Virus record (IMG/VR): IMGVR_UViG_3300049783_001343
Location: 1-58,515 of that record
Origin: a virus
DNA: 58,515 bases
Direction: 5' to 3' (one strand)
Below, one piece after another: positions 1-58,515 of the stretch. Every line of letters starts with the position of its first letter. The stretch's first letter is position 1. A program made the translations under genes and the position numbers. Under the pieces are notes generated by a model. It was not told the origin of the DNA. It saw nothing but the letters and a program-made list of their open reading frames with translations, and searched no databases.

Positions 1-1
1 T

Positions 2-1444
2 CTGTCAGAGAAGCAGCGCGTGAAGAAGATCCGCGACAATCTTATACCGTTTTGCTTGCACATGCAGCACGACTATAAGGTGGGTGCCCACCACAGGCGG
101 CTCGCGAGCCTGCTTGAGGACATTGAAGCGCGTCGAAAAGACCGCCTGTGTGTCTCCGTGGCGCCGCGGCACGGCAAGAGCCACCTTGTGTCCACGTATT
201 TTGCTGCATGGTATATAGGGCGCAACCCGACGCACCAAGTCATGCTGGTCTCCCACACCACAGACCTCGCGGTGGACTTCGGACGTAAAATCCGTAACTT
301 GATCGCGACCGACGAGTACAAAGAGATATTCCCGGACGTTCAACTCTCAACCGATAGCAAGAGTGCTGGGCGCTGGAATACCAACCACGGCGGCGGCTTT
401 TTCGGCTGCGGTGTTGGCTCGGCGCTGGCCGGTCGCGGCGCCCATATGTTGATCTGTGATGACGTACACTCTGAGCAGGACGTGTTGAATGGTAACTTCA
501 CGGTGTTCGAGAAAGCCTACGAGTGGTTCACGTTCGGCGCGCGTACGCGTCTGATGCCGTTCGGGGCAGTGGCGATAATCGGAACACGTTGGCACATGGA
601 CGATCTGATCGGGCGGGTTGTGCGCGACATGACCAAGAACGAGGGCTCGGATCAATACGAGGTGTTCGAGTTTCCTGCCATCCTGTCACACGAGGACCCG
701 ACGACCGGCGATATAACTGAAAAGGCCCTGTGGCCGGAGTTCTTTGATCTGAAGGCGCTGCTGCGCACCAAGGCCTCCATGCCGGTGTTTCAGTGGAACG
801 CCCAGTATCAGCAGCAGCCCACCTCTGAAGAAGGCGCGATCATCAAGCGGGAGTGGTGGCGTGATTGGTTGAAGGACCAGCCGCCGAACTGCGAGTATAT
901 CATCGCCTCACTGGACGCCGCAGCCGAAACGTCAAACCGTGCCGACTTCACGTCGATTACCGTGTGGGGCGTGTTCATGAACGAGGAAGAGGGCCACTAT
1001 CAGATCATCCTGCTGCATGCGATCAAGGAACGGCTAGAGTACCCCAAACTAAAGCTCCGTGCGATGGAGGTTTATAGAGAGTGGGAGCCCGACGCGTTTA
1101 TCGTCGAGAAGAAGTCCAACGGGGTGCCGCTGTACCAAGAGATGCGCCGCACCGGGTTGGCGGTCCAAGAATACACGCCGCACCGCGGCACCGGCGATAA
1201 GACCGCGCGTCTCAACAGTGTTGCTGACATACTCTCGTCAGGGCTCGTCTGGGCGCCAGACACGCGCTGGGCAGAAGAAGTCGTTGAAGAAGTGGCTGCG
1301 TTCCCGAACGGATCGAACGACGACCACGTCGACACGACGATCATGGCATTGATGCGGTTCCGCCAAGGTGGGTTTATTTCACTGCCGACAGACGAGATCG
1401 ATGAGCCCGAGTTTAAGCTGCCGATGACAGAGGGCTATTATTGA
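2..1444 (+). CDS. terL: Terminase large subunit (5' end cut by window)
   Basis: Packaging motor that translocates and cuts phage DNA at the portal. The frame is open to the left edge, so the start is probably outside the window; the first internal start is GTG at 20. Numbering from that GTG, a Walker A-type loop APRHGKS lies near residues 48-54 and a Walker B-type MLICDD near 142-147. A C-terminal RNase H-like nuclease follows, with acidic residues in SLDAA, IVEKK and the DDHVD segment near the end. The next gene (portal) starts 49 bases on. Family assignment is secure; the exact N-terminus is not known. Confidence 0.93.
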   Translation: MSEKQRVKKIRDNLIPFCLHMQHDYKVGAHHRRLASLLEDIEARRKDRLCVSVAPRHGKSHLVSTYFAAWYIGRNPTHQVMLVSHTTDLAVDFGRKIRNLIATDEYKEIFPDVQLSTDSKSAGRWNTNHGGGFFGCGVGSALAGRGAHMLICDDVHSEQDVLNGNFTVFEKAYEWFTFGARTRLMPFGAVAIIGTRWHMDDLIGRVVRDMTKNEGSDQYEVFEFPAILSHEDPTTGDITEKALWPEFFDLKALLRTKASMPVFQWNAQYQQQPTSEEGAIIKREWWRDWLKDQPPNCEYIIASLDAAAETSNRADFTSITVWGVFMNEEEGHYQIILLHAIKERLEYPKLKLRAMEVYREWEPDAFIVEKKSNGVPLYQEMRRTGLAVQEYTPHRGTGDKTARLNSVADILSSGLVWAPDTRWAEEVVEEVAAFPNGSNDDHVDTTIMALMRFRQGGFISLPTDEIDEPEFKLPMTEGYY

Positions 1445-1493
1445 TGCAATCTCGTCGTTATAGTGCCACCAGACGAACACAGGAGAAGCAGTG

Positions 1494-4001
1494 ATGGCCG
1501 TTACTAAACCAATGGAACCGTTCGAGATCGAGATTAGCGATAACCCCGATCTCGAAGCGATCGATGTCAAGATGCCCGACAGTGATAAGATCACGACGAT
1601 GGCGACCGAAGACGGTGAGATTATCATTGAGTTTGACGACGACATCTCGAACGATGACGCGGTAGAGCCTGAAGACCTTGAGCACGACACCAACTTTGCC
1701 GAGCTGCTGGACGAGGACGAGCTTGACGATATTGCCTCTGATCTGGTGGAGAGTTTTACCACAGACAAACTTAGCCGAAAAGAGTGGGCAAACGCCTATA
1801 TTAAAGGGCTTGACCTGCTTGGGATGAAGATCGAGGAGCGCACCATGCCTTGGCAGGGCGCCTCGGGGGTGTTCCACCCGATGCTGTCTGAAGCTGTGGT
1901 GCGGTTCCAAGCTCAGGCCATGAGCGAGATGATGCCCGCCGCGGGCCCAGCCAACACCAAGATCGTTGGCAAGATGACACGCGACAAGTTCGAGCAATCG
2001 GTGCGCGTCAAGAACGAGCTGAACTACCTCATAACAGAGGAGATGGTGGAATATCGCGATGAGATGGAGCAGATGACGTTCCAGCTGCCGCTGGCGGGGT
2101 CTGCGTTCAAGAAAGTCTACTACGATCCCGTTCTTGAGCGCCCTGTGTCGGTATTTGTGCCGGCCGAGGACTTCGTTATTGGCTATGGCGCCTCCAGCCT
2201 AGAGGCCTGCCCGCGCTATACACACGTTATGAAGAAAGACCCCAACGAAGTTCGCAAACTTCAGGTGTCAAAGTTCTATGTTGACGTGGAGCTTCCCGAA
2301 CCAACCGCTGAACCGAGCGAAATTCAGGACAAATACGACGAGATCGAGGGTAGCGAGGGCACCGTGAGTGACGACGACCGCCACACGCTGCTGGAAATGC
2401 ACGTGGATATCGATCTACCGGAGCCGTATGAGGATGCTGACGGTATTTCGCGGCCGTATGTTGTTACGATCGACCTTTCATCGAAGACCATTCTCTCAAT
2501 CCGCCGAAATTGGTACGAAGACGACGAAAAGAAGCGCAAACGCATGCACTTCACGCACTATTCCTACCTGCCCGGTTTGGGTTTCTACGGTACAGGGCTC
2601 ATTCACCTCATTGGCGGTCTCGCCAAGTCGGCCACCTCCATTATGCGCCAGCTGATCGACGCCGGTACGCTTTCCAACCTTCCCGCAGGTCTAAAAACAA
2701 AAGGTATGCGTATAAAAGGCGAAACCGGCCCACTGATGCCGGGTGAGTTCCGTGACGTTGATGTTCCAGCGGGTGCAATTCGCGACAACATCTTCCCATT
2801 GCCGTTCAAAGAGCCGTCGGGTGTTCTATATCAGCTTTTGGGCAATCTCGTGGACGAGGGGCGCCGGATCGGCTCCGTGGCGGACATTCAGGTTGGCGAC
2901 ATGAGCGCAAACGCGCCTGTTGGCACGACGCTGGCCCTGATGGAACGTTCGATGAAGGTTTTGTCTGGCGTACAGGCACGTATGCACGCCGCAATGCACA
3001 AAGAACTCCGCATTCTGTCACGTGTTATCCATGATTTCATGCCCGACGAGTATGCCTACGAGGTGGTTGGTGAGTTCAGTCGTCGCGATGACTTCAATGC
3101 CAAGACCGTGGACGTTATTCCTGTTTCAGATCCGAACGCGTCCACAATGGCGCAGCGGATCGTGCAATATCAAGCGGCTCTGCAGCTGGCCCAGCAGGCG
3201 CCACAGCTCTATGATATGGGCAAACTTCACCGCCAAATGCTCGAAGTGATGGGTATTCAGGACGCTGATCAGATCATCAAGCTACCCGAAGACATCGCGC
3301 CAAAAGATCCAGTTAGCGAAAACATGGCCATTCTAAAGCAGGAGCCCGTGAAAGCGTACCTGTATCAGGATCAAGAGGCTCACATTGCTGTCCACATGGC
3401 TGCCATGGAAGATCCCAAGCTCAAGCAGATCATCGGTCAGTCGCCGTTCGCGGCCGCCATTGGCTCCGCCATGATGGCCCACATAACAGAGCATGTCGCG
3501 TTCCAGTACCGTAAGGAGCTGGAGAAGCAGATGGGTGTACCGCTGCCGCCTGAAGACGAGCCGATGCCGGAAGACGTGGAAGTTCAGCTGTCACAGGTCA
3601 CTGCAATGGCTGCCGCCAAGCTGCTACAAGCCAACAAGGCCGAGGCTGCACAGAAGAGCGCGCAAGAAGAGGCTCAGAACCCGCTGACCCAGATCCAGAT
3701 GAAAGAGCTGGAGATCAAGGACCGTGCCCAGTCGCTCAAGGAAGAGATCGCCAAGCACGAGATGGCGCTCGAAAAGGCTCAGCTGGAGCTGGACATGGCC
3801 CACAAGGCTGCCAACATCGAAGTGCAACGTGAGCGCACCGAGGCCGAGAACGAGAGAGAGGGCGCGCGTGTGGGCGTCAGACTTGCCACTCAGATCGCAG
3901 GCGACAACAGCGCCGAGAAACGTGAGGCCATAAAGGCGGGCACTACGCTGGTTCAAACGGCGGCAAAGGGTCTGACCGACTCTGGAAAAAAGGGTGAATG
4001 A
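1494..4001 (+). CDS. Portal (head-tail connector) protein, long podoviral type
   Basis: A dodecameric portal through which DNA is packaged and ejected. The protein is 835 residues, long for a portal, with an acidic N-terminus, a mixed alpha/beta core and a charged, coiled-coil-like C-terminal third rich in Glu, Lys, Ala and Gln, as in P22-like portals with a barrel extension. ATG at 1494 is preferred over the in-frame GTG at 1491 because AGGAGA at 1481 then has a 7-base spacer. Position between terminase and scaffold fits. The call rests on context and overall pattern rather than on a diagnostic motif. Confidence 0.85.
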   Translation: MAVTKPMEPFEIEISDNPDLEAIDVKMPDSDKITTMATEDGEIIIEFDDDISNDDAVEPEDLEHDTNFAELLDEDELDDIASDLVESFTTDKLSRKEWANAYIKGLDLLGMKIEERTMPWQGASGVFHPMLSEAVVRFQAQAMSEMMPAAGPANTKIVGKMTRDKFEQSVRVKNELNYLITEEMVEYRDEMEQMTFQLPLAGSAFKKVYYDPVLERPVSVFVPAEDFVIGYGASSLEACPRYTHVMKKDPNEVRKLQVSKFYVDVELPEPTAEPSEIQDKYDEIEGSEGTVSDDDRHTLLEMHVDIDLPEPYEDADGISRPYVVTIDLSSKTILSIRRNWYEDDEKKRKRMHFTHYSYLPGLGFYGTGLIHLIGGLAKSATSIMRQLIDAGTLSNLPAGLKTKGMRIKGETGPLMPGEFRDVDVPAGAIRDNIFPLPFKEPSGVLYQLLGNLVDEGRRIGSVADIQVGDMSANAPVGTTLALMERSMKVLSGVQARMHAAMHKELRILSRVIHDFMPDEYAYEVVGEFSRRDDFNAKTVDVIPVSDPNASTMAQRIVQYQAALQLAQQAPQLYDMGKLHRQMLEVMGIQDADQIIKLPEDIAPKDPVSENMAILKQEPVKAYLYQDQEAHIAVHMAAMEDPKLKQIIGQSPFAAAIGSAMMAHITEHVAFQYRKELEKQMGVPLPPEDEPMPEDVEVQLSQVTAMAAAKLLQANKAEAAQKSAQEEAQNPLTQIQMKELEIKDRAQSLKEEIAKHEMALEKAQLELDMAHKAANIEVQRERTEAENEREGARVGVRLATQIAGDNSAEKREAIKAGTTLVQTAAKGLTDSGKKGE

Positions 4002-4189
4002 TGGACGAAACTGTATTTGGCATTCTGCATCGCAGGATTAAGGAGCGTAAAGAGCCTTTGGAACAGTTCCTTCTTAGCGGGGGCGTTAAAAACTTTGAGG
4101 ACTATCTCAAAGTGTCGTCACGGTATAAAGAGCTGTGTGCTGTTGAAGAGGACATAAAAACGCTGGAAGAACGCTTCATAGATCAATAG
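3998..4189 (+). CDS. Small conserved hypothetical protein after portal
   Basis: A 63-residue, highly charged, predicted alpha-helical protein with no recognised domain. Its ATG overlaps the portal stop (ATGA), implying translational coupling; a second ATG follows at once. Small genes at this position between portal and scaffold occur in many marine phages; a role in head assembly is only inferred. Confidence 0.75.
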   Translation: MMDETVFGILHRRIKERKEPLEQFLLSGGVKNFEDYLKVSSRYKELCAVEEDIKTLEERFIDQ

Positions 4190-4255
4190 GGTGACACACA
4201 ATCGCGGATACTCCGCGCACGGTTACGGTGGACCGAGATCACTGCAGAGGTAGAC

Positions 4256-4624
4256 ATGTACACAGACAACAAAACCGAGGACACTGTTCTCAAAGCCAAA
4301 CTCCCTGTGCCGGTTGGGTATAAAATCCTCATCACCATACCCGAGATCGATGAAAAGACCGAAGGTGGCCTCATCAGACCCGGTAGCATGGTGGATGCCG
4401 AAGAGGTCGCATCTATCATAGGGTTCGTGATGCAGGTGGGCGAGTCCGCCTATTCTGACAAAGATCGTTTCCCCGGCGGGCCATGGTGCAAAGAGGGGGA
4501 TTTCGTAATTTTCCGTTCTTATTCAGGAACCCGCTTCAAAGTGATGGGGAAAGAGTTCCGCATCATCAATGACGACACTGTCGAAGCCGTTGTGGAGGAC
4601 CCTCGCGGGTATAGCAGAGCATGA
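4256..4624 (+). CDS. GroES-like co-chaperonin
   Basis: A 122-residue protein with the GroES beta-barrel pattern. A PVGYKILI strand opens the fold, TEGGLIRP resembles the GroES mobile loop (residues about 37-44), and late strands carry GDFVIF and FRIINDD. It is expected to cap host GroEL and help fold a phage protein, probably the capsid as gp31 does in T4. SD AGAGG lies at 4246. Its stop overlaps the scaffold start (ATGA). The N-terminus and mobile-loop region are longer than in bacterial GroES, as in other phage versions. Confidence 0.82.
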   Translation: MYTDNKTEDTVLKAKLPVPVGYKILITIPEIDEKTEGGLIRPGSMVDAEEVASIIGFVMQVGESAYSDKDRFPGGPWCKEGDFVIFRSYSGTRFKVMGKEFRIINDDTVEAVVEDPRGYSRA

Positions 4625-5556
4625 ACAAATTAGCTGAAGAAGATTTTGATGTCGAGGACGCCGATGGCGCAGACGACGAGTTTGAAATTGAAATTGAGGA
4701 TGACACGCCGGAGGCTGACCGCGGCAAACCGCCTCGCGCAGAAGGCGCCAAGCCGGATATTCCCGAGGACGACGAGCTTGAAGGCTACAGCGAAAGCGTA
4801 AAAAAGCGCATTAGCAAGCTGAAGTACGAGTTCCACGAGGAACGACGTGGTCGTGAGAACGCCGAGCGCATGCGCGAAGAGGCTGTCAAGTACGCGACAA
4901 CAACCAAGACCGAGATGGATGGTATGCGAAAGCGCCTGACAGACGGTCAAGGTGCTGTCGTATCGCAGGCCAAAGCCCGCGTTGAGACTCAGCTTGAGTC
5001 AGCGAAAGCTAACTACAAGAAGGCATACGAGGCGGGCGACGCCGATGCCATGCTTGAAGCACAGACAAGCCTTAACGATCTACAAGGCGAGATGCGCCAG
5101 CTGAGCAACTACAGAGCTCAGCCGGAGCCCGAGGCCCGTCCAGCGCCGTCTGCACCTGCTGCTGCCCAGCCGGTCGCAAAACCTCCCAAGGAGGCGCTGG
5201 ACTGGGCCGAGGCTAACCCTTGGTTCCAGACGGATACCGAGATGACCGGATATGCTTTCGGTGTTCATGAGCGGCTTGTAAAGAGCGGTGTTGATCCGAA
5301 CAGTGAAAGCTACTACACTGAGTTGGACGCTTCCATGCGGAAGCGCTTCTCTGATAAGTTCGACGAACCTAGAGTCGAAGTTGAAGTGAAGACACCAGCA
5401 CGTAACGCAGGTTCCGTGGTTGCCCCGACGACTCGCTCGTCGAAAACACCGCGCAAGATCGTTCTGACCAAGTCTGCGGTGGCTCTCGCCAAGCGCCTCG
5501 GGCTAACTCCTCAAGAATACGCGGCGCAAATCATGAAGGATATGAAGAATGACTGA
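4621..5556 (+). CDS. Putative scaffolding (capsid assembly) protein
   Basis: A 311-residue protein with an extremely acidic N-terminus (about residues 5-60), a long charged helical and coiled-coil centre (about 60-170), a Pro/Ala-rich linker and a basic C-terminal segment. This architecture, and its place two genes before the capsid cluster, match phage scaffolds, whose basic C-terminus contacts the coat protein. Its start overlaps the stop of the GroES-like gene. Identification rests on composition and context. Confidence 0.75.
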   Translation: MNKLAEEDFDVEDADGADDEFEIEIEDDTPEADRGKPPRAEGAKPDIPEDDELEGYSESVKKRISKLKYEFHEERRGRENAERMREEAVKYATTTKTEMDGMRKRLTDGQGAVVSQAKARVETQLESAKANYKKAYEAGDADAMLEAQTSLNDLQGEMRQLSNYRAQPEPEARPAPSAPAAAQPVAKPPKEALDWAEANPWFQTDTEMTGYAFGVHERLVKSGVDPNSESYYTELDASMRKRFSDKFDEPRVEVEVKTPARNAGSVVAPTTRSSKTPRKIVLTKSAVALAKRLGLTPQEYAAQIMKDMKND

Positions 5557-5998
5557 AGATCGTACGCCACGCACACAAGAGACGCGCGAAAAAACTGAGC
5601 GCAAATCAACGTGGAAGCGTCAGTCACTCCTTCCAACTCCCGACCCCCGAAACGGTGTTAAGTTTCGTTGGGTTCGCACAGGATCGTTGGGTAACGCCGA
5701 TAACATGAACGTCTCCAAGCGCTTTCGCGAAGGGTACGTGCCTGTCAAAGCCACTGAACATCCTGAGTTAATGGTTATTTCCGATCAGGGCTCGCGCTTC
5801 AAAGGGAATATCGAAATCGGGGGGCTCATCCTATGCAGCATCTCGCAAGAAATTGCAGACGATCGCACTGAAGGTCAACTCATGGAAGCCAAGGCTCAAA
5901 TGGAAGCAGTTGATAACAACTATTTGCGCACGTCTGACTCCCGTATGCCGGTTCTCAACCCGGAGCGCACCAGCCGAACAACCAATTTTGGCAAGTAA
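5549..5998 (+). CDS. Conserved hypothetical protein before capsid genes
   Basis: A 149-residue protein with a basic, Thr/Lys-rich N-terminus followed by a folded section. Its ATG lies inside the end of the scaffold gene, with AAGGA of that gene serving as SD. I recognise no domain. Because it is wedged between scaffold and capsid genes, a head-assembly or minor head role is likely but unproven. Confidence 0.75.
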   Translation: MTEDRTPRTQETREKTERKSTWKRQSLLPTPDPRNGVKFRWVRTGSLGNADNMNVSKRFREGYVPVKATEHPELMVISDQGSRFKGNIEIGGLILCSISQEIADDRTEGQLMEAKAQMEAVDNNYLRTSDSRMPVLNPERTSRTTNFGK

Positions 5999-6035
5999 TG
6001 CTTGCCACCCTGAAACCTATTCTTAGGAGAGAGAC

Positions 6036-6698
6036 ATGGCCAAAGTAGCCACTCCCTACGGCACCCGTGCAATCCAAGCGATTGGCGGACGTCCGTTCAG
6101 CGGTGGGACCATCCGTGAGTATAAAGTCGCAGCTAACAACACAGCTGCTATTTTTAACGGTGATCTCGTCGTTCTTAGCAGCGCAGGCCTCCCCTCCGCT
6201 GTCGCAACCTCACCTGTCGGCCAAATTCTTGCCGCCACGTCTGTCGTCCCTACTGCAGGCATCGTTGGTGTTTGTGTCGGTGCGAACTACGTGTCGTCCG
6301 AGGGTCAGCCGGTTATCAATCAGTACCTCCCTGCAAACGTCATCACTGGCGGCGGCTCTGAGGTTTTTGTGATGGTTATGGATGACCCTGCGGTTCTGTT
6401 CCAAGTTAAAGGAACTGAAGCATTGGGGACGTTCAACTCTGGCACAGACGGCTCTGGTTGGCCGGGTGTTATCGGAAAGAACGCCACATTGGGCTATGCC
6501 ACAGCTGGCAATGCCACAACCGGCAACTCGGGTGTAAACCTGATTGTTGGAACCAATGGCGCCGGTATCGTTGCAACAGCCAATCGCGCGGTTCGCATCG
6601 TCGACATCGTCAAGGGTACGGAAGACGATCTGTATCCAGAGTTCATCGTCAAGCTCAATGTCGGGGTACATTCCTACGACAACGCGCTTGGTGTATAA
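6036..6698 (+). CDS. Putative capsid decoration or minor head protein
   Basis: A 220-residue protein rich in Gly, Ala, Val and Thr with alternating beta-strand pattern and no cysteine cluster, typical of virion surface proteins. A perfect SD, AGGAGA, precedes the ATG. It is directly upstream of the major capsid gene, where decoration or stabilisation proteins often lie. No specific fold is identified. Confidence 0.7.
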   Translation: MAKVATPYGTRAIQAIGGRPFSGGTIREYKVAANNTAAIFNGDLVVLSSAGLPSAVATSPVGQILAATSVVPTAGIVGVCVGANYVSSEGQPVINQYLPANVITGGGSEVFVMVMDDPAVLFQVKGTEALGTFNSGTDGSGWPGVIGKNATLGYATAGNATTGNSGVNLIVGTNGAGIVATANRAVRIVDIVKGTEDDLYPEFIVKLNVGVHSYDNALGV

Positions 6699-6711
6699 GG
6701 AGGGTCAGTAA

Positions 6712-7620
6712 ATGGCTACCATTTCACGCGCACAGGCCATCAAGGAACTCGTTCCCGGTCTAAACGCACTGTTCGGACTTGAGTACGCCAAGTACGAAGG
6801 CGAGCATGCGGAAATCTACGACACGGAAACCTCAGAGCGTAGCTTTGAAGAAGAAGTGAAGCTGTCGGGCTTCGGCGCGGCACCTGTAAAGTCCGAAGGG
6901 GCGTCCATTTCGTATGACACGGCTCAGGAAGCCTTCGCAGCTCGTTACAATCACGAGACTGTGGCCATGGGTTTCTCGATCACCGAAGAAGCGATGGAAG
7001 ACAACCTGTACGACTCTTTGTCTGCTCGTTATACCAAGGCGCTTGCGCGTGCCATGGCGTTCACCAAACAGGTGAAAGCTGCGGCACTGCTGAACCAAGG
7101 TTTCACCACGTTCAAGTCGGGCGATGGTGTGAGTTTGTTCAACACGGCACACCCCACGGTTTCGGGCAGTACCAACACCAACCGTCCCACCACGGATGCT
7201 GACCTGAACGAGACCTCTCTCGAACAGGCGATCATCGACATTGCTGCTTTTGTCGATGAACGTGGTCTGTTGATCGCGGCACGTGTTCGCAAGTTGATTG
7301 TCCCCCCTGCCTTGATGTTTGTGGCGACACGCCTTCTGCAAACAGAGTTGCGGGTTGGTACAGCCGACAATGACACCAACGCTTTGAAAGTGATGGGTGC
7401 CATTCCTGAAGGGTACGCTGTGAACCATTATCTGACCGATAATGACGCATGGTTCCTCAAGACGGACGTTCCGAACGGCATGAAGCACTTTGAACGTGTG
7501 GCTATGGCGACCGCGATGGAAGGCGACTTCGACAGCGGCAATGTTCGGTATAAGGCTCGTGAGCGTTATTCTTTCGGATCTTCGGACCCGTTGGGCATGT
7601 TCGCTTCGCCGGGCGCCTGA
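6712..7620 (+). CDS. Major capsid protein
   Basis: A 302-residue protein with the layout of HK97-fold coat proteins of the Mu-gpT-like group: a helical N-terminus, a central region with MGFSITEEAMEDN, an NTAHP segment and late strands around LIVPPALMF. It would form the shell around the DNA. SD AAGGAGG lies 8 bases upstream. It is the last gene before a strong terminator, which suits a highly transcribed coat gene. Confidence comes from position, size and pattern. Confidence 0.85.
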   Translation: MATISRAQAIKELVPGLNALFGLEYAKYEGEHAEIYDTETSERSFEEEVKLSGFGAAPVKSEGASISYDTAQEAFAARYNHETVAMGFSITEEAMEDNLYDSLSARYTKALARAMAFTKQVKAAALLNQGFTTFKSGDGVSLFNTAHPTVSGSTNTNRPTTDADLNETSLEQAIIDIAAFVDERGLLIAARVRKLIVPPALMFVATRLLQTELRVGTADNDTNALKVMGAIPEGYAVNHYLTDNDAWFLKTDVPNGMKHFERVAMATAMEGDFDSGNVRYKARERYSFGSSDPLGMFASPGA

Positions 7621-7646
7621 TCCTTTTAACCAAGGATGCGACGTTG

Positions 7647-7679
7647 AAAGGCCCTGCTTCGGTGGGGCCTTTTCTTTTG
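7647..7679 (+). terminator. Intrinsic terminator after capsid gene
   Basis: An 8-bp stem AAAGGCCC/GGGCCTTT (7647-7654 with 7665-7672) is followed by a T-rich run TTTCTTTTG. It separates the head module from the downstream genes. No clear promoter was found in the following 110 bases, so partial read-through may feed the next genes. Confidence 0.85.
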
Positions 7680-7791
7680 TCAAGACCGGTGCTAGGGTAA
7701 ACGCATTGCAGGACTCAGAAGCCGTGCAGACGGGCGCCTGCCCTGAACTTGCACAGACTGTACGGCCAACCCTTGTGCAAGAGGTTTTACA

Positions 7792-8301
7792 ATGTCTAAA
7801 TCCACCTTCTCAGGCCCAATCCGTTCGGAAAGCGATTTCAAAATTGTTTCCAAAGATCCGGTAACGGGCACCATCTCCGAAGTTTCAACACTCGGCGGCC
7901 TTCCGGTTTCATTGGCAGACGGCAACGTCACCTTGACCAACGCTGACCACAGCGGCCGCGTTTTGCTAGTGCCTGATGGTACCCAAGACAACACCTACAC
8001 CCTCCCCGCACCGGTCGCCGGCGCGATGTTCACCTTCATTTATGCTGGCGGCGCAGCTGATGCGACAGACTTTATTGTCAACACAGGGGCCGACGCTAAC
8101 TTCTTCATTGGCGGTGTTTCTTTTGACAACACCGGTGACGGCGCCGTTTCTGTGGTGTTCTCGGACGGCAACTCGAACTCCAAGTTCCAAGCTAACGTTC
8201 CCGGCGCTGCTCAGGTGACGGTCATGGCTCTGAACGCAACCAATTGGCAGATCTCTGGACGTGTCGTCGCGGCCGCGGCACCTGCGTTTGCTGATCAGTA
8301 A
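7792..8301 (+). CDS. Putative virion structural protein (beta-rich)
   Basis: A 169-residue protein with repeating short beta-strand and turn pattern rich in Gly, Ala, Asp and Asn and no enzyme motif. SD AGAGG lies 8 bases before ATG. Gene position just after the capsid terminator and before the lysis cassette suggests a head decoration or tail appendage protein. Confidence 0.65.
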   Translation: MSKSTFSGPIRSESDFKIVSKDPVTGTISEVSTLGGLPVSLADGNVTLTNADHSGRVLLVPDGTQDNTYTLPAPVAGAMFTFIYAGGAADATDFIVNTGADANFFIGGVSFDNTGDGAVSVVFSDGNSNSKFQANVPGAAQVTVMALNATNWQISGRVVAAAAPAFADQ

Positions 8302-8315
8302 GAGGGGCGCAGGTT

Positions 8316-8591
8316 ATGTATATTTCTGATGTGCAAATGCAACGCGTTACGGGAACGGGGGCGCTCAGCGTTGGGCGTGCCCGTATTCGTGGATTTCAGG
8401 TAACAACAGGCGGGTCTGCGGGTAGACTGACCATTACGGACGGATCGGGCGGACCTGTGGTGCTTGACTTGGACTTTGCGCCGACAAGTACGACCCCGAT
8501 GGAGCTCCCCGGTGGCGGTATTCTTTGCGCCGACGGTCCTGTGGTTTCGACCATTACCGACATCACTGCGGCGACCATATACTACGCCTAA
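8316..8591 (+). CDS. Small beta-rich hypothetical protein
   Basis: A 91-residue protein with SD GAGGGG before the ATG. The predicted fold is all-beta, with a sandwich-like series of strands and a GGG-containing turn. It probably belongs with the preceding gene in the virion. Function is unknown. Confidence 0.65.
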   Translation: MYISDVQMQRVTGTGALSVGRARIRGFQVTTGGSAGRLTITDGSGGPVVLDLDFAPTSTTPMELPGGGILCADGPVVSTITDITAATIYYA

Positions 8592-8624
8592 GTGGAAGAG
8601 AAACTGCACGGGGACCATGATACT

Positions 8625-8966
8625 ATGGCAGAGAGACAAAACACAGCTCAGGCGATAGGGGCGCTCACTGCTCAGATCGAGGCTATGAACAACCGGCTTG
8701 AGCGTGACCGCGAAGACCGCAGGGACGCCAATGTTGCTGCTACAATCAATCGAGAGCAGGTCAACAAAACGCTTTTGGAATTGCAACAAGGTCACAAAAA
8801 GATCGTGTCGCGTTTGGATCGTGTTGAGCCTGTCGCGGATATGGTGACGAGTTGGCGTGCTAAGTTTGCGGGTGCTATGATTGTGCTTGGGTTAGTCGGA
8901 AGTATTGCGTTCGCCGGCGTTACGTTTTTCAAGGAGAGCATCTTGCGGGTGGTATTTGGATCATAG
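8625..8966 (+). CDS. Coiled-coil membrane protein of the lysis cassette (DUF1515-like)
   Basis: About 113 residues: a long charged coiled coil (about residues 5-70), then one hydrophobic helix near the C-terminus (GAMIVLGLVGSIAF). This layout recurs in small phage membrane proteins next to endolysins (DUF1515-like) and could be a holin-type or accessory lysis protein. An in-frame GTG at 8592 gives 11 more residues but lacks an SD; ATG 8625 has GGGGA about 11 bases upstream. The start is therefore tentative. Confidence 0.65.
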   Translation: MAERQNTAQAIGALTAQIEAMNNRLERDREDRRDANVAATINREQVNKTLLELQQGHKKIVSRLDRVEPVADMVTSWRAKFAGAMIVLGLVGSIAFAGVTFFKESILRVVFGS

Positions 8967-8985
8967 CAAAAATGGAGAAACTGAA

Positions 8986-9861
8986 ATGAAACTAATCCCA
9001 AACATACGCCGCAAGATGCGGGCCTATTCTTTCTGGGCGCTGTTGCTTGCGACCATTACTTATTTGTTTGCCGAGGTGATGGTGGCTTTTGTAGACCCAT
9101 ACCCAAGCTGGTATGACCCCTATATCGTCGGCCCCATCGTGGTGCTTTTCATGCTGTTCGGTGTCATTGGTTGGTTTGTTGATCAGGTTGCGCCGGACTT
9201 GTGGCGAACGGCTCAAGTGTTCGCGCTCACCATCTTCATCAGCGTCATCGTGTGGTTTCTCTTGGCATCCGCCTCTTGGTCAATGGACGAGGTTCAAGTG
9301 GGTACTGATCCATTGCAGCCCGTGCTGGTTGGTCAGTCTGAGCGATTACCCACATGGGACGAAACCGCGGTGCACGCAATTCCCATGATCAAGCAATGGG
9401 AAGGTAGCGGGCCGACGTTCTCCTGCACCGAAAGCGCGAGCGGTGTTTGCGTTCGGGCGTATCTGGACACGATTGCTGAACCCGATTTGTGGACGATCTG
9501 CTTTGGCGAGACGAGCCACACCGGAACGCCAGTGCGTCAGGGCGACGTTCGCACAATTGAGCGATGCACCGAAGGCTTGAGCCGGATCGCGCGGGATCAA
9601 TACTGGCGCATCTACCGAACAGGCGTGACTATCGGTTCAATCCCTGCCGAAGTTGACGCAACAGTGGGCGTTGACCTTTCTTGGAACGTCGGCGCGGGCA
9701 CAGTGCTAAAGTCGTCTTCTCTTGCTGCAATCAACCGAGGCGATTTCGCGGACGCCTGCCGCCGTTATACGTTTTTCAACAGGTCGGGCGGCCGTGTCGT
9801 GACTGGTTTGGTTAATCGTCGTGCCTTTGGCTACCGCGTCTGCATGGGTGGCGTATCATGA
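8986..9861 (+). CDS. Membrane-anchored endolysin: three TM helices plus GH24 lysozyme
   Basis: Cleaves peptidoglycan glycan strands at host lysis. Residues about 14-35, 47-66 and 75-97 are three hydrophobic helices; from about 125 a glycoside hydrolase family 24 (T4-lysozyme-like) domain follows. Catalytic candidates are Glu139 in KQWEG, Asp161 in AYLDT and Thr176 in FGET. The late GLVNRRAFGYRVC segment matches the family's NRR motif. Start ATG 8986 is chosen for its SD GGAGA. Three helices with the N-terminus inside would put the enzyme in the periplasm without a holin passing it. A 291-residue length is far above the usual ~160. Confidence 0.85.
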   Translation: MKLIPNIRRKMRAYSFWALLLATITYLFAEVMVAFVDPYPSWYDPYIVGPIVVLFMLFGVIGWFVDQVAPDLWRTAQVFALTIFISVIVWFLLASASWSMDEVQVGTDPLQPVLVGQSERLPTWDETAVHAIPMIKQWEGSGPTFSCTESASGVCVRAYLDTIAEPDLWTICFGETSHTGTPVRQGDVRTIERCTEGLSRIARDQYWRIYRTGVTIGSIPAEVDATVGVDLSWNVGAGTVLKSSSLAAINRGDFADACRRYTFFNRSGGRVVTGLVNRRAFGYRVCMGGVS

Positions 9862-9950
9862 AAGGCGGGGGCGGGTTGTTCGTGTTTGTTGTAATTGTGG
9901 CGGCCCTTGGGTTCCTAGTGGGTTATGGCCTTGTGTCGGCGCTCACGTGA
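9858..9950 (+). CDS. 30-residue single-helix membrane peptide
   Basis: The tiny frame starts MKGGGG and is then almost wholly hydrophobic (FVFVVIVAALGFLVGYG). Its ATG overlaps the lysozyme stop (ATGA) and its TGA overlaps the GTG of the next gene, so it lies exactly between two real genes. It may be a small holin or antiholin-like peptide. Coding status rests on overlap geometry and hydrophobicity only. Confidence 0.5.
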   Translation: MKGGGGLFVFVVIVAALGFLVGYGLVSALT

Positions 9951-10162
9951 TCCGCGTCTACATTATTGCCGGGCTGTCCGTGGCCCTATGCGCCGCATTG
10001 GTGGCATTTACGGTGCAGCGAGGCGCGCTGATCCGTTCGGAGGAGGCCTTGCGTAACGCGCGGGCGTATATAGAGCAAACAGGGGATATAAGAGATGTTA
10101 AAGATAGCCTTCCCACTGATCCTGATGCTGTCCTTGATGGGCTGTCTCGGTTCATCCGATGA
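9947..10162 (+). CDS. Inner-membrane spanin (Rz-like)
   Basis: A 71-residue protein: one N-terminal TM helix (about residues 4-24), then a periplasmic helical segment of charged residues. With the overlapping lipoprotein it forms the classic i-spanin/o-spanin pair that fuses inner and outer membranes in the last step of Gram-negative host lysis. The GTG start at 9947 shares bases with the previous stop (GTGA). The function is inferred from the architecture and the nested partner. Confidence 0.72.
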   Translation: MIRVYIIAGLSVALCAALVAFTVQRGALIRSEEALRNARAYIEQTGDIRDVKDSLPTDPDAVLDGLSRFIR

Positions 10163-10310
10163 AGCCCGCGCGGCGGCAATCCTAGACGGAGCGGTCCCTT
10201 CGTCCCGTGTTCACGCAGAGGCTCTATCTGGCGGTGATATTAATCGGATGCGGGCGACGGGATTAGAGCTTATAACGATTGTTAATTGCTGGCCTGACGG
10301 CTGCAGATAG
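10095..10310 (+). CDS. Outer-membrane lipoprotein spanin (Rz1-like)
   Basis: A 71-residue protein with a signal peptide ending in lipobox LMGC (acylated Cys at residue 17). It starts inside the i-spanin gene in another frame and overlaps it by 68 bases, the usual overlapped Rz/Rz1 arrangement. SD GGGGATATAAGAG lies before ATG. After processing, about 55 residues would face the periplasm. A second Cys pair lies near the C-terminus. Confidence 0.75.
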   Translation: MLKIAFPLILMLSLMGCLGSSDEARAAAILDGAVPSSRVHAEALSGGDINRMRATGLELITIVNCWPDGCR

Positions 10311-10320
10311 GAGTTTTGTA

Positions 10321-10581
10321 ATGGCCAAATCTCCAGCTTGGACTCGCAAGGCAGGGAAAAATCCCAAAGGTGGACTCAACGCCAAGGGTCGGGCTTCGGC
10401 GAAGAAACAGGGTATGAACCTTAAGCCCCCTGCGCCGAAACCTAAGACCAAAAAAGATGCAGCGCGCCGCAAGAGCTTTTGTGCTAGAATGAAAGGCATG
10501 AAGGCCAAGAACACGTCATCTAAGACCGCCAAGGACCCGGATAGCCGGATCAACAAGAGCCTGCGAGCGTGGAACTGCTAA
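10321..10581 (+). CDS. Small basic conserved phage protein (DUF6321-like)
   Basis: An 86-residue, very Lys/Arg-rich protein. The segments GKNPKGGLNAKGR, RRKSFCARMKGMK and DSRINKSLRAWNC form a recognisable signature seen in many marine phages. ATG 10321 is used because AGGAG lies 7 bases upstream. Role unknown; the charge suggests binding DNA or packing in the capsid. Confidence 0.8.
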   Translation: MAKSPAWTRKAGKNPKGGLNAKGRASAKKQGMNLKPPAPKPKTKKDAARRKSFCARMKGMKAKNTSSKTAKDPDSRINKSLRAWNC

Positions 10582-10868
10582 TGCCAATCTCGAGAGCCCA
10601 GATGGGCACCCAATTGAAAGGAAATCGGATGAAAAAGCCAGTGACAAAGAAGAAAATAGGGGGCGTTCTGGGAAAGATTAGCCCGCTTGCAATGCTGATT
10701 AACGCTGCCCAATCTGATAAAAAAGACAAGCGCGGGGCTGACGGGGGCCCTAGCGGTCTAGCTGGACCAAGCGCGCCATCTGGAGTGGGCGGTATGAAAG
10801 CCGGTGGAAAGGTGACACGAGGCGACGGAGCCTGTATGAAGGGGCACACAAAGGGCGCGGTGCGCTAA
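10581..10868 (+). CDS. Small basic Gly-rich phage protein
   Basis: A 95-residue protein whose ATG shares the final A of the previous stop (TAATG). It has a basic N-terminal half, a Gly/Ser/Pro linker and a C-terminal GGKVTRGDGACMKG motif that recurs in short proteins of marine phages. An in-frame GTG at 10569 would add four residues. Probably a minor virion or DNA-associated protein. Confidence 0.7.
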   Translation: MPISRAQMGTQLKGNRMKKPVTKKKIGGVLGKISPLAMLINAAQSDKKDKRGADGGPSGLAGPSAPSGVGGMKAGGKVTRGDGACMKGHTKGAVR

Positions 10869-10891
10869 TGTTTCAGTTTAGGAAGTGATTT

Positions 10892-11554
10892 ATGGCGGTT
10901 GTTGTCCCCGATATTGCAGAGCTTTTTGAAGAGGCGTACGAGCAAGCCGGCGTAGAGATGCGATCAGGCTACGATTTGCGTTCCGCGAGACGTAGCCTGA
11001 ACCTGTTGACTCTTGAATGGCAGAACCGCGGTCTAAACCTGTTTACCGTGGTTTCAGGAACGATCCCATTGATTGCTGGCCAGTCAACGTACGCGGCACC
11101 TGACGAGACCATTGACGTCATTGAGCATCAGCTGCGTATCGGAACAGGCACAAGCCAAGCCGACACCCATCTGCAGAGGATCAGTGTCTCAACATACGCG
11201 GCACAGTCGGCGAAGGCTTTGCTGGGCAGGCCCACCCAAATTTATATTGATCGAGGCCTTACCACAAACATGACGCTCTGGCCGGTGCCTGACGGCGCCG
11301 ACAGCTACGAACTGTTCTTTTACCGAATGGCTGGGATCGACGGGTTGGCGTCTGGCGTTGGCACAGGCGCACCAGTTCCGTCTAGGTTTGTGCCGGCCCT
11401 TGTTGCGGGCTTGGCGTTCAGAGTTGCCTCGAAGAAGCCAGAGGCCGCCTCCCGTGTTTTGATCCTCAAGCAACTCTACGACGAGCAGTTCGCCCTTGCG
11501 GCGGCTGAAGACCGCGATAAGTCGCCGACGTTCTTCTCGCCGGGAATTTACTGA
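10892..11554 (+). CDS. Head-tail adaptor / tail-tube protein (gp4-like)
   Basis: A 220-residue protein with an N-terminal helical pair (SARRSLNLLTLEWQNRG), a strand-rich middle and a helical end, the pattern of P22 gp4-like or T7 tail-tubular-A-like adaptors that dock under the portal. The next three genes look like part of the same connector module. Family-level assignment is from pattern and order. Confidence 0.72.
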   Translation: MAVVVPDIAELFEEAYEQAGVEMRSGYDLRSARRSLNLLTLEWQNRGLNLFTVVSGTIPLIAGQSTYAAPDETIDVIEHQLRIGTGTSQADTHLQRISVSTYAAQSAKALLGRPTQIYIDRGLTTNMTLWPVPDGADSYELFFYRMAGIDGLASGVGTGAPVPSRFVPALVAGLAFRVASKKPEAASRVLILKQLYDEQFALAAAEDRDKSPTFFSPGIY

Positions 11555-11874
11555 TGGGTCAGTTTGCACGCGGCAGCAAGGCCATTGGAATTTGTGACAA
11601 AACAGGTTTTCAGTATCTGTTGTCGGATCTCGTTTATGAATACGTCAACGGTACACGCACCGGCCTACGGGTTGGAAAAGACGTGGCCGACCCCGATCAG
11701 CCCCAGAACTTTCTGGGTAGGTTGCGCATTACTGATCCCATGTCACTACGTGAGCCGCGACCCGATACGAACCGATTGCAGTCGATCGGTCTGTTTGGTT
11801 GGCGACCAGTTGGGCATCCCGAGATTTATATCACAGCTGCTGTGGGCGCTGTCACCGTCGTTACAGGAGACTAA
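11554..11874 (+). CDS. Conserved small protein with CDxTGF motif
   Basis: A 106-residue protein starting with GSKAIGICDKTGFQYLLSDL. This resembles a small family in tailed phages where the motif usually reads CDxCGF and chelates zinc; here the second Cys is Thr, so zinc binding is doubtful. TGATG overlap couples it to the adaptor gene. Probably a connector accessory protein; function unknown. Confidence 0.7.
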   Translation: MGQFARGSKAIGICDKTGFQYLLSDLVYEYVNGTRTGLRVGKDVADPDQPQNFLGRLRITDPMSLREPRPDTNRLQSIGLFGWRPVGHPEIYITAAVGAVTVVTGD

Positions 11875-11877
11875 GCC

Positions 11878-12522
11878 ATGAACTACACTGATCTCGTTGA
11901 TTTGATCCAAGACTACACGGAAACGCGAGAAGCGACGTTCGTGGCAGACATTCCACGCTTTGTTCGTCAAACCGAGCAGCGCGTGTACCGCACGATCATG
12001 ATCCCAGAGCTTCGCAAGAACGCGACGGCCACGGTCGCCGCGGGGTCTCAGTACGTGGCCCGCCCTTCTGACTTCTTGTCAGTTTTTTCGTTGGCCCTGA
12101 TTGATGCCGCTGGTAACTATTCATACCTATACGACAAGGACGTAAACTTTCTGCGCGAAGCCTATCCAAACCCGTCCACAGTGGGCCTGCCTCGTTATTA
12201 CGCTCAGTTTGATGGGGAAACGGTGGGCGATCCGGGAAACTTAATCATCGCCCCGACCACTGACGCAGCCTATACCGCAGAGATGCACTACTATTATGAT
12301 CCACCGTCCATTGTGGATGCTGGCACATCGTGGCTCGGCGAAAACGCAGAGGCTGTGCTGCTCAACGGTTCGCTCGTCGAGGCTTACGTTTTCCTCAAGG
12401 GTGAAGCCGACATAATGGCTATGTACCGAAAACAATACACAGATGCGCTTGCTCAGCTGAGCGGTATTGAGGTGCGTAGCAAACGCGACGAGTATCGCGA
12501 CGGGCAGGGGAGGTCTCAATGA
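11878..12522 (+). CDS. Second head-tail adaptor (tail tubular A-like)
   Basis: A 214-residue protein with an N-terminal helical bundle (RQTEQRVYRTI), a central beta section containing LPRYYAQFDG and IAPTTD, and a C-terminal helix pair. This is the common pattern of phage adaptor proteins that lie between the portal ring and the tail nozzle. Its stop overlaps the next start. Confidence 0.75.
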   Translation: MNYTDLVDLIQDYTETREATFVADIPRFVRQTEQRVYRTIMIPELRKNATATVAAGSQYVARPSDFLSVFSLALIDAAGNYSYLYDKDVNFLREAYPNPSTVGLPRYYAQFDGETVGDPGNLIIAPTTDAAYTAEMHYYYDPPSIVDAGTSWLGENAEAVLLNGSLVEAYVFLKGEADIMAMYRKQYTDALAQLSGIEVRSKRDEYRDGQGRSQ

Positions 12523-12803
12523 ACGTTGGAACAATGGGAACACCTATGGTGCAGGTGCGAACTACATCGGGACGAGGGTTTAATCCCGAACATCATGCGG
12601 CAAGATGCGCGGATAAGATTGTGTCTGTTTCTGACAGTGCTCATCCTGCAATCCGCGAGCAGGCACGTGCTTATAAAACACAAGTTTCTTCTGTGGTACT
12701 TGGTTGTATCAAAGAAGCTATCGCCTCAGACCGCACAACCGTGTATAACGCGCTCAACGAGGCGGGTCATCCAGATCTGGCTGACTTACTACGGAGACTT
12801 TAA
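12519..12803 (+). CDS. Small conserved helical protein
   Basis: A 94-residue protein overlapping the previous gene by ATGA. The segments RTTSGRGF, CADKIV and SDRTTVYNALNEAGHPDLADLLRRL mark a small family common in marine phage connector modules. No enzymatic motif; role unknown, perhaps an assembly factor for the tail tube. Confidence 0.75.
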   Translation: MNVGTMGTPMVQVRTTSGRGFNPEHHAARCADKIVSVSDSAHPAIREQARAYKTQVSSVVLGCIKEAIASDRTTVYNALNEAGHPDLADLLRRL

Positions 12804-12804
12804 T

Positions 12805-13242
12805 ATGGCTTTTTCGGGGAACTTTCTTTGCACTTCGTTCAAGCAGGAGCTGCTTCAAGGGGTACACAACTTCACGGCAAGCACGGGCAATGTTTTCAAG
12901 CTGGCTCTGTATAGCAGCGCCGCGTCTTTTGATGCCGCGACTTCGGCATACACAGCAACAAACGAAGTTGGTGACTCTGGCTCATACGCAGCCGGTGGCG
13001 GCACTTTAACAAACGTTACACCCGCGGCAGCCGGAACCACGGCTTTTGCGGACTTTGATAATATCACATTCACCGCTGCTACAATCACGGCACGGGGTGC
13101 ATTGATATACAACGACACTGCTGCTGGAGACCCATCTGTTATGGTTTTGGATTTTGGAAGCGACAAAATATCCAACGTGGGCGACTTTCAAATTGTGTTC
13201 CCCACGGCGGATGCGTCAACGGCCATCATTCGCATAGCGTAA
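12805..13242 (+). CDS. Virion structural protein (tail-associated)
   Basis: A 145-residue protein starting at the ATG after GGAGACTTTAAT. The segments CTSFKQELLQG and TFTAATITARGALIYN recur in marine phage structural proteins. The rest is Gly/Ala/Thr-rich beta pattern. Likely a tail or baseplate component. Confidence 0.72.
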   Translation: MAFSGNFLCTSFKQELLQGVHNFTASTGNVFKLALYSSAASFDAATSAYTATNEVGDSGSYAAGGGTLTNVTPAAAGTTAFADFDNITFTAATITARGALIYNDTAAGDPSVMVLDFGSDKISNVGDFQIVFPTADASTAIIRIA

Positions 13243-13281
13243 TGATGTTTAACTCTTAACACGGAAATCGGGAGACGGAAA

Positions 13282-13686
13282 ATGGCAGCACTAACAAAAT
13301 TCGCGGAGTGGATCGGCTATGCGACGAAAGCCGCAAACGTAGGTAGTGATACATTCACGATTGCGCTCACAAACGTTGCGCCTACCGCTGCGACCGACGC
13401 AGTAATCGCAGACCTCACGCAAATCTCTTACACCAACCTGTCTGCGCGTGTCCTCACGACCACATCAAGCGCGGTGACGTCTGGCACTCTTGATCTTATC
13501 TTTGCAGACATAACACTGACAGCTTCGGGCGGGTCTGTCGCTGCGTGGCGTTACGTTGTCATTTATGATGAGACCGTTGCAGGCGATCCGCTCGTTGCGT
13601 TCGCGGATCGGGGCAGTTCGGTCACACTGGCTGACGGCGAGTCTGTGTTGCTTGATTTCGTTGGTTCTGCGTTGACGTTCACCTAA
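13282..13686 (+). CDS. Virion structural protein, beta-rich
   Basis: A 134-residue protein with SD GGGAGA. Its second half (AWRYVVIYDETVAGDPLVAF) resembles the end of the preceding gene product (ALIYNDTAAGDPSVMV), so the two may be diverged paralogues with the same fold. Tail-associated role inferred. Confidence 0.7.
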   Translation: MAALTKFAEWIGYATKAANVGSDTFTIALTNVAPTAATDAVIADLTQISYTNLSARVLTTTSSAVTSGTLDLIFADITLTASGGSVAAWRYVVIYDETVAGDPLVAFADRGSSVTLADGESVLLDFVGSALTFT

Positions 13687-15210
13687 ATGGTAGTGCTAGT
13701 CAATAGGGCCAAAGTAGCCACTGCAACCACGGGTACAGGGACCATTACCCTTGGCGCGGCTGAGGATAGCTTTCAGACGTTTGCAGATGCAGGCGTAATT
13801 GACGGCAATGTGGTTCGTTATGTTATTGAGGACGGGGCGACTGCCTTTGAAATCGGCACGGGGACCTATACCGCGTCGGGTACAACGCTCACCCGCACAG
13901 TAAGCGAAAGCAGCAACGCGGATTCTGCCATTAACTTGTCAGGGTCCGCCACTGTTTTCGTGGGCGCAACCGCCGCCGACTTCTTACCGCCTGCGGCAAA
14001 CGTATCACTTGTTGATACAAGCCTTGTTGTTGCCGTTGCTACTGACATGCAGGACTTTGCCGAGAAGGCAGATGCCGCCCTATTGCGGGCGCGTGGTACA
14101 GGTTTTACAAGCTCCTATACGACCGCTTCAGTTGCAGTAGGCGGCACGACATTTTCACTACCGGCTGTCAATGGTGAGATATACAGCGACGAGGGTTATT
14201 TTTCGATTGCATACGCAGGCGCAACAGGCATCACGGTTGCAACCTTGTCCTCGCCCTCAACCTACGTTTACATTGACAACGCGGGAAGCCTGCAACAGCA
14301 AACCAGTATCCCGACGCGGCAAGATTGGTCGCGCAAGATGTTTACCATACGCATTGCGGTGGACACGGTTGCAGAAACCATCCTAGGCTTTGAGTTTCTA
14401 GGCAACCCTATCGGACACTACGCAAACAGCACGCGGGATTTATTCCAAGCATTGCTTGCGCAGGGTGTGCCATTCAAGGGCGGTCAAATCATCACAGGCA
14501 GGGCGGGAGACTTGGGCTTTGACGTGGGTGCCGGTACTATTATGGAATACGGCGGCACTGGCGACATCAACAACGCAAACGTTCTAGGCCTCGACGCGGT
14601 AACCAACGCAACGTATGATTTGCTCAGCAGGACAGCTATCGTAACCGAAGACGCGACAAACCTTGTCAAGTTTTGGGACAACGCGGGCAGCATCACGGCT
14701 TTGGGTTCTGGGACTTTTGTGGCGCATAGGCTCTACCGTTTTAGCAACGGCCAATTTGCAATCCAGTATGGACAAGGCAATTACGCCAACATTGCTCTGG
14801 CCCGCGCGGGCTTGCTAATAGAAGATTACGTCCTCAACGAACGTCTGCGCAATGCGACTTTCTTTGGCTGGTGGATCATTGGCGAAACCGCAACGAACAC
14901 AGGCGGCACAACCCTAACAGAGTTCAGGGAATACACGATCGGCGTGCAGGGGGGCAGTTCGAGCGGATTGGCTGGTTGCTTACTTCGGGGCAACAACCTT
15001 TCCGATTTGCTAGACGTTCCGGCGGCGCGGGCTAACCTAGACCTAGAGATTGGCGTTGACGTTCAGGCATACGCAGCGGTTCTTGCAAACACGACAGCCT
15101 CCTATACCACGGCAGAGGAAACCAAGTTAGCCGCCACACCGAAAATAACAGTCTCTGCCACAGAGCCAACTTCGCCTGCGCTGGGTGATTTGTGGGTGGA
15201 TACTAGCTAA
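13687..15210 (+). CDS. Tail fibre-like protein
   Basis: A 507-residue protein. The N-terminal ~100 residues have the [16 protein letters not shown]-type module typical of phage tail fibres, the centre is strand-rich, and near the end [18 protein letters not shown] is the widespread short fibre repeat. The ATG directly follows the previous stop and has no clear SD, so coupling is likely. Confidence 0.78.
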
Positions 15211-15269
15211 ATGTCACGCCTCTCGTGGTTCGATTATTAACGCAAACGCTCTAAAGCAAAGGAAAGAAA

Positions 15270-15578
15270 ATGGTTTTCAAGGTAGACAGCTATCTCAAAG
15301 CAGAACGCGCCTTAGCGCAGATTGTCGTGGACGCAACGGCACACGATGCAGACGTATCACGGGGTATTGAAACACTCACAACAGCCCACGGGAAACTTGA
15401 TGCGATGTTGGAGACATGGACACCTGCAGCCGAATGGCTTGAGGAAACCGCACTGGCAAACCCAGATGATGAGGGCTGGCAGTCACTCAAGGTGCGGAAA
15501 GACAAAATCATCGGTGATTACATGGCTATGGTTGTTCGGGCGCAAGCTGTGCGTGATGCCGCAGACGCTGCAAGCTAA
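15270..15578 (+). CDS. Hypothetical helical protein
   Basis: A 102-residue, acidic, predicted all-helical protein with SD AAGGAAAG. It lies between two fibre genes, where small chaperones or connector subunits often lie. No recognised family. Confidence 0.65.
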   Translation: MVFKVDSYLKAERALAQIVVDATAHDADVSRGIETLTTAHGKLDAMLETWTPAAEWLEETALANPDDEGWQSLKVRKDKIIGDYMAMVVRAQAVRDAADAAS

Positions 15579-15587
15579 GGTCTAGCA

Positions 15588-16343
15588 ATGGCATTCCCAG
15601 TCGTCGTCCAACACGACACAACAACCGCTAAGGCCAACACGGTCAACGTCAATTATCCGACGGGCATGACGTCGGGTAATCTGGTGGTTTTCTTTCTGGG
15701 ATGGGTCGATGACGCCGCGCCTGTTACCTACACCGGCAGCAAGTTGGTGTTTATTGGTGGCATAGACAACGCCAGCGGCAACCGCGCAAGCTCCCTCATT
15801 TGGTATCGTGAGGTAGATGGTACAGAGGGGACCAGTGAACCTTTCGATTTTGACTCCGACAAAGAAACCACAGCACACGTCGTTGAAGTTAGTGGGTGGG
15901 ACACATCGGTTGCGCCCATCGCCGCCCATGCCACAACAAACGGCAGTAAAACCGCAAACCCGAACCCACCTTCGCGTGCATGGGGATGGTCCGGCGACAC
16001 ACTCGCACTCGCGGGGTTCGTCATTCGTGGCGCTGAAAATATCACTACTCAGCCCACCGGATACACTCAAGTTGTGTATAGTAATAACTCTGGTAACGCA
16101 GGGCATGCTATTTCTCAAAAGAACGTAACGTCCAGCCCTGAAGACCCTTCTGCGTACACAATAGCATCAGACAAAGAAGCCACCACCTTCACGTTGGTGA
16201 TAAAGGCTGAGGCTGCGGTAAGTGGTGGCACCATTGGTGTTTGGACCGGATCAGCATTTGTACAAAAGCCTGTAAAGCGTTGGACCGGTTCAGCTTTTGA
16301 GGCAAAGCCCTTAAAGCGTTGGAACGGTTCTGCGTTTGTTTAG
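15588..16343 (+). CDS. Tail appendage protein with C-terminal short repeats
   Basis: A 251-residue beta-rich protein. The last ~35 residues carry three copies of a Trp-Thr/Asn-Gly-Ser-Ala-Phe unit separated by KP-KRW (TGSAFVQKPVKRW and so on). Such repeats occur at the ends of phage tail proteins and may trimerise or bind a partner. Confidence 0.68.
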   Translation: MAFPVVVQHDTTTAKANTVNVNYPTGMTSGNLVVFFLGWVDDAAPVTYTGSKLVFIGGIDNASGNRASSLIWYREVDGTEGTSEPFDFDSDKETTAHVVEVSGWDTSVAPIAAHATTNGSKTANPNPPSRAWGWSGDTLALAGFVIRGAENITTQPTGYTQVVYSNNSGNAGHAISQKNVTSSPEDPSAYTIASDKEATTFTLVIKAEAAVSGGTIGVWTGSAFVQKPVKRWTGSAFEAKPLKRWNGSAFV

Positions 16344-16373
16344 AAAACGAAGGGTGATAAATTTGGGTAAATC

Positions 16374-17498
16374 ATGTTAGGTTTTTCACCTCTAGCGTCC
16401 AATGCTCTTGCCGCGTCAACTGATGTCGCGCCGAGCGGGCCAACGTACACAGACACGCTAACAACTGCGTCATTCACGTCAACGGTTGGCGCGATTGTTG
16501 CGGCATTCGCAATCGGGCTGACCGGCGATGCTCTAACAAGCGCAGCCGGTTCGCTTGATCCTGCATTCACGTCACCGCTGGCAGGCGTGTCATTCACATC
16601 GTCCGCAGGGGATATCAGCACAAGTTTCACGTCGCCACTATCGGTTGAGGCATTTACGTCAACGGGCGGCGAGGTGTCATTTAGCACCGCCAGCACCCTT
16701 GAGATTACCGGCGCGGCGTACACCAGCACAAACGGCACGCTTGGCCTTGATCTGACAACCCCGTTGACCGGCGTGTCGTACACATCGGCGGCCGGCTCGG
16801 TTCTGTTCACCGCCGACAGCAACCTTGAGCTCACTGGCGTCGATTATACCAGTGCAAACGGCACGCTTGGGCTCGTTCTGGCAACCCCTCTCAGTGGCGA
16901 CTCGCTGACGAGTGCTGGTGGATCGCTTGAAACCGCATTCGCGTCACCTGTGTCTGGTGCATCGTTCACGTCAACGGTCGGGTCTGTTCTGTTTACCACC
17001 GACAGTGCCATCGAGCTCACCGGCGCGACCTACACCAGCATCGCCGGCACGCTCGGCCTCGCTCTGACAACCCCGATCACCGGCGATGCTCTTACAAGCG
17101 CCGCTGGTTCCGTGGTCTCGCACATCACAACCCCGCTCACCGGCGATGCTCTTACAAGCACTGCGGGCTCATTGGGCACTGCATTCACGTCGCCGATCAC
17201 CGGCGTGTCGTTTGCATCAACGAACGGGTCTGTTCTCCTCGGAGCGGTCATCCCCCTTGAACTAACCGGTGTCGCCTTCACTAGCACCGGGGGGAGCATA
17301 GATTTCACCGCAGCGCAGGTGGTTTATCTAACGGGTGTGTCAGCGGATGCGGCCATTAGTGGCCGCGGCGTGTTGGTTTGGGGAAATCTGCCCCCACCTT
17401 CCGACACGACGTGGAGCCCAATAACCTCCGCGGCAGGTAACACTTGGGCGGAGGTCGCGCCGGATGACGACAACGTTTGGACCCCTATTGCACCGTAA
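16374..17498 (+). CDS. Repeat-rich tail protein
   Basis: A 374-residue protein made of about 15 imperfect 17-20-residue repeats of the type TSPLTGxSFTSxxGS (about residues 30-325), nearly all Ser, Thr, Gly, Ala and Leu. The repetition suggests a beta-solenoid or extended fibre shaft. The C-terminus has three Trp-containing turns (TTWSPI, NTWAEV, NVWTPI). Repeat copies are also similar at DNA level, so copy number may vary by recombination. Confidence 0.72.
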   Translation: MLGFSPLASNALAASTDVAPSGPTYTDTLTTASFTSTVGAIVAAFAIGLTGDALTSAAGSLDPAFTSPLAGVSFTSSAGDISTSFTSPLSVEAFTSTGGEVSFSTASTLEITGAAYTSTNGTLGLDLTTPLTGVSYTSAAGSVLFTADSNLELTGVDYTSANGTLGLVLATPLSGDSLTSAGGSLETAFASPVSGASFTSTVGSVLFTTDSAIELTGATYTSIAGTLGLALTTPITGDALTSAAGSVVSHITTPLTGDALTSTAGSLGTAFTSPITGVSFASTNGSVLLGAVIPLELTGVAFTSTGGSIDFTAAQVVYLTGVSADAAISGRGVLVWGNLPPPSDTTWSPITSAAGNTWAEVAPDDDNVWTPIAP

Positions 17499-17552
17499 AC
17501 GTCAACAAGCTACACTTGAGTTTAACATTGACCCTCATATGAAGGCTTAGTC

Positions 17553-19307
17553 ATGGCAAGTACCTACACTGCAAATAGCGGCATCGAAAAGCCCGGCGAT
17601 GCCGAGCAAGCTGGATTGTGGGGTCAAACCGCAAACTTAAACTTTGATATCATTGATCGAGTTCTCAACGGGGTCGGTGCTGTCACCTTGTCTGGCACGA
17701 CTCACACTTTGGCAACCAGCGACGGAGCGCTGTCCGAGGGGCAGAATAAAGTGCTAGTGTTCGGCGGGTCTCCCAGCGGAACGAACACCGTAACTATCAG
17801 CCCAAACGACCAAGAAAAACAGTATTTTGTGGTCAACGACTCTGGCCAAAGCATCGTGCTAACCCAAGGATCTGGAGCAAGCGTCACCGTTGCGGATGGC
17901 GCCAAAGCCATTGTCTACTGCGACGGGGCCGGTGTAACTGCCGCAGTGACGGCTTTGTCGGAAGCTGCAAGCGAAGCCGAGGCTATAGCAGGGACCGATA
18001 ACGTCAATTTTTTAACATCTCTTCGTGTAAAGCAGACGCTGGCCACTCAGGCCGCGGCCGAGGCCGGCACGGATGCTAGTAGTTTAATGTCGCCGCTGCG
18101 CACAAAGCAGGCGCTCATTGCAGCGGGCCTACTTGACGCTATTGGGGACATCGCCGTAACGGCAAATGACGCAATCCCCACAGGATCATTGCGAACAGAC
18201 GGGGCTGTGTATTTGCAATCGGCTTACCCTGATCTTTTTACGGTGGTTGGCTTACTTCCAGATTGGGACGAGGCCCCTAAACTTCCCAACCCTGCGGCTC
18301 TGACCGGCAACGCGGTCAAAGGCGCCGCTTGGAGCCCCGACAGCGTATACCTAACTGTTGTGGACTTCGTGACGCCTTTCGTCTATATCTATAAGCGTTC
18401 GGGCGACGTGTTCACAAAACTTTCCAACCCTGCAACCCTGCCTGCTGACTCAGCCAATGGCATCGCGTGGAGTCCCGACGGCGTATACCTAACTGTTGTG
18501 CACTTTGATTCACCTTTCGTCACTATTTATAAGCGTTCGGGCGACGTGTTCACAAAACTTGCCAACCCTGCAACCCTACCTACAGAGAGGGGGTTTGGTG
18601 TAGCTTGGAGTCCCGACGGCGTATACATGTCTGTTGCGCACATAACCTCGCCTTTCGTCACTATTTATAAGCGTGCGGGCGACGTGTTCACAAAACTTGC
18701 CAACCCTGCAACCCTACCTACAGGCAGCGGGAATGGCATCGCGTGGAGCCCCGACGGCGTATACATGTCTGTTGCGCACATAACCTCGCCTTTCGTCACT
18801 ATTTATAAGCGTGCGGGCGACGTGTTCACAAAACTTTCCAACGCTGCAACCCTACCCACGGGCGAGGGCAAAGGGGTCGCGTTTTCCCCTGACGGCGTAC
18901 ACCTGACTGTCGCCCACGACATCTCGCCTTTCGTCTCTATCTATAAGCGTGCGGGCGACGTGTTCACAAAACAACGCGACCCCGCAGTGCTACCCACGGG
19001 TGAAAGCAACGCAGCAGCGTGGAGTGCAGACAGCACGTATATGGGGCTTGCGCACGTCAACTCACCTTTCGTCACTGTTTATAAGCGTTCGGGCGACGTG
19101 TTCACAAAGATTTTGGACTTTACAACGCTGCCGACAAGCACTGCGAGCGCCTTGGCGTGGAGCGGCACTGGCACCTATCTTACCGTGGGGTACAATGGAA
19201 CGCCTTTCTTTTCGACATACAAAGGGAAGAACTATGACATTGACACCGAGTTTGCAGTTCCAAAAGTTTCAATCGCGAACGCGAACGTCCTCATAAAAGC
19301 GGAGTAA
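17553..19307 (+). CDS. Tail fibre with seven-repeat beta-propeller
   Basis: A 584-residue protein. An N-terminal virion-binding and shaft part (about 1-240) has the GDAEQAGLWGQTANLNFD pattern of fibre attachment domains. It is followed by seven 46-residue repeats (about 243-564), each with AWSPDGVYL, SPFVTIYKR and GDVFT segments. Seven blades with SPDG-type turns predict a closed seven-bladed beta-propeller, probably the receptor-binding tip. Blades 3 and 4 are almost identical. Confidence 0.78.
   Translation: MASTYTANSGIEKPGDAEQAGLWGQTANLNFDIIDRVLNGVGAVTLSGTTHTLATSDGALSEGQNKVLVFGGSPSGTNTVTISPNDQEKQYFVVNDSGQSIVLTQGSGASVTVADGAKAIVYCDGAGVTAAVTALSEAASEAEAIAGTDNVNFLTSLRVKQTLATQAAAEAGTDASSLMSPLRTKQALIAAGLLDAIGDIAVTANDAIPTGSLRTDGAVYLQSAYPDLFTVVGLLPDWDEAPKLPNPAALTGNAVKGAAWSPDSVYLTVVDFVTPFVYIYKRSGDVFTKLSNPATLPADSANGIAWSPDGVYLTVVHFDSPFVTIYKRSGDVFTKLANPATLPTERGFGVAWSPDGVYMSVAHITSPFVTIYKRAGDVFTKLANPATLPTGSGNGIAWSPDGVYMSVAHITSPFVTIYKRAGDVFTKLSNAATLPTGEGKGVAFSPDGVHLTVAHDISPFVSIYKRAGDVFTKQRDPAVLPTGESNAAAWSADSTYMGLAHVNSPFVTVYKRSGDVFTKILDFTTLPTSTASALAWSGTGTYLTVGYNGTPFFSTYKGKNYDIDTEFAVPKVSIANANVLIKAE
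18279..19244 (+). repeat. Seven tandem 138-bp coding repeats
   Basis: Seven consecutive 138-bp units encode the seven predicted propeller blades of the fibre. The third and fourth units share long identical stretches, indicating recent duplication or gene conversion. The unit length holds across all seven copies, so the frame is kept. Confidence 0.85.
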
Positions 19308-19311
19308 GCCA

Positions 19312-19890
19312 ATGCGTACAATCTATAGCGTCGACAAAGACCGCATTTTCTCGGGCGGCGTTTCTGAAATTGGCCCCCGCCAAGGTCGTCCCGTGGGTTG
19401 GATCACCGCAGAAACACCACCGCCTGACGGGATCGCCCAATGGAGCGGCGAGGGGTGGATTACCTTGGCCCAATTGCCCCCACCCCCTGACGTTTACCCT
19501 GACACCCAATCCGCACGCGCGGCGATGCTAGGCTTTATCGAAAGCATCACAGATCAAATCACAAGCCAATATCCGAAAGCGGAAGTATCGGCGTGGGGTT
19601 CTAAGGCAGAAGCGGCGCGGGCTGTTATTGCTGGCACTGCACGGGCCGACCAAGTGGCGTTGATCCAAGACGAAGCTGACATCGTGGGTACGACCCTTGG
19701 GGATCAAGCGGCGGCAGTCGTGGCGAAAGCCGTGGTTTTTGAAGCGATAGTTGCGAAGGTTTCGGGGTTGCGTCAAGCGACAGACGCGGCATTGGTTGCG
19801 GCCTCTACATCGGCAGGGCGTGAGGCTGTTCTCGACGCGGCAACGATCCAAGCCGCTACTCTTGCATCAGAATATGGACTTACAACATGA
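19312..19890 (+). CDS. Putative tail fibre assembly protein
   Basis: A 192-residue protein. It has an N-terminal Trp/Pro-containing segment (QWSGEGWITLAQLPPPPD) and a long Ala-rich helical C-terminal part, as in DUF4376-like and fibre-assembly proteins placed just after fibre genes. SD GGAG lies before ATG. It may act as a chaperone of the propeller fibre or as a small fibre subunit. Confidence 0.62.
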   Translation: MRTIYSVDKDRIFSGGVSEIGPRQGRPVGWITAETPPPDGIAQWSGEGWITLAQLPPPPDVYPDTQSARAAMLGFIESITDQITSQYPKAEVSAWGSKAEAARAVIAGTARADQVALIQDEADIVGTTLGDQAAAVVAKAVVFEAIVAKVSGLRQATDAALVAASTSAGREAVLDAATIQAATLASEYGLTT

Positions 19891-20246
19891 CCCACAACTA
19901 TTCAGAAACTCGTATCATTGGATTTAAGCGCATCTGCGTCTTCTTTGCTTTAGGGCCGATTGTCCTGCCCGTGTTTATGGTTTTCAGCGCGGGTCATTGG
20001 CTCGACCGTAAAGGTTGGGGGGTCGGTTGGCGACGGTGGGTTATCGCCCTTCCTGTTGTCGCCTTCACTGTGATCAACACTCTGCACAATTGGACGGTAT
20101 GCACGCTCTTGTTTTGGGAGTTCCCAAGGGAGTTCCAGACGACAACGCGACTAAAGCGCCTAAAGTCTGACCCGGACCCAGCAAAGCGTGAACTCGCGGA
20201 CATGCTCGGCGGGTTCCTCAATAGCCAAGACCCAGACCACTACTGA
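19887..20246 (+). CDS. Small two-helix membrane protein
   Basis: A 119-residue protein with two hydrophobic helices (about residues 15-35 and 48-72) and a charged cytosolic tail of Lys/Asp/Pro. It overlaps the previous gene (ATGA). It could be a holin, but it is far from the lysozyme gene, so it is left unnamed. Confidence 0.62.
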   Translation: MTHNYSETRIIGFKRICVFFALGPIVLPVFMVFSAGHWLDRKGWGVGWRRWVIALPVVAFTVINTLHNWTVCTLLFWEFPREFQTTTRLKRLKSDPDPAKRELADMLGGFLNSQDPDHY

Positions 20247-20261
20247 TCCAAGAGGTGCGAC

Positions 20262-22130
20262 ATGCCATTGACGAAGCTCCAGTTTAGGCCGGGTGTTAAC
20301 CGTGAGACCACCGCGTATGCAAACGAGGGCGGCTGGTTTGATGGTAATCGGGTGCGGTTCCGCGACGGTTTGCCGGAGACCATTGGTGGCTGGAAAAAAA
20401 TCTCATCACTGCAGTTTCTAGGCACGTGCCGCGCGCTTATTGGCTGGCGGGTTTTGGACGGAACCCAGCTTTTGGGAGTCGGGACCCACTTGAAATACTA
20501 CCTTGGGCGAGGTGGCGGCTATAGCGACATAACCCCAATCCGATCAACAACCGCCGCGGGGGACGCCACGTTCGCGGCGGTTGACGGAAGTTCCACCGTA
20601 ACAGTCACAGACGTCACCCACGGGGCACTGTTAAACGATTTTGTCACGTTCACGGACGCCGTTTCTCTTGGTGGGGCTGTGACCGCGCTGGTGCTGAACT
20701 CGGAATATCAAATAACGGCCATTGTAGACTCCGACAACTATGAGATCGCGTTGCCCGTCGCAGCCAACGCCAGTGACACTTCTGACGGCGGCGCCGCTAC
20801 GGTGGGGGCCTATCAGGTCAATACGGGTCTCGACACTTCTGTGATCGGCACAGGGTGGGGAGCTGGGGCTTGGGGAGCGGGCGGTTGGGGTGAAGCCTCG
20901 TCAACCGCCATCGCCGGAGCCCAGTTGCGCGTTTGGACCCACACAAACTTTGGAGAAGACCTTATATTTGCCCCACGAGGCGGTGGCGTTTACTATTGGG
21001 ACCGCACGAGCGGGTTTGCCTCCCGTGGTGTAAACATAACCTCGCTTGCTGGCGCCAACACTTCACCTACAATTGCGAACATTCTTCTTTTGTCTGAACG
21101 TGACCGTCACGTTATAGTTTTCGGAACAGACGATGAGTTTATACCGGGGGTGCTTGACCCTTTGCTCATTCGGTTTTCTGCCACAGAAAGTATTACGGAC
21201 TGGGAGTCTCGCCCCAACAACACTGCAGGGAGCCTGCGCGTAGGGTCAGGCAATGAAATAATTGCGGCTGTGCACACAAGACTTTTGACATTGGTAATCA
21301 CGGACGAGTCCGTGCACGCTATGCAGTTTAGCGGCCCGCCTTTCACGTTCGGTATTAACGAAGTGGCTTTCGGCACTTCGATCGCGAGCCCCAAGGCAGC
21401 AGTGGGGGTCGGTGACGAGGTTATGTGGATGGGGGTTGGTTCGTTTTACAGGTTCAACGGGCTCGTGCAGCAGATACCGTGCAGTGTCAGAGATTACGTC
21501 TTTGGAGATATTAACGAAAACCAGTACGCCAAGGTTTTCGCGGGACATGAGGGTTCTTTTGGTGAGGTTTATTGGTTCTACCCGTCAAGTGGATCTCAGG
21601 ACAATGACAAATATGTTGTGTACAATTACCTGCAGGATCTTTGGTATTACGGAGACTTGAGCCGAACCTCATGGCTCGCACGCTCAGTGTTTTCATCACC
21701 CATTGCCGCTTCCAAAGATAACTATCTCTACTTTCACGAAACAGGTATCACCGACGGAGATTTTGAACCCGCGCAGGCGCTGGGGTCATTTATTGAGTCC
21801 AGCCCAGTCGATATCGGGGACGGTGACAACTTCATGTTCGTTACGCGCATGATCCCCGACCTAACGTTCACTGGCTCAGAGGGTGCTACTGCCCCAAGTG
21901 CTACGATGACATTGTCGATGCAAAACTTTTCGGGCGGGGCATATGTCGGCTCCAATGCGCAGGATGTTGTGCAGACAGTCGCGGTCCCCGTTGAGCAGTT
22001 CACCGAGCAGGTTTACTTGCGCTTGCGGGGGAGATCGATACGCCTACGAGTGAGTTCTACATGCGATTGCACCGCATGGCGGCTGGGAGCCCCACGTCTC
22101 GACTTTAGACCCGATGGTCGCCGAGGATGA
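20262..22130 (+). CDS. Tail hub protein, P22 gp10-like / tail tubular B-like
   Basis: A 622-residue protein with an N-terminal segment FRPGVNRETTAYANEGGWFDGNRVRFRDGLPETIGGW that is highly characteristic of podoviral tail nozzle or DNA-stabilisation proteins. The rest is a strand-rich propeller-like body. It would close the portal channel and carry the fibres. SD AGAGG precedes ATG. Its stop overlaps the start of the next gene. Confidence 0.85.
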   Translation: MPLTKLQFRPGVNRETTAYANEGGWFDGNRVRFRDGLPETIGGWKKISSLQFLGTCRALIGWRVLDGTQLLGVGTHLKYYLGRGGGYSDITPIRSTTAAGDATFAAVDGSSTVTVTDVTHGALLNDFVTFTDAVSLGGAVTALVLNSEYQITAIVDSDNYEIALPVAANASDTSDGGAATVGAYQVNTGLDTSVIGTGWGAGAWGAGGWGEASSTAIAGAQLRVWTHTNFGEDLIFAPRGGGVYYWDRTSGFASRGVNITSLAGANTSPTIANILLLSERDRHVIVFGTDDEFIPGVLDPLLIRFSATESITDWESRPNNTAGSLRVGSGNEIIAAVHTRLLTLVITDESVHAMQFSGPPFTFGINEVAFGTSIASPKAAVGVGDEVMWMGVGSFYRFNGLVQQIPCSVRDYVFGDINENQYAKVFAGHEGSFGEVYWFYPSSGSQDNDKYVVYNYLQDLWYYGDLSRTSWLARSVFSSPIAASKDNYLYFHETGITDGDFEPAQALGSFIESSPVDIGDGDNFMFVTRMIPDLTFTGSEGATAPSATMTLSMQNFSGGAYVGSNAQDVVQTVAVPVEQFTEQVYLRLRGRSIRLRVSSTCDCTAWRLGAPRLDFRPDGRRG

Positions 22131-22378
22131 GCCGTGCCACAGCAATACCGTACTTCCCATCCCCGCCGGCGGAGTACAGTCAGCGTCACATGTCGCAGCT
22201 GGTGCAGTCTTTTGCAGTCTTTGCGCAGCAGACTCAAAACGTCGGCCCTGTGCAGGCCACCACACTCAAGCTCACAGACCTTCCGATCTTTGCCGACAAC
22301 GCGGCTGCGATCACTGGCGATCTTGTTGACGGGGATGTTTACAAAACGGCGACAGGTGAGCTCAGAATTGTAGTGTAG
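22127..22378 (+). CDS. Small conserved virion-associated protein
   Basis: An 83-residue protein overlapping the tail hub gene (ATGA). The segment PYFPSPPAEYSQRHMSQLVQSF resembles short proteins that follow tail hub genes in marine phages, with an N-terminal helix and a C-terminal beta hairpin (GDVYKTATGELRIV). Other frames over the same bases are shadows. Probably a needle or fibre-adaptor subunit; unproven. Confidence 0.7.
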   Translation: MSRATAIPYFPSPPAEYSQRHMSQLVQSFAVFAQQTQNVGPVQATTLKLTDLPIFADNAAAITGDLVDGDVYKTATGELRIVV

Positions 22379-22429
22379 CCTTTCTTCGCGCAGTTTGGTA
22401 CTAATACGACATAGATGCTGGAGACGCAC

Positions 22430-23578
22430 ATGGTTTTACCTCTTCTTTTTAGCTTCCTCGGTGGAGGGCTTGCCAACGCGGGGGTTCTGGGCGCTGCTGG
22501 ATCGTTTCTCGCAAATCCTCTTGTCGCGAGTGCCATTGGTTCAGGCCTTGGCACAGCTGTTGAAACCGGTGATATCAAAAAAGGCATCGGTGCCGGTCTT
22601 GGTTCTTTTGCAGGAGGCTCCCTTGCGGGCAGTCTTACAGGAGGCATGGGAGGCGCGGCCGCAACCTCTGCAAACAACGTCAGCGGAAACATGGCAGAGT
22701 CGCTGCGTCCCATGGCTCGCCCGGAAAACTTAATGGGTGGCACTTCAATCGGCAGCGCTGGAGCAGGGCTTAAAGATATAGCCAGCGCTGGTATGGCTTT
22801 CGGATCTTCCGCGGAAGGCATTGGCTCAATGCTTGGCGGTCAGGTCGGAGGCGCGCTGCTTGCTGGCGGTGGCAACAAGTCTTCTGGAGGATCTGAAGGG
22901 CCCGACCTTTCCCAAATGCGCCCAATGGACCGTGAAGCGCGCACACCCGGCGCCGACTTTGTTCCGGGCCAATCCCCTGAGTTCGACTTCGGAGTCAGCA
23001 CACCTTACACCACCGATTATATGAACCAATACGCGCCCAAAGGCATGTTGGGGGGCGGTATGGTGGAGCGCACGGTGGCCGGATATGGCCCTGTTGCGAT
23101 GCGAGAGGGCGGTATTGCCGACATCGGCGCCACGCCGCGCGGAGGGTCCGCCCCTGCCCCGAACGAACGTGAAGTTATATCCGCGGCCATCGCAGCCGTG
23201 CAGGGCACACATCCTCAACCACAGGTGGCTCTTGGTGCGTTTCTTGCGCAATACGGCGAAGCTGCGCTGCGTGATCTGGTGGACCGTGTTCAGTCCGGCG
23301 AGATGGGCGAAACTGCAGCCAAGACAGAGGGCAAGCTGGATGGACCGGGGGACGGCATGAGTGACATGATCCCTGCGAGCATCGACGGACAAGACGACGT
23401 TTTGTTGAGTGACGGAGAATACATCGTCCCTGCGGACGTCGTGAGCGGTCTTGGTAACGGCTCAAGCGATGCGGGTGCCCAAGCGCTAAACACCATGAAC
23501 GACCGCGTACGTCTCGAACGAACAGGTAAAAAGAAGCAGGCCCCCGAGGTTCCTCAGAATAAGATGATGCCTGCATGA
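22430..23578 (+). CDS. Internal virion protein 1 (ejection type)
   Basis: A 382-residue protein, Gly/Ala-rich and membrane-active-looking in its first ~140 residues. It ends with DGMSDMIPASIDGQDDVLLSDGEYIVPADVVSGLGNGS, a strongly conserved block in virion proteins of marine podophages. ATG 22430 is used because GGAG lies 6 bases upstream; an earlier ATG at 22415 lacks an SD. It probably enters the host envelope with the DNA. Confidence 0.75.
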   Translation: MVLPLLFSFLGGGLANAGVLGAAGSFLANPLVASAIGSGLGTAVETGDIKKGIGAGLGSFAGGSLAGSLTGGMGGAAATSANNVSGNMAESLRPMARPENLMGGTSIGSAGAGLKDIASAGMAFGSSAEGIGSMLGGQVGGALLAGGGNKSSGGSEGPDLSQMRPMDREARTPGADFVPGQSPEFDFGVSTPYTTDYMNQYAPKGMLGGGMVERTVAGYGPVAMREGGIADIGATPRGGSAPAPNEREVISAAIAAVQGTHPQPQVALGAFLAQYGEAALRDLVDRVQSGEMGETAAKTEGKLDGPGDGMSDMIPASIDGQDDVLLSDGEYIVPADVVSGLGNGSSDAGAQALNTMNDRVRLERTGKKKQAPEVPQNKMMPA

Positions 23579-24006
23579 CCAAAGACGTCCGCATATCGCC
23601 GGTACGTCCAGAACTTGTAGATATAGTGTGGCCAGCGGCGAGCAAGATGTTGGAACTAGCAACCGACACCTCGGGTGGAAAGTTTTCCATCGAAGGTGTG
23701 CACAAAGCGGTGATCAACGGGGAACTGGTACTATGGATGATATTGGAAGACGGGGCCCCTGTGGCGTTTTATACGACACGTTTGGTTGAATACCCGAACC
23801 GGCGCGCGATGGCCATGGACTGGGTGGGTGGATCTGGGCTATCTTCGTGGCGAAACGAAGCGCTTGACGCAATGGAAAAGCACGCGCGTGCAAATAAATG
23901 CCAACACTTGGAAGGTTTTGGCAGGGCGGCGTGGGGGCGTATATTGAAGCGGCGCGGGTGGAAGCCCGAGTACGTCGCATACAGGATGGAGCTGAACGAT
24001 GAGTAA
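23575..24006 (+). CDS. GNAT-like small protein
   Basis: A 143-residue protein overlapping the previous gene (ATGA). A strand-helix pattern with FYTTRLVEY, a helix ending AMEKHARANKC and GFGRAAWGRILKRRGW is reminiscent of an acetyltransferase (GNAT) fold, as in small phage proteins sited among internal virion genes. No clear acetyl-CoA loop is seen, so activity is doubtful. Confidence 0.6.
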   Translation: MTKDVRISPVRPELVDIVWPAASKMLELATDTSGGKFSIEGVHKAVINGELVLWMILEDGAPVAFYTTRLVEYPNRRAMAMDWVGGSGLSSWRNEALDAMEKHARANKCQHLEGFGRAAWGRILKRRGWKPEYVAYRMELNDE

Positions 24007-25267
24007 GGGCGGATCAACCACCGAGCAGACAACCACACAGGACGTTCCTGATTGGGCCAAGCCGTATTACGAAGACGTTCTTGGTAAAAGCAAATCCATG
24101 AGCGAAGAGGGGTACGTGCCTTTTACGGGCGCACGTATCGCTGGCGACTCTGGTGATTTAAGCACATCCCAAGACATGATCCGCGATAATGCCGCGCAAG
24201 GGGGTGCTGGTTTTGATGCGGCGAGGGGCGCACTGGGCGGATTGGGCTCTCTCGCTGGCGATCTGGGTCAACAACAGGGGTCTAATTTTGCCGCGTTTAA
24301 CGGTTTTGACGCCGGCGTCGCTGATCCGTATGCGGGGTTCTCTGAGTTTGGCGGGGCACAGGAGTTTGGCGGGGCTCAGGAATTTGGTTTTGATCCGACT
24401 CGTCAGTTCGACGGGGCCACAGCCGCCCAGTATATGTCACCTTACATGGAGTCCGTTGTAAACCGTCAGCAAGAAGATGCCTACGAGCAGTTTGACCGTG
24501 GGCGCGCTGGGCGTGACGCGCAAGCTGTCAGTGCCGGCGCCTTCGGTGGATCTCGGCAGGCTGTTCAAGAAGGTATTGCGAGCGAGGCTCTCAGTACCCA
24601 ACTGGGCGACATTCAGGCATCAGGTTCGCAGCGCGCGTTCGAGCAAGCACAGCAGCAATTCGAGCGTGACCGTTCTGCAAGTATGACCACAGAACAGTCC
24701 CGCGCCGCAGAGGCAGCCCGTGTTCAAGGGATTGGTGTTGGTGAAGCTGGCCGCGTGCAGGATATGAATGCAAGTGAAGCCGCGCGCGTGCAGGCCGGTC
24801 AAGCCTCCGAACTTGCGCGGACTCAAGGTATCAATATCGATGAGCAGGCTCGCGTTCAGAACGCTAACGCTGCAGAGCAGGGTCGTGTCCAAGGCGCGAC
24901 CGCCGATGAAGCGATGCGCCAAAGGGAGTTCCAGCTCCAGACCATGGGCTTCAGTGCCGACATGGCAACACAAATGGCAAACTTGCAGGACCGTGCTGAT
25001 CAGGGCGACGTTCAGGCTGCGCAGCTTCTTGAGGCCCAAGGGCTTGGTAACATGGCGCGTGATCAAGCCGGATTGGACATAAACTACCAAGACTTCCTTC
25101 GTCAGCAGAATTTCCCACGTCAACAGTTGGCTGATCAGTCGGCGCTGTTGCGGGGCATGCCCGTGGCGGCCGCTGGGTCAACCACAACCGAGACGCCCTA
25201 CAATCCAATGCAGCAAGCACTCGGTGCGGGCATATCGGCTCTTGGTGTCTATAAAGGAATGCAGTGA
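23999..25267 (+). CDS. Internal virion protein 2
   Basis: A 422-residue Gln/Ala/Gly-rich protein. Short repeats EFGGAQ occur three times near residue 118. A helical region of 11-13-residue repeats centred on A-RVQG (about 238-305) predicts a long amphipathic helix or coiled coil. Context between other internal proteins supports a DNA-ejection conduit role. Confidence 0.7.
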   Translation: MSKGGSTTEQTTTQDVPDWAKPYYEDVLGKSKSMSEEGYVPFTGARIAGDSGDLSTSQDMIRDNAAQGGAGFDAARGALGGLGSLAGDLGQQQGSNFAAFNGFDAGVADPYAGFSEFGGAQEFGGAQEFGFDPTRQFDGATAAQYMSPYMESVVNRQQEDAYEQFDRGRAGRDAQAVSAGAFGGSRQAVQEGIASEALSTQLGDIQASGSQRAFEQAQQQFERDRSASMTTEQSRAAEAARVQGIGVGEAGRVQDMNASEAARVQAGQASELARTQGINIDEQARVQNANAAEQGRVQGATADEAMRQREFQLQTMGFSADMATQMANLQDRADQGDVQAAQLLEAQGLGNMARDQAGLDINYQDFLRQQNFPRQQLADQSALLRGMPVAAAGSTTTETPYNPMQQALGAGISALGVYKGMQ

Positions 25268-27399
25268 TGAACATCCTCGAAACGCAGGATAAGCTCAAGG
25301 GCCTGTCGCAAGACCAGCTTATGGCGGAAATGAAGATGCCCACCGGTCAAGCACCGCAGTTCTTGGTGTTGAGCGAGATCACTCGCCGTCAGAAGATGCA
25401 AGAGTCGTTTTCTTTGGAGCAAGGCAAAGACGAGACCACTGTGGCGCAAGACGCTGTGGCGGCTGCGGGCATGCCCGGTCAGTTCGCTGGCGATATGGCT
25501 GGCACGATGGCTCCCCAGACTGACATGGACGGAAACACCGGTGCAATGCCCCAGCAAGCGATGCCGCCCCAAGGCTCCCCCGCTCCACAGACTATGTCTG
25601 GTGGTGGGATCGTATCGTTGCAAGAAGGTGGCCCTGTAGGTGGTGACATCTCCAGCCTTATGACCGATCCCACAATCCAGACAATGGCCAACCGTGCAGG
25701 TATGTCCATTCAAGAATACTTCGACAGCCTTGCTCCCGAAGCGCAGGCGCAGCACTTGAGGCGCGTTGAGCGTTCCAGCATGATGGCTCTGGAACCTACT
25801 GTTGCAGGGACGCCGCTGGCAGTTAACCCGTCGTCCGCGGAAAGCACGCAGGACACGTTCAGAGCCGGTGATGCTTTTGAAGATGAACGTGCCGGTTATA
25901 TTCAAGACCTGCTGCGCGAGTCGTCGGGCCCTGAGCCTTTCGATATGCAGACTCTCGCTGGTCGTGGCGTACAACCCAAGGCTCCCGAGTTTGACGCTCG
26001 GTCGGCACCCAATCTGCCCAATCGGCTTCTGTCGGGGCAGCGGGGCGAAGGCGCGTCGGCTATGAACGACTTCCCGAGAGTGCCGTCCGCGCTAAACGCT
26101 CCAAACCCAACAAGTGGGCAACCGTTTAGCATAGAGCAGCCGCCTAATCGGTCGTACCCCAGCCCGCGAGGTCCCGTCAATAACGACCGCCCTGTTGCGA
26201 TGCCTACACCCTCGCCGCATGGCCCCAGTCCAGTTGGCGCGATAGACACCGGCGCTTTTGGCGAAACGTTGGGCAGGTGGGGTGACTCCGCAAGAGACGC
26301 TACAGATCTAACCGCAAGCTCAATCACTGCAATTGGCGACTACGATCCAAACCGTGAGCTTGGGCAAAGCGGCGGCGCTTTTGGTGATCTGGGCTATTTG
26401 GCGCAACTGGGGGTCGGCGCTATTAGCAAAGCCCCCGGAGTTGCGGGGGCAGGATTGGGCTATTTGGCCGGACAGACGGGCGACTTGGCAGTGACCACCG
26501 CAGAGATAGTTAACAACCTTGTCGACCCTTATACCAACTACGTCGCTGGGGTCACGGCCAACCCGAACGACGGCCCGTCCGCTATGGAGGAGGCCGCGAC
26601 TGCACCGCAAGCAAACACTGGAGCAGGTCTTGCCGAACTTGGCCCAACGGTTTCCGCCGCTGCGGCACAAGAAAGCGCGCCCGATGCCGGAATGGACATG
26701 GGAACGGCTCTTTCTGGTGTCGTTATGCCGCCCGTCGGAGGAGCCCCTGCCCAATCGCAAGGTTCACGCGCGGCGCCGTCTGGTGGTGGTATCGCAAGCA
26801 TGGCTGCCCAAGGCGGCGGAGCTCCGTCTGACTACGAGCAAGAGCTTATTAAGATGTTGAACGCCCGCGAAAAGCGTGCCGAGCAGGACAAGTGGATGGC
26901 GCTTGCTGAGGCTGGTATGGCCCTGATGTCGTCTTCGCAGCCAACGTTTGGCGGAGCTCTTGGCGAAGCTGGACAGGCTGGGCTTGGTGCACTGCGTGCA
27001 GGTACCGAGTCTGCTGAAACCGATCGTCTGGGCATGCTCGGTGCGATTGAGCAGTCCCGTTTGGGCCGCGAACAGCTTCAGATGCAACGCCAAGCAGCGG
27101 CTGCAAGGGCGGCTTCGGGCCGCAGTAGTGGCAGTGGCGGGGATGACGAGGGACCGATTGGTGATATTACTGCTGGACAGGGTCGCACAGTTGCGCAACA
27201 CAACGCGGACATTGAGTTCTACAGGGAAAGTTTAAGCGGTGCTTACGGCCCGGTAAATCCGGGCGACCGCGTGACCCTAACGAGCGCGCTTAACACCTCT
27301 GTTGGCCGCAGGAACGCTCTTCTGACGGCAGGGTCCGGCACGCCGTTTGGTGGGGCGGTGCCTGTTGGTCAGATAGACCTCGACCTCACTGCCCCATAA
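25267..27399 (+). CDS. Internal virion protein 3
   Basis: A 710-residue protein. It has an N-terminal helical part, long Pro/Gly/Ala-rich low-complexity stretches, a hydrophobic Gly-rich segment (about 370-400) and a Met/Ala/Gln-rich helix near residues 525-620. ATG 25267 overlaps the previous stop. The architecture matches ejection proteins, which are stored in the head and inserted in the host envelope. Confidence 0.7.
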   Translation: MNILETQDKLKGLSQDQLMAEMKMPTGQAPQFLVLSEITRRQKMQESFSLEQGKDETTVAQDAVAAAGMPGQFAGDMAGTMAPQTDMDGNTGAMPQQAMPPQGSPAPQTMSGGGIVSLQEGGPVGGDISSLMTDPTIQTMANRAGMSIQEYFDSLAPEAQAQHLRRVERSSMMALEPTVAGTPLAVNPSSAESTQDTFRAGDAFEDERAGYIQDLLRESSGPEPFDMQTLAGRGVQPKAPEFDARSAPNLPNRLLSGQRGEGASAMNDFPRVPSALNAPNPTSGQPFSIEQPPNRSYPSPRGPVNNDRPVAMPTPSPHGPSPVGAIDTGAFGETLGRWGDSARDATDLTASSITAIGDYDPNRELGQSGGAFGDLGYLAQLGVGAISKAPGVAGAGLGYLAGQTGDLAVTTAEIVNNLVDPYTNYVAGVTANPNDGPSAMEEAATAPQANTGAGLAELGPTVSAAAAQESAPDAGMDMGTALSGVVMPPVGGAPAQSQGSRAAPSGGGIASMAAQGGGAPSDYEQELIKMLNAREKRAEQDKWMALAEAGMALMSSSQPTFGGALGEAGQAGLGALRAGTESAETDRLGMLGAIEQSRLGREQLQMQRQAAAARAASGRSSGSGGDDEGPIGDITAGQGRTVAQHNADIEFYRESLSGAYGPVNPGDRVTLTSALNTSVGRRNALLTAGSGTPFGGAVPVGQIDLDLTAP

Positions 27400-27411
27400 G
27401 GAGACTTCACA

Positions 27412-30400
27412 GTGGCTGAGATACGTGTACCCGGCGAATTAAGTGGAAAAGAATACAACATCCGCATTGCTGGGGACAGCCCAACTGCGGACGAGCGGCA
27501 GCGCATTGATGCCTTTGTTCGTCAAAGCGAAACGCAGTTTGCTGGTGAGTATGAGGCTCAGTTTGGCGAAAACCTCCTTCCCAGCACCGGTTTTGGTGCA
27601 CAGGTGGGCGAAATGTTTCGCGGCATTCCTCGCGGCGTGGGTTCCCTGTTGCAGTCTAGCGCCACCGGTTTGGCAACTCCGTTGGGTGAAGAGACTGAGC
27701 TAAAAGCACGCGAGGGTATCCGCAGTCTGGGTGCAAGTCTGCAAGACCGTTACGCCGTCCCTGTCGGTAGAGAAGGTATGGTCGGAGGCACACTGGGCGA
27801 GGGTCTGGGGTCCACACTGCCGTTCTTTGCCTTGGCTCCTTTCGGGCCAGTTGGTGTTGGGGCTGGTATAGGCCTCGGTGCATCGGCCGGTGCAGGCGAG
27901 GCGAGCGAACGCGCGCGGCGTGCAGGCGCCACCGAAGAGGAACGCAACGCAGCTATACCGCTCGGTGGTCTTGTGGGTGTATCCGAAATCGCAGTGCCTG
28001 TTGCTCTGCGTGGCTTGTTCCGAGGTCTTTTGAGATCGGGGGTGCCTGAAACGACTATCAGGGCCCGTCTTGGCCGTATCGCCTCGGCTTCCACCGCAGA
28101 GGGTGCGCAAGAGGCCGCTACCGAGTTCCTGCAAAACAGCATTGAGGCTGGAATATACAATCCCGAGAAGGACCTGCAGGACGGATTGATCCCTGCAGGC
28201 GGCGTTGGCGCGGGCGTTGGTGGCATCATACAAGCTCTTGTTGAGTTGGGCACACGTAACCGTGGGCCGTCAATTACACCTTCGCGCACACCTGCGCCGT
28301 CTGACCCTCAGCTAGCACTCCCCGCGCCGGAAGGGCCGCTTAACCCATCTGCTCCATCTGCTCCATCTGCTCCACAACGTGCTCCGACATCGGAACAGGG
28401 TCAGAGGCCTGATCTGTCGCCACCAACCGAACCTTCCGCGCCCTTGGTAACGCCTCCGCCCACTGCGGTTGGTGATGTGACTTTGCTCACGTCCGCCCCT
28501 GCGCCAACAGCCGACGAGATGGTTGCACTCATGGACGAACTGGGGATACCCCGCACCGCAGCGTTGCGAAACAGCGTGCGGAGCGGTACGATCCGTACCA
28601 ACGAGCAGCTCGGGGAAAGGCTTGCAAAGTTTGCGAAAGCCACAACGTCCGATCGAGCCGTTCCTGTAAACGAGTATCTTGCACGGGAGACACAGGATGA
28701 CACCTCAACCGCAGTGGGCCCTGTCGGCCCTGAGCAATCCAGAGATCGAGAGGGGGTTGCAGATAGTGGCCAACAGCTTGGAGATGAACCAGCCCCTCCA
28801 CCTGTCGCCGGAAGTGTTGAAACCGTTGGACCTGTCACACCTGACGCCCCGCCAGTGGCACGGGTTGATGACGGCACACTTCCAGCTGCTGTGGCAGCGG
28901 GAGAACAACCCGCTACACTAGACGCCCAGCCTGTCGAGGCGCCATCTTTGACAATGTCGCAACTTATCGCCGAGAGCACTCGTGCCCAAGTCGATCCCTC
29001 AGTTGCCGTTGAACCTACCGCTATCGTCGACCCAGATGTCGTCGAGCCTGCCGCTTTGGCAATGCCGCAGCGTATCGCCGAGGCTGGCGTAGCGCCCGTT
29101 AACCCTGAAATGCAGAGGTCTGCCGTTGAACCTATTCCCGTTGAACCTATTCCCGTTGAACCTATTCCCGTTGGACCTGCTGCTGGCGTCGAACCTGCTG
29201 CTGGCGTCGACCCTGCTGCGGCGGCTGTCGTCGAACCGGTCGCTGAGCCCATTGAACGCAGCCCAATGGCAGGCGCCACGCCGGGTATCGAGTCAGGCGC
29301 AGCTGGTCAAACAATTCCCGCGCCGGTGGCGCCCGCTGCAACACCGCCGGTCGTTGATGGGTCTGTCCAAAATGTCGTGAATGATCTGCGTGCACAGCGC
29401 GCGAAAGTGATTGAAGACGACACCAAGGGCTTTGTTCAAGGCGAAATCGATACGTGGTACGGTGAGAACGCGCCTGCCGAAAAGCAGGAGGCCCTGAAAC
29501 GCTTTACGTTTACCGACCCCGTGCCGTCGCCCCTGCCCGCCGCCGACATGCAGTCGGTCCTGACACTGTTGCAAGCCGCTCCAAAAACACGCGCAAAGGG
29601 GAAAATAACGCCAGCGCAGGCGGCCTTCACCTACTTCAGCATGTCGCCGGACATAGACTACGTCTTGCGCTCTATCGCCTATGATCAAGCGCAGAACATG
29701 GAGACCGACGCCAACAACCGTGAGCCGTCCTTCCGTCGCGAAACACAGTTTGAGGACTCGGCAGAAGCCTCCTTATACGAGGGAACTGGTCGTGAACCGG
29801 CACTCCGCGCTGCGCGCTGGATACGTGACAACTTGTCAGAGCAGGCGCGGGACACCGTGGCCACGTACACTTTCAACGACTACCGCCCGATCGATTACGC
29901 CGCAGCTTCAGATGCTCGCGATATGAACCAAGCGCGCGAAAAGGCACTGAAGTCCGAGGTCGACGAGATTATCGCTAATACCTACGGCGACAGCACCCCC
30001 GACGCTGACACTGCTGCAGACTTGGGTTTCGCCACTGAGGATCTAGGCGATATCGACTTGGCACATTACTCTGCTGGCGCAACGTCTTGGTTGGGGAACT
30101 CACATCCGCGCGTCGAAGAACGCATCCGTGCAGGTGACGTTCGCGGTGCTCTGGAAGGTTTGGCAATAACTGCACATAACCGCACCCACCGTAAGCTGGC
30201 CGCAAAGCTGCTCGCCAAGATCAGGGACGTGCGTTCAGAGGTGCTTCCCGAGCCGGTGCTGCGCGAGATCATGCTCACTCTCGATCCCGAGACTGTGTCA
30301 CCGTCCGATACCACTGCAGGTGCCTACATTATACCAGCGTCGGAAAAAACCATAGCAGCGTTGCGCCGCGAAGGACGTGAAGACGCCATCTCTGTGCTTG

Positions 30401-33400
30401 AGACCTACGGCGACCAACTGCTGTTCAACGAGAACGCCACACTCTCGCCTGAGCTGATCCTGCACGAAGCCGGGCATGCTGTCACTGACGCTGTTCTTGA
30501 CAACAAGTCTCACCCGTTGACACGTCAACTGGAAAAACTGCGTATCGAACTTCTCAAGTTTCTTCCACCGGGGTCTTACGGCTTGGTCAATGTGCATGAG
30601 CTTTTGAGCGAAGGTATGTCCAACATAGGGTTCCGTCGTGACTTGAGCTCCGTCAACATCGACGGTCAGCCATTTTCTGCTTGGGAAAAATTCAAGAACA
30701 TAATTGGCAACTACTTTCGTGGGCTTCTTGGTCACAACCCTGCCAAGATGGACTCGGCGAAAGACACTGTCGACCGTGCCTTGGATGCAATCATTGCCAT
30801 AAACCCCAACGAGATGAATAGCGGCCACATCACCGGTGCCTCTTTTACACGGCGACGTGGCAGCAACATTCTGGGCGACGCCATCCGCAAGGCGCGCGTG
30901 CCGACCAAGGCCGACCTCGCTGTGACCCGCAAGGTGCTGGGGAGCAAGGTCGTACCGGTTAAGTGGAAAGGGGTTCTGATGAACCTCGCCATGCCGCTGG
31001 ATTACGTTGCGGACGCTGCTCAAAAGTACATTCCAATCTCGCGGCTTGTGCCTGATCTAATGGGCCAACACCAAGCGGAAATCCAAAACCTCACGACGGA
31101 AGTGGTCAAAAGCACTGAGGCCACGGCCAAGGTATTTAGCAAGTATGTGAAGGACCAGCCGCTGATAACGAAATTCAACGATCTGGCATATTTTGCTACG
31201 CGTCAGCAGGTTGACCCACGCAAGGATAGGAGTGCGTACGAGGGGTACTCGTTCCAGTACAACGTGCTGGACAAAGACGGCAACATCATGCGTCGAGAGC
31301 AGTCAACGCGGTACAAAACCGAGACTGAACGCAACAAAGCACTGCAGGCTTACAATGCTGCCTTGTCCACCGATCTCCAAAAGAACCGCATCGCGCGTGC
31401 GCGCAGAGCGTTTGACGAGGACCCGAAAATAACGGAAGACTACGATTTTGCCCGCGAGGGTTATCTGTCGCTCCCTGCCGATATGAAGACGGAGTTCAGC
31501 CGCATGCTAGAGCTACAACCGTTCGTGGGGAAAGGTTACGCCGAGGCCATTCGATCGCGCATTGAAACAGCCTTGCCGAAAGACAAAGCACTTCAGGACA
31601 AGATATTCGGGACGATTTACGACAAGATCCTGTCTGAGCAAATCCTTGACCCCTACCTCAACATGGCACGTTCGGGCGAGTTCTGGCTGTCGTACGGCGG
31701 CATCGACCCGCTGTCTGTCACCTTTGATCCAGTGACCGGTCAAGCCGACATGGCAAACGTGCAAGTTGAGCAGTTCAAGCATTCGTTTGAGACTGAGGCG
31801 GAACGCGCCGATGCGATACGTGTTCTGCAAGCCTTGCCCGCCGAGCAGCGTGTGACTGACATTAACCCATACCAGCAGGCATCTGCGGGCTTCACGAGCC
31901 AAGACGTTCCGCTAGACTTCGTTGGCAAGGTGCTTGACGCTATCGATACGTCAGGTCAGTTTGCAGCGGTAACAGACCCCGTCACCGGCCAAACTACCGA
32001 TTTGCGTCAGCAAATAATCAATCTGATGTTGGATGCTTCGCCAGAGTCGTCGTTCATCAACTCGTTCAAACGCCGTCAGGGTATCCGTGGTTTCAAAGGC
32101 GACGCTACGCCAATAACCCCACCAAAAGCATCGGGCGATGTGCTGAAGAACCTGCGGGCCAGCTCAATGAAAATCGCACGTAAAACGGCGGACCTGAAAT
32201 ATGGCGCGGAGTTCGCAAGAGCGCGAAAACTCATAAGGGATCAGAACGACAATTTCCAAAACACAAATCCTGACAAGTTATCTCCCGAGGTTTTGAGCAG
32301 GCAACGTGCTGAGGCTACGCAGTACGCTGACACGTTGGTGAACTACACGGAGGCCCCGTTCAAAGTTCGATCGAAAGTGTCACGCGGCCTCGGCGCCGGC
32401 ACGTACATGCTAACGCTGGGCTTTAACGCATCCACCGCCCTTGTGACGTTGTCGCAGATACCGCTATTCGTGTATCCTGTGCTCGCTGGATCGTATAGCG
32501 ATTTGCGGGCTGTCGGCGCGATCGGCGCTGCCAACAGAATACTAGCTGGGGCCAGCCGAGAGCGTGAGGTCAGTCGTGTTGGGCCCACCGGTCAAGTGGA
32601 AACAGTTAAGGAAAAGGTGCCGTTCTTTGAATACTCCACCGAGTACAACGACGCCCCCTACCTCGCGCCACTGATCAAGTTCGCCAAAGCCAACGGTGTA
32701 TTCAACCGCTCTCTCATGCAGGATGAGCTTCTTGGTGAGCAGGCAAACTTGTGGGAAAAGGTGGCGGCCAGTACCGGCATCATGCAGCACCAAGCAGAGC
32801 GTTACTCCCGCGAGACGGCCTTGAACGCTGCCTATATTCTTGAGATGCAGGATCTCACCGGCAGGCAGGACATGTCTGTCAAAGATTTTGTCAAAGGGTT
32901 GGAAGACGGGGATATCACGTTCACGCAAGAACAAGCGCTCGCCGCTGCCGAAACTGCGGTCAACGTGTCCGAGAAGTCCAACGGCCCGATCTATGCGGCT
33001 GCAGGTCCCATCGCCTCAATGGGCAACATCACCTCGCTTGTCTACATGTTCAAACGCCACCCGATTTCGATGATGAACTTGATTGCACAAACAGTCAAAC
33101 GCAGCGCAGGTGCTGACCCCGAGGATCGCCGCATTGCCCAACGTCAAATCGTGCGTATGTTTGGAGGCATGGCCGTTATGGCAGGTGCCATGGGTATGCC
33201 CCTCGCGCAACAGTTTGGCTGGGCATATGACCTGCTGTTCCAAGACGACGACGAACCTGACTTCGAGACAATGCTGCGTATGACCTTGGGTGAAGCTGGA
33301 ACGTTTGGTCTCGCCGACTACCTGTCGGGACTTAAGGTGTCGGAACGTATCGGCTTGGGTGCGCCCATCTACCGTCCCGGATTTTCAGCTCAGAACTCGC

Positions 33401-33987
33401 CGCCGTTGTTTCAGATAGCGGAGGGTATCGGAGGGCCCGTGATGGGCATGGGTCTGAAGTATCTGTCTGAGCGGCCGTACCAAGACCTCGCCGAAGGCAA
33501 CGTTGGGCGCTTTTTTGAGGGGGTTGCACCATCTTCCATCGCCAACGCCTTACGCGCGATGCGGTATTCCAGTGACGGCGCCGAAACGCGCCGAGGGGAC
33601 CTTGTTGATGACGTCGGCCGGTTCAACATAGCTGCGCAAGCGTTTGGCTTTATGCCAACGTCCTATGCGCAGAAGCTGGACATGAACTCGTTTGGCACGA
33701 ACGTGAACAATGCGATCAACCGGGGTAAGAGCCGTCTGCTGCAACGTCTGAACAGAGCACGCAGTGAGGGTGATTTTGACCAAATGCGTGCCATTGAAGA
33801 AGACATTCGGGAGTTCAACACTCGCAATCCGCGGAACCAAATCATGCCAGAAACCAGACGCCAATCGTATCGGGCGTCCATGCGAGTAACTGCGGAAACC
33901 ACGCACGGTCTGTACACCTCTCCGGCAAACCGTGGCAGGATACAGGCAATGTTGGACGCTTGGGGCTCTGCGACAGTCTCTGAATAA
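27412..33987 (+). CDS. Giant internal virion protein with zincin motif
   Basis: 2,191 residues, GTG start with SD AAGGAGA. Order: a conserved N-terminal segment, a hydrophobic Gly/Ala-rich region (about 100-275), a Pro/Ala/Val-rich linker (about 280-640) with VEPIP repeats, helical domains, an HEAGH zinc-protease motif at 1018-1022 with a downstream NVHELLSEG that could give the third ligand, then about 1,000 mostly helical residues like the large polyvalent proteins of phages. It is probably ejected with DNA; it may process envelope or virion proteins, or act in the host after entry. It is the last gene before the convergent terminator. Confidence 0.78.
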   Translation: MAEIRVPGELSGKEYNIRIAGDSPTADERQRIDAFVRQSETQFAGEYEAQFGENLLPSTGFGAQVGEMFRGIPRGVGSLLQSSATGLATPLGEETELKAREGIRSLGASLQDRYAVPVGREGMVGGTLGEGLGSTLPFFALAPFGPVGVGAGIGLGASAGAGEASERARRAGATEEERNAAIPLGGLVGVSEIAVPVALRGLFRGLLRSGVPETTIRARLGRIASASTAEGAQEAATEFLQNSIEAGIYNPEKDLQDGLIPAGGVGAGVGGIIQALVELGTRNRGPSITPSRTPAPSDPQLALPAPEGPLNPSAPSAPSAPQRAPTSEQGQRPDLSPPTEPSAPLVTPPPTAVGDVTLLTSAPAPTADEMVALMDELGIPRTAALRNSVRSGTIRTNEQLGERLAKFAKATTSDRAVPVNEYLARETQDDTSTAVGPVGPEQSRDREGVADSGQQLGDEPAPPPVAGSVETVGPVTPDAPPVARVDDGTLPAAVAAGEQPATLDAQPVEAPSLTMSQLIAESTRAQVDPSVAVEPTAIVDPDVVEPAALAMPQRIAEAGVAPVNPEMQRSAVEPIPVEPIPVEPIPVGPAAGVEPAAGVDPAAAAVVEPVAEPIERSPMAGATPGIESGAAGQTIPAPVAPAATPPVVDGSVQNVVNDLRAQRAKVIEDDTKGFVQGEIDTWYGENAPAEKQEALKRFTFTDPVPSPLPAADMQSVLTLLQAAPKTRAKGKITPAQAAFTYFSMSPDIDYVLRSIAYDQAQNMETDANNREPSFRRETQFEDSAEASLYEGTGREPALRAARWIRDNLSEQARDTVATYTFNDYRPIDYAAASDARDMNQAREKALKSEVDEIIANTYGDSTPDADTAADLGFATEDLGDIDLAHYSAGATSWLGNSHPRVEERIRAGDVRGALEGLAITAHNRTHRKLAAKLLAKIRDVRSEVLPEPVLREIMLTLDPETVSPSDTTAGAYIIPASEKTIAALRREGREDAISVLETYGDQLLFNENATLSPELILHEAGHAVTDAVLDNKSHPLTRQLEKLRIELLKFLPPGSYGLVNVHELLSEGMSNIGFRRDLSSVNIDGQPFSAWEKFKNIIGNYFRGLLGHNPAKMDSAKDTVDRALDAIIAINPNEMNSGHITGASFTRRRGSNILGDAIRKARVPTKADLAVTRKVLGSKVVPVKWKGVLMNLAMPLDYVADAAQKYIPISRLVPDLMGQHQAEIQNLTTEVVKSTEATAKVFSKYVKDQPLITKFNDLAYFATRQQVDPRKDRSAYEGYSFQYNVLDKDGNIMRREQSTRYKTETERNKALQAYNAALSTDLQKNRIARARRAFDEDPKITEDYDFAREGYLSLPADMKTEFSRMLELQPFVGKGYAEAIRSRIETALPKDKALQDKIFGTIYDKILSEQILDPYLNMARSGEFWLSYGGIDPLSVTFDPVTGQADMANVQVEQFKHSFETEAERADAIRVLQALPAEQRVTDINPYQQASAGFTSQDVPLDFVGKVLDAIDTSGQFAAVTDPVTGQTTDLRQQIINLMLDASPESSFINSFKRRQGIRGFKGDATPITPPKASGDVLKNLRASSMKIARKTADLKYGAEFARARKLIRDQNDNFQNTNPDKLSPEVLSRQRAEATQYADTLVNYTEAPFKVRSKVSRGLGAGTYMLTLGFNASTALVTLSQIPLFVYPVLAGSYSDLRAVGAIGAANRILAGASREREVSRVGPTGQVETVKEKVPFFEYSTEYNDAPYLAPLIKFAKANGVFNRSLMQDELLGEQANLWEKVAASTGIMQHQAERYSRETALNAAYILEMQDLTGRQDMSVKDFVKGLEDGDITFTQEQALAAAETAVNVSEKSNGPIYAAAGPIASMGNITSLVYMFKRHPISMMNLIAQTVKRSAGADPEDRRIAQRQIVRMFGGMAVMAGAMGMPLAQQFGWAYDLLFQDDDEPDFETMLRMTLGEAGTFGLADYLSGLKVSERIGLGAPIYRPGFSAQNSPPLFQIAEGIGGPVMGMGLKYLSERPYQDLAEGNVGRFFEGVAPSSIANALRAMRYSSDGAETRRGDLVDDVGRFNIAAQAFGFMPTSYAQKLDMNSFGTNVNNAINRGKSRLLQRLNRARSEGDFDQMRAIEEDIREFNTRNPRNQIMPETRRQSYRASMRVTAETTHGLYTSPANRGRIQAMLDAWGSATVSE

Positions 33988-33990
33988 AAG

Positions 33991-34018
33991 AAAACCCCGC
34001 GCCGAAGCGCGGGGTCGT
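33991..34018 (-). terminator. Convergent intrinsic terminator
   Basis: A perfect 8-bp GC stem CCCCGCGC/GCGCGGGG (33995-34002 with 34007-34014) and a 4-base loop. On the minus strand it is followed by TTTTCTTTTATT, a good U-tract, so it ends the minus-strand operon. On the plus strand the stem also stands just after the giant gene but lacks a T run, so it may work weakly there. It sits between the two converging gene blocks. Confidence 0.85.
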
Positions 34019-34068
34019 AGAGATCAGTGGAGAACCAACTCTAACTAAGTGACAGTCCGTTATCTATA

Positions 34069-34290
34069 TCATGTGTATCGCCATATGCGAAGCCCCAAAA
34101 TGTTGTTTTCTACTCGAACGTGAACTCTCAGTTCCCACCCGCGGCGTGCGAATATGGGGCGCACTTGTTTGTGGGCCTTTGCCACGTTCAGGCAGGGGAT
34201 AAACACCGAGTCCTTGGGTAACATCTTGTCCCAATCGATGATCATCCGAACCCCGTCGGGCCCGATATCGTCAAGTCTCAGAACCTCCAT
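34069..34290 (-). CDS. Small hypothetical protein, last gene of minus operon
   Basis: 73 residues. ATG 34290 is chosen over an earlier in-frame ATG at 34326 because GGAGA lies 7 bases upstream. It overlaps the end of the primase-helicase gene by 20 bases. The sequence has the strand-helix-strand pattern of a small alpha/beta protein (FIPCLN, ELRVHVRVENN). No function recognised. Confidence 0.7.
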   Translation of the reverse strand: MEVLRLDDIGPDGVRMIIDWDKMLPKDSVFIPCLNVAKAHKQVRPIFARRGWELRVHVRVENNILGLRIWRYT

Positions 34291-37129
34291 TCGCGGTCTC
34301 CGATAAATCCAATGATGTGCAGTCAATAGAAAGCACAGTGGCAGCGGGCAAGTTCATCTTCGTACCTTTAGACATCCGCATCTTTTGCTTGCGCCCGCCC
34401 ATCTTTTCACCAAGCTCGGATATCACAGAGTCGTAGTTCAGCCGCTGTTTTGTGCACCACACCTTAAAGGAACGCATGACAATGTAGAGAACTTTCACGT
34501 CCGTTTCATAACGTGCCACAAGTCGCATTTTGGGCTGCATCTCTGGGACAACCAGACTGTCGAGCCCGTTGCCGTTCGCCAATCCGCGCAGATCGTCGGT
34601 ACTCTTAATCCACAGAATGCTGCCATAGTGCTCGTGCACAAAGTCGTTGACGATTGCCTCAACAGAAATCTTTGCCTCAACCGCACTGCGCTTGTTATCA
34701 TTGATCAACTGCACGACCCACTTAAACATCTTTTCAGGATCGTAGGTCAGCAATCCAGCCTCGCGGGCCAAGATCAACGCCGTGATTGTTGCGGCACCCT
34801 GCACGGACCATAACCTGTTGTCCATTTTGAGACCACAGATTGTGTCAAGTTTGAGCTGAACGCGTTCAAGCACCGCTTTGGCGGTATCTAAGTCGCGCAT
34901 TATGTGCTGCACAAACACTTCGGCTGCGTGCCCTGCATTTTTACCTACACCCTTGGCGAACACATCGGTCTCGTTCTTGTCTTTGAAGGTGAATGATTGT
35001 GCGTGAAAACGCAGAACACGCTGCTCTTCTGCTTCGGGCTTTGACTTTAACGAGTAAACTTTGGCCAACATCGAATGGTTTGACGATGACGTAACGGTGG
35101 TATGCCAAGCTCTGCCGCGATATCTTTCGTCGTTGCTGCCCGACGACATGCGACCTTTCTGGCGGCCGTCAGTTATTCCGTAAATAAGATTGGACGTATC
35201 TGCTGCTGGAAACTCGGTGAACTCGTCGAACTGCACGTTAACGTCCATCATAAGTTCCAGACGGTTCATACGCATGTTGAGAGTGTCCGTGGGTCTGATC
35301 ATGAGTTCATTTGGGTCTCCGTATATGGTGCAGGCAAACTTTTGTGTTGTCGATTTGCCGTGCCCAGATCCGTCGCTGTAAAAGTCAAAAATCGCAGCGT
35401 GGACCGGCGTGAGGCGCATCAGAGGTGCAGCCAATGCTTGGCACAAAAGAAATTGGTACGGCTCAAGACCCTCACGATTATAGAAATTGGCCTGCTCCAC
35501 CCATCCTTCGAGAGTGCCGACAGGTTTGAAGGCAGGAAACATAAAGGATGTTCTTGAGGATGGTGGATTATACCCTACGCGGTCTGCAAATATCTCGCGG
35601 TTGCCAATAACGTAGGAGGTGAAGTCGTCGTCGGTCCATCCGAATTGTGTGCGAGCGACGTCTGCAACCGTGGTTGTCTGCAGTTCCTCAATCCATTTTT
35701 GAGTGTAAGCCATAACAATATCCCACTTCTTGGCGCTTACAACGACGCCATGCCTCGACAGTATTTTCCGCAATTCTTCCTTGGACGTTGCTGCAACCAG
35801 CGGCAGGAGGAACTCTCTAATTGTATCGTTCGGCAGCTGCACCTTACCTAAAACGCACTCCCCGATCTCAACATCTAGCACACGTTGCGTATAATATAGA
35901 TCGTTGGAGTAAATCTCGACATCGTCATATCCGCCATCTTCGTTTTCTTCTTCAACGTACACGCCGCCGTTTTTGCCACGCTTAAACGGAAACGGGAAAC
36001 GAGGTATGTCGACAGTTCCGTCTTTGTAGACGACCGTTGGTTCACCTGTTGCTTCGTCCTCGACTTCCCATGTGTCAGCTTCTGCCACTACCGCGCCCAA
36101 TTGGATCGGGGACTTGATCTTTCCCTTAAACGGGCAATCGCCACAAACGCCGGGTCTGAGATCATCAAAGGTATCGCAGATGTATGGGCCGGCGATGGCT
36201 TCTAATTTGGCCGACGTGGTCTCTACGTTATACTCAGGGTGCCCTCTTGAAATAATATGTGCGGCCTTTGCACCATCGCTGCAAAACTTGGTGATCGACA
36301 GGGCTGCGCGCCACAGTGGTTCGTCCACTTTTTCTTGTTCTGTCATGATAAACGCAAGCTGGGCACACCCGTTGCCGGCGCTGGATTTCTGCGCGATCTT
36401 CTTGAATGAGTTTTCCCTGTTGCGAAGCATCTTCTGCATCACAGGGTCGTCCGCAATACTCATCTTAACGTTCGCGAATAGCGTCGGTGAAACCAGTAAG
36501 GCCGGCGCAGGTGCCTCGGCATCCAGAAGGTCAGAGAACCACGACAGGCTTTGCTTTTCACCTTTGGTCACGCCGAGAACGTGAACCGGCGCACTCGTGT
36601 TGTATTTGCGGTTGTGTGATCCGGGTATGCGCAGCACGCGCGAAGCGTCCGCTGGCACCGCGTTATCGATCCGCAAACCGTGCTTAGAGCACGCGCGCTT
36701 AAGAGCCACCGCCACAGGGCGCCACTCTGCAACCGGCATTGGTTCGGACAGTGGCCAGTACACGTGCACACCGTAGCCGCTGAAAACCATCAAGGGTTGA
36801 GGCATTCCGACTGCCTTGCAGAAGGTATTCAGAGACGCGAGAGCTTCGCTGGCATCTGGGTAATCCTTCCCTTCACCACAATCTAGGTCGAGAAAAAGAC
36901 TGCCTATGAGCCGAACGTTCTCAGCTTTACGGAGCCCCTCTTCGTCGAAGGTGGCCAGCGCGAAGTACACGTCAAGGCCCTGTTCGTCCAACTTATAGGA
37001 TGCACTAAGGAGATGCTCAACCGTGCTATGAAACGTCTGTTTTTTGATCTTGGTGCCAATCTTCGCAGCGAAGAGGCAATAGTTGCCCCCTTCCGCGAGC
37101 ACCCGCTTAAGGAATTTTGAAGTCTCCAT
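34271..37129 (-). CDS. Primase-helicase (AEP primase + DUF927-type helicase)
   Basis: 952 residues. An archaeo-eukaryotic-type primase domain is in the first ~200: LFLDLD (metal Asp81, Asp83), SGYGVHVYW (His122) and RIPGSHNRK. A Cys-containing PriCT-like linker follows (CGDCPF near 329). A superfamily 3/DUF927-like helicase has Walker A SDGSGHGKST (about 585-594) and an acidic Walker B FDEFTE about 50 residues later. It would prime and unwind at the phage fork with the family B polymerase encoded upstream. The first gene of its own kind; no other primase is seen. Confidence 0.88.
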   Translation of the reverse strand: METSKFLKRVLAEGGNYCLFAAKIGTKIKKQTFHSTVEHLLSASYKLDEQGLDVYFALATFDEEGLRKAENVRLIGSLFLDLDCGEGKDYPDASEALASLNTFCKAVGMPQPLMVFSGYGVHVYWPLSEPMPVAEWRPVAVALKRACSKHGLRIDNAVPADASRVLRIPGSHNRKYNTSAPVHVLGVTKGEKQSLSWFSDLLDAEAPAPALLVSPTLFANVKMSIADDPVMQKMLRNRENSFKKIAQKSSAGNGCAQLAFIMTEQEKVDEPLWRAALSITKFCSDGAKAAHIISRGHPEYNVETTSAKLEAIAGPYICDTFDDLRPGVCGDCPFKGKIKSPIQLGAVVAEADTWEVEDEATGEPTVVYKDGTVDIPRFPFPFKRGKNGGVYVEEENEDGGYDDVEIYSNDLYYTQRVLDVEIGECVLGKVQLPNDTIREFLLPLVAATSKEELRKILSRHGVVVSAKKWDIVMAYTQKWIEELQTTTVADVARTQFGWTDDDFTSYVIGNREIFADRVGYNPPSSRTSFMFPAFKPVGTLEGWVEQANFYNREGLEPYQFLLCQALAAPLMRLTPVHAAIFDFYSDGSGHGKSTTQKFACTIYGDPNELMIRPTDTLNMRMNRLELMMDVNVQFDEFTEFPAADTSNLIYGITDGRQKGRMSSGSNDERYRGRAWHTTVTSSSNHSMLAKVYSLKSKPEAEEQRVLRFHAQSFTFKDKNETDVFAKGVGKNAGHAAEVFVQHIMRDLDTAKAVLERVQLKLDTICGLKMDNRLWSVQGAATITALILAREAGLLTYDPEKMFKWVVQLINDNKRSAVEAKISVEAIVNDFVHEHYGSILWIKSTDDLRGLANGNGLDSLVVPEMQPKMRLVARYETDVKVLYIVMRSFKVWCTKQRLNYDSVISELGEKMGGRKQKMRMSKGTKMNLPAATVLSIDCTSLDLSETANGGSET

Positions 37130-37194
37130 GATCCGCCACTTTTGTTATTGTGCGCAGCCCCAGACATACCGGGGCTGCATTGGTAGATGGCAGA

Positions 37195-38184
37195 TTAGTC
37201 GTCCCAGCTGTCGATGATGGACGCCAGCTTATCCGCTGTGTTTGAGTCAGGTGCCGTAGGCTTAGGCTTGCCAACTTTCTTGGGCTCCTCGATCTCTTCC
37301 TCTTCCTCCTCAACCTCTTCCTTCTTGGGCTTCGGTTTTGGCTTCGGTTTTGGCTTCGGCTTCTCTTCTTCCTCTTCGACCTCGTCTTCCTCCTCGACCT
37401 CTTCCTCGACCTCTTCCTCGACCTTCTTGGCCTTTGGTTTCGGCTTCGGCTTATCTTCGGCCGGCTTTTTGTCTTGTGAGCCCACAGTGAACTCGATAGC
37501 CCGATGCGCTTCCTCGCTGTCACGTGCTTCAAGAACCTCGGTCAACTCGTCTTCTTCCAGAGCGCGCGTGGCTTTGAAGTACAGCTTTGGTGTGGCAGAC
37601 TCGTCGTCGAACCGCATCTCGGTGACTACGGCAACCGCGGGCGTGTCATGGCCCGACAGGAACTTGATGTAAGCCTGCAGTCCCATGTCGCTGCCGTTGG
37701 CGTCGCCAAACAGAGATGTCGCGGGCAGCTGCAGCTGATAAACTGTATCAAGCTCGCCTTCCAACGAAATGGCCAGACGTTGCGCAAACCGGCACGCGCG
37801 CGTCTCGCCTTGGCCAGAGCCTTTGACATTCATCGGGCAGTCGCCACAGCGCGCAGCTTGCCGGTTTTCTTCCAGAACTTCAGGTGCAGGTGTGCGCGTG
37901 TCCAAAGACCAACACAAGGGAGGTGAGGTGTTGTTCTCATCAAACGATCCGGCATAGTAGGTGCGGGACACGTCTGCGGCGTTGAGTATAACCATGTTCA
38001 TGGTGTCAGACCGGCTGACGCTCACCTGTGCACCGTCTACAAACTTGCGGAACTTGCCGCCTTTGATGCTGAGGCGCTTGCCAGCGGAACCGCCGCCAGC
38101 CATTTTCTTGTTCGAGTCCAAGAGGGACTTGACGCGGTCACTTTTTAGGAGGGCATTGCCCTTAAAGATTGCAAGATCGCTCAC
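37195..38184 (-). CDS. Putative single-stranded DNA-binding protein
   Basis: 329 residues. A folded N-terminal ~240 residues with a Cys set (CGDC, then a later ACRF) is followed by a long tail of alternating KPKPKP and Glu-rich blocks, ending in IIDSWDD. An acidic C-terminal tip is the hallmark of SSB proteins that dock replication partners. Location beside primase-helicase fits. Not recognisable as a standard OB-fold SSB by eye, so the name is inferred. Confidence 0.65.
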   Translation of the reverse strand: MSDLAIFKGNALLKSDRVKSLLDSNKKMAGGGSAGKRLSIKGGKFRKFVDGAQVSVSRSDTMNMVILNAADVSRTYYAGSFDENNTSPPLCWSLDTRTPAPEVLEENRQAARCGDCPMNVKGSGQGETRACRFAQRLAISLEGELDTVYQLQLPATSLFGDANGSDMGLQAYIKFLSGHDTPAVAVVTEMRFDDESATPKLYFKATRALEEDELTEVLEARDSEEAHRAIEFTVGSQDKKPAEDKPKPKPKAKKVEEEVEEEVEEEDEVEEEEEKPKPKPKPKPKPKKEEVEEEEEEIEEPKKVGKPKPTAPDSNTADKLASIIDSWDD

Positions 38185-38477
38185 GCTGGTTCTCCTTTAG
38201 CGTCTGGGGTTTCGTCGTTTACGTCAACGTCCGAAAACTTAATTTCAGACTGCACTGGATCTTCGTCGATCGCAGGGCTGACAGGTTCGTCTTCTTTCAC
38301 ACCAACAGTCAAGAGGTGGGCTTCGATCTTTTCGATGTCGTAGCGAAACACACGACCAAAGCGTGCGTAAGTTCCAACCGGGATCTCCCCAGTTTTCATC
38401 ATTGCCATGATCGTCGCGTTTGAGACACTAAAGTGCGCAGCGGTCTCGACAGTTGTGGAGTATTTAGACGTGTTCAT
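38181..38477 (-). CDS. Excisionase-like helix-turn-helix protein
   Basis: 98 residues. The first ~55 match the small MerR/excisionase-type HTH: VETAAHFSVSNATIMAMMKTGEIPVGTYARFGRVFRYD. The rest is an acidic tail. It overlaps the genes on both sides (ATGA), so it belongs to the replication operon. It may regulate transcription rather than act in excision, as no integrase was seen. Confidence 0.75.
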   Translation of the reverse strand: MNTSKYSTTVETAAHFSVSNATIMAMMKTGEIPVGTYARFGRVFRYDIEKIEAHLLTVGVKEDEPVSPAIDEDPVQSEIKFSDVDVNDETPDAKGEPA

Positions 38478-38872
38478 GATTTCCTCACGGTAATTGTGTA
38501 CTCCGAGGTCGTATTGATGCCCGGCGGTACGGTTTCAGGGTTATCCTCAAGGAACGACTTGACCACTGTTTGGTTCAGGCGCTTCTCAAGAAACTCGGGC
38601 AAGTTGTTCTCCACAACAAACTTCCCCATAGACTCCCAATCGCTTGTCCAGTACCGCGTTTTCATGCTGCGGTACACTAGACCAGAAGCTGTGCGAACAC
38701 TTTCAACTTCGTGCTCTTTGCAGTAGTCGAGCAACACCGCCTTAATTTGATCCATCTGCGCCACCAGCTTGGCCTCTTCTTCTTTGAACTCAGCGGAGAG
38801 TTTGGCTTTCGCATCGCGCATCTTAATAAAGATACGTGTCAGTTTCTCAATTGGGGTGTCGGGCGCTGTCAT
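38474..38872 (-). CDS. Conserved phage protein (Gam-like helical N-terminus)
   Basis: 132 residues from ATG 38872 (SD AAGGAGA); an upstream in-frame ATG at 38902 lacks a good SD. A coiled-coil N-terminal half (KLSAEFKEEEAKLVAQMDQIK) precedes a compact C-terminal half with TRYWTSDWE and FLEKRLNQTVVKSFLEDNPETVPPG, a signature seen in many phage replication modules. It is sometimes called host-nuclease inhibitor Gam-like; this is unproven. Confidence 0.72.
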   Translation of the reverse strand: MTAPDTPIEKLTRIFIKMRDAKAKLSAEFKEEEAKLVAQMDQIKAVLLDYCKEHEVESVRTASGLVYRSMKTRYWTSDWESMGKFVVENNLPEFLEKRLNQTVVKSFLEDNPETVPPGINTTSEYTITVRKS

Positions 38873-38903
38873 GTCATTCTCCTTTGACGCTGTCTTGTAC
38901 ACT

Positions 38904-38930
38904 GTTATATTCTCACGCTCGTGTAGTCAA
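38904..38930 (-). promoter_or_regulatory. Possible sigma70-like promoter
   Basis: On the minus strand, TTGACT (38930-38925), a 15-base spacer and TATAAC (38909-38904). Each hexamer matches consensus at 5 of 6. The spacer is short. It lies in the gap between the helicase gene and the Gam-like gene and could give a separate transcript of the 38872-34069 block. Confidence 0.4.
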
Positions 38931-38931
38931 G

Positions 38932-40458
38932 CTACATATTGTAGAGATCGATCACTTGCCTGTGGAGGTCCATCTTGCCATCCAGTAGCGTGTAGACCCT
39001 TTGCTCAACGGGTGATCCCACGAGCTGCACGATTGTGCATTTGTTCATCTGCCCTTTGCGGTGGATACGGGCGTTGGCTTGCTCGTATATCTCAAGCGAT
39101 GCCGTTGGGCCCCACCAAACAATCGTATCGGCGGCCGTCAGAGTCAGGCCGTGGGCAGCAGCTTGGGGCTGAACCACCAGCACGCGAGGGTCGTCTTCGT
39201 TCTGGAAGGCGCGGAATATGTCGGTGCGGTCGCTTGCGCTGACTGATCCACTGATAACTTCGCAGGTGATTTTGTCGGCTGTCAGCTTTTCGGCCAGCAA
39301 GGCAATGGCGCTGCGGAACGGAACAAACACAATCACCTTGTTTGGCGTCTCGGACAGAACCTCGGTCAACACCTTGTAGCGTGTGCTGATATCGAACTGC
39401 AGATTGTTCTGATCATCGGTGATGACGGACCCTGAGCTTATCTGCAGCAGCTTTGTCATGACGCCAGCCGCGTTTCCAGCAGTGACGTTCTCGCCGGCAG
39501 CTTCAAGCAGCAGATCCTTACGCATCTTCCCGTAGAACTTCTTTTGTTGGGGCGTCATCTCAACCGTGCGAGACACATAGACCATGTCGGGCAGGTCAAG
39601 GCATTCTTCTTTGGTGTGGCGTATGGCCGGCTGTAGCACGCGGTGCACGGTTTCAGCGGCGTTCTCTTTGGGTGCCCATTTGAACTGCGTGATTTTGCGC
39701 ATCACCATGTCTCGGTACGAACCAAAGTAGCGCGGCACGCCCTCGGGGTTCACCAGCTTCGCCAACCCGTACGCTTTGTCTGGTCCTTGGGCTGCAGGGG
39801 TGCCAGTCATGAGCCAGAGCCACACATCGGGCCCAGCGATCTTGTTCAAGGCCTTCCAGCGAGCTGTTTGGGCGTTTTGCAGGGCGCTCGCCTCATCGAC
39901 AATGATCAGATCGAAGCCACCTTTGGCAATATCATCTGCCATAATCTTCACGCCGTCGTAGTTGATCACCACGAACTCTGCGTCGCTGTTGATAATCTTG
40001 CGCCGCTTGACCGCTGTGCCGTAGGCCACGTCCACTCTACGGTGCATGGCAAAGGTGAACAGATCATTGCGCCACGCTGCGTCCATGATCGAGACCGGAC
40101 AAACAACCAGCACCCGTCGAACCAGTTTCTGCGTCATAAGAAAGTCCGCTGCCCATATCGCACTGGCCGTCTTGCCGACACCCGGACTGCTGAAGCAGAA
40201 CGCTTTCTTGTTCATGGTGAAGAATGCAGATGTCTCGCGTTGGTGGGCCATGGGCTTAAACTTGCCGGGCCAGTTATACCGCCCTTCGATCGGCGACGGT
40301 GCATCAAAGTTCAGGGCACGTAGAACTTGGGCCTGCTCCACACCCCACTTCACAACAACGGTGTTATCGTCGACCTGTTTGCTGTCAGGTACGGCTGCCA
40401 GCACGCGCGCAGGGTTTTTGACGCGCAGCATGAGCGCTTTGTTGTCTACAATCTTCAT
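38932..40458 (-). CDS. SNF2-family DEAD-like helicase
   Basis: 508 residues with two RecA-like lobes. Walker A SSPGVGKT (about 90-97), DEAS box (188-191), motif III LMTGTPAAQ (about 214-222), and in lobe 2 FVPFRSAIALL, VVQPQAAAHGLTL and motif VI QANARIHRKGQ. It is a dsDNA translocase used by phages in replication or recombination and in remodelling protein-DNA complexes. Its SD GGAGA lies just after inverted-repeat copy a. Confidence 0.9.
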   Translation of the reverse strand: MKIVDNKALMLRVKNPARVLAAVPDSKQVDDNTVVVKWGVEQAQVLRALNFDAPSPIEGRYNWPGKFKPMAHQRETSAFFTMNKKAFCFSSPGVGKTASAIWAADFLMTQKLVRRVLVVCPVSIMDAAWRNDLFTFAMHRRVDVAYGTAVKRRKIINSDAEFVVINYDGVKIMADDIAKGGFDLIIVDEASALQNAQTARWKALNKIAGPDVWLWLMTGTPAAQGPDKAYGLAKLVNPEGVPRYFGSYRDMVMRKITQFKWAPKENAAETVHRVLQPAIRHTKEECLDLPDMVYVSRTVEMTPQQKKFYGKMRKDLLLEAAGENVTAGNAAGVMTKLLQISSGSVITDDQNNLQFDISTRYKVLTEVLSETPNKVIVFVPFRSAIALLAEKLTADKITCEVISGSVSASDRTDIFRAFQNEDDPRVLVVQPQAAAHGLTLTAADTIVWWGPTASLEIYEQANARIHRKGQMNKCTIVQLVGSPVEQRVYTLLDGKMDLHRQVIDLYNM

Positions 40459-40469
40459 CGGTTCTCCAG

Positions 40470-40486
40470 TTATGCGTCACGCATAA
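40470..40486. repeat. Inverted repeat IR-a, TTATGC-N5-GCATAA
   Basis: A 17-bp element with perfect 7-bp arms (TTATGCG/CGCATAA). On the minus strand it stands directly before the SD of the SNF2 helicase gene, 11 bases from its ATG. One of ten like-placed copies. Confidence 0.85.
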
Positions 40487-40487
40487 T

Positions 40488-40754
40488 TCACTTCTTGGGT
40501 GGCTTGCTGATCCGTCCGCCACCTGCACGGTTTTTGCTGGGGTCTTGCAGAGATACCCCGTCCTTGTTTGATCCGCCCTTGGCTAACGCTTTGTTGTGAG
40601 CGAGGTCCTTCCCCTTACGGGCCGCCTTGCCGTTCTTCTTGTCGAAAGCGTAGCGTGCGCGTGCGCGTTCGTTGCGAGAAGGCCCCTCGTCGCGGGCTTT
40701 CTGAAGCTCGTACTCTCGCTTGTACGGCCGGTCAGAGTTTTTCTTGTACGGCAT
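40488..40754 (-). CDS. Small basic HNH-like conserved protein
   Basis: 88 residues, start ATG 40754 with SD GGAGA. Very basic. The segment GKDLAHNKALAKGGSNKDGVSLQDPSKN resembles the core of HNH nucleases (one of the His and the GG-N turn), a small family next to phage replication genes. The first His of a complete HNH core is not evident, so nuclease activity is doubtful. Confidence 0.72.
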   Translation of the reverse strand: MPYKKNSDRPYKREYELQKARDEGPSRNERARARYAFDKKNGKAARKGKDLAHNKALAKGGSNKDGVSLQDPSKNRAGGGRISKPPKK

Positions 40755-40872
40755 CGGGCTTCTCCTTAACATTTCGGGGCATCCGCCCCACTATCAAACC
40801 GAACACCCACGGCGCGGCCCATTGCGGCAGGGTTATGTTGTCAAAAACCCAAGCGGCTATTCGCCCTTGCAT
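40732..40872 (-). CDS. Possible 46-residue hydrophobic protein
   Basis: The small frame has AGGA 8 bases before its ATG and overlaps the gene on each side. It contains a Trp-rich hydrophobic segment (PQWAAPWVFGLIVG), perhaps one membrane helix. Coding is plausible from gene packing but not certain. Confidence 0.4.
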   Translation of the reverse strand: MQGRIAAWVFDNITLPQWAAPWVFGLIVGRMPRNVKEKPDAVQEKL

Positions 40873-41129
40873 ATCAGAGATCCTGCAAGCGGGCTATCTG
40901 ATCGTGCGCCCCACGCAGCGACCTTAAGCAGACATTGTGCCCACAAAATACGCCGCCGTGTGTCGTGAATTACTTCCCCGTCAATTAGTGGGGGAGAGCT
41001 CAGATAGATCGCTGCTAGTTTCATCGCCATGAACGGGTCCGTTACCCGCTCAACAGCTTTCGAGCCGCGATAGATAACAAACCCATCGGTGCCAGAGTAC
41101 ACTCCGGTCAGGGGTGTGGGGAGGCTCAC
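40857..41129 (-). CDS. Hypothetical protein
   Basis: 90 residues from the GTG at 41129, which overlaps the stop of the preceding gene (GTGA). A longer in-frame start at 41240 would run through that gene and is less likely. It contains TGVYSGTDGFVIYRGSKAVERV, looking like a small beta sheet, then a helix. No family recognised. Confidence 0.5.
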   Translation of the reverse strand: MSLPTPLTGVYSGTDGFVIYRGSKAVERVTDPFMAMKLAAIYLSSPPLIDGEVIHDTRRRILWAQCLLKVAAWGARSDSPLAGSLICKGE

Positions 41130-41284
41130 CGCTCCACAATCGGCCGCGCCATCGGACGCAGCGAGGTTAGCGGCGCACTGTCTGGCATTATGCAGTATGC
41201 TTCGGCGGCCTCGGGTATATGGCGGATCTGCGGTTCGCATGTCGCCTGCCCATGCAAGACAATGACTAAAACTGCTACGTTCAT
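41126..41284 (-). CDS. Hypothetical 52-residue protein with signal-like N-terminus
   Basis: A short frame with an excellent SD (AAGGAG, 7-base spacer) and an ATGA overlap with the previous stop. It starts MNVAVLVIVLHGQATC, which could be a short signal or membrane segment. No homologue recognised. Confidence 0.55.
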   Translation of the reverse strand: MNVAVLVIVLHGQATCEPQIRHIPEAAEAYCIMPDSAPLTSLRPMARPIVER

Positions 41285-41538
41285 GATTTTTCTCCTTTTA
41301 GGGCTGCAATGGCTTCGTTACTTGAGTCGCCACAATCGTGACATGCCATGTGGTCAGATGCGCGACCGTCTCTTTTGGCAATGTCCCGCAACGCCGCCTC
41401 AAGTTCTGCGATCCGTGCTTGGGCGTCTGCTATCTCGGGCAATCTTGATATAGACCCAGCCATACGCTCAACCACACCGTCACTGAACGGACCATAGCTT
41501 TGGTCGATTACGCGTTTAATCGTGTCGTGTGTGCTCAT
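41281..41538 (-). CDS. Hypothetical protein with CxxC pair
   Basis: 85 residues from ATG 41538. A helical and coiled-coil centre (RIAELEAALRDIAKR) is followed by HMACHDCGD, a possible half zinc site. A longer in-frame start exists at 41697 but would overlap most of the nuclease gene end. Role unknown. Confidence 0.6.
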   Translation of the reverse strand: MSTHDTIKRVIDQSYGPFSDGVVERMAGSISRLPEIADAQARIAELEAALRDIAKRDGRASDHMACHDCGDSSNEAIAALKGEKS

Positions 41539-41539
41539 C

Positions 41540-42223
41540 TCAATTCGCTCCGTTGTGTGGGCATTCAAGAACCTGACAGTGGCGTTTACACAACCCGCTT
41601 GGCTTGGGGTTCCACACGCCGGTCTCGAAGGCTTTCTCCATAGCCGAATAGTTGGACAGCCACTTTGTCCACAGTTCACGTTGACCTGAGCGCTCATAGC
41701 TTGCCTTCACAAAGTCGTTGGCGATCACAAACAAAAGACCTGCCTTGATGTTCTTTACCTCGGGGAAGTGGCGGAACACCGACAGCGCCATAAGCTCAAG
41801 CTGACCCTTCTCGGCGTACTGTGAGGACTTGCCCGTCTTGTGGTCGATGATCAGTGCATCCTCGCCGTCGATGATGAGCAAGTCCACGATGCCGCGGAAC
41901 CACACGTCTTTGGCAAAGAAACTGCACGCTTCTAGCTTGGTGTTCAGCCCCATCTTCTGCTCAACCAGTTTTCTACCCGGCTTGTCCGCCAAAGATTGAA
42001 GCACGGGTAGGGCGAACGCGAAACGCTTGGGGAGTGCTGTGCCTATGGCGATAAAGTTCTCGGCGGCAGTGTGGAACTCTGTGCCATAGCGCATCGCTTC
42101 GCTTTCAACGAACGGAAACTCTTTCAAAACCTTTTCATGGTAGAACTGCTTGGGGCAGGTCTCAAACGACTTGATTTTGCTGAACGACCAAGGTGCCGCT
42201 CCTACTGGTTTAGCCATTGCCAT
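41540..42223 (-). CDS. PD-(D/E)XK (RecB/Cas4-like) nuclease with Fe-S-type cysteines
   Basis: About 227 residues. SFSKIKSFETCPKQFY at the start and the active core GIVDLLI (Asp114), IIDHKTGK (Asp127, Lys129) are typical of RecB-family exonucleases. An N-terminal Cys (about 23) plus a C-terminal CKRHCQVLEC (CX3CX4C) resembles the four-Cys iron-sulfur cluster of Cas4/AddB-type nucleases. ATG 42223 or 42217 are both possible starts. It overlaps the polymerase gene and probably works in recombination or end processing. Confidence 0.82.
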   Translation of the reverse strand: MAMAKPVGAAPWSFSKIKSFETCPKQFYHEKVLKEFPFVESEAMRYGTEFHTAAENFIAIGTALPKRFAFALPVLQSLADKPGRKLVEQKMGLNTKLEACSFFAKDVWFRGIVDLLIIDGEDALIIDHKTGKSSQYAEKGQLELMALSVFRHFPEVKNIKAGLLFVIANDFVKASYERSGQRELWTKWLSNYSAMEKAFETGVWNPKPSGLCKRHCQVLECPHNGAN

Positions 42224-44097
42224 TTTCCCTTTTTTCCTTCGATTATCTTGCCGGTGTCGCGCAGCTCTTTCCAAGCGTTGCTGTTCTTACGTGGCAACTT
42301 CTCAACGAAGGGGCGCTCCTCGGCCCCCACCGCCATCAGTATCTCTTCGCATTCTTTGATGTACCACTCGTAGTCCACGTCGATCGGGAACTCGTCCGGC
42401 AAGTCCATCAGAGGCTTGGCCCCGTCGGATCTTGGCACAGTGTTGCCGTTCTTCGCGTAGTGTATCTCTCCAGTCTCTCCCTCAGCATAGTACCATCTGA
42501 TCGCTTTGCCAAGTGCCTCGTTATCTTTTATAGCCCCTCCTGTCACGGTGCGCAATGTGAGGAACTTAGATATGTCTCGGCATGCCCGTATAGTGTGGTC
42601 CACTGGAGTGCCCTCAGTGAGGTAGGCTATAACAGCTTCTGGGCAGATCGGCGTCTGCGGGTTCTTGCTCAGAGACACTGGCCCAAACACGCCCTTAGCC
42701 TTGACCTTGCCATCCGTTTTGACCGCGATGTAGTTGTTCACGTCACGAGAATATAGCGCCTTGTACGACGCCTCCTCTGTCTTGAGACCGGTGTGCTTCT
42801 CCCACTTATGCACAATCAGGTTCAACGCCTCGCGGTCTTCATGGCGGCACTTTACCACAATGCCGTCGGTGTTGGCCGACACGACAGGGATACCGTACCT
42901 CTCCAACGCCTCGATCAGCATCAGCATCGTGAGCTGCCCTGTTAGTGTCGTGCGGATCATAAACTCAGGGGCGTACAAAGGGCTATATGGGCTACAGGTC
43001 TTACCAAACGTGCCGTTCAAAACAATCTTCAGTGAGTCAGATTTGACCATGTCAGCGGCGTGCTTTGCAGCGAGACGTTCCTCAAGGATGCCCCCGTATA
43101 TCCTGTTGAAGTGCTCACCAAACCCGCCCGGCTGCATGTTCATGTTGAGCATCATGCGTGGGTAGTAGCTCTCAACGTCTTCTTCGAGCAGCAGCGTTTC
43201 GTCGTCAGCAAAGTGCGCTACCTCGGACTCTTGGCTGTGCAGTCCGCCGATGCCGATCTTGTATCTGCTCTGTCCAACGGTGATCACCATTGTTGCAATA
43301 GCCTTTGGCATTTTGACATGGCCGGTCTTGTCGTCGATGATCATCTCTGCGGTGCGCGCGGTCTCCAGAACGTCTTGCAGCAGAGGTGTGGAAAACTTCA
43401 CATAGGCAGGGGGATCGTAGTAAAAGCTGTCACGTACAGCTGTTACTTTCGGCGGCATCTCACCTGTAATTCTTTTGTATTCGGCCTTCAGCACAGCCTC
43501 GGCAATCTGCGCATCCGACTTCGAGCGAAGGTCGATACCGTATTTTTTGCCCATGACACGGCGCAGATCGACCTGTTTTGACAGTGAGTTAAACAGAAGC
43601 TGGGTCACACGCACGTCGTTCTTGCAGTAGGTGCGCAGTTCTTTGGCTTGCTCGGCGTTCACCATCGCAGTGTGCTCAATCGGCAGTTCTTGCAGTTTAC
43701 GGCTCGCCAGACGGCCGCCATAGATCTTGAGGCTCACCATGCCCGGCGCGACGTCGATGATGTCCACGTGGTTGATCTTTGGCTCACGCAGCCCCTCGTT
43801 TCGGTAGAAGTTCCAAGACCGAACGTTGCCTTCGATGATGCGGTTGCTGGCCTTTTTGAGAGCTCGTGTGTTCTGGTTGGTCATGGCCATCGTCAGGATC
43901 GGAATGTCGTAGTGGTTGCCGTTGAACGTGACGATCTCAAAGTCGGGGTTCTGCAGGATGTCCAGTATTTCTTGTGGGGCAAACGCGCTGTCGTCGCCGT
44001 CAAAGATCTCAAAACCTTTGGTCTTCCCCTGCTCCGTCATGAACAGAGCAAGGAAGTAGTTTTGGTAAACCTCGATATCGAGGAACAATCGGATCAT
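42202..44097 (-). CDS. Family B DNA polymerase with 3'-5' exonuclease
   Basis: 631 residues from ATG 44097 (SD AAGGA); an upstream ATG at 44262 would overlap another gene. Exo motifs: FLDIE (Asp7, Glu9), TFNGNHYD (about 57-64), YCKNDV (Asp161). Pol motif A EEDVESYYP (Asp307), motif B KIVLNGTFGK (about 357-366), motif C ANTDG with Asp411. The usual first Asp of DTD is Asn here, but the second, catalytic, Asp is kept. It is the replicative polymerase, clustered with nuclease and helicase genes. Confidence 0.88.
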   Translation of the reverse strand: MIRLFLDIEVYQNYFLALFMTEQGKTKGFEIFDGDDSAFAPQEILDILQNPDFEIVTFNGNHYDIPILTMAMTNQNTRALKKASNRIIEGNVRSWNFYRNEGLREPKINHVDIIDVAPGMVSLKIYGGRLASRKLQELPIEHTAMVNAEQAKELRTYCKNDVRVTQLLFNSLSKQVDLRRVMGKKYGIDLRSKSDAQIAEAVLKAEYKRITGEMPPKVTAVRDSFYYDPPAYVKFSTPLLQDVLETARTAEMIIDDKTGHVKMPKAIATMVITVGQSRYKIGIGGLHSQESEVAHFADDETLLLEEDVESYYPRMMLNMNMQPGGFGEHFNRIYGGILEERLAAKHAADMVKSDSLKIVLNGTFGKTCSPYSPLYAPEFMIRTTLTGQLTMLMLIEALERYGIPVVSANTDGIVVKCRHEDREALNLIVHKWEKHTGLKTEEASYKALYSRDVNNYIAVKTDGKVKAKGVFGPVSLSKNPQTPICPEAVIAYLTEGTPVDHTIRACRDISKFLTLRTVTGGAIKDNEALGKAIRWYYAEGETGEIHYAKNGNTVPRSDGAKPLMDLPDEFPIDVDYEWYIKECEEILMAVGAEERPFVEKLPRKNSNAWKELRDTGKIIEGKKGKWQWLNQ

Positions 44098-44110
44098 GGG
44101 GTGCTGTCCT

Positions 44111-44290
44111 TTAATTGAACTCTGCTTTTTCAAACATCTTGACGCCAAGCACATCAAACGCCATTGAGATTTCCTTCTGCCTGTCAGCCCGACCATCCTT
44201 AAATGCGTCTGCCATAACTGCACGAATGAGATTTCTTTCTCGCTCTGATTTAGCTTGATCAAGCCAAGCCTTAATTTTAAGTCCGGTCAT
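44111..44290 (-). CDS. Small helical protein upstream of polymerase
   Basis: A 59-residue frame with ATGA overlap to the previous gene. It is charged and helical (DQAKSERERNLIRAVMADAF). Too short for a domain call; possibly a regulator or polymerase accessory protein. Confidence 0.62.
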   Translation of the reverse strand: MTGLKIKAWLDQAKSERERNLIRAVMADAFKDGRADRQKEISMAFDVLGVKMFEKAEFN

Positions 44291-44550
44291 CTGTTCATCC
44301 CCCCTGTGCCGTTGCCATAACCGCCGGTGAGGACAGACGGTTCCCTTGATACCTTGCGTGAATCAAGAGTTACAATTCTTTGCCACTCGTCAACATTGGC
44401 CTTGCGGTAATTCAAGACGCCGCCGCCCATGTCATACTGAACTTCAAGATGCACAACGCCAAACCAACGAAACAAAATTCCGTAACAAGACCACCGCCAG
44501 CGCCCCGTGCAGTCAAAGTACCCCTTCAGCGCACTACAGTATCCGACCAT
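44287..44550 (-). CDS. Hypothetical protein with Gly-X tail
   Basis: 87 residues; its ATG directly follows the previous stop and has SD GGAGGACAAGTAG. Trp/Tyr-rich first half with MVGYCSALKGYFDC. The tail GGYGNGTGG is a short form of the Gly-X repeat seen in the neighbouring family, so it may be a diverged relative or fusion. Confidence 0.68.
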   Translation of the reverse strand: MVGYCSALKGYFDCTGRWRWSCYGILFRWFGVVHLEVQYDMGGGVLNYRKANVDEWQRIVTLDSRKVSREPSVLTGGYGNGTGGMNR

Positions 44551-44763
44551 CTACTTGTCCTCCTTTGGGTTGGCGAACCCGTACCCGTTGCCGTAGCCGA
44601 CGCCGACGCCGTAGCCGGTGCCGTGGCCTCCGCCGTTGCCGACACCACTGCCCGAGCTGCCCGCGCCGCTGCCGACGCCGCCGTTGGCATCAACACCTAG
44701 CTGCTTGGCCTGCTGTTCGCCCGAAAACTTGCCGGACATAAGAGGGCTACAATACAGCCCCAT
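44551..44763 (-). CDS. Gly-X repeat protein G1
   Basis: 70 residues with a non-repeat N-terminal third (SPLMSGKFSGEQQAKQLG) and then GSG-, GNG-, GYG-type repeats (VGVGYGNGYG), ending KEDK. SD GGAGGACAAGTAG is formed by the previous gene's last codons. The most distant member of the Gly-X family, located 3.6 kb from the main array. Confidence 0.75.
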   Translation of the reverse strand: MGLYCSPLMSGKFSGEQQAKQLGVDANGGVGSGAGSSGSGVGNGGGHGTGYGVGVGYGNGYGFANPKEDK

Positions 44764-45171
44764 CTACTTGTCCTCCACTGGGTGCAGTTCCACAGTGTCG
44801 CCCTCATACGGGGTGAATATTCCTAAGTTCCTCCAAGTGGCGCAAGCAACAACACTATCATCCTCCATATAAAGTAATCCCAAAGAATTTTTCCTCATAG
44901 ATCCAAGGTCCACTTTCTCGGTGACCGTAAAAAACAACCCTTTGTCGGTCACAGCCTTGGTAAATGTCGCTGAAAACTTTGGCCCTATGCTTTCTGGGCT
45001 GTTATACCAGACTGCGAGGTATTGGGTCAGGGGTGTGTCCTCTGGAATGCGCTGCGGCTCAGGCTTTGGCGGGCAAGGTGTTCTCATTGGCGATGATCGC
45101 CACGGGCAGTTGCCAGCAACGGAACCACAATCACATGACACTTGGCCGAGTAGCCATTCGATAAACCTCAT
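44764..45171 (-). CDS. Hypothetical protein (135 aa)
   Basis: Start ATG 45171 shares TAATG with the previous stop and has SD GGAGGACAAG. It opens with MRFIEWLLGQ, then a Cys/Pro-rich N-terminal part and a beta-rich C-terminal part (GLLYMEDDSVVACATW). Ends EDK, whose codons form the SD of the next gene. Unknown family. Confidence 0.7.
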   Translation of the reverse strand: MRFIEWLLGQVSCDCGSVAGNCPWRSSPMRTPCPPKPEPQRIPEDTPLTQYLAVWYNSPESIGPKFSATFTKAVTDKGLFFTVTEKVDLGSMRKNSLGLLYMEDDSVVACATWRNLGIFTPYEGDTVELHPVEDK

Positions 45172-45320
45172 TACTTGTCCTCCCTCTGTTTGGGTGTTGA
45201 TGGCAACGCCTTGGGAGCCTGAATGGCCAACCAGACCCAAAACCCGCAGACGTAGAGCCCCATGGTTATGCCCAACCAGACCCAAAACCCGCTGACGTAG
45301 AACTGTAAAACCTCAAGCAT
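45171..45320 (-). CDS. 49-residue membrane protein with internal duplication
   Basis: A short frame with SD AAGGAGGA and ATG right after the preceding stop. It contains a tandem duplication: FYVSGFWVWLGIT and LYVCGFWVWLAIQ, two near-identical Trp-rich membrane segments. It ends EDK. Preceded by inverted repeat IR-b. Possibly a holin-like or envelope peptide; unproven. Confidence 0.62.
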   Translation of the reverse strand: MLEVLQFYVSGFWVWLGITMGLYVCGFWVWLAIQAPKALPSTPKQREDK

Positions 45321-45698
45321 CTACTTTTCCTCCTTATGCGTTATGCGTGACGCATAACTTGGTTTCGTCAGTGCATAGACAAACACCGGGTTTATTTTGC
45401 TGTAACGCTTGGTTGGGATCTTGCGCACCATGCCCTGCTTGATTGCTATGTCAGCGCGCTTTTTTACCGTCTCTTTCGAGCAGCCCAAGGCTTTTGCCAC
45501 TTGGTCGCGGGTCTGCGGGGGTTTGCCCTCAAGCACTGCCACAAACTCCAGAACCTTTAAGCGCCACTGCTCTGGGTCAGATACGGCGGGACCGTAATGT
45601 CCTTTTCGCCCTGTCGGCAGCTTCGGCACTTTCTTTTCTTTGCGTGCCAAGGCCAGCATCATCTCCCCAAGATTGGCGTCCAGCTCATCGCGGGTCAT
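45321..45698 (-). CDS. Winged-helix DNA-binding protein
   Basis: 125 residues with SD GGAGG. The section TRDQVAKALGCSKETVKKRADIAIKQGMVRKI is a clear winged HTH, followed by a wing-like hairpin. The last codons run through inverted repeat IR-b and give the tail SYASRITHKEEK, so the natural C-terminus may have been extended by the repeat. A likely phage transcription regulator. Confidence 0.72.
   Translation of the reverse strand: MTRDELDANLGEMMLALARKEKKVPKLPTGRKGHYGPAVSDPEQWRLKVLEFVAVLEGKPPQTRDQVAKALGCSKETVKKRADIAIKQGMVRKIPTKRYSKINPVFVYALTKPSYASRITHKEEK
45341..45357. repeat. Inverted repeat IR-b, TTATGC-N5-GCATAA
   Basis: Perfect 7-bp arms; an extra half-arm CGCATAA lies next to it on the minus strand. 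It is followed by SD AAGGAGG and the ATG of the 49-residue membrane gene, 20 bases away. It also encodes the last residues of the winged-helix gene. Confidence 0.85.
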
Positions 45699-45892
45699 TG
45701 TGTATCCTCCAATGCTTTGTTACCTTTAGCTGTGATCATCCACTCGCGCTCAATCAGTGGAAGCCGATCGTCGGCGCATCGGATCAACCCCGCACGGTGA
45801 AGTGCAGACAGTGCTGTGGAGGTACTGTCGTGGCAAACATACCATTCGCCGTCCGACATACGCGCAAGCGTCGTGCGTTTCTTGCTGCTCAT
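45695..45892 (-). CDS. Small winged-helix-like protein
   Basis: 65 residues from ATG 45892 (SD AAAGGAG). Segments STALSALHRAGLIRC and EREWMITAKGNKALED give the pattern of a minimal winged helix. It overlaps the next gene (ATGA). Probably a regulatory DNA-binding protein. Confidence 0.66.
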   Translation of the reverse strand: MSSKKRTTLARMSDGEWYVCHDSTSTALSALHRAGLIRCADDRLPLIEREWMITAKGNKALEDTQ

Positions 45893-46236
45893 AACATGTA
45901 CTCCTTTATCCATTCACGTAGCTCGTGCACGGTTTCAGCGTTGTCGAGGTAGTGCAGCTTGAGGTCGTTGGCGGCCCGCTTCGCAGCGTCTTCTTCGCGC
46001 TCGCTTTCACACCCATGACACAGCTCGTTTACGTGCGGCACGAGCGGCCCGTTCGGATACAGCGGGCTCCCGCGAGATCTTTTACCGCACCCTCCCGCGC
46101 ACATCGGTAGCGCACGGCCGCGCGCCTCGTACTCTTTGCGCTTACGAAGGTAGTTTTCACCGCACGTGCGACAGTAACGCTTGCGCCACTTACCCTCCAC
46201 GGCTTCGTTGCCGCAGCCAAGTTTACACTTTGCCAT
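45889..46236 (-). CDS. Zinc-ribbon protein
   Basis: 115 residues with two Cys clusters: CKLGC...YCRTC (about residues 4-25) and CAGGC...LCHGC (about 46-76), the layout of two zinc ribbons, then a helical C-terminus. Basic first half. Its stop overlaps the next gene. Likely binds nucleic acid. Confidence 0.72.
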   Translation of the reverse strand: MAKCKLGCGNEAVEGKWRKRYCRTCGENYLRKRKEYEARGRALPMCAGGCGKRSRGSPLYPNGPLVPHVNELCHGCESEREEDAAKRAANDLKLHYLDNAETVHELREWIKEYML

Positions 46237-46247
46237 ATCAATCCCCT

Positions 46248-46721
46248 CTACGCCGTAAATTCGTCAGCGGAGAGAGCCCACAGCGTGAACGACGGCTCTT
46301 CGAGACCAGCCGTGGCATGGACATCTGCCTTGGCCATCTGACCTTTCCTGAACAGGGACAGCAACGCAGCCTGAGTCCGTTGCGGCGTAGCGTTCACCTC
46401 ACCCGCGATCTCGTCAGTGGTTGCATAACCAGACCCGCGCACCACCGAAATCACGCCAGATTCAAGCACGGGGTCGTCTGGTAGCGAGAGATCTTCTTTG
46501 GTGGAAGTGTCGACATAGACAGCCACCCACGGCGTGTCACGGTTATTGGAATGAGTGTTGGGGATGATCTTGGCGGTTGCTATACCGTGCTCCTTGATAC
46601 CACTACTGCCGACAACGCTCGCCGGAATGTAAATGCCGTCCCCGTCGTCAAGCCTGTTGGCAAAACCTGCACCCTGCGATCCAGATAGAATGCGTGAACA
46701 GAAAATTTGTACTTCTTGCAT
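46248..46721 (-). CDS. Hypothetical protein with C-terminal winged helix
   Basis: 157 residues, SD AAGGA. The first ~80 are beta-rich and OB-like (GIYIPASVVG, TPWVAVYVDT). About residues 97-150 look like a winged helix (YATTDEIAGEVNATPQRTQAALLSLFRKGQM). The combination suggests a nucleic-acid-binding regulator; no family is recognised. Confidence 0.68.
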   Translation of the reverse strand: MQEVQIFCSRILSGSQGAGFANRLDDGDGIYIPASVVGSSGIKEHGIATAKIIPNTHSNNRDTPWVAVYVDTSTKEDLSLPDDPVLESGVISVVRGSGYATTDEIAGEVNATPQRTQAALLSLFRKGQMAKADVHATAGLEEPSFTLWALSADEFTA

Positions 46722-46748
46722 GATTATCTTCCTTGTTTTTATGTTAAA

Positions 46749-46964
46749 TTATGTGGCGTCGAACAGGTCTTGCACCTCCTCGTCTGTTATTTGCTTCTCT
46801 TGGAACACTTCCCACGGTGTGCCGATGCGATCAATTATGCCTTGCGCATAATCTTTGGTGACGTCGCAGTGTTTCTCCACGTGCTCTGCCAGATCTTCGA
46901 TAGCTATTGGTTGGTGCTTTATACTCAGTAAAAACTTCCATACCAGTTCCTCACGACCATGCAT
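46749..46964 (-). CDS. Hypothetical helical protein
   Basis: 71 residues from ATG 46964 (SD GGGAGG), overlapping the end of the VRR-NUC gene. Acidic and helical with KDYAQGIIDRIG. A sequence similar to the inverted repeat lies inside its coding region. No function recognised. Confidence 0.65.
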   Translation of the reverse strand: MHGREELVWKFLLSIKHQPIAIEDLAEHVEKHCDVTKDYAQGIIDRIGTPWEVFQEKQITDEEVQDLFDAT

Positions 46965-47256
46965 CACACGCCTCCCTGATCATTGCTGCGAGATTATCGA
47001 CGTTCGTTTCGTCTACAATTATTCCATAACCACCCGCCTCGTTAATCTGTCGGAGGTTCAGCTCTTGCAGTTTGGTTGGCTTACCCTTGCCAGCTTTGCA
47101 CTCAAGTCCGAGGAACAGTCCCTCGTAGCAGCCAATAATGTCAGGCACGCCAGACTTTCCCCAGCCGCCCGTCACAGGGTAAAAGTAGTAGGCGCCCAGC
47201 TTTTTAAGCTGGGCCGCCGCCCGTTTCTTTACTTTCGCTTCCGGTGTCATTGCCAC
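46951..47256 (-). CDS. VRR-NUC domain nuclease
   Basis: 101 residues that are essentially one VRR-NUC (PD-(D/E)XK) domain: GVPDIIGCYEGLFLGLECKAGKGKPTKLQ gives the active Asp, Glu-x-Lys core, followed by the QINEAGGYGIIVD strand. Stand-alone VRR-NUC proteins in phages are structure-specific or Holliday-junction-type nucleases. It overlaps neighbouring genes. Confidence 0.88.
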   Translation of the reverse strand: MAMTPEAKVKKRAAAQLKKLGAYYFYPVTGGWGKSGVPDIIGCYEGLFLGLECKAGKGKPTKLQELNLRQINEAGGYGIIVDETNVDNLAAMIREACDAWS

Positions 47257-47578
47257 GCAGTCTCTCCTCCGCTTGCTCTATGATCCACCATGTGGTGGCG
47301 TCTATGCGACGCCCGACACCCCAAACAGCGCTCTCGTTTGGGTGCGGAGGCAACATGTTAAGTACCGCCATACGGTCCTTGGCCCACTCTGGTAGCTCTT
47401 CGTAGCTTTGATACTTCAGAGACCTCTCAGTGTCAATGGGGCAGTACCCAATGTATTGCATGGTAACGGAACCATCTGACAACACCTCAACCCGCCAGAT
47501 GTAGTCTTCGTTCTCGTTGCATATTGCCATGCGGGCCATGAACCAACGCCTGCGGCGGTGAAAGCCACCCTCCATCAT
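47204..47578 (-). CDS. Conserved hypothetical protein
   Basis: About 124 residues from an ATG overlapping the preceding stop (ATGA). Later ATGs (residues 14 and 17 of this frame) are also possible starts. A beta-sheet core YIWRVEVLSDGSVTMQYIGYCP is followed by a helix. Its end overlaps the VRR-NUC gene by 53 bases. Function unknown. Confidence 0.65.
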   Translation of the reverse strand: MMEGGFHRRRRWFMARMAICNENEDYIWRVEVLSDGSVTMQYIGYCPIDTERSLKYQSYEELPEWAKDRMAVLNMLPPHPNESAVWGVGRRIDATTWWIIEQAEERLRGNDTGSESKETGGGPA

Positions 47579-48324
47579 TTGCACCCAACCACCCACTTAC
47601 TGCGGCTCTCTTTCGAGGTCAGCGTTTTTTGCGTCACGGTGCGGTAGACCTCGCGGCCGAGGCCGGTCGCGTAAATTCCCTCACGAATTTGGCTTGGATG
47701 TCCGGCGCGGGACATCATCAGGCGGTGCCACTCATCCGGGTTTTCCAATAGTTTTACGGTGTTATCAAAAGGGTATCCTATGTATTCCCGCCGATATGCT
47801 GGGGGCATGTCGTCCTTCACCATAGGATACATCGCAGCGTGCCACTCGCGATACTCGGCGTAACGCGTTGTATCTAAGACCTTCTTGGCCACCTTGCGAT
47901 TGATCACTTCCTTGAAGAATACCGCGTCGGTCTTGACCTTGTCGCCCTTGATCGTTGCCGTAGAGATGATCGCGTGCACAGTACCGTCAACCCAACCGCC
48001 GATACGGATACGAGATCCCATGCCGCCGAGGCCGTGGCCCGCCGGCATGAACGCGCTCGCAAAGGCACAGGTTGATATTGAGCTAAACGTGTTGATTGTA
48101 TAGCTGTTGCTGCGGTGCCAGACGATCACGTTAGTGCTATGATAACGGAACTTAACGTCGCCGTTTGAGGCGAGGGTCACGCCCATCTGCTTGCTGGTTT
48201 CTTTGCCCTTGATGGGACGCTCGCTCATACCCTTGTCACGGCACGAGTGATAGAACGCCACCGCGCACTTGTAGCTGTTGATGACGCCGATAACGCCGTG
48301 GTACATGTTGACTGAAAAAGCCAT
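47575..48324 (-). CDS. Conserved hypothetical protein of the MoxR region
   Basis: 249 residues, SD GGAG, preceded by an AAC-repeat leader. Segments VTLASNGDVKFRYHSTNVIVWH and FSSISTCAFASAFMPAG suggest a beta-rich N-terminal half; the C-terminal half is helical. I do not recognise a family. Its place in the minus-strand accessory operon suggests it works with the MoxR/VWA group or host takeover. Confidence 0.7.
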   Translation of the reverse strand: MAFSVNMYHGVIGVINSYKCAVAFYHSCRDKGMSERPIKGKETSKQMGVTLASNGDVKFRYHSTNVIVWHRSNSYTINTFSSISTCAFASAFMPAGHGLGGMGSRIRIGGWVDGTVHAIISTATIKGDKVKTDAVFFKEVINRKVAKKVLDTTRYAEYREWHAAMYPMVKDDMPPAYRREYIGYPFDNTVKLLENPDEWHRLMMSRAGHPSQIREGIYATGLGREVYRTVTQKTLTSKESRSKWVVGCK

Positions 48325-48335
48325 ATTATTTCTCC

Positions 48336-48365
48336 ATTGTTGTTTGTTGTTTGTTGTTTGTTGTT
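48336..48365 (-). promoter_or_regulatory. (AACAA/ACAA)n unstructured leader
   Basis: On the minus strand, four copies of a 7-base unit AACAACA-type lie just upstream of the SD of the 249-residue gene. Such CAA-rich leaders are free of secondary structure and favour ribosome entry. Other minus-strand genes in this region (54472, 56821, 57274) have shorter CAA-rich leaders. Confidence 0.55.
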
Positions 48366-48609
48366 ATCCGTAGCCGTAGCCGCCGACGCTCCCTTCTCCG
48401 TGGCCGTGACCGCGGCCGTCGCCTGTGCCTTCTTTGCCGGGAATACCGCAGCCGTTGGAGTTGCCTAGGCCAGTCCGGTTGCGGTCGCCGTCGCCCCAGC
48501 CGAAGCCAAATACCCTGCCCTCAAGCCAATCATATTCGGAGTGGCCGCCATATCCGAAGCCCTCACCATCGGGTATGAAGAGACCGTTGCCGTCGCCGAT
48601 ACCTCTCAT
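48364..48609 (-). CDS. Gly-X repeat protein G2
   Basis: 81 residues. The start ATG shares TAATG with the stop of the 201-residue gene, so the two are coupled. Gly alternates with Asp, Asn, Tyr, Phe, His and Arg, with some Glu and Trp (DWLEGRVFGFGWG). Ends GGYGYG. Less regular than later members. Confidence 0.78.
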   Translation of the reverse strand: MRGIGDGNGLFIPDGEGFGYGGHSEYDWLEGRVFGFGWGDGDRNRTGLGNSNGCGIPGKEGTGDGRGHGHGEGSVGGYGYG

Positions 48610-49214
48610 TACGCGTCTTCCTCCTCATAGATTTCGTTGGCCTCCAAGCTCTCTTTGACGACCTCGTCGGAGGTTAGATAATCATAGCTTTCCTCAAGGC
48701 TCTCGTAGAGCCAGTCGGCAAGCGCCCTGAACAGATCTTTCAGTGTCGTTTCGATCAGCTCAACGATCTCGTCGGGCACCTCATCCATGTCAATCTCTTC
48801 GTCGTAGACGTAACCCACCTCCTCCGCCGTCATTGCGTTTGAGTGAACGTAGTGACTGCTTGACCGACGCACCACGGCGTACACCGGCTGGTATATCCGC
48901 GCCAGCAAGCACAACTCGTCAGCTATGCGGTGCAGTTCTTCATCTTGCGGTGCATGGTCTCGTATTTTGGCAGGTGCCGTATCATAGGTTGGATCGATAC
49001 GTGAGAACGTGCTCTGCGCATTATACCGCCCTGTCCACGACGCGCCGTCGCCTTGTGACCAGAAGCCTCTGAAGCTAGGCTCTTGCTCGTCAAGGTCAAT
49101 CCCAAGGATCTCGCAGATCATCTTGAAGTTCTCCAAGACACAATCGTACCAATCGTCGTCGGTGTTGATGTCTCGGTGTTCGTCTATGAAGCTGTCGCTG
49201 CATGTATATGTCAT
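48609..49214 (-). CDS. Conserved phage protein (TA-antitoxin-like annotation family)
   Basis: 201 residues, acidic. FRGFWSQGDGASWTGRY, a HRIADELCLLARI helix, HYVHSNAM and a long C-terminal acidic helix ending YDYLTSDEVVKE form a recognisable phage family. It is often labelled antitoxin of a toxin-antitoxin system without proof. It is followed directly by a Gly-X gene. Confidence 0.75.
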   Translation of the reverse strand: MTYTCSDSFIDEHRDINTDDDWYDCVLENFKMICEILGIDLDEQEPSFRGFWSQGDGASWTGRYNAQSTFSRIDPTYDTAPAKIRDHAPQDEELHRIADELCLLARIYQPVYAVVRRSSSHYVHSNAMTAEEVGYVYDEEIDMDEVPDEIVELIETTLKDLFRALADWLYESLEESYDYLTSDEVVKESLEANEIYEEEDA

Positions 49215-49219
49215 TGTTA

Positions 49220-49549
49220 TTACCTCTTGCTCTTATTTCTATTCTCCCACCGCGTGTGGGCCTTGAGCATCTCCGTCGACCATAAGTCTTTGTGCACGTC
49301 GATCATTGGAAACTCATGCACCGGGCCGTCGTCTAGCTGCAACGTGTAGACTGCACCTAACCAAGGGCGCCATCTGTTGTGGCCTTCCCGCACGTTTGCT
49401 CGCAGCTTGCCCTTGATGTCTTTGGCAGGTGCCCCGAGAAGATCGGCCATGCGCAGGACCCTCTTGAGCTCACCCATCAGTCGTATCTTCTCATGGCAAA
49501 GCGCCGTCATCTTGTCGAAGCTCTCGTAGATGTCTTTTGGTTCGTCCAT
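49220..49549 (-). CDS. Hypothetical protein behind IR-d
   Basis: 109 residues, SD GGGAGA. An N-terminal helical region (KIRLMGELKRVLRMADLLG) precedes a beta-type centre (AVYTLQLDDGPVHEFPMI). First gene of the block opened by inverted repeat IR-d, 16 bases before its ATG. Family unknown. Confidence 0.68.
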   Translation of the reverse strand: MDEPKDIYESFDKMTALCHEKIRLMGELKRVLRMADLLGAPAKDIKGKLRANVREGHNRWRPWLGAVYTLQLDDGPVHEFPMIDVHKDLWSTEMLKAHTRWENRNKSKR

Positions 49550-49565
49550 ACCAGTTCTCCCGTTG

Positions 49566-49582
49566 TTATGCGTGACGCATAA
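49566..49582. repeat. Inverted repeat IR-d, TTATGC-N5-GCATAA
   Basis: Perfect 7-bp arms, located between Gly-X gene G3 (minus strand, upstream) and the SD of the 109-residue gene. Confidence 0.85.
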
Positions 49583-49585
49583 TTG

Positions 49586-49831
49586 CTATCCGTAGCCGTT
49601 GCCGTTGCCGTAGCCGTTGCCGTAGCCGAGACCACTCCCATCCCCTTCCCCCGCACCACCGCCGTTGGGATTACCTTGGCCTGTGCGGTTGCAGTCGCCG
49701 TCTCCGTGGCCTGTGCCGTGATCGTAGCAGAAAGTTAAACCACCATGCCCGTAGCCGTGCCCGTCGCCGTAACCACCCCCGTGCCCTTCGCCGCGGCCTT
49801 CTCGGTAGCCGCCTGAGCCGTTGCTTGTCAT
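49586..49831 (-). CDS. Gly-X repeat protein G3
   Basis: 81 residues, opening MTSNGSGGYREGRGEG and closing with an uninterrupted GYGNGYGNGNGYG run. A short less-repetitive centre (LTFCYDHG) holds one Cys. SD lies in the gap after G4. Its stop is three bases before IR-d. Confidence 0.82.
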   Translation of the reverse strand: MTSNGSGGYREGRGEGHGGGYGDGHGYGHGGLTFCYDHGTGHGDGDCNRTGQGNPNGGGAGEGDGSGLGYGNGYGNGNGYG

Positions 49832-49837
49832 CAGATA

Positions 49838-50053
49838 TTACCCTTCTCCTTCGCCGTAACCCTGCTTGTAACGTAACCCTAGCCGGAGACCATAACCGTG
49901 CCCGTCACCCTCGCCAGTGCCGTTGGTGTCCCCTTTGGAAACCCTGTTACCGTCGCCGTCACCGTGGCCCGAACCGTCGTCGCGGATGGAGAGCGCGCCT
50001 CCATGTCCGATACCCCGACCACCGCCGTTACCTCTACCTGACCACTCAGTCAC
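49838..50053 (-). CDS. Gly-X repeat protein G4
   Basis: 71 residues, GTG start that overlaps the VWA protein stop (GTGA), so it is translated as an appendix to the VWA gene. Repeats GDGDGN, GEGDGHGYG and a basic end GLRYKQGYGEGEG. Confidence 0.8.
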   Translation of the reverse strand: MTEWSGRGNGGGRGIGHGGALSIRDDGSGHGDGDGNRVSKGDTNGTGEGDGHGYGLRLGLRYKQGYGEGEG

Positions 50054-51258
50054 AGCTGACCAGACGACACATGCACAGTTGTACCCAGTGGCGGATTGCA
50101 GCCTTTGTTATCGACAACGACCCACATGACAGGGCAGTCCCAGAGGCCCCACGTGCCGCCAAGGTGGCCGTCGGTGAACACAACAGCACACTGTGGGTTG
50201 TAACGCTTCTCTCGCATGTGATCCGGCACACACTCGACGTTCGTACCGCCGCCGCCCTGTGGCTTGGTTGTGTCGATCAGGGAGTCAAGCTCGTGCATCT
50301 CGTACCGCTCATCACCACAGATCTCAGTGTCCCAGTAGATCAGCCTGACAGCCTCTGGCTTGACAGTCTCGACGATACCCTTGACCTCCGACATCATGCG
50401 GGGGAGCACGCCCGGCGCAAACGTGGAGCCCGACATATCAAGGGCGATCACAAGCTCACCCACCTGCTCGCTTATACCAGACGGCATATACACGCCCGCG
50501 CTGAGGTATCGGCGGTTAGGCCGGCGCCATGTTGAATAGTCACTGCCGGAACACGTGGTCTGCACATACTCGCGCATAGCCTCCTTCCAGTCCTGCTGTG
50601 GCTGCAACAGCTCACCAAAGCTACGGTCGCCACCTGACCCCATCTTGCTGGCAGCCATGGCGCCTTGGCGCACCGCCTCGTCAAGCTCGCGACCCAGTGC
50701 CTGTGTTTCCTCGGCAGACATCTCCTTGGCCGCATCCCACATGTGTTCGTCAAAACCCCCGGGCTTGCCGCCGCCCTGACCTTGACCGCCGCCGCCGCCG
50801 CCGTTTTGCTGGAGATCGCGGAACACACGCGCACTGTCCCAACCGCGGTACTTCTCGTCGAAGCACCCGACAAGCAAAGGTCCGGTCATAGTGGCGAAGC
50901 TGTCTTGTTTGTTGTCGTCCACCAGCTGACAGTTGATCACGTAGTCGCAGGCTTGGTTGGCAAGCTGTGGGTTCTCATCGTACATCCAGCGCCACGTCGT
51001 CAGGTGCTTGTACATCTTGTGATAGATCTCGTGCAGCATGAGGAAGCGCAACTCCGAGTCCTTCATTGGGTTGACGAAGTCGCGATTGTAAAACTCGTTC
51101 TTGCCGTCCGTTGCCGCAGTTTGAATGCGTCCGTCCTCGACAATGCTCCGCTCACCAATGAGTAGAACACCAGACAGCGCCCTGTACCGAGGGTGTGCCA
51201 TGATGTCGATCGCACCTTTTTGAAGCCGTTGCTCGGCTGTAAGTTTACCATGTAACAT
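50050..51258 (-). CDS. Metallopeptidase-VWA protein (DUF2201-like)
   Basis: 402 residues. The N-terminal domain has HEIYH zinc ligands (76-80) and a later ACDYVIN that supplies the usual third ligand. The C-terminal domain is a von Willebrand A fold with MIDAS motif DMSGS, GGGGTN and FTDGH. A Gly-rich linker (GGGGGGQGQGGG) lies between. Such proteins pair with MoxR-type ATPases, with the ATPase remodelling a substrate recruited by VWA. The matching MoxR and DUF3150 genes lie 1-3 kb upstream. Confidence 0.87.
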   Translation of the reverse strand: MLHGKLTAEQRLQKGAIDIMAHPRYRALSGVLLIGERSIVEDGRIQTAATDGKNEFYNRDFVNPMKDSELRFLMLHEIYHKMYKHLTTWRWMYDENPQLANQACDYVINCQLVDDNKQDSFATMTGPLLVGCFDEKYRGWDSARVFRDLQQNGGGGGGQGQGGGKPGGFDEHMWDAAKEMSAEETQALGRELDEAVRQGAMAASKMGSGGDRSFGELLQPQQDWKEAMREYVQTTCSGSDYSTWRRPNRRYLSAGVYMPSGISEQVGELVIALDMSGSTFAPGVLPRMMSEVKGIVETVKPEAVRLIYWDTEICGDERYEMHELDSLIDTTKPQGGGGTNVECVPDHMREKRYNPQCAVVFTDGHLGGTWGLWDCPVMWVVVDNKGCNPPLGTTVHVSSGQL

Positions 51259-51259
51259 G

Positions 51260-51460
51260 TTATTTACCTTCTTTGTTTGTTATTAAGTGTTTGCCGTGGC
51301 CGTTGCCGTAGCCGTTGCCGCGGCCGCTGCCGCTGCCGTAGCCATGGGATCTTCCCTTTCCGTAACCCCCGCCAGAGCCTGTGGCGCTGTGATCGCGACC
51401 AAGGAAGCCGTTACCACCGGTTCTACCCCGACCGTTGCCGTCTTCGTCGTTTGATGCCAT
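51260..51460 (-). CDS. Gly-X repeat protein G5
   Basis: 66 residues, SD AAGGAGAGG. Opens with an acidic MASNDEDGNG, has an Arg/Gly patch, then SGSGRGNGYGNGHGK and a tail LITNKEGK. Sits directly before the VWA gene. Confidence 0.8.
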   Translation of the reverse strand: MASNDEDGNGRGRTGGNGFLGRDHSATGSGGGYGKGRSHGYGSGSGRGNGYGNGHGKHLITNKEGK

Positions 51461-51474
51461 CCCGCCTCTCCTTG

Positions 51475-51660
51475 TTAATTGTCACCGTAGCCGTTGCCGT
51501 AGCCGCGCTCTTTGGCATAACCTCTACCGGGACCTTCGCCGCTACCATAACCATGGCCGATACCGCTTCCGTGGCCGTAGCCCAATGCTTGGGCGTAGCC
51601 TCCGCTGCCGTCGCCGTCGCCGCAGGTGCCCATGCGCCCAGTGCCCTCGTTTATCTTCAT
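51475..51660 (-). CDS. Gly-X repeat protein G6
   Basis: 61 residues, first gene after IR-e with SD AAGGAGAGG. Opens MKINEGTGRMGTCGDGDG, then GYGHGSGIGHGYGSG and ends GYGNGYGDN. One Cys. Confidence 0.82.
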   Translation of the reverse strand: MKINEGTGRMGTCGDGDGSGGYAQALGYGHGSGIGHGYGSGEGPGRGYAKERGYGNGYGDN

Positions 51661-51674
51661 CCCACCTCTCCTTG

Positions 51675-51691
51675 TTATGCCCGACGCATAA
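51675..51691. repeat. Inverted repeat IR-e, TTATGC-N5-GCATAA
   Basis: Arms TTATGC/GCATAA are perfect, inner pair mismatched. It is followed by the SD of Gly-X gene G6, whose ATG is 14 bases away, and lies after the DUF3150-like gene. Confidence 0.85.
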
Positions 51692-51711
51692 TCACGTCGG
51701 GCTGTTAGTGT

Positions 51712-52605
51712 TTAGAAGTCCAGCGACGGCAGGGCTTTGATCGCGTTCTCCATGTCTTGCTTGAGGTCGGCGCGGTAGCCCTCGTTGCCAACAATGTCCC
51801 CGCGCGTCACACCGGCCAGCGCTGAGGCCAGCTTGCGCTGCGCCAACTGCAAACTCGGGTCGTCAGTGAAGTTGCAGTGCTCAAGCATATCCGTCAGGTG
51901 CTGCACGTTCTCGATCGTGCTGTCGAACACCTTGCCCTTCTTGCCATCTTCGTCCACGTCGAGCTGCTTGACAAAGCGCTGCAAGTTATCGTGCAAACGC
52001 TTCCACAGGTCGCCCATCGCCCGCTCCATCTGTGTCTGATAGAACGACGCATACTGCTCCTTCAGCTCATCTTGGGCATCGTTCTCGATCTCCACGCGCC
52101 AGTCGCCTGTGTCAGGCACCGGAATATAGGACATACGGAACGCGAACTTATGGCGAATGCTGTCGCCAGTGGGATACTCATCGCGAAGAAACAGTGAGCC
52201 CAACCGCAGGTGCATCTGCGCAACCTCGAAGTCATACGCGTCTAGGAACAACTGAACCAAGCGATCGAACTCGGCTTGGAGACCCGACATCTGCTTGTGA
52301 TAGTCGAAGTATTTTGCTGTAGGCAACAGGCGCAGCCCGCTGTCTGACCATGGCAGCGTCATGTTGTAGTGCATTGTGCGCGTGTTGGATGCGAACTTCT
52401 GAATTGCTACCAGTTCCCCACAGTCTGCCATGAGGTTCTTGTTGAACGCGCCCGCAGTCTTTGACGCGCCGCTTGCTGACAGCACGTCGCTTGTCGTGGT
52501 GCGGTCGCGCTTTCTCGCTGTCCATGTGCTGATAGACAACTCCACCAGCATAGCTGATGATGAGATCGTTGGTGCCGACACTGTCGGTGTATCCATGTAA
52601 GTCAT
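51712..52605 (-). CDS. DUF3150-like protein (MoxR/VWA partner)
   Basis: 297 residues from ATG 52605; a longer start at 52701 would run through IR-f and has no SD. The opening SSSAMLVELSISTWTARKRDRTTTSDVLSASGA and the helical body (FDRLVQLFLDAYDFEVAQMHLRLG) fit DUF3150, a family encoded beside MoxR ATPases and VWA proteins in phages and plasmids. Likely an adaptor of that complex. Confidence 0.75.
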   Translation of the reverse strand: MTYMDTPTVSAPTISSSAMLVELSISTWTARKRDRTTTSDVLSASGASKTAGAFNKNLMADCGELVAIQKFASNTRTMHYNMTLPWSDSGLRLLPTAKYFDYHKQMSGLQAEFDRLVQLFLDAYDFEVAQMHLRLGSLFLRDEYPTGDSIRHKFAFRMSYIPVPDTGDWRVEIENDAQDELKEQYASFYQTQMERAMGDLWKRLHDNLQRFVKQLDVDEDGKKGKVFDSTIENVQHLTDMLEHCNFTDDPSLQLAQRKLASALAGVTRGDIVGNEGYRADLKQDMENAIKALPSLDF

Positions 52606-52621
52606 TGTTACTTCTTTCTTG

Positions 52622-52638
52622 TTATGCCCGACGCATAA
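52622..52638. repeat. Inverted repeat IR-f, TTATGC-N5-GCATAA
   Basis: Invariant 6-bp arms. It stands 16 bases before the ATG of the DUF3150-like gene and just after the stop of Gly-X gene G7. The N5 core is the same as IR-e. Confidence 0.85.
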
Positions 52639-52651
52639 TTGCATCGGGCTG

Positions 52652-52771
52652 TTATCCGTTACCAGTCCCGTCGCCGAAACCACCACTTGGACCTTTACCA
52701 AACCCGTGGCCGTTGCCGTAGCCGTTGCCTCTACCGCCGCCGGCCCCGGTGCCGTTGCCGTTGTTATACAT
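52652..52771 (-). CDS. Gly-X repeat protein G7 (39 aa)
   Basis: The smallest family member, with SD AAAGGAGAGAAAGG. It reads MYNNGNGTGAGGGRG, then NGYGNGHGFGKG and a GDGTGNG end. A separate gene, since the previous stop TAG lies 15 bases before its ATG. Confidence 0.78.
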   Translation of the reverse strand: MYNNGNGTGAGGGRGNGYGNGHGFGKGPSGGFGDGTGNG

Positions 52772-52785
52772 CCTTTCTCTCCTTT

Positions 52786-52911
52786 CTATCCGTGGCCCGA
52801 ACCGTCGCCTCTGCCGTAGCCGTTGCCGTAGCCTTTGCCGTGAGCGTAACCGTAACCGTGACCGTTGCCGAAACCATTGTCATTGCCCGAGCCGGTGCCG
52901 TCGTTGCTCAC
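52786..52911 (-). CDS. Gly-X repeat protein G8 (41 aa)
   Basis: GTG start with SD AAAGGGGAGAAAGG. Opens with SNDGTGSGND, continues GHGYGYAHGKGYGNGYG and ends GSGHG. The same SNDG opening helps interpret the damaged neighbour G9. Confidence 0.76.
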   Translation of the reverse strand: MSNDGTGSGNDNGFGNGHGYGYAHGKGYGNGYGRGDGSGHG

Positions 52912-52925
52912 CCTTTCTCCCCTTT

Positions 52926-53168
52926 CTAGGCACCCGTGCCGTCGCCGTAGCCGTTATTGAGACCCTCGCCGTAGCCGTGCCCTGTGCCGGGCGAAGTGGT
53001 ACGTTTGTAGATTGAGTTGAAGGGCGAGGATGCACTAGCTACGGAATGATAAACGGCATCTCGATTACCGTTTCCTCGCCCCTTTCCACCACCGTAACCC
53101 GCACCTTTACCATCACCATTGGCACGTCCAAACGCCCCGCCCTTTAGTCCAGAGCCGTCGTTATCCGC
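52926..53168 (-). pseudogene. Gly-X frame G9, start lost or frameshifted
   Basis: About 79 codons of Gly-X pattern (NDGSGLKGGAFGRANG..., ending GYGDGTGA) run in the +1 frame relative to G10, starting at G10's TAA stop. No ATG/GTG/TTG or SD is present where the family opening (SNDGxG) should be. Dropping one T at the stop would fuse G10 and G9 in frame. This may be an out-of-frame recombination product, a programmed +1 frameshift or a sequence error. It contains a non-repeat insert with YHSVASASSPFNSIYKR. Confidence 0.6.
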
Positions 53169-53379
53169 CGCTGCCGGAGCCGTTGCCGACGCCGCAGCCG
53201 AGCCCCGCAGCGCGCCCTGTGCCTTCCCCGTAATCGGGGGTGTAGACTGCGCCGTTGCTAGGGCCCGAGCCGTTACCGTGGCCAAAACCCAACCCACCGC
53301 CGTTGCCTGTACCTTCGCCATAACCATAGCCTCGGTTAACAGGGCGAGCGTTGGAGCCAAGGCCAGCGCCGTCACACAT
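53161..53379 (-). CDS. Gly-X repeat protein G10
   Basis: 72 residues; ATG 53379 lies inside the last codons of the MoxR gene (8-base overlap), indicating translational coupling. It has a non-repeat lead (CDGAGLGSNARPVN), GYGYGEGTG repeats, a SNGAVYTPDYGEG insert and ends GNGSGSGG. Confidence 0.76.
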   Translation of the reverse strand: MCDGAGLGSNARPVNRGYGYGEGTGNGGGLGFGHGNGSGPSNGAVYTPDYGEGTGRAAGLGCGVGNGSGSGG

Positions 53380-54472
53380 CGGCCGCAAAAAGATGCGCGT
53401 TGGTACGGGCAAACGCTGTAAAAGCTGCGTGGGTCATCATCATACCCTGCTTGCCGTAACCCTTGGCACGCACACCGTTGGCAAACATACCGCCAGCCTC
53501 GCTTGGAAGCCGCGCCATGTAGGTCATCCAGTTGTCCACCCAGTCACGCTCGATGATAGACAGCGTACGGAACACAATCATGCAGATCGCAGCCGCCGAC
53601 TCTGGCACCTTGGCGTTATGTGGATCTCTCTTGATGGACTCAAGGCTAGGCAGATCATTGGCCAGTGCGACAAACGACATGAGATCCATCGCGCCGCGCT
53701 CACCAATGGCGCCGATAAGCGCACCGGTTATACTGTGATCGTCCAACACACCACGCAGCTTTGTAATCTCTGAAGCCGCCACAAGCGAACGTTGTGTGAC
53801 AAACGCTGCACGCTGTGCCCTCGGGTGGTAGATGTACGGGTTATCGTCGGGGTTGCTCACATCCTCGAAGGATTGAAATAGTTGAGGGTTCTCGCGTGCC
53901 CACCCCAGAACAGGAGTGTCAACATCGTTGTTGATACCCCACTCGATCCAACGTGTTGCATCGGGCTTGGCCATACGCACCATGATGAGAGCGTTGCGTT
54001 GGTGTGCCGCCAGTGTGTCACCCACACCCTCGGACCCAAGGTTGGACGTGCCGTAGATGATGCTGCCCTCGGGCAGAGTGATGCCGTTGACCATGCGCTC
54101 AAGCATGATACGACGCACGCCGCGCTTGACAGGCTCCATAGCCTTGAGGAACTCATCGAAGTTGATAATCACCGGCACGCCAAGGTGTGCGCCGAGCTCT
54201 GCGTTGGGCACGAACTCCACGTAGTCAGAGATCATATCCTCGGCCATTGCGATAAACTTGGGAGCGGACAGGTCTTGCACGTCCTTGTTGGTGCAGTCGA
54301 ACTCGACATACGTGTGGTTGGGGAACTTAAGTGAGAGCAGGTGACGCAGTCCCGAGGTCTTACCGGAACCCATGTCGCCCTGCACGATTACCGTGCGCTT
54401 GTGACCCACCTCGGCGATGAGATTGGCACACTGCTCAAGTGTTAGTGCGTAAAGATTTGTTGCTTGTGACAT
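53372..54472 (-). CDS. MoxR/CobS-type AAA+ ATPase
   Basis: 366 residues. Walker A QGDMGSGKTS (31-40), Walker B VIINFDEF (about 129-136), sensor-1-type GTSN and a C-terminal helical lid region. MoxR-type ATPases act as hexameric remodelling machines with VWA partners (compare CobS/CobT and RavA/ViaA). The DUF3150-like and VWA-metallopeptidase genes follow in the same operon. Expressed from the IR-g block behind a hairpin-bearing leader. Confidence 0.87.
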   Translation of the reverse strand: MSQATNLYALTLEQCANLIAEVGHKRTVIVQGDMGSGKTSGLRHLLSLKFPNHTYVEFDCTNKDVQDLSAPKFIAMAEDMISDYVEFVPNAELGAHLGVPVIINFDEFLKAMEPVKRGVRRIMLERMVNGITLPEGSIIYGTSNLGSEGVGDTLAAHQRNALIMVRMAKPDATRWIEWGINNDVDTPVLGWARENPQLFQSFEDVSNPDDNPYIYHPRAQRAAFVTQRSLVAASEITKLRGVLDDHSITGALIGAIGERGAMDLMSFVALANDLPSLESIKRDPHNAKVPESAAAICMIVFRTLSIIERDWVDNWMTYMARLPSEAGGMFANGVRAKGYGKQGMMMTHAAFTAFARTNAHLFAADV

Positions 54473-54501
54473 TGTTAATCCTTTCAGGATTTTGTTGTGT
54501 T
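54470..54501 (-). promoter_or_regulatory. Duplicated leader with SD-sequestering hairpin (MoxR gene)
   Basis: A 32-base block including the ATG is identical to that before the gene at 55616. Within it AATCCT-GAA-AGGATT can form a 6-bp hairpin (54477-54491) that pairs the SD AAGGA. This suggests controlled translation of both genes. Confidence 0.65.
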
Positions 54502-54512
54502 GCTGTTGTTCG

Positions 54513-54529
54513 TTATGCGTCAGGCATAA
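54513..54529. repeat. Inverted repeat IR-g, TTATGC-N5-GCATAA
   Basis: Perfect 6-bp arms. The stop codon of Gly-X gene G11 is inside it. It lies 40 bases before the ATG of the MoxR gene. Confidence 0.85.
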
Positions 54530-54780
54530 TTGCCCTGCCCTTTTTCGTATCCGTGGCCCGTTCCTCGCACGTCGCCGTTGTTTTCGCCCCGACCGCAGCC
54601 GTTGCCGCCGCCGTTGCCGTAGCCGTTGCCGTTGCCGAGGCCGTTGCCGTGGCCGTGGCCTCTACCGTAGCCGTTGCAGTGGCCGTAGCCGTGGCCGTAG
54701 CCGTAGCCGTGGCCGTAGCCGTGGCCGTAGCCGTTGCCGTTGTTTTCGCCGTAGCCGTTGCCGTAGCCTGTGCCTTCCAT
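54520..54780 (-). CDS. Gly-X repeat protein G11
   Basis: 86 residues with a long run of perfect GNGYG/GHGYG repeats broken by GENNG. Ends GQGNYA, where the last residues come from IR-g. SD AAAGGATAGG. The last of three Gly-X genes behind the DUF6948-like gene. Confidence 0.82.
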   Translation of the reverse strand: MEGTGYGNGYGENNGNGYGHGYGHGYGYGHGYGHCNGYGRGHGHGNGLGNGNGYGNGGGNGCGRGENNGDVRGTGHGYEKGQGNYA

Positions 54781-54785
54781 GTTGC

Positions 54786-54989
54786 CTATCCTTTCCCGTG
54801 GCCTTGTCCGAGGGTTGAGCCCACGGCCATACCGTCGCCGTAGCCGTGGCCGTAACCGATGCCTTGAGCGTCGCCCCGACCGCAGCCGTAGCCTTCGTCG
54901 TCACGGCAGCCGAAGCCGAAGCCGCAGCCGCAGCCGCTACCGTTGCCAAAGCCGTCGCCGTTGCCGTAGCTGAGACCGTTGCCTTCCAT
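54786..54989 (-). CDS. Gly-X repeat protein G12, Cys-containing
   Basis: 67 residues, SD AAAGGATAGG. A GCGCGFGFGC segment and a later GYGCGRG give four Cys in all, the most in the family, so metal or disulfide binding is possible. Ends GQGHGKG, whose codons form the SD of the next gene. Confidence 0.81.
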   Translation of the reverse strand: MEGNGLSYGNGDGFGNGSGCGCGFGFGCRDDEGYGCGRGDAQGIGYGHGYGDGMAVGSTLGQGHGKG

Positions 54990-54994
54990 GTTGC

Positions 54995-55285
54995 CTATCC
55001 TTTCCCACGACCGTGGCCTCCGCTGTAACCTATGGACAAGCCGTCCCCGTCGCCGGTGCCGTGGCCGAGGCCAATGCCGTTGCTGTGATCGTGGCCGTGG
55101 CCGTAGCCGTGAGATCTTCCTGCATAGCCGTTGGATGATCCGGTGTTGTTGCCCTCACCTTGGCCGTGGTCGTTGGGCCGCAAGATTATTTTTTGCCCCT
55201 CACCGCAGCCGTAGCCCATACCAAAGTTGTTGCCGCAAGAAAGACCACGGCCGCAGCCGTAGCTCTGGCCGTGGTCGATCGTCAT
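54995..55285 (-). CDS. Gly-X repeat protein G13
   Basis: 96 residues from ATG 55285, one base after the stop of the DUF6948-like gene. An earlier in-frame start (55372) would overlap that gene. Cys-containing opening (GQSYGCGRGLSCG), a break with QKIILRPN, then GYGHGHDHSNGIGLGHG and GKG end. Confidence 0.78.
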   Translation of the reverse strand: MTIDHGQSYGCGRGLSCGNNFGMGYGCGEGQKIILRPNDHGQGEGNNTGSSNGYAGRSHGYGHGHDHSNGIGLGHGTGDGDGLSIGYSGGHGRGKG

Positions 55286-55286
55286 C

Positions 55287-55616
55287 TTATTCGGCTTCTG
55301 CGACAGCAGCGCCTTCGATCGTAGCGATAGCCATGCCATGTGCAGGGAAGATCTCGCACACACCAGCAACAATGATGTCAGGCAGAACCATCGTCACCTT
55401 AGACCCGGCGTGGTCGATGCCGACGATAGCAACCTCGCTCAATGAGATACCAGTTCCCGCGATCTTCCAGCGCCACAGGCGGCGGCTGTCAGTGAGTTGC
55501 ACGGTCTTGGCACCGCTGTCGCCAGCCTCTACCGCAGCCAGTGTGCCGTAGTGTACGCCGCTGTCGACGGAGCGGATGATTACTTTTTCGCCGATTGGGT
55601 ATGTAATTGTAGACAT
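55287..55616 (-). CDS. DUF6948-like protein
   Basis: 109 residues. The section LTDSRRLWRWKIAGTGISLSEVAIVGI and the following hydrophobic strands (VTMVLPDIIVAGVCEIFPA) match the small conserved DUF6948 family common in phages. Unknown function. Leader identical to that of the MoxR gene. Confidence 0.78.
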   Translation of the reverse strand: MSTITYPIGEKVIIRSVDSGVHYGTLAAVEAGDSGAKTVQLTDSRRLWRWKIAGTGISLSEVAIVGIDHAGSKVTMVLPDIIVAGVCEIFPAHGMAIATIEGAAVAEAE

Positions 55617-55645
55617 TGTTAATCCTTTCAGGATTTTGTTGTGTT
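55614..55645 (-). promoter_or_regulatory. Duplicated leader with SD-sequestering hairpin (DUF6948-like gene)
   Basis: Same 32 bases as before the MoxR gene, with the AATCCT/AGGATT stem at 55621-55635 covering the SD. Implies coordinate translation control of the two genes. Confidence 0.65.
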
Positions 55646-55668
55646 TAAGTTGTCTTGGTCGTTTCGTG

Positions 55669-55685
55669 TTATGCAGTGCGCATAA
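55669..55685. repeat. Inverted repeat IR-h, TTATGC-N5-GCATAA
   Basis: Six-bp arms perfect. Located between Gly-X gene G14 and the DUF6948-like gene, 52 bases before its ATG. Confidence 0.85.
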
Positions 55686-55688
55686 CGT

Positions 55689-55958
55689 TTAACCTCTACC
55701 GCTACTGTCGCGATGAACGGCACCTATGCCGAGGCCGTTGCCGGAGCCGACGCCGTGGCCGCGGCCTGAGGCGTTGCCGGAGCCGTAACCGTGACCTTGG
55801 CCGCGGCCGTTGCTGGGGTCGTTGCCGTAGTTGAACCCTTTCTCGTGCCCGTTACCTGTGGCGTTGCCGTTGGTGTAGTCGTCTTGGCGCCCTTTGCCGA
55901 CGCCGTTGCCGTTGATGGACCCCGCGCCGCAGTGCTTGCCGTAGCCTCTACCTTCCAT
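55689..55958 (-). CDS. Gly-X repeat protein G14
   Basis: 89 residues, SD GGAGA. Less regular, with Asn/His/Asp/Lys-rich spacers (QDDYTNGNATGNGHEKG) and a run GYGSGNASGRGHGVGSG; ends SSGRG. The stop lies just before IR-h. Confidence 0.8.
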   Translation of the reverse strand: MEGRGYGKHCGAGSINGNGVGKGRQDDYTNGNATGNGHEKGFNYGNDPSNGRGQGHGYGSGNASGRGHGVGSGNGLGIGAVHRDSSGRG

Positions 55959-55979
55959 TGTTTCTCCGCTGTTGATGTT

Positions 55980-56201
55980 TTAACCGTAGCCTCTACCGCT
56001 GCCGTAGCCGTCGCCGTCGCCGTGGCCGTTGCCGTCGCCGTGGCCGTAGCCGTGGCCGTGGCCGTGGCCGTAGCCGTGGCCGTGGCCGTAGCCGTAGCCG
56101 TAGCCGTAGCCGTTGCCGTTGCCGTTGCCGTCGCCGTCGCCGTAGCCGTAGCCGTTGCCGTTGCCGTTGCCGTCGCCGTTGCCGTTGCCGTGGCCGTTCA
56201 C
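55980..56201 (-). CDS. Gly-X repeat protein G15 (near-perfect repeat)
   Basis: 73 residues, GTG start overlapping the stop of the 207-residue gene (GTGA). Nearly every second residue is Gly and the others are Asn, Tyr, His or Asp, encoded by GGC-NAC codon pairs. It is the purest member and a good candidate for polymerase slippage. Confidence 0.83.
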   Translation of the reverse strand: MNGHGNGNGDGNGNGNGYGYGDGDGNGNGNGYGYGYGYGHGHGYGHGHGHGYGHGDGNGHGDGDGYGSGRGYG

Positions 56202-56821
56202 GCGAGCAGTGACTTGGCCTCGTCGTCACCCCGATCCGCCATGCGCTTGAGGTAGGCTTGGACCGGGTCGTCGTCCTCGGGTTCTTCTTCCCATCCGTCG
56301 CCGTCGCCATAGCTTGCTACCGTTTCAGCCGTGTCAGGATCGTAAATGTTGACCGTCTCGACGTTGTCGAAAACATCCTCCCCGTCCTTGGTCCACTTGG
56401 TACCTTCCGGTGCCTCGAACCCATCGCGCGTGGTCATGGCTTTCGCCGCTTCCAAGCTGTCAACCTCGATCGTTGCCGTGTAATAAACACGCGCATCGCG
56501 GCCCACTTGAACTTCAAATGTTTTCATTGGTTCTTCTTCTTTGTGCAGCATAGCGGCAGCGGCTTTCATGGCATCCTTTGTGACGGCGATCAGCACCGCT
56601 GCACCCGTGTCGCCATACTCACTCGCGTCGTACCAAATGTCTCCCCGTGCACCGTCGCGCAGCGCTGTTGCGATAATTTTGTGGTTATCGTTGTTGATAA
56701 GCAGAGATGGAAAGGCCTCCAAGATAGCGCCGGCAGTGTCGTCAATGTGCAAAATCTCTCCGTCGTCCGATACGTCTATTTCGATAGAAAGTATCTTTGC
56801 AATCTGAGCACGTATAGTCAT
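56198..56821 (-). CDS. Hypothetical acidic protein
   Basis: 207 residues, SD AGGAGA after IR-i. The first half is alpha/beta. A second half starts at an internal Met (MKTFEVQVGRDARVYYTATIEVDS) that could be a separate domain, as in other small phage proteins. Acidic tail with DDDPVQAYLKR. Unknown function. Confidence 0.7.
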   Translation of the reverse strand: MTIRAQIAKILSIEIDVSDDGEILHIDDTAGAILEAFPSLLINNDNHKIIATALRDGARGDIWYDASEYGDTGAAVLIAVTKDAMKAAAAMLHKEEEPMKTFEVQVGRDARVYYTATIEVDSLEAAKAMTTRDGFEAPEGTKWTKDGEDVFDNVETVNIYDPDTAETVASYGDGDGWEEEPEDDDPVQAYLKRMADRGDDEAKSLLA

Positions 56822-56841
56822 CTCATTTCTCCTGTTGATTG

Positions 56842-56858
56842 TTATGCGTTGCGCATAA
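56842..56858. repeat. Inverted repeat IR-i, TTATGC-N5-GCATAA
   Basis: Seven-bp arms, 20 bases before the ATG of the 207-residue gene. The leader with AACAGGAGAAATGAG is almost the same as after IR-j. Confidence 0.85.
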
Positions 56859-56975
56859 TTATTGTGTGGCGCCGCGATAGTAGAACCAGCGGCCGTTGCG
56901 TTGCACTCGGTAAAGGTCTGAGTTTTTGAGACCTCCGAGGCCCGTCCATTCCTTTTTGGATATGCGCTCTCCCAT
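56859..56975 (-). CDS. Tiny conserved-looking protein (38 aa)
   Basis: The frame shares TGATG with the previous stop and has SD GAGGAG. It has WTGLGGLKNSDLYRVQR and WFYYRG, aromatic and basic. Stop TAA touches IR-i. Not listed as a known family. Confidence 0.62.
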   Translation of the reverse strand: MGERISKKEWTGLGGLKNSDLYRVQRNGRWFYYRGATQ

Positions 56976-57274
56976 CACTCCTCCTCGTCTTCAAAATCGA
57001 TCCACACCCATGCCGAGACATACAGACCGGGATCGCGGCCCGCTGACACCATGACCTCGTCGTCAAGTTCAACCACGCCCTCGCGGCGGCCGTTGCTGTG
57101 GCCGTTGCCTTGGTGCTCGTCACGTGCCGCTCGAATGGCGTTGGCGTATATTGTCTGGCTGGCGTCGTGCTCTGCAAGCCACTCGCTTGCTGCACTGATT
57201 GTGTTCATCAGGCTACCGTGGTCGGCTGCATCCGATGCAGTCACGATGTTTCGCAGTGTTGATAAAATGCTCAT
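56975..57274 (-). CDS. Hypothetical protein, first gene of the operon
   Basis: 99 residues, SD AGGAGA. A helical N-terminal part (SEWLAEHDASQTIYANAIRAA), a HQGNGHSNGR stretch with a mini Gly-X motif and an acidic tail. The first real gene downstream of the minus-strand promoter at 57,748-57,776. Confidence 0.68.
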   Translation of the reverse strand: MSILSTLRNIVTASDAADHGSLMNTISAASEWLAEHDASQTIYANAIRAARDEHQGNGHSNGRREGVVELDDEVMVSAGRDPGLYVSAWVWIDFEDEEE

Positions 57275-57293
57275 CTCATTTCTCCTGTTGCTG

Positions 57294-57310
57294 TTATGCG
57301 TGAGGCATAA
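57294..57310. repeat. Inverted repeat IR-j, TTATGC-N5-GCATAA
   Basis: Six-bp arms perfect; 19 bases before the ATG of the 99-residue gene. Confidence 0.85.
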
Positions 57311-57655
57311 TTGCCTACGTCTAATTTCTCACCAGTTCCCTAGCGCCGCGCAGGTTGTCACGCTGCATGGCACGTTCTTTTATTCGCTGCCTGCTTTATA
57401 TGTTCGTTCGGGCACTGCATAGCAGTGGGCCCCGTGCCGGTGTTTCTCGATCTGCATTATATGCAGACCAGTCGGTCATTCGCGCATCATGTTGTTGGCA
57501 TAGATCTACATGCTGTTGCCCCGTGGGACGTGTGGCTTCTTAGGCAAGTCTGGCCGCGCTAAGGCTCATATCACACAACATGCAGTACCAACGGGCGGGA
57601 CGTTATCTTACCCCGATGCGCTTGGTTAGCAGGTCAGTTAGCATTATCGGTGTCG
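57311..57655 (-). promoter_or_regulatory. Gene-free operon leader
   Basis: About 345 bases with no convincing gene; only frames under 30 codons without SD. It holds two perfect palindromes, CACTGC-ATA-GCAGTG (57413-57427) and TCTGCAT-TAT-ATGCAGA (57451-57467), the second with the same 7-3-7 geometry as the IR series. Likely a long structured leader of the minus operon. No tRNA or riboswitch recognised. Confidence 0.5.
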
Positions 57656-57672
57656 TTATGCGGGACGCATAA
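57656..57672. repeat. Inverted repeat IR-k, TTATGC-N5-GCATAA
   Basis: Seven-bp arms. The only copy without a gene start just behind it. It lies 76 bases downstream of the promoter -10 box. Confidence 0.82.
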
Positions 57673-57747
57673 GTCTCCCTAGCCTTGGTCGTTTGGTCGT
57701 TTCAAAGAGCGTGTCGCACGAGAAAACTTGGCCCGTGATACCCTTTA

Positions 57748-57776
57748 ATACTACGATATAACACGTTATATGTCAA
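57748..57776 (-). promoter_or_regulatory. Strong sigma70-like promoter with palindrome in spacer
   Basis: Minus strand TTGACA (57776-57771), 17-base spacer, TAGTAT (57753-57748). A 16-bp palindrome ATATAAC-AC-GTTATAT (57756-57771) fills the spacer, a typical repressor site. It reads into the whole minus-strand operon; a start near 57,740 is expected. Confidence 0.75.
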
Positions 57777-57820
57777 TAGGACCTGAGAAGTTATTGTTTG
57801 AGGCTTGGGGGTACTTGGGG

Positions 57821-58033
57821 TTATCTTTTGCCCTTCCCGTAGCCGTAGCCTTGGCCGCTACCGTTGTTCCAATTGCTGTTGTTGCCGATACCCATGCCGC
57901 AGCCGTCACCCATGCCGTTGTTGTTGCCTATACCCATGCCGTTGCTGTAGCCGATACCCATGCCGTAGCCGTTCACGCTACCTCTGCCGTTGCCCCAACC
58001 TTTACCTCTGCCGTTGCCGTTGCCGTTGCTCAT
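57821..58033 (-). CDS. Gly-X repeat protein G16
   Basis: 70 residues from ATG 58033, which overlaps the stop of G17; a second ATG at 58039 is possible. Met-rich variant (GMGIGNNNGMGDG) with a basic GKGKR end. No terminator was seen between it and the promoter downstream. Confidence 0.8.
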   Translation of the reverse strand: MSNGNGNGRGKGWGNGRGSVNGYGMGIGYSNGMGIGNNNGMGDGCGMGIGNNSNWNNGSGQGYGYGKGKR

Positions 58034-58248
58034 CCCCATCCCTCTCCATCACCGTAGCCGTTGCCCTTACCGTAGCCGCTGCCTCTACCGTAGCCGTGGC
58101 CGTGGCCGTTGCCGTTGCCGTGGCCTCTGCCTCTGCCGTTGCCCTTACCGTTGCCTCTACCGTAGCCGTTGCCGAAGCCGAAGCCGTAGCCGAAGCCGCT
58201 GCCGTAGCCGTTGCCGTTGCCGTTGCCGTTGCCGGTGCCATTATTCAT
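58030..58248 (-). CDS. Gly-X repeat protein G17
   Basis: 72 residues, SD AAAGGGATCGGG, starts MNNGTGNG, with GFGYGFGFG and RGNGKGNGRGRG sections. ATGA overlaps at both ends. Confidence 0.82.
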   Translation of the reverse strand: MNNGTGNGNGNGNGYGSGFGYGFGFGNGYGRGNGKGNGRGRGHGNGNGHGHGYGRGSGYGKGNGYGDGEGWG

Positions 58249-58373
58249 CCCGATCCCTTTCCGCCGCCGCTACCGCTGCCCTTACCGTAGCCGTTGCCGT
58301 GGCCGTAGCCGTTGCCGTGGCCGTAGCCTCTACCGTAGCCGTTGCCGACGCCCTTTCCCTTTCCATTATTCAT
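58245..58373 (-). CDS. Gly-X repeat protein G18 (42 aa)
   Basis: Starts MNNGKGKG like G17, continues GNGYGRGYGHGNGYG and ends GSGGGKGSG, whose codons form the SD of G17. The identical MNNG opening suggests recent duplication. Confidence 0.8.
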   Translation of the reverse strand: MNNGKGKGVGNGYGRGYGHGNGYGHGNGYGKGSGSGGGKGSG

Positions 58374-58515
58374 CCTTTGCCCTTTCCGTAGCCTCTACCG
58401 TTGCCGTTGCCGTGGCCGTAGCCTCTACCGTAGCCGTTGCCGTGGCCGTAGCCTCTACCGCTGCCGTTGCCGTGGCCGTAGCCGTTGCCGTGGCCGTAGC
58501 CGTCACCGTAGCCGT
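58370..58515 (-). CDS. Gly-X repeat protein G19 (5' end cut by window)
   Basis: At least 48 residues of almost perfect GYGHGNG repeats ending GYGKGKG. The start lies beyond the right edge. Its stop overlaps the start of G18. It shows that the array goes on outside this window. Confidence 0.78.
   Translation of the reverse strand, partial: GYGDGYGHGNGYGHGNGSGRGYGHGNGYGRGYGHGNGNGRGYGKGKG

Follow-up and report, generated by a model that had tools for sequence, protein, structure and literature searches.

Proteins that join a small nucleic-acid-binding barrel to a glycine-rich low-complexity segment are the closest described systems. In eukaryotic SmB, SmD1 and SmD3 the Gly-Arg tails, and in SSB the linker, are believed to cluster complexes through many weak contacts, and low-complexity sequences that assemble are akin in composition to Gly alternating with Tyr, Ser and Asn. 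For Hfq we know of no detached partner of this kind. The phage family considered here, DUF6948 (Pfam PF22253), has no function assigned in Pfam, no paper on it was found in the open-access literature, and its name and available descriptions do not mention the (Gly-X)n (GX) partner reported below. Nor was any paper found there on GX proteins or on their pairing with DUF6948, which agrees with the original prediction that no such phage system has been described; however, the arrays are not the oddity of a single phage, but are widespread and coupled to DUF6948.

GX genes in the window

The window is the whole analysed stretch, 58,515 nucleotides of IMG/VR virus record IMGVR_UViG_3300049783_001343. 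A stop-to-stop frame scan of 44551–58515, with a threshold of at least 9 Gly in 12 alternating positions, identified 19 GX frames within 44551–58513, all 19 on the minus strand. By the same criterion the remaining 44.5 kb of the window contains none, and none arose in 100 dinucleotide-preserving shuffles, where the top score was 8 of 12. Lengths and coordinates match those predicted earlier, and so does the arrangement, which is not a single block: the genes are dispersed over 14 kb, intermixed with roughly 15–20 other genes, and most often touch a conserved gene at its 3′ end.

The best arrays are located at 54520–54780 (86 aa, near-perfect alternation), 55980–56201 (73 aa, near-perfect, with a GTG start overlapping the TGA stop of the upstream gene 56198–56821), 58030–58248 (72 aa, near-perfect, with a 4-bp overlap with the preceding GX gene) and 58245–58373 (42 aa, joined to the preceding GX gene by an ATGA overlap), together with the array at 58370–58513 that is open at the window end and encodes at least 47 aa. 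The start of a further 72-aa gene at 57821–58039 overlaps the end of the GX gene before it, and a 67-aa gene occupies 54786–54989. In three further genes the start is preceded by a short motif, namely 51475–51660 (61 aa, ATG, AAGGAG), 52652–52771 (39 aa, ATG, AAAGGAG) and 52786–52911 (41 aa, GTG, AAAGGGGAG). Alternation is only partial in the copies at 44551–44763 (70 aa, a degenerate outlier), 48364–48609 (81 aa, degenerate, with a TAATG overlap with the upstream gene at 48609), 49586–49831 (81 aa), 49838–50053 (71 aa, its GTG start overlapping the TGA stop of the VWA-like gene), 51260–51460 (66 aa, ATG preceded by AAGGAG), 53161–53379 (72 aa, its ATG overlapping the ATPase gene stop) and 55689–55958 (89 aa, degenerate). 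Most copies had been predicted to have their own ribosome-binding motif or a stop/start overlap; one frame, the C-terminal part of 52926–53375, has no start codon near the GX part (52926–53180, 5′ limit approximate) and whose sole GTG lies ~70 non-GX codons upstream, making it a probable remnant.

The conserved neighbours are encoded on the same strand, and comprise an AAA/MoxR-like ATPase (phrog_1297, 53372–54472), a DUF3150-like gene (51712–52605, scoring below the Pfam cut-off) and a phrog_1314 gene (50050–51258), which bears the PHROG name HNH endonuclease, its homologues being annotated as VWA-like or metallopeptidase. The conserved partner is the 109-aa product of 55287–55616, a DUF6948 member (Pfam E 1.1e-19; 70.8 bits against a gathering cut-off of 27). 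The 96-aa GX gene at 54995–55285 follows it directly, with its ATG at 55285, 1 nt past the DUF6948 stop. Since the window has ~19 GX genes and one DUF6948 gene, most copies in this phage are uncoupled to DUF6948.

Pairing with DUF6948 and its predicted fold

Low complexity made family searches with GX proteins and filtered tblastn uninformative, and relatives were found by DNA patterns instead, while viral DUF6948 loci were collected by a single-protein search. GX proteins belong to no PHROG family (best E 0.3) and match no Pfam family above its cut-off, the matches being compositional (e.g., TrAA12, 21.9 versus 30.9 bits); an RTX or collagen-like repeat was discarded on the same Pfam evidence.

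Similar GX genes are present in close relatives of the window phage and across many unrelated phages. DUF6948 was found in 75 of 90 GX-positive viral loci obtained as DNA-pattern matches (62 of the 90 at E<1e-8), and the weaker GX-adjacent partners constitute a divergent DUF6948 branch (hhalign probability 98.3, E 1e-14). In the reverse direction, with loci picked blind to GX, a GX gene lies beside DUF6948 in 75 of 80, and the overlap is exactly 13 bp in 61 of these 80. The paired genes share the same strand in every case, with a median gap of −13. When the window ATPase gene was used as query, the 80 relatives divided into 11 contigs with GX, 9 of which have DUF6948, and 69 contigs without GX, none of which has it (Fisher p 2e-10). 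The pair is carried by isolated phages of Pectobacterium, Iodobacter, Chlorobiaceae and Vibrio, and by Rheinheimera phage Barba18A, for which no per-gene values for the DUF6948 and GX genes were found in the main text of an infection RNA-seq paper (PMC9305737). Recombination genes make up many of the neighbours of these loci (Erf, Sak, RecT, SSB, RusA and NinG), SSB often being near.

Stand-alone short GX genes account for 73 of 120 viral but only 5 of 118 cellular matches, and DUF6948 accompanies none of the 118. A cellular origin was rejected, since most cellular (GX)n matches are homopolymeric and form linkers or tails of long proteins, with no DUF6948; DUF6948 was also absent from seven bacterial genomes, a weak result as the control genomes gave no match either. 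Short stand-alone (GX)n genes are a widespread phage feature, nearly always coupled to DUF6948.

The overlap allows selection on the GX start to be assessed at synonymous sites, which we did for 69 distinct genes. The Val codon that houses the GX ATG is GTA in 41 of 46 genes, compared with 144 of 576 (25%) elsewhere (p 2.8e-18), and where the codon is Ile, it is ATA in 14 of 15. The GTA bias indicates that the GX start is under selection. In addition, the GX reading frame tracks the DUF6948 overlap in most loci, and subfamilies keep conserved termini around the array (M..PVG...GT[VI]S.R.RR). The GX frames are accordingly genuine, and the synonymous-site test shows that across the wider family their translation is selected.

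DUF6948 is predicted to adopt an Sm-like small β-barrel fold. The AlphaFold model of the window protein has a pLDDT of 95.2, and its top 50 Foldseek matches in the PDB are all Sm/LSm proteins except for one BAH domain; a second DUF6948 protein, ~32% identical to the first, likewise matches almost only Sm/LSm structures. The Foldseek E-values are modest, in the range 0.003–0.09 (best 0.019 and 0.003, none ≤0.001), and the model has helices that a canonical Sm protein lacks. A 68-sequence profile found no match among PDB sequences up to E 5, hhalign against E. coli Hfq gave no significant profile match (E 0.53), and neither comparison revealed Sm1/Sm2 sequence motifs. As the sequence comparisons gave no link to Sm or Hfq, we refer to DUF6948 as Sm-like by fold and not as an Sm/LSm member.

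The X residues of the partner are mostly Tyr, Asp, Ser, Asn or His, with Lys and Arg added in the window lineage. The idea that X is confined to the NAY codons of Asn, Asp, His and Tyr, and hence related to queuosine, was abandoned, as X can also be Ser (TCC/TCT), Arg, Lys or Phe. Most GX proteins carry a negative net charge (median −8), but the values span −25 to +18, which makes a single charge-based binding mode unlikely.

Array turnover and competing explanations

GX arrays are hypervariable among phages whose flanks are 99.7–100% identical, and their length differences are multiples of 6 bp. Whole GX genes are also cleanly present or absent between relatives: the window blocks 48364–48607, 51278–51666 and 52658–53371 are missing from relative L014, which has a hairpin at the site of GX gene 48364–48609, whereas the GX counterpart after its DUF6948 gene is similar in its C-terminal part to the product of 54995–55285. 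Loss of frame in close relatives, which the original prediction had named as refuting it, was not seen; despite rapid change of the letters, frame and 6-bp period persist.

We regard it as plausible, though somewhat short of probable, that the pair is a phage two-part module in which an Sm-like core and a detached, translation-coupled low-complexity tail act in a ribonucleoprotein-like assembly. The core would be DUF6948, with its ~100 residues and predicted barrel, and the short, probably disordered (Gly-X)n protein would be the variable half. Because the GX start is in most cases contained in the last DUF6948 codons or follows them directly, the two would be made together. DUF6948 may form rings, which have 5–8 subunits in the Sm/LSm superfamily, and bind phage or host RNA (or single-stranded DNA), as Sm/LSm/Hfq proteins do, and the GX protein could contact it as a detached tail or scaffold that clusters complexes through many weak contacts, with a possible effect on infection. 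If only composition and alternation of GX mattered, fast array turnover by 6-bp slippage and recombination would follow. The window phage would then have amplified the GX subunit to ~19 copies, several of them coupled to other genes. A candidate condensate role, as proposed from the window alone, fits both the GX composition and the Sm-like partner. The GX proteins may also, as the original prediction suggested, act as bait for a host factor.

The best-surviving alternative, which we nevertheless consider unlikely, is that the order of X does matter and that GX is a hypervariable identity or evasion protein under diversifying selection, with DUF6948 reading or presenting the array; such a protein might, for example, serve escape from a host sensor, dodge silencing by a competing phage or mark self and non-self in co-infection. 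The Pectobacterium phages Taid and Ymer have wholly different arrays beside DUF6948 genes that are 99.7% identical and 500 nt of downstream sequence that is 100% identical, although these arrays derive from 300-cycle Illumina runs (PMC11445585) and a short-read assembly error is conceivable. Window relatives with 100% identical ATPase and DUF6948 genes differ in one of four GX genes, by 13 codons that change the amino acid, 12 of them at X positions. Within arrays, variation is concentrated in X codon positions 1–2 (1.61 bits, against 0.21 bits at Gly third positions), and is almost nil at X third positions. However, repeated 4-unit words are enriched (738 versus 450 expected), as plain slippage would yield, no recognised partner is known, and with so few X letters the order is possibly never read.

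It is distinctly unlikely that the arrays are neutral or selfish slippage products that arise easily beside DUF6948 and do no harm. The clean gain and loss of whole genes, exemplified by the three blocks missing from L014, the degenerate state of several window copies and the lack of a start in one would be accounted for, but the start-codon selection across 69 distinct genes, the conserved termini and the viral bias of stand-alone genes would not.

Slightly less probable still is a DNA- or RNA-level element with an incidental peptide, i.e., a (GGCNNC)n recombination hotspot or an RNA structure in which GG every 6 nt could give two-layer quadruplexes. Gly is encoded preferentially by GGC even where contigs are AT-rich (Gly GC3 0.69 at locus GC <0.40), in several pairs of Pectobacterium phages the sequence upstream of the array diverges and that downstream is identical, and recombination genes are frequent nearby. 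Such an element does not explain why start codon and frame are selected, the frame following the DUF6948 overlap in most loci, why lengths stay multiples of 6, or why X is limited to few amino acids reached through different codons, with Ser encoded by TCC/TCT in most phages and by AGC in the window lineage.

The fibre or gel former acting alone, suggested by the original prediction with silk-like sequences among the analogues, is improbable. Gly alternating with Tyr, Ser and Asn recalls assembling low-complexity sequences in composition, but coupling to DUF6948 is near-absolute, the mostly negative charge opposes compact sheets, and silk or fibre formation finds no support in the repeat, where Ala occupies 41 of ~4,400 X positions. 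The GX tail of the single natural DUF6948–GX fusion, L112, has a pLDDT of ~42, i.e., predicted disorder, with the proviso that AlphaFold handles such repeats poorly.

Finally, a diversity-generating retroelement target with rewritten AAC codons can be practically dismissed: variation at positions 1–2 of NNC codons is typical of such systems, but array length varies, only a few of the 16 possible NNC codons occur, and no reverse transcriptase (PF00078) is present in the window record, five pair-bearing phage records or one further viral contig.

Comparison with known systems

The pairing links phage frames that have been ignored or mis-annotated to one conserved gene family, and the two-part module would give both a testable role. 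If correct, it implies that phages widely encode an Sm-like protein whose low-complexity partner is separate, and it offers a natural system for the study of disordered scaffolds in bacteria. GX is, moreover, a coding array that evolves fast and whose mechanism of mutation and purpose are open to laboratory measurement, and for annotation, the last codons of every DUF6948 gene should be searched for the start of an in-frame (GX)n gene. More tentatively than the module itself, we propose that the pair represents an undescribed two-gene system of tailed phages of many hosts, in which an Sm-like protein is coupled to a hypervariable dipeptide array that may serve as an exchangeable barcode or scaffold, is rewritten between otherwise identical phages, and is multiplied ~19-fold in one lineage.

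Among described systems, SmB, SmD1 and SmD3 of the spliceosomal snRNP core likewise combine a small Sm barrel with a Gly-alternating low-complexity segment, and the L112 fusion shares their order, barrel first and then (GX)n tail. In the phages, however, the tail is normally a separate, translation-coupled and hypervariable protein, X is mostly Tyr, Asp, Ser or Asn in place of Arg, and no Sm sequence similarity was detected. Hfq and LSm proteins of bacteria, archaea and phages have their fold class in common with DUF6948 by structure comparison of predicted models, whereas DUF6948 differs from Hfq in its extra helices and in profile comparison. Bacterial SSB with a Gly-rich linker also pairs a nucleic-acid-binding barrel with Gly-rich disorder, but it has an OB fold and an acidic tip of its own, and the GX protein has neither. 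Gly occupies every second position in silk fibroin and further structural (GX)n proteins as well; the phage protein is set apart from them by its near lack of Ala, its predicted disorder and its fixed phage partner.

Gly-X genes in the window and beyond

The window, a 58,515-base IMG/VR virus record, encodes terminase, portal, DNA polymerase, primase/helicase, helicase and AAA ATPase, and in 44551–58513 the minus strand carries 19 frames with glycine at alternate positions over at least part of the protein (GX frames). The original prediction of a 19-member Gly-X repeat family at 44551–58515 is thereby confirmed: all 19, every one on the minus strand, have at least nine Gly per 12 alternating positions, and no frame reaches this density in the remaining 44.5 kb of the window or in 100 dinucleotide-preserving shuffles. 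One frame lacks a start codon close to its repeat, and the alternation is just partial in about seven copies. They lie interspersed with unrelated genes and frequently overlap a conserved gene's stop codon.

A conserved trio occupies 50050–54472, composed of a VWA-like gene (50050–51258), a DUF3150-like gene (51712–52605) and an ATPase gene (53372–54472), all on the minus strand. The VWA-like gene has a Gly-rich or (GQ)n low-complexity insert of variable length, here and in contigs L014 (12109–13362) and L046 (2225–3502). For phrog_1314, to which this gene belongs, the PHROG label 'HNH endonuclease' looks questionable in view of VWA/metallopeptidase annotations. Between window genes a palindrome of the type TTATGC-NNNN-GCATAA recurs (at 40470, 45341, 46835, 49566, 51675, 52622, 54513, 55669, 56842, 57294 and 57656), with 37 pattern matches in the window, both strands counted, against 11.75 expected. 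It is likewise found in the relatives L014 and L020, and may represent terminators, operators or processing sites. The GX gene at 48364–48609 occupies the place of such a hairpin in L014.

GX proteins are not restricted to one phage. Scanning for eight GGNNAY units returned at least 120 stretches from viral contigs and at least 118 from cellular genomes, counts that indicate kind and not frequency. Among the matches listed, 73 of 120 viral stretches have a short protein (≤140 residues) as their best GX frame, against just 5 of 118 cellular ones; the other cellular stretches are mostly homopolymeric linkers or tails of long proteins, or do not lie in a GX frame. The viral proteins are encoded on contigs with a GC content of 30–70%, have mostly Tyr, Asp, Ser or Asn at X, and form groups with conserved ends, e.g., 'M..PVG(GX)n...GT[VI]S.R.RR'. 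Seven cellular proteins (L215, L227, L250, L259, L283, L287 and L327; most of about 800 residues) carry (GY)n stretches towards their C-terminus and are possible bacterial tyrosine kinases ending in a Tyr-rich segment. Public records mishandle GX genes (L413, 1164–1409; L414, 2764–3021; L003, 27730–28056; L002, 25463–25777): the gene is without annotation in Iodobacter phage PhiPLPE, its region is annotated in a different frame in Chlorobiaceae phage CV-1-33, and the PMBT5 record names it 'adsorption protein', the MW202748 record 'lamprin'.

Coupling of GX genes to DUF6948

The association of DUF6948 with GX is genuine, and the pair shows coupling, selection and hypervariability. In a Pfam scan of GX-gene neighbours, DUF6948 (PF22253) was present in 14 of 175, and no other family occurred more than twice in either batch. 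The window copy (55287–55616, minus strand), directly before a GX gene, matches DUF6948 at 1.1e-19. Among the matches listed, a local profile built from it detects DUF6948 at 75 of the 90 viral pattern loci with GX (62 at a strict cut-off) and at none of the 118 cellular loci; it also does so in 5/5 GX-bearing loci of named phage records. One subgroup gave weak matches, which hhalign (probability 98.3) identifies as a true, divergent branch of the family. Among 80 relatives picked by the ATPase gene alone, DUF6948 accompanies 9 of 11 with GX and 0 of 69 without (p 2e-10), although contig extents vary and some absences may be truncation.

Searching from DUF6948, blind to GX, found GX adjoining in 75 of 80 loci, with an overlap of exactly 13 bp in 61 of the 80; both genes share a strand in 92 of 92 pairs, and in contig L112 they form a natural fusion. 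Pairs occur in phages of Rheinheimera, Rhodobacter, Pectobacterium, Iodobacter, Chlorobiaceae and Vibrio; the partner in Eggerthella phage PMBT5 is matched by the local profile only (E 2e-9) and is not recognised as DUF6948 by Pfam. The GX gene has multiplied in the window, where most copies now lie apart from DUF6948.

Other small phage domains are also fused to GX tracts, often with DUF6948 adjoining: a 'GAC.DGV' type (L107, L118, L128, L139, L166, L168), a DUF7666-like type (L133, L160) and an 'IDGVPTIVSS..G.AKGF' type (L105, L131, L142).

A conserved start and variable arrays

The GX ATG usually falls within the Val-Trp codons conserved at the C-terminus of DUF6948 (GT-ATG-G). Where Val precedes this Trp in 69 distinct DUF6948 genes, 41 of 46 codons read GTA; of the remaining Val codons in these genes, 144 of 576 do (p 2.8e-18, overstated because the genes are related and the counts not fully independent); those remaining codons have a common history yet no GTA bias. 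Where Ile replaces the Val, the codon is ATA in 14 of 15. This preference is a synonymous-site signature of the GX start being kept.

The arrays themselves vary. Taid and Ymer, two Pectobacterium phages of the 'Ymer genus', share 99.7% identity in DUF6948 and 100% over the 500 nt downstream, whereas their arrays, built of GGCTCC, GGCTAC, GGCGAC and GGCTTC units, measure 258 and 222 nt and differ in letter order. The Pectobacterium arrays derive from short-read assembly, which could affect them (PMC11445585). Length differences are multiples of 6 throughout, in these Pectobacterium phages and in the Rheinheimera phages. The close window relatives L015, L018 and L019 have 100% identical ATPase and DUF6948 genes, with 13 amino-acid changes in one GX gene and one 6-bp unit differing in another. 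Repeated four-unit words number 738 in the arrays against 450 expected, an excess that suggests slippage or unequal exchange. L014 cleanly lacks three of the window's GX blocks, with the flanks conserved; whole GX genes are therefore also gained or lost.

Predicted fold and proposed role

Of the 50 top PDB matches to the window DUF6948 model (pLDDT 95.2), all are Sm/LSm proteins except a BAH domain, ranked 46th; the best E is 0.019. For the model of the L112 domain, about 32% identical, nearly all matches are again Sm/LSm proteins, with a best E of 0.003. Sequence searches gave no link to Hfq or to Sm proteins of solved structure, and DUF6948 is therefore termed Sm-like by predicted fold and not assigned to the Sm/LSm family. 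In the L112 fusion the GX tail has a pLDDT of about 42, consistent with disorder.

We suggest that DUF6948 would bind RNA or ssDNA, as other Sm-fold proteins do, and that the GX protein would be its detached low-complexity tail, forming multivalent assemblies in which exact letter order might carry little weight. Given the recombination genes near the pairs (Erf, Sak, RecT, SSB, RusA, NinG), the system might act at phage DNA as well.

The open-access papers searched contain no mention of DUF6948 and nothing relevant on phage glycine-repeat proteins; an earlier mention elsewhere, for instance in subscription journals, is possible. To our knowledge the system described here has no counterpart, and the likeness of its parts to known kinds is limited to fold class or composition. 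The proposed arrangement has its parallel in eukaryotic Sm proteins, whose Gly-Arg tail would correspond to GX as the low-complexity tail of an Sm-like DUF6948.
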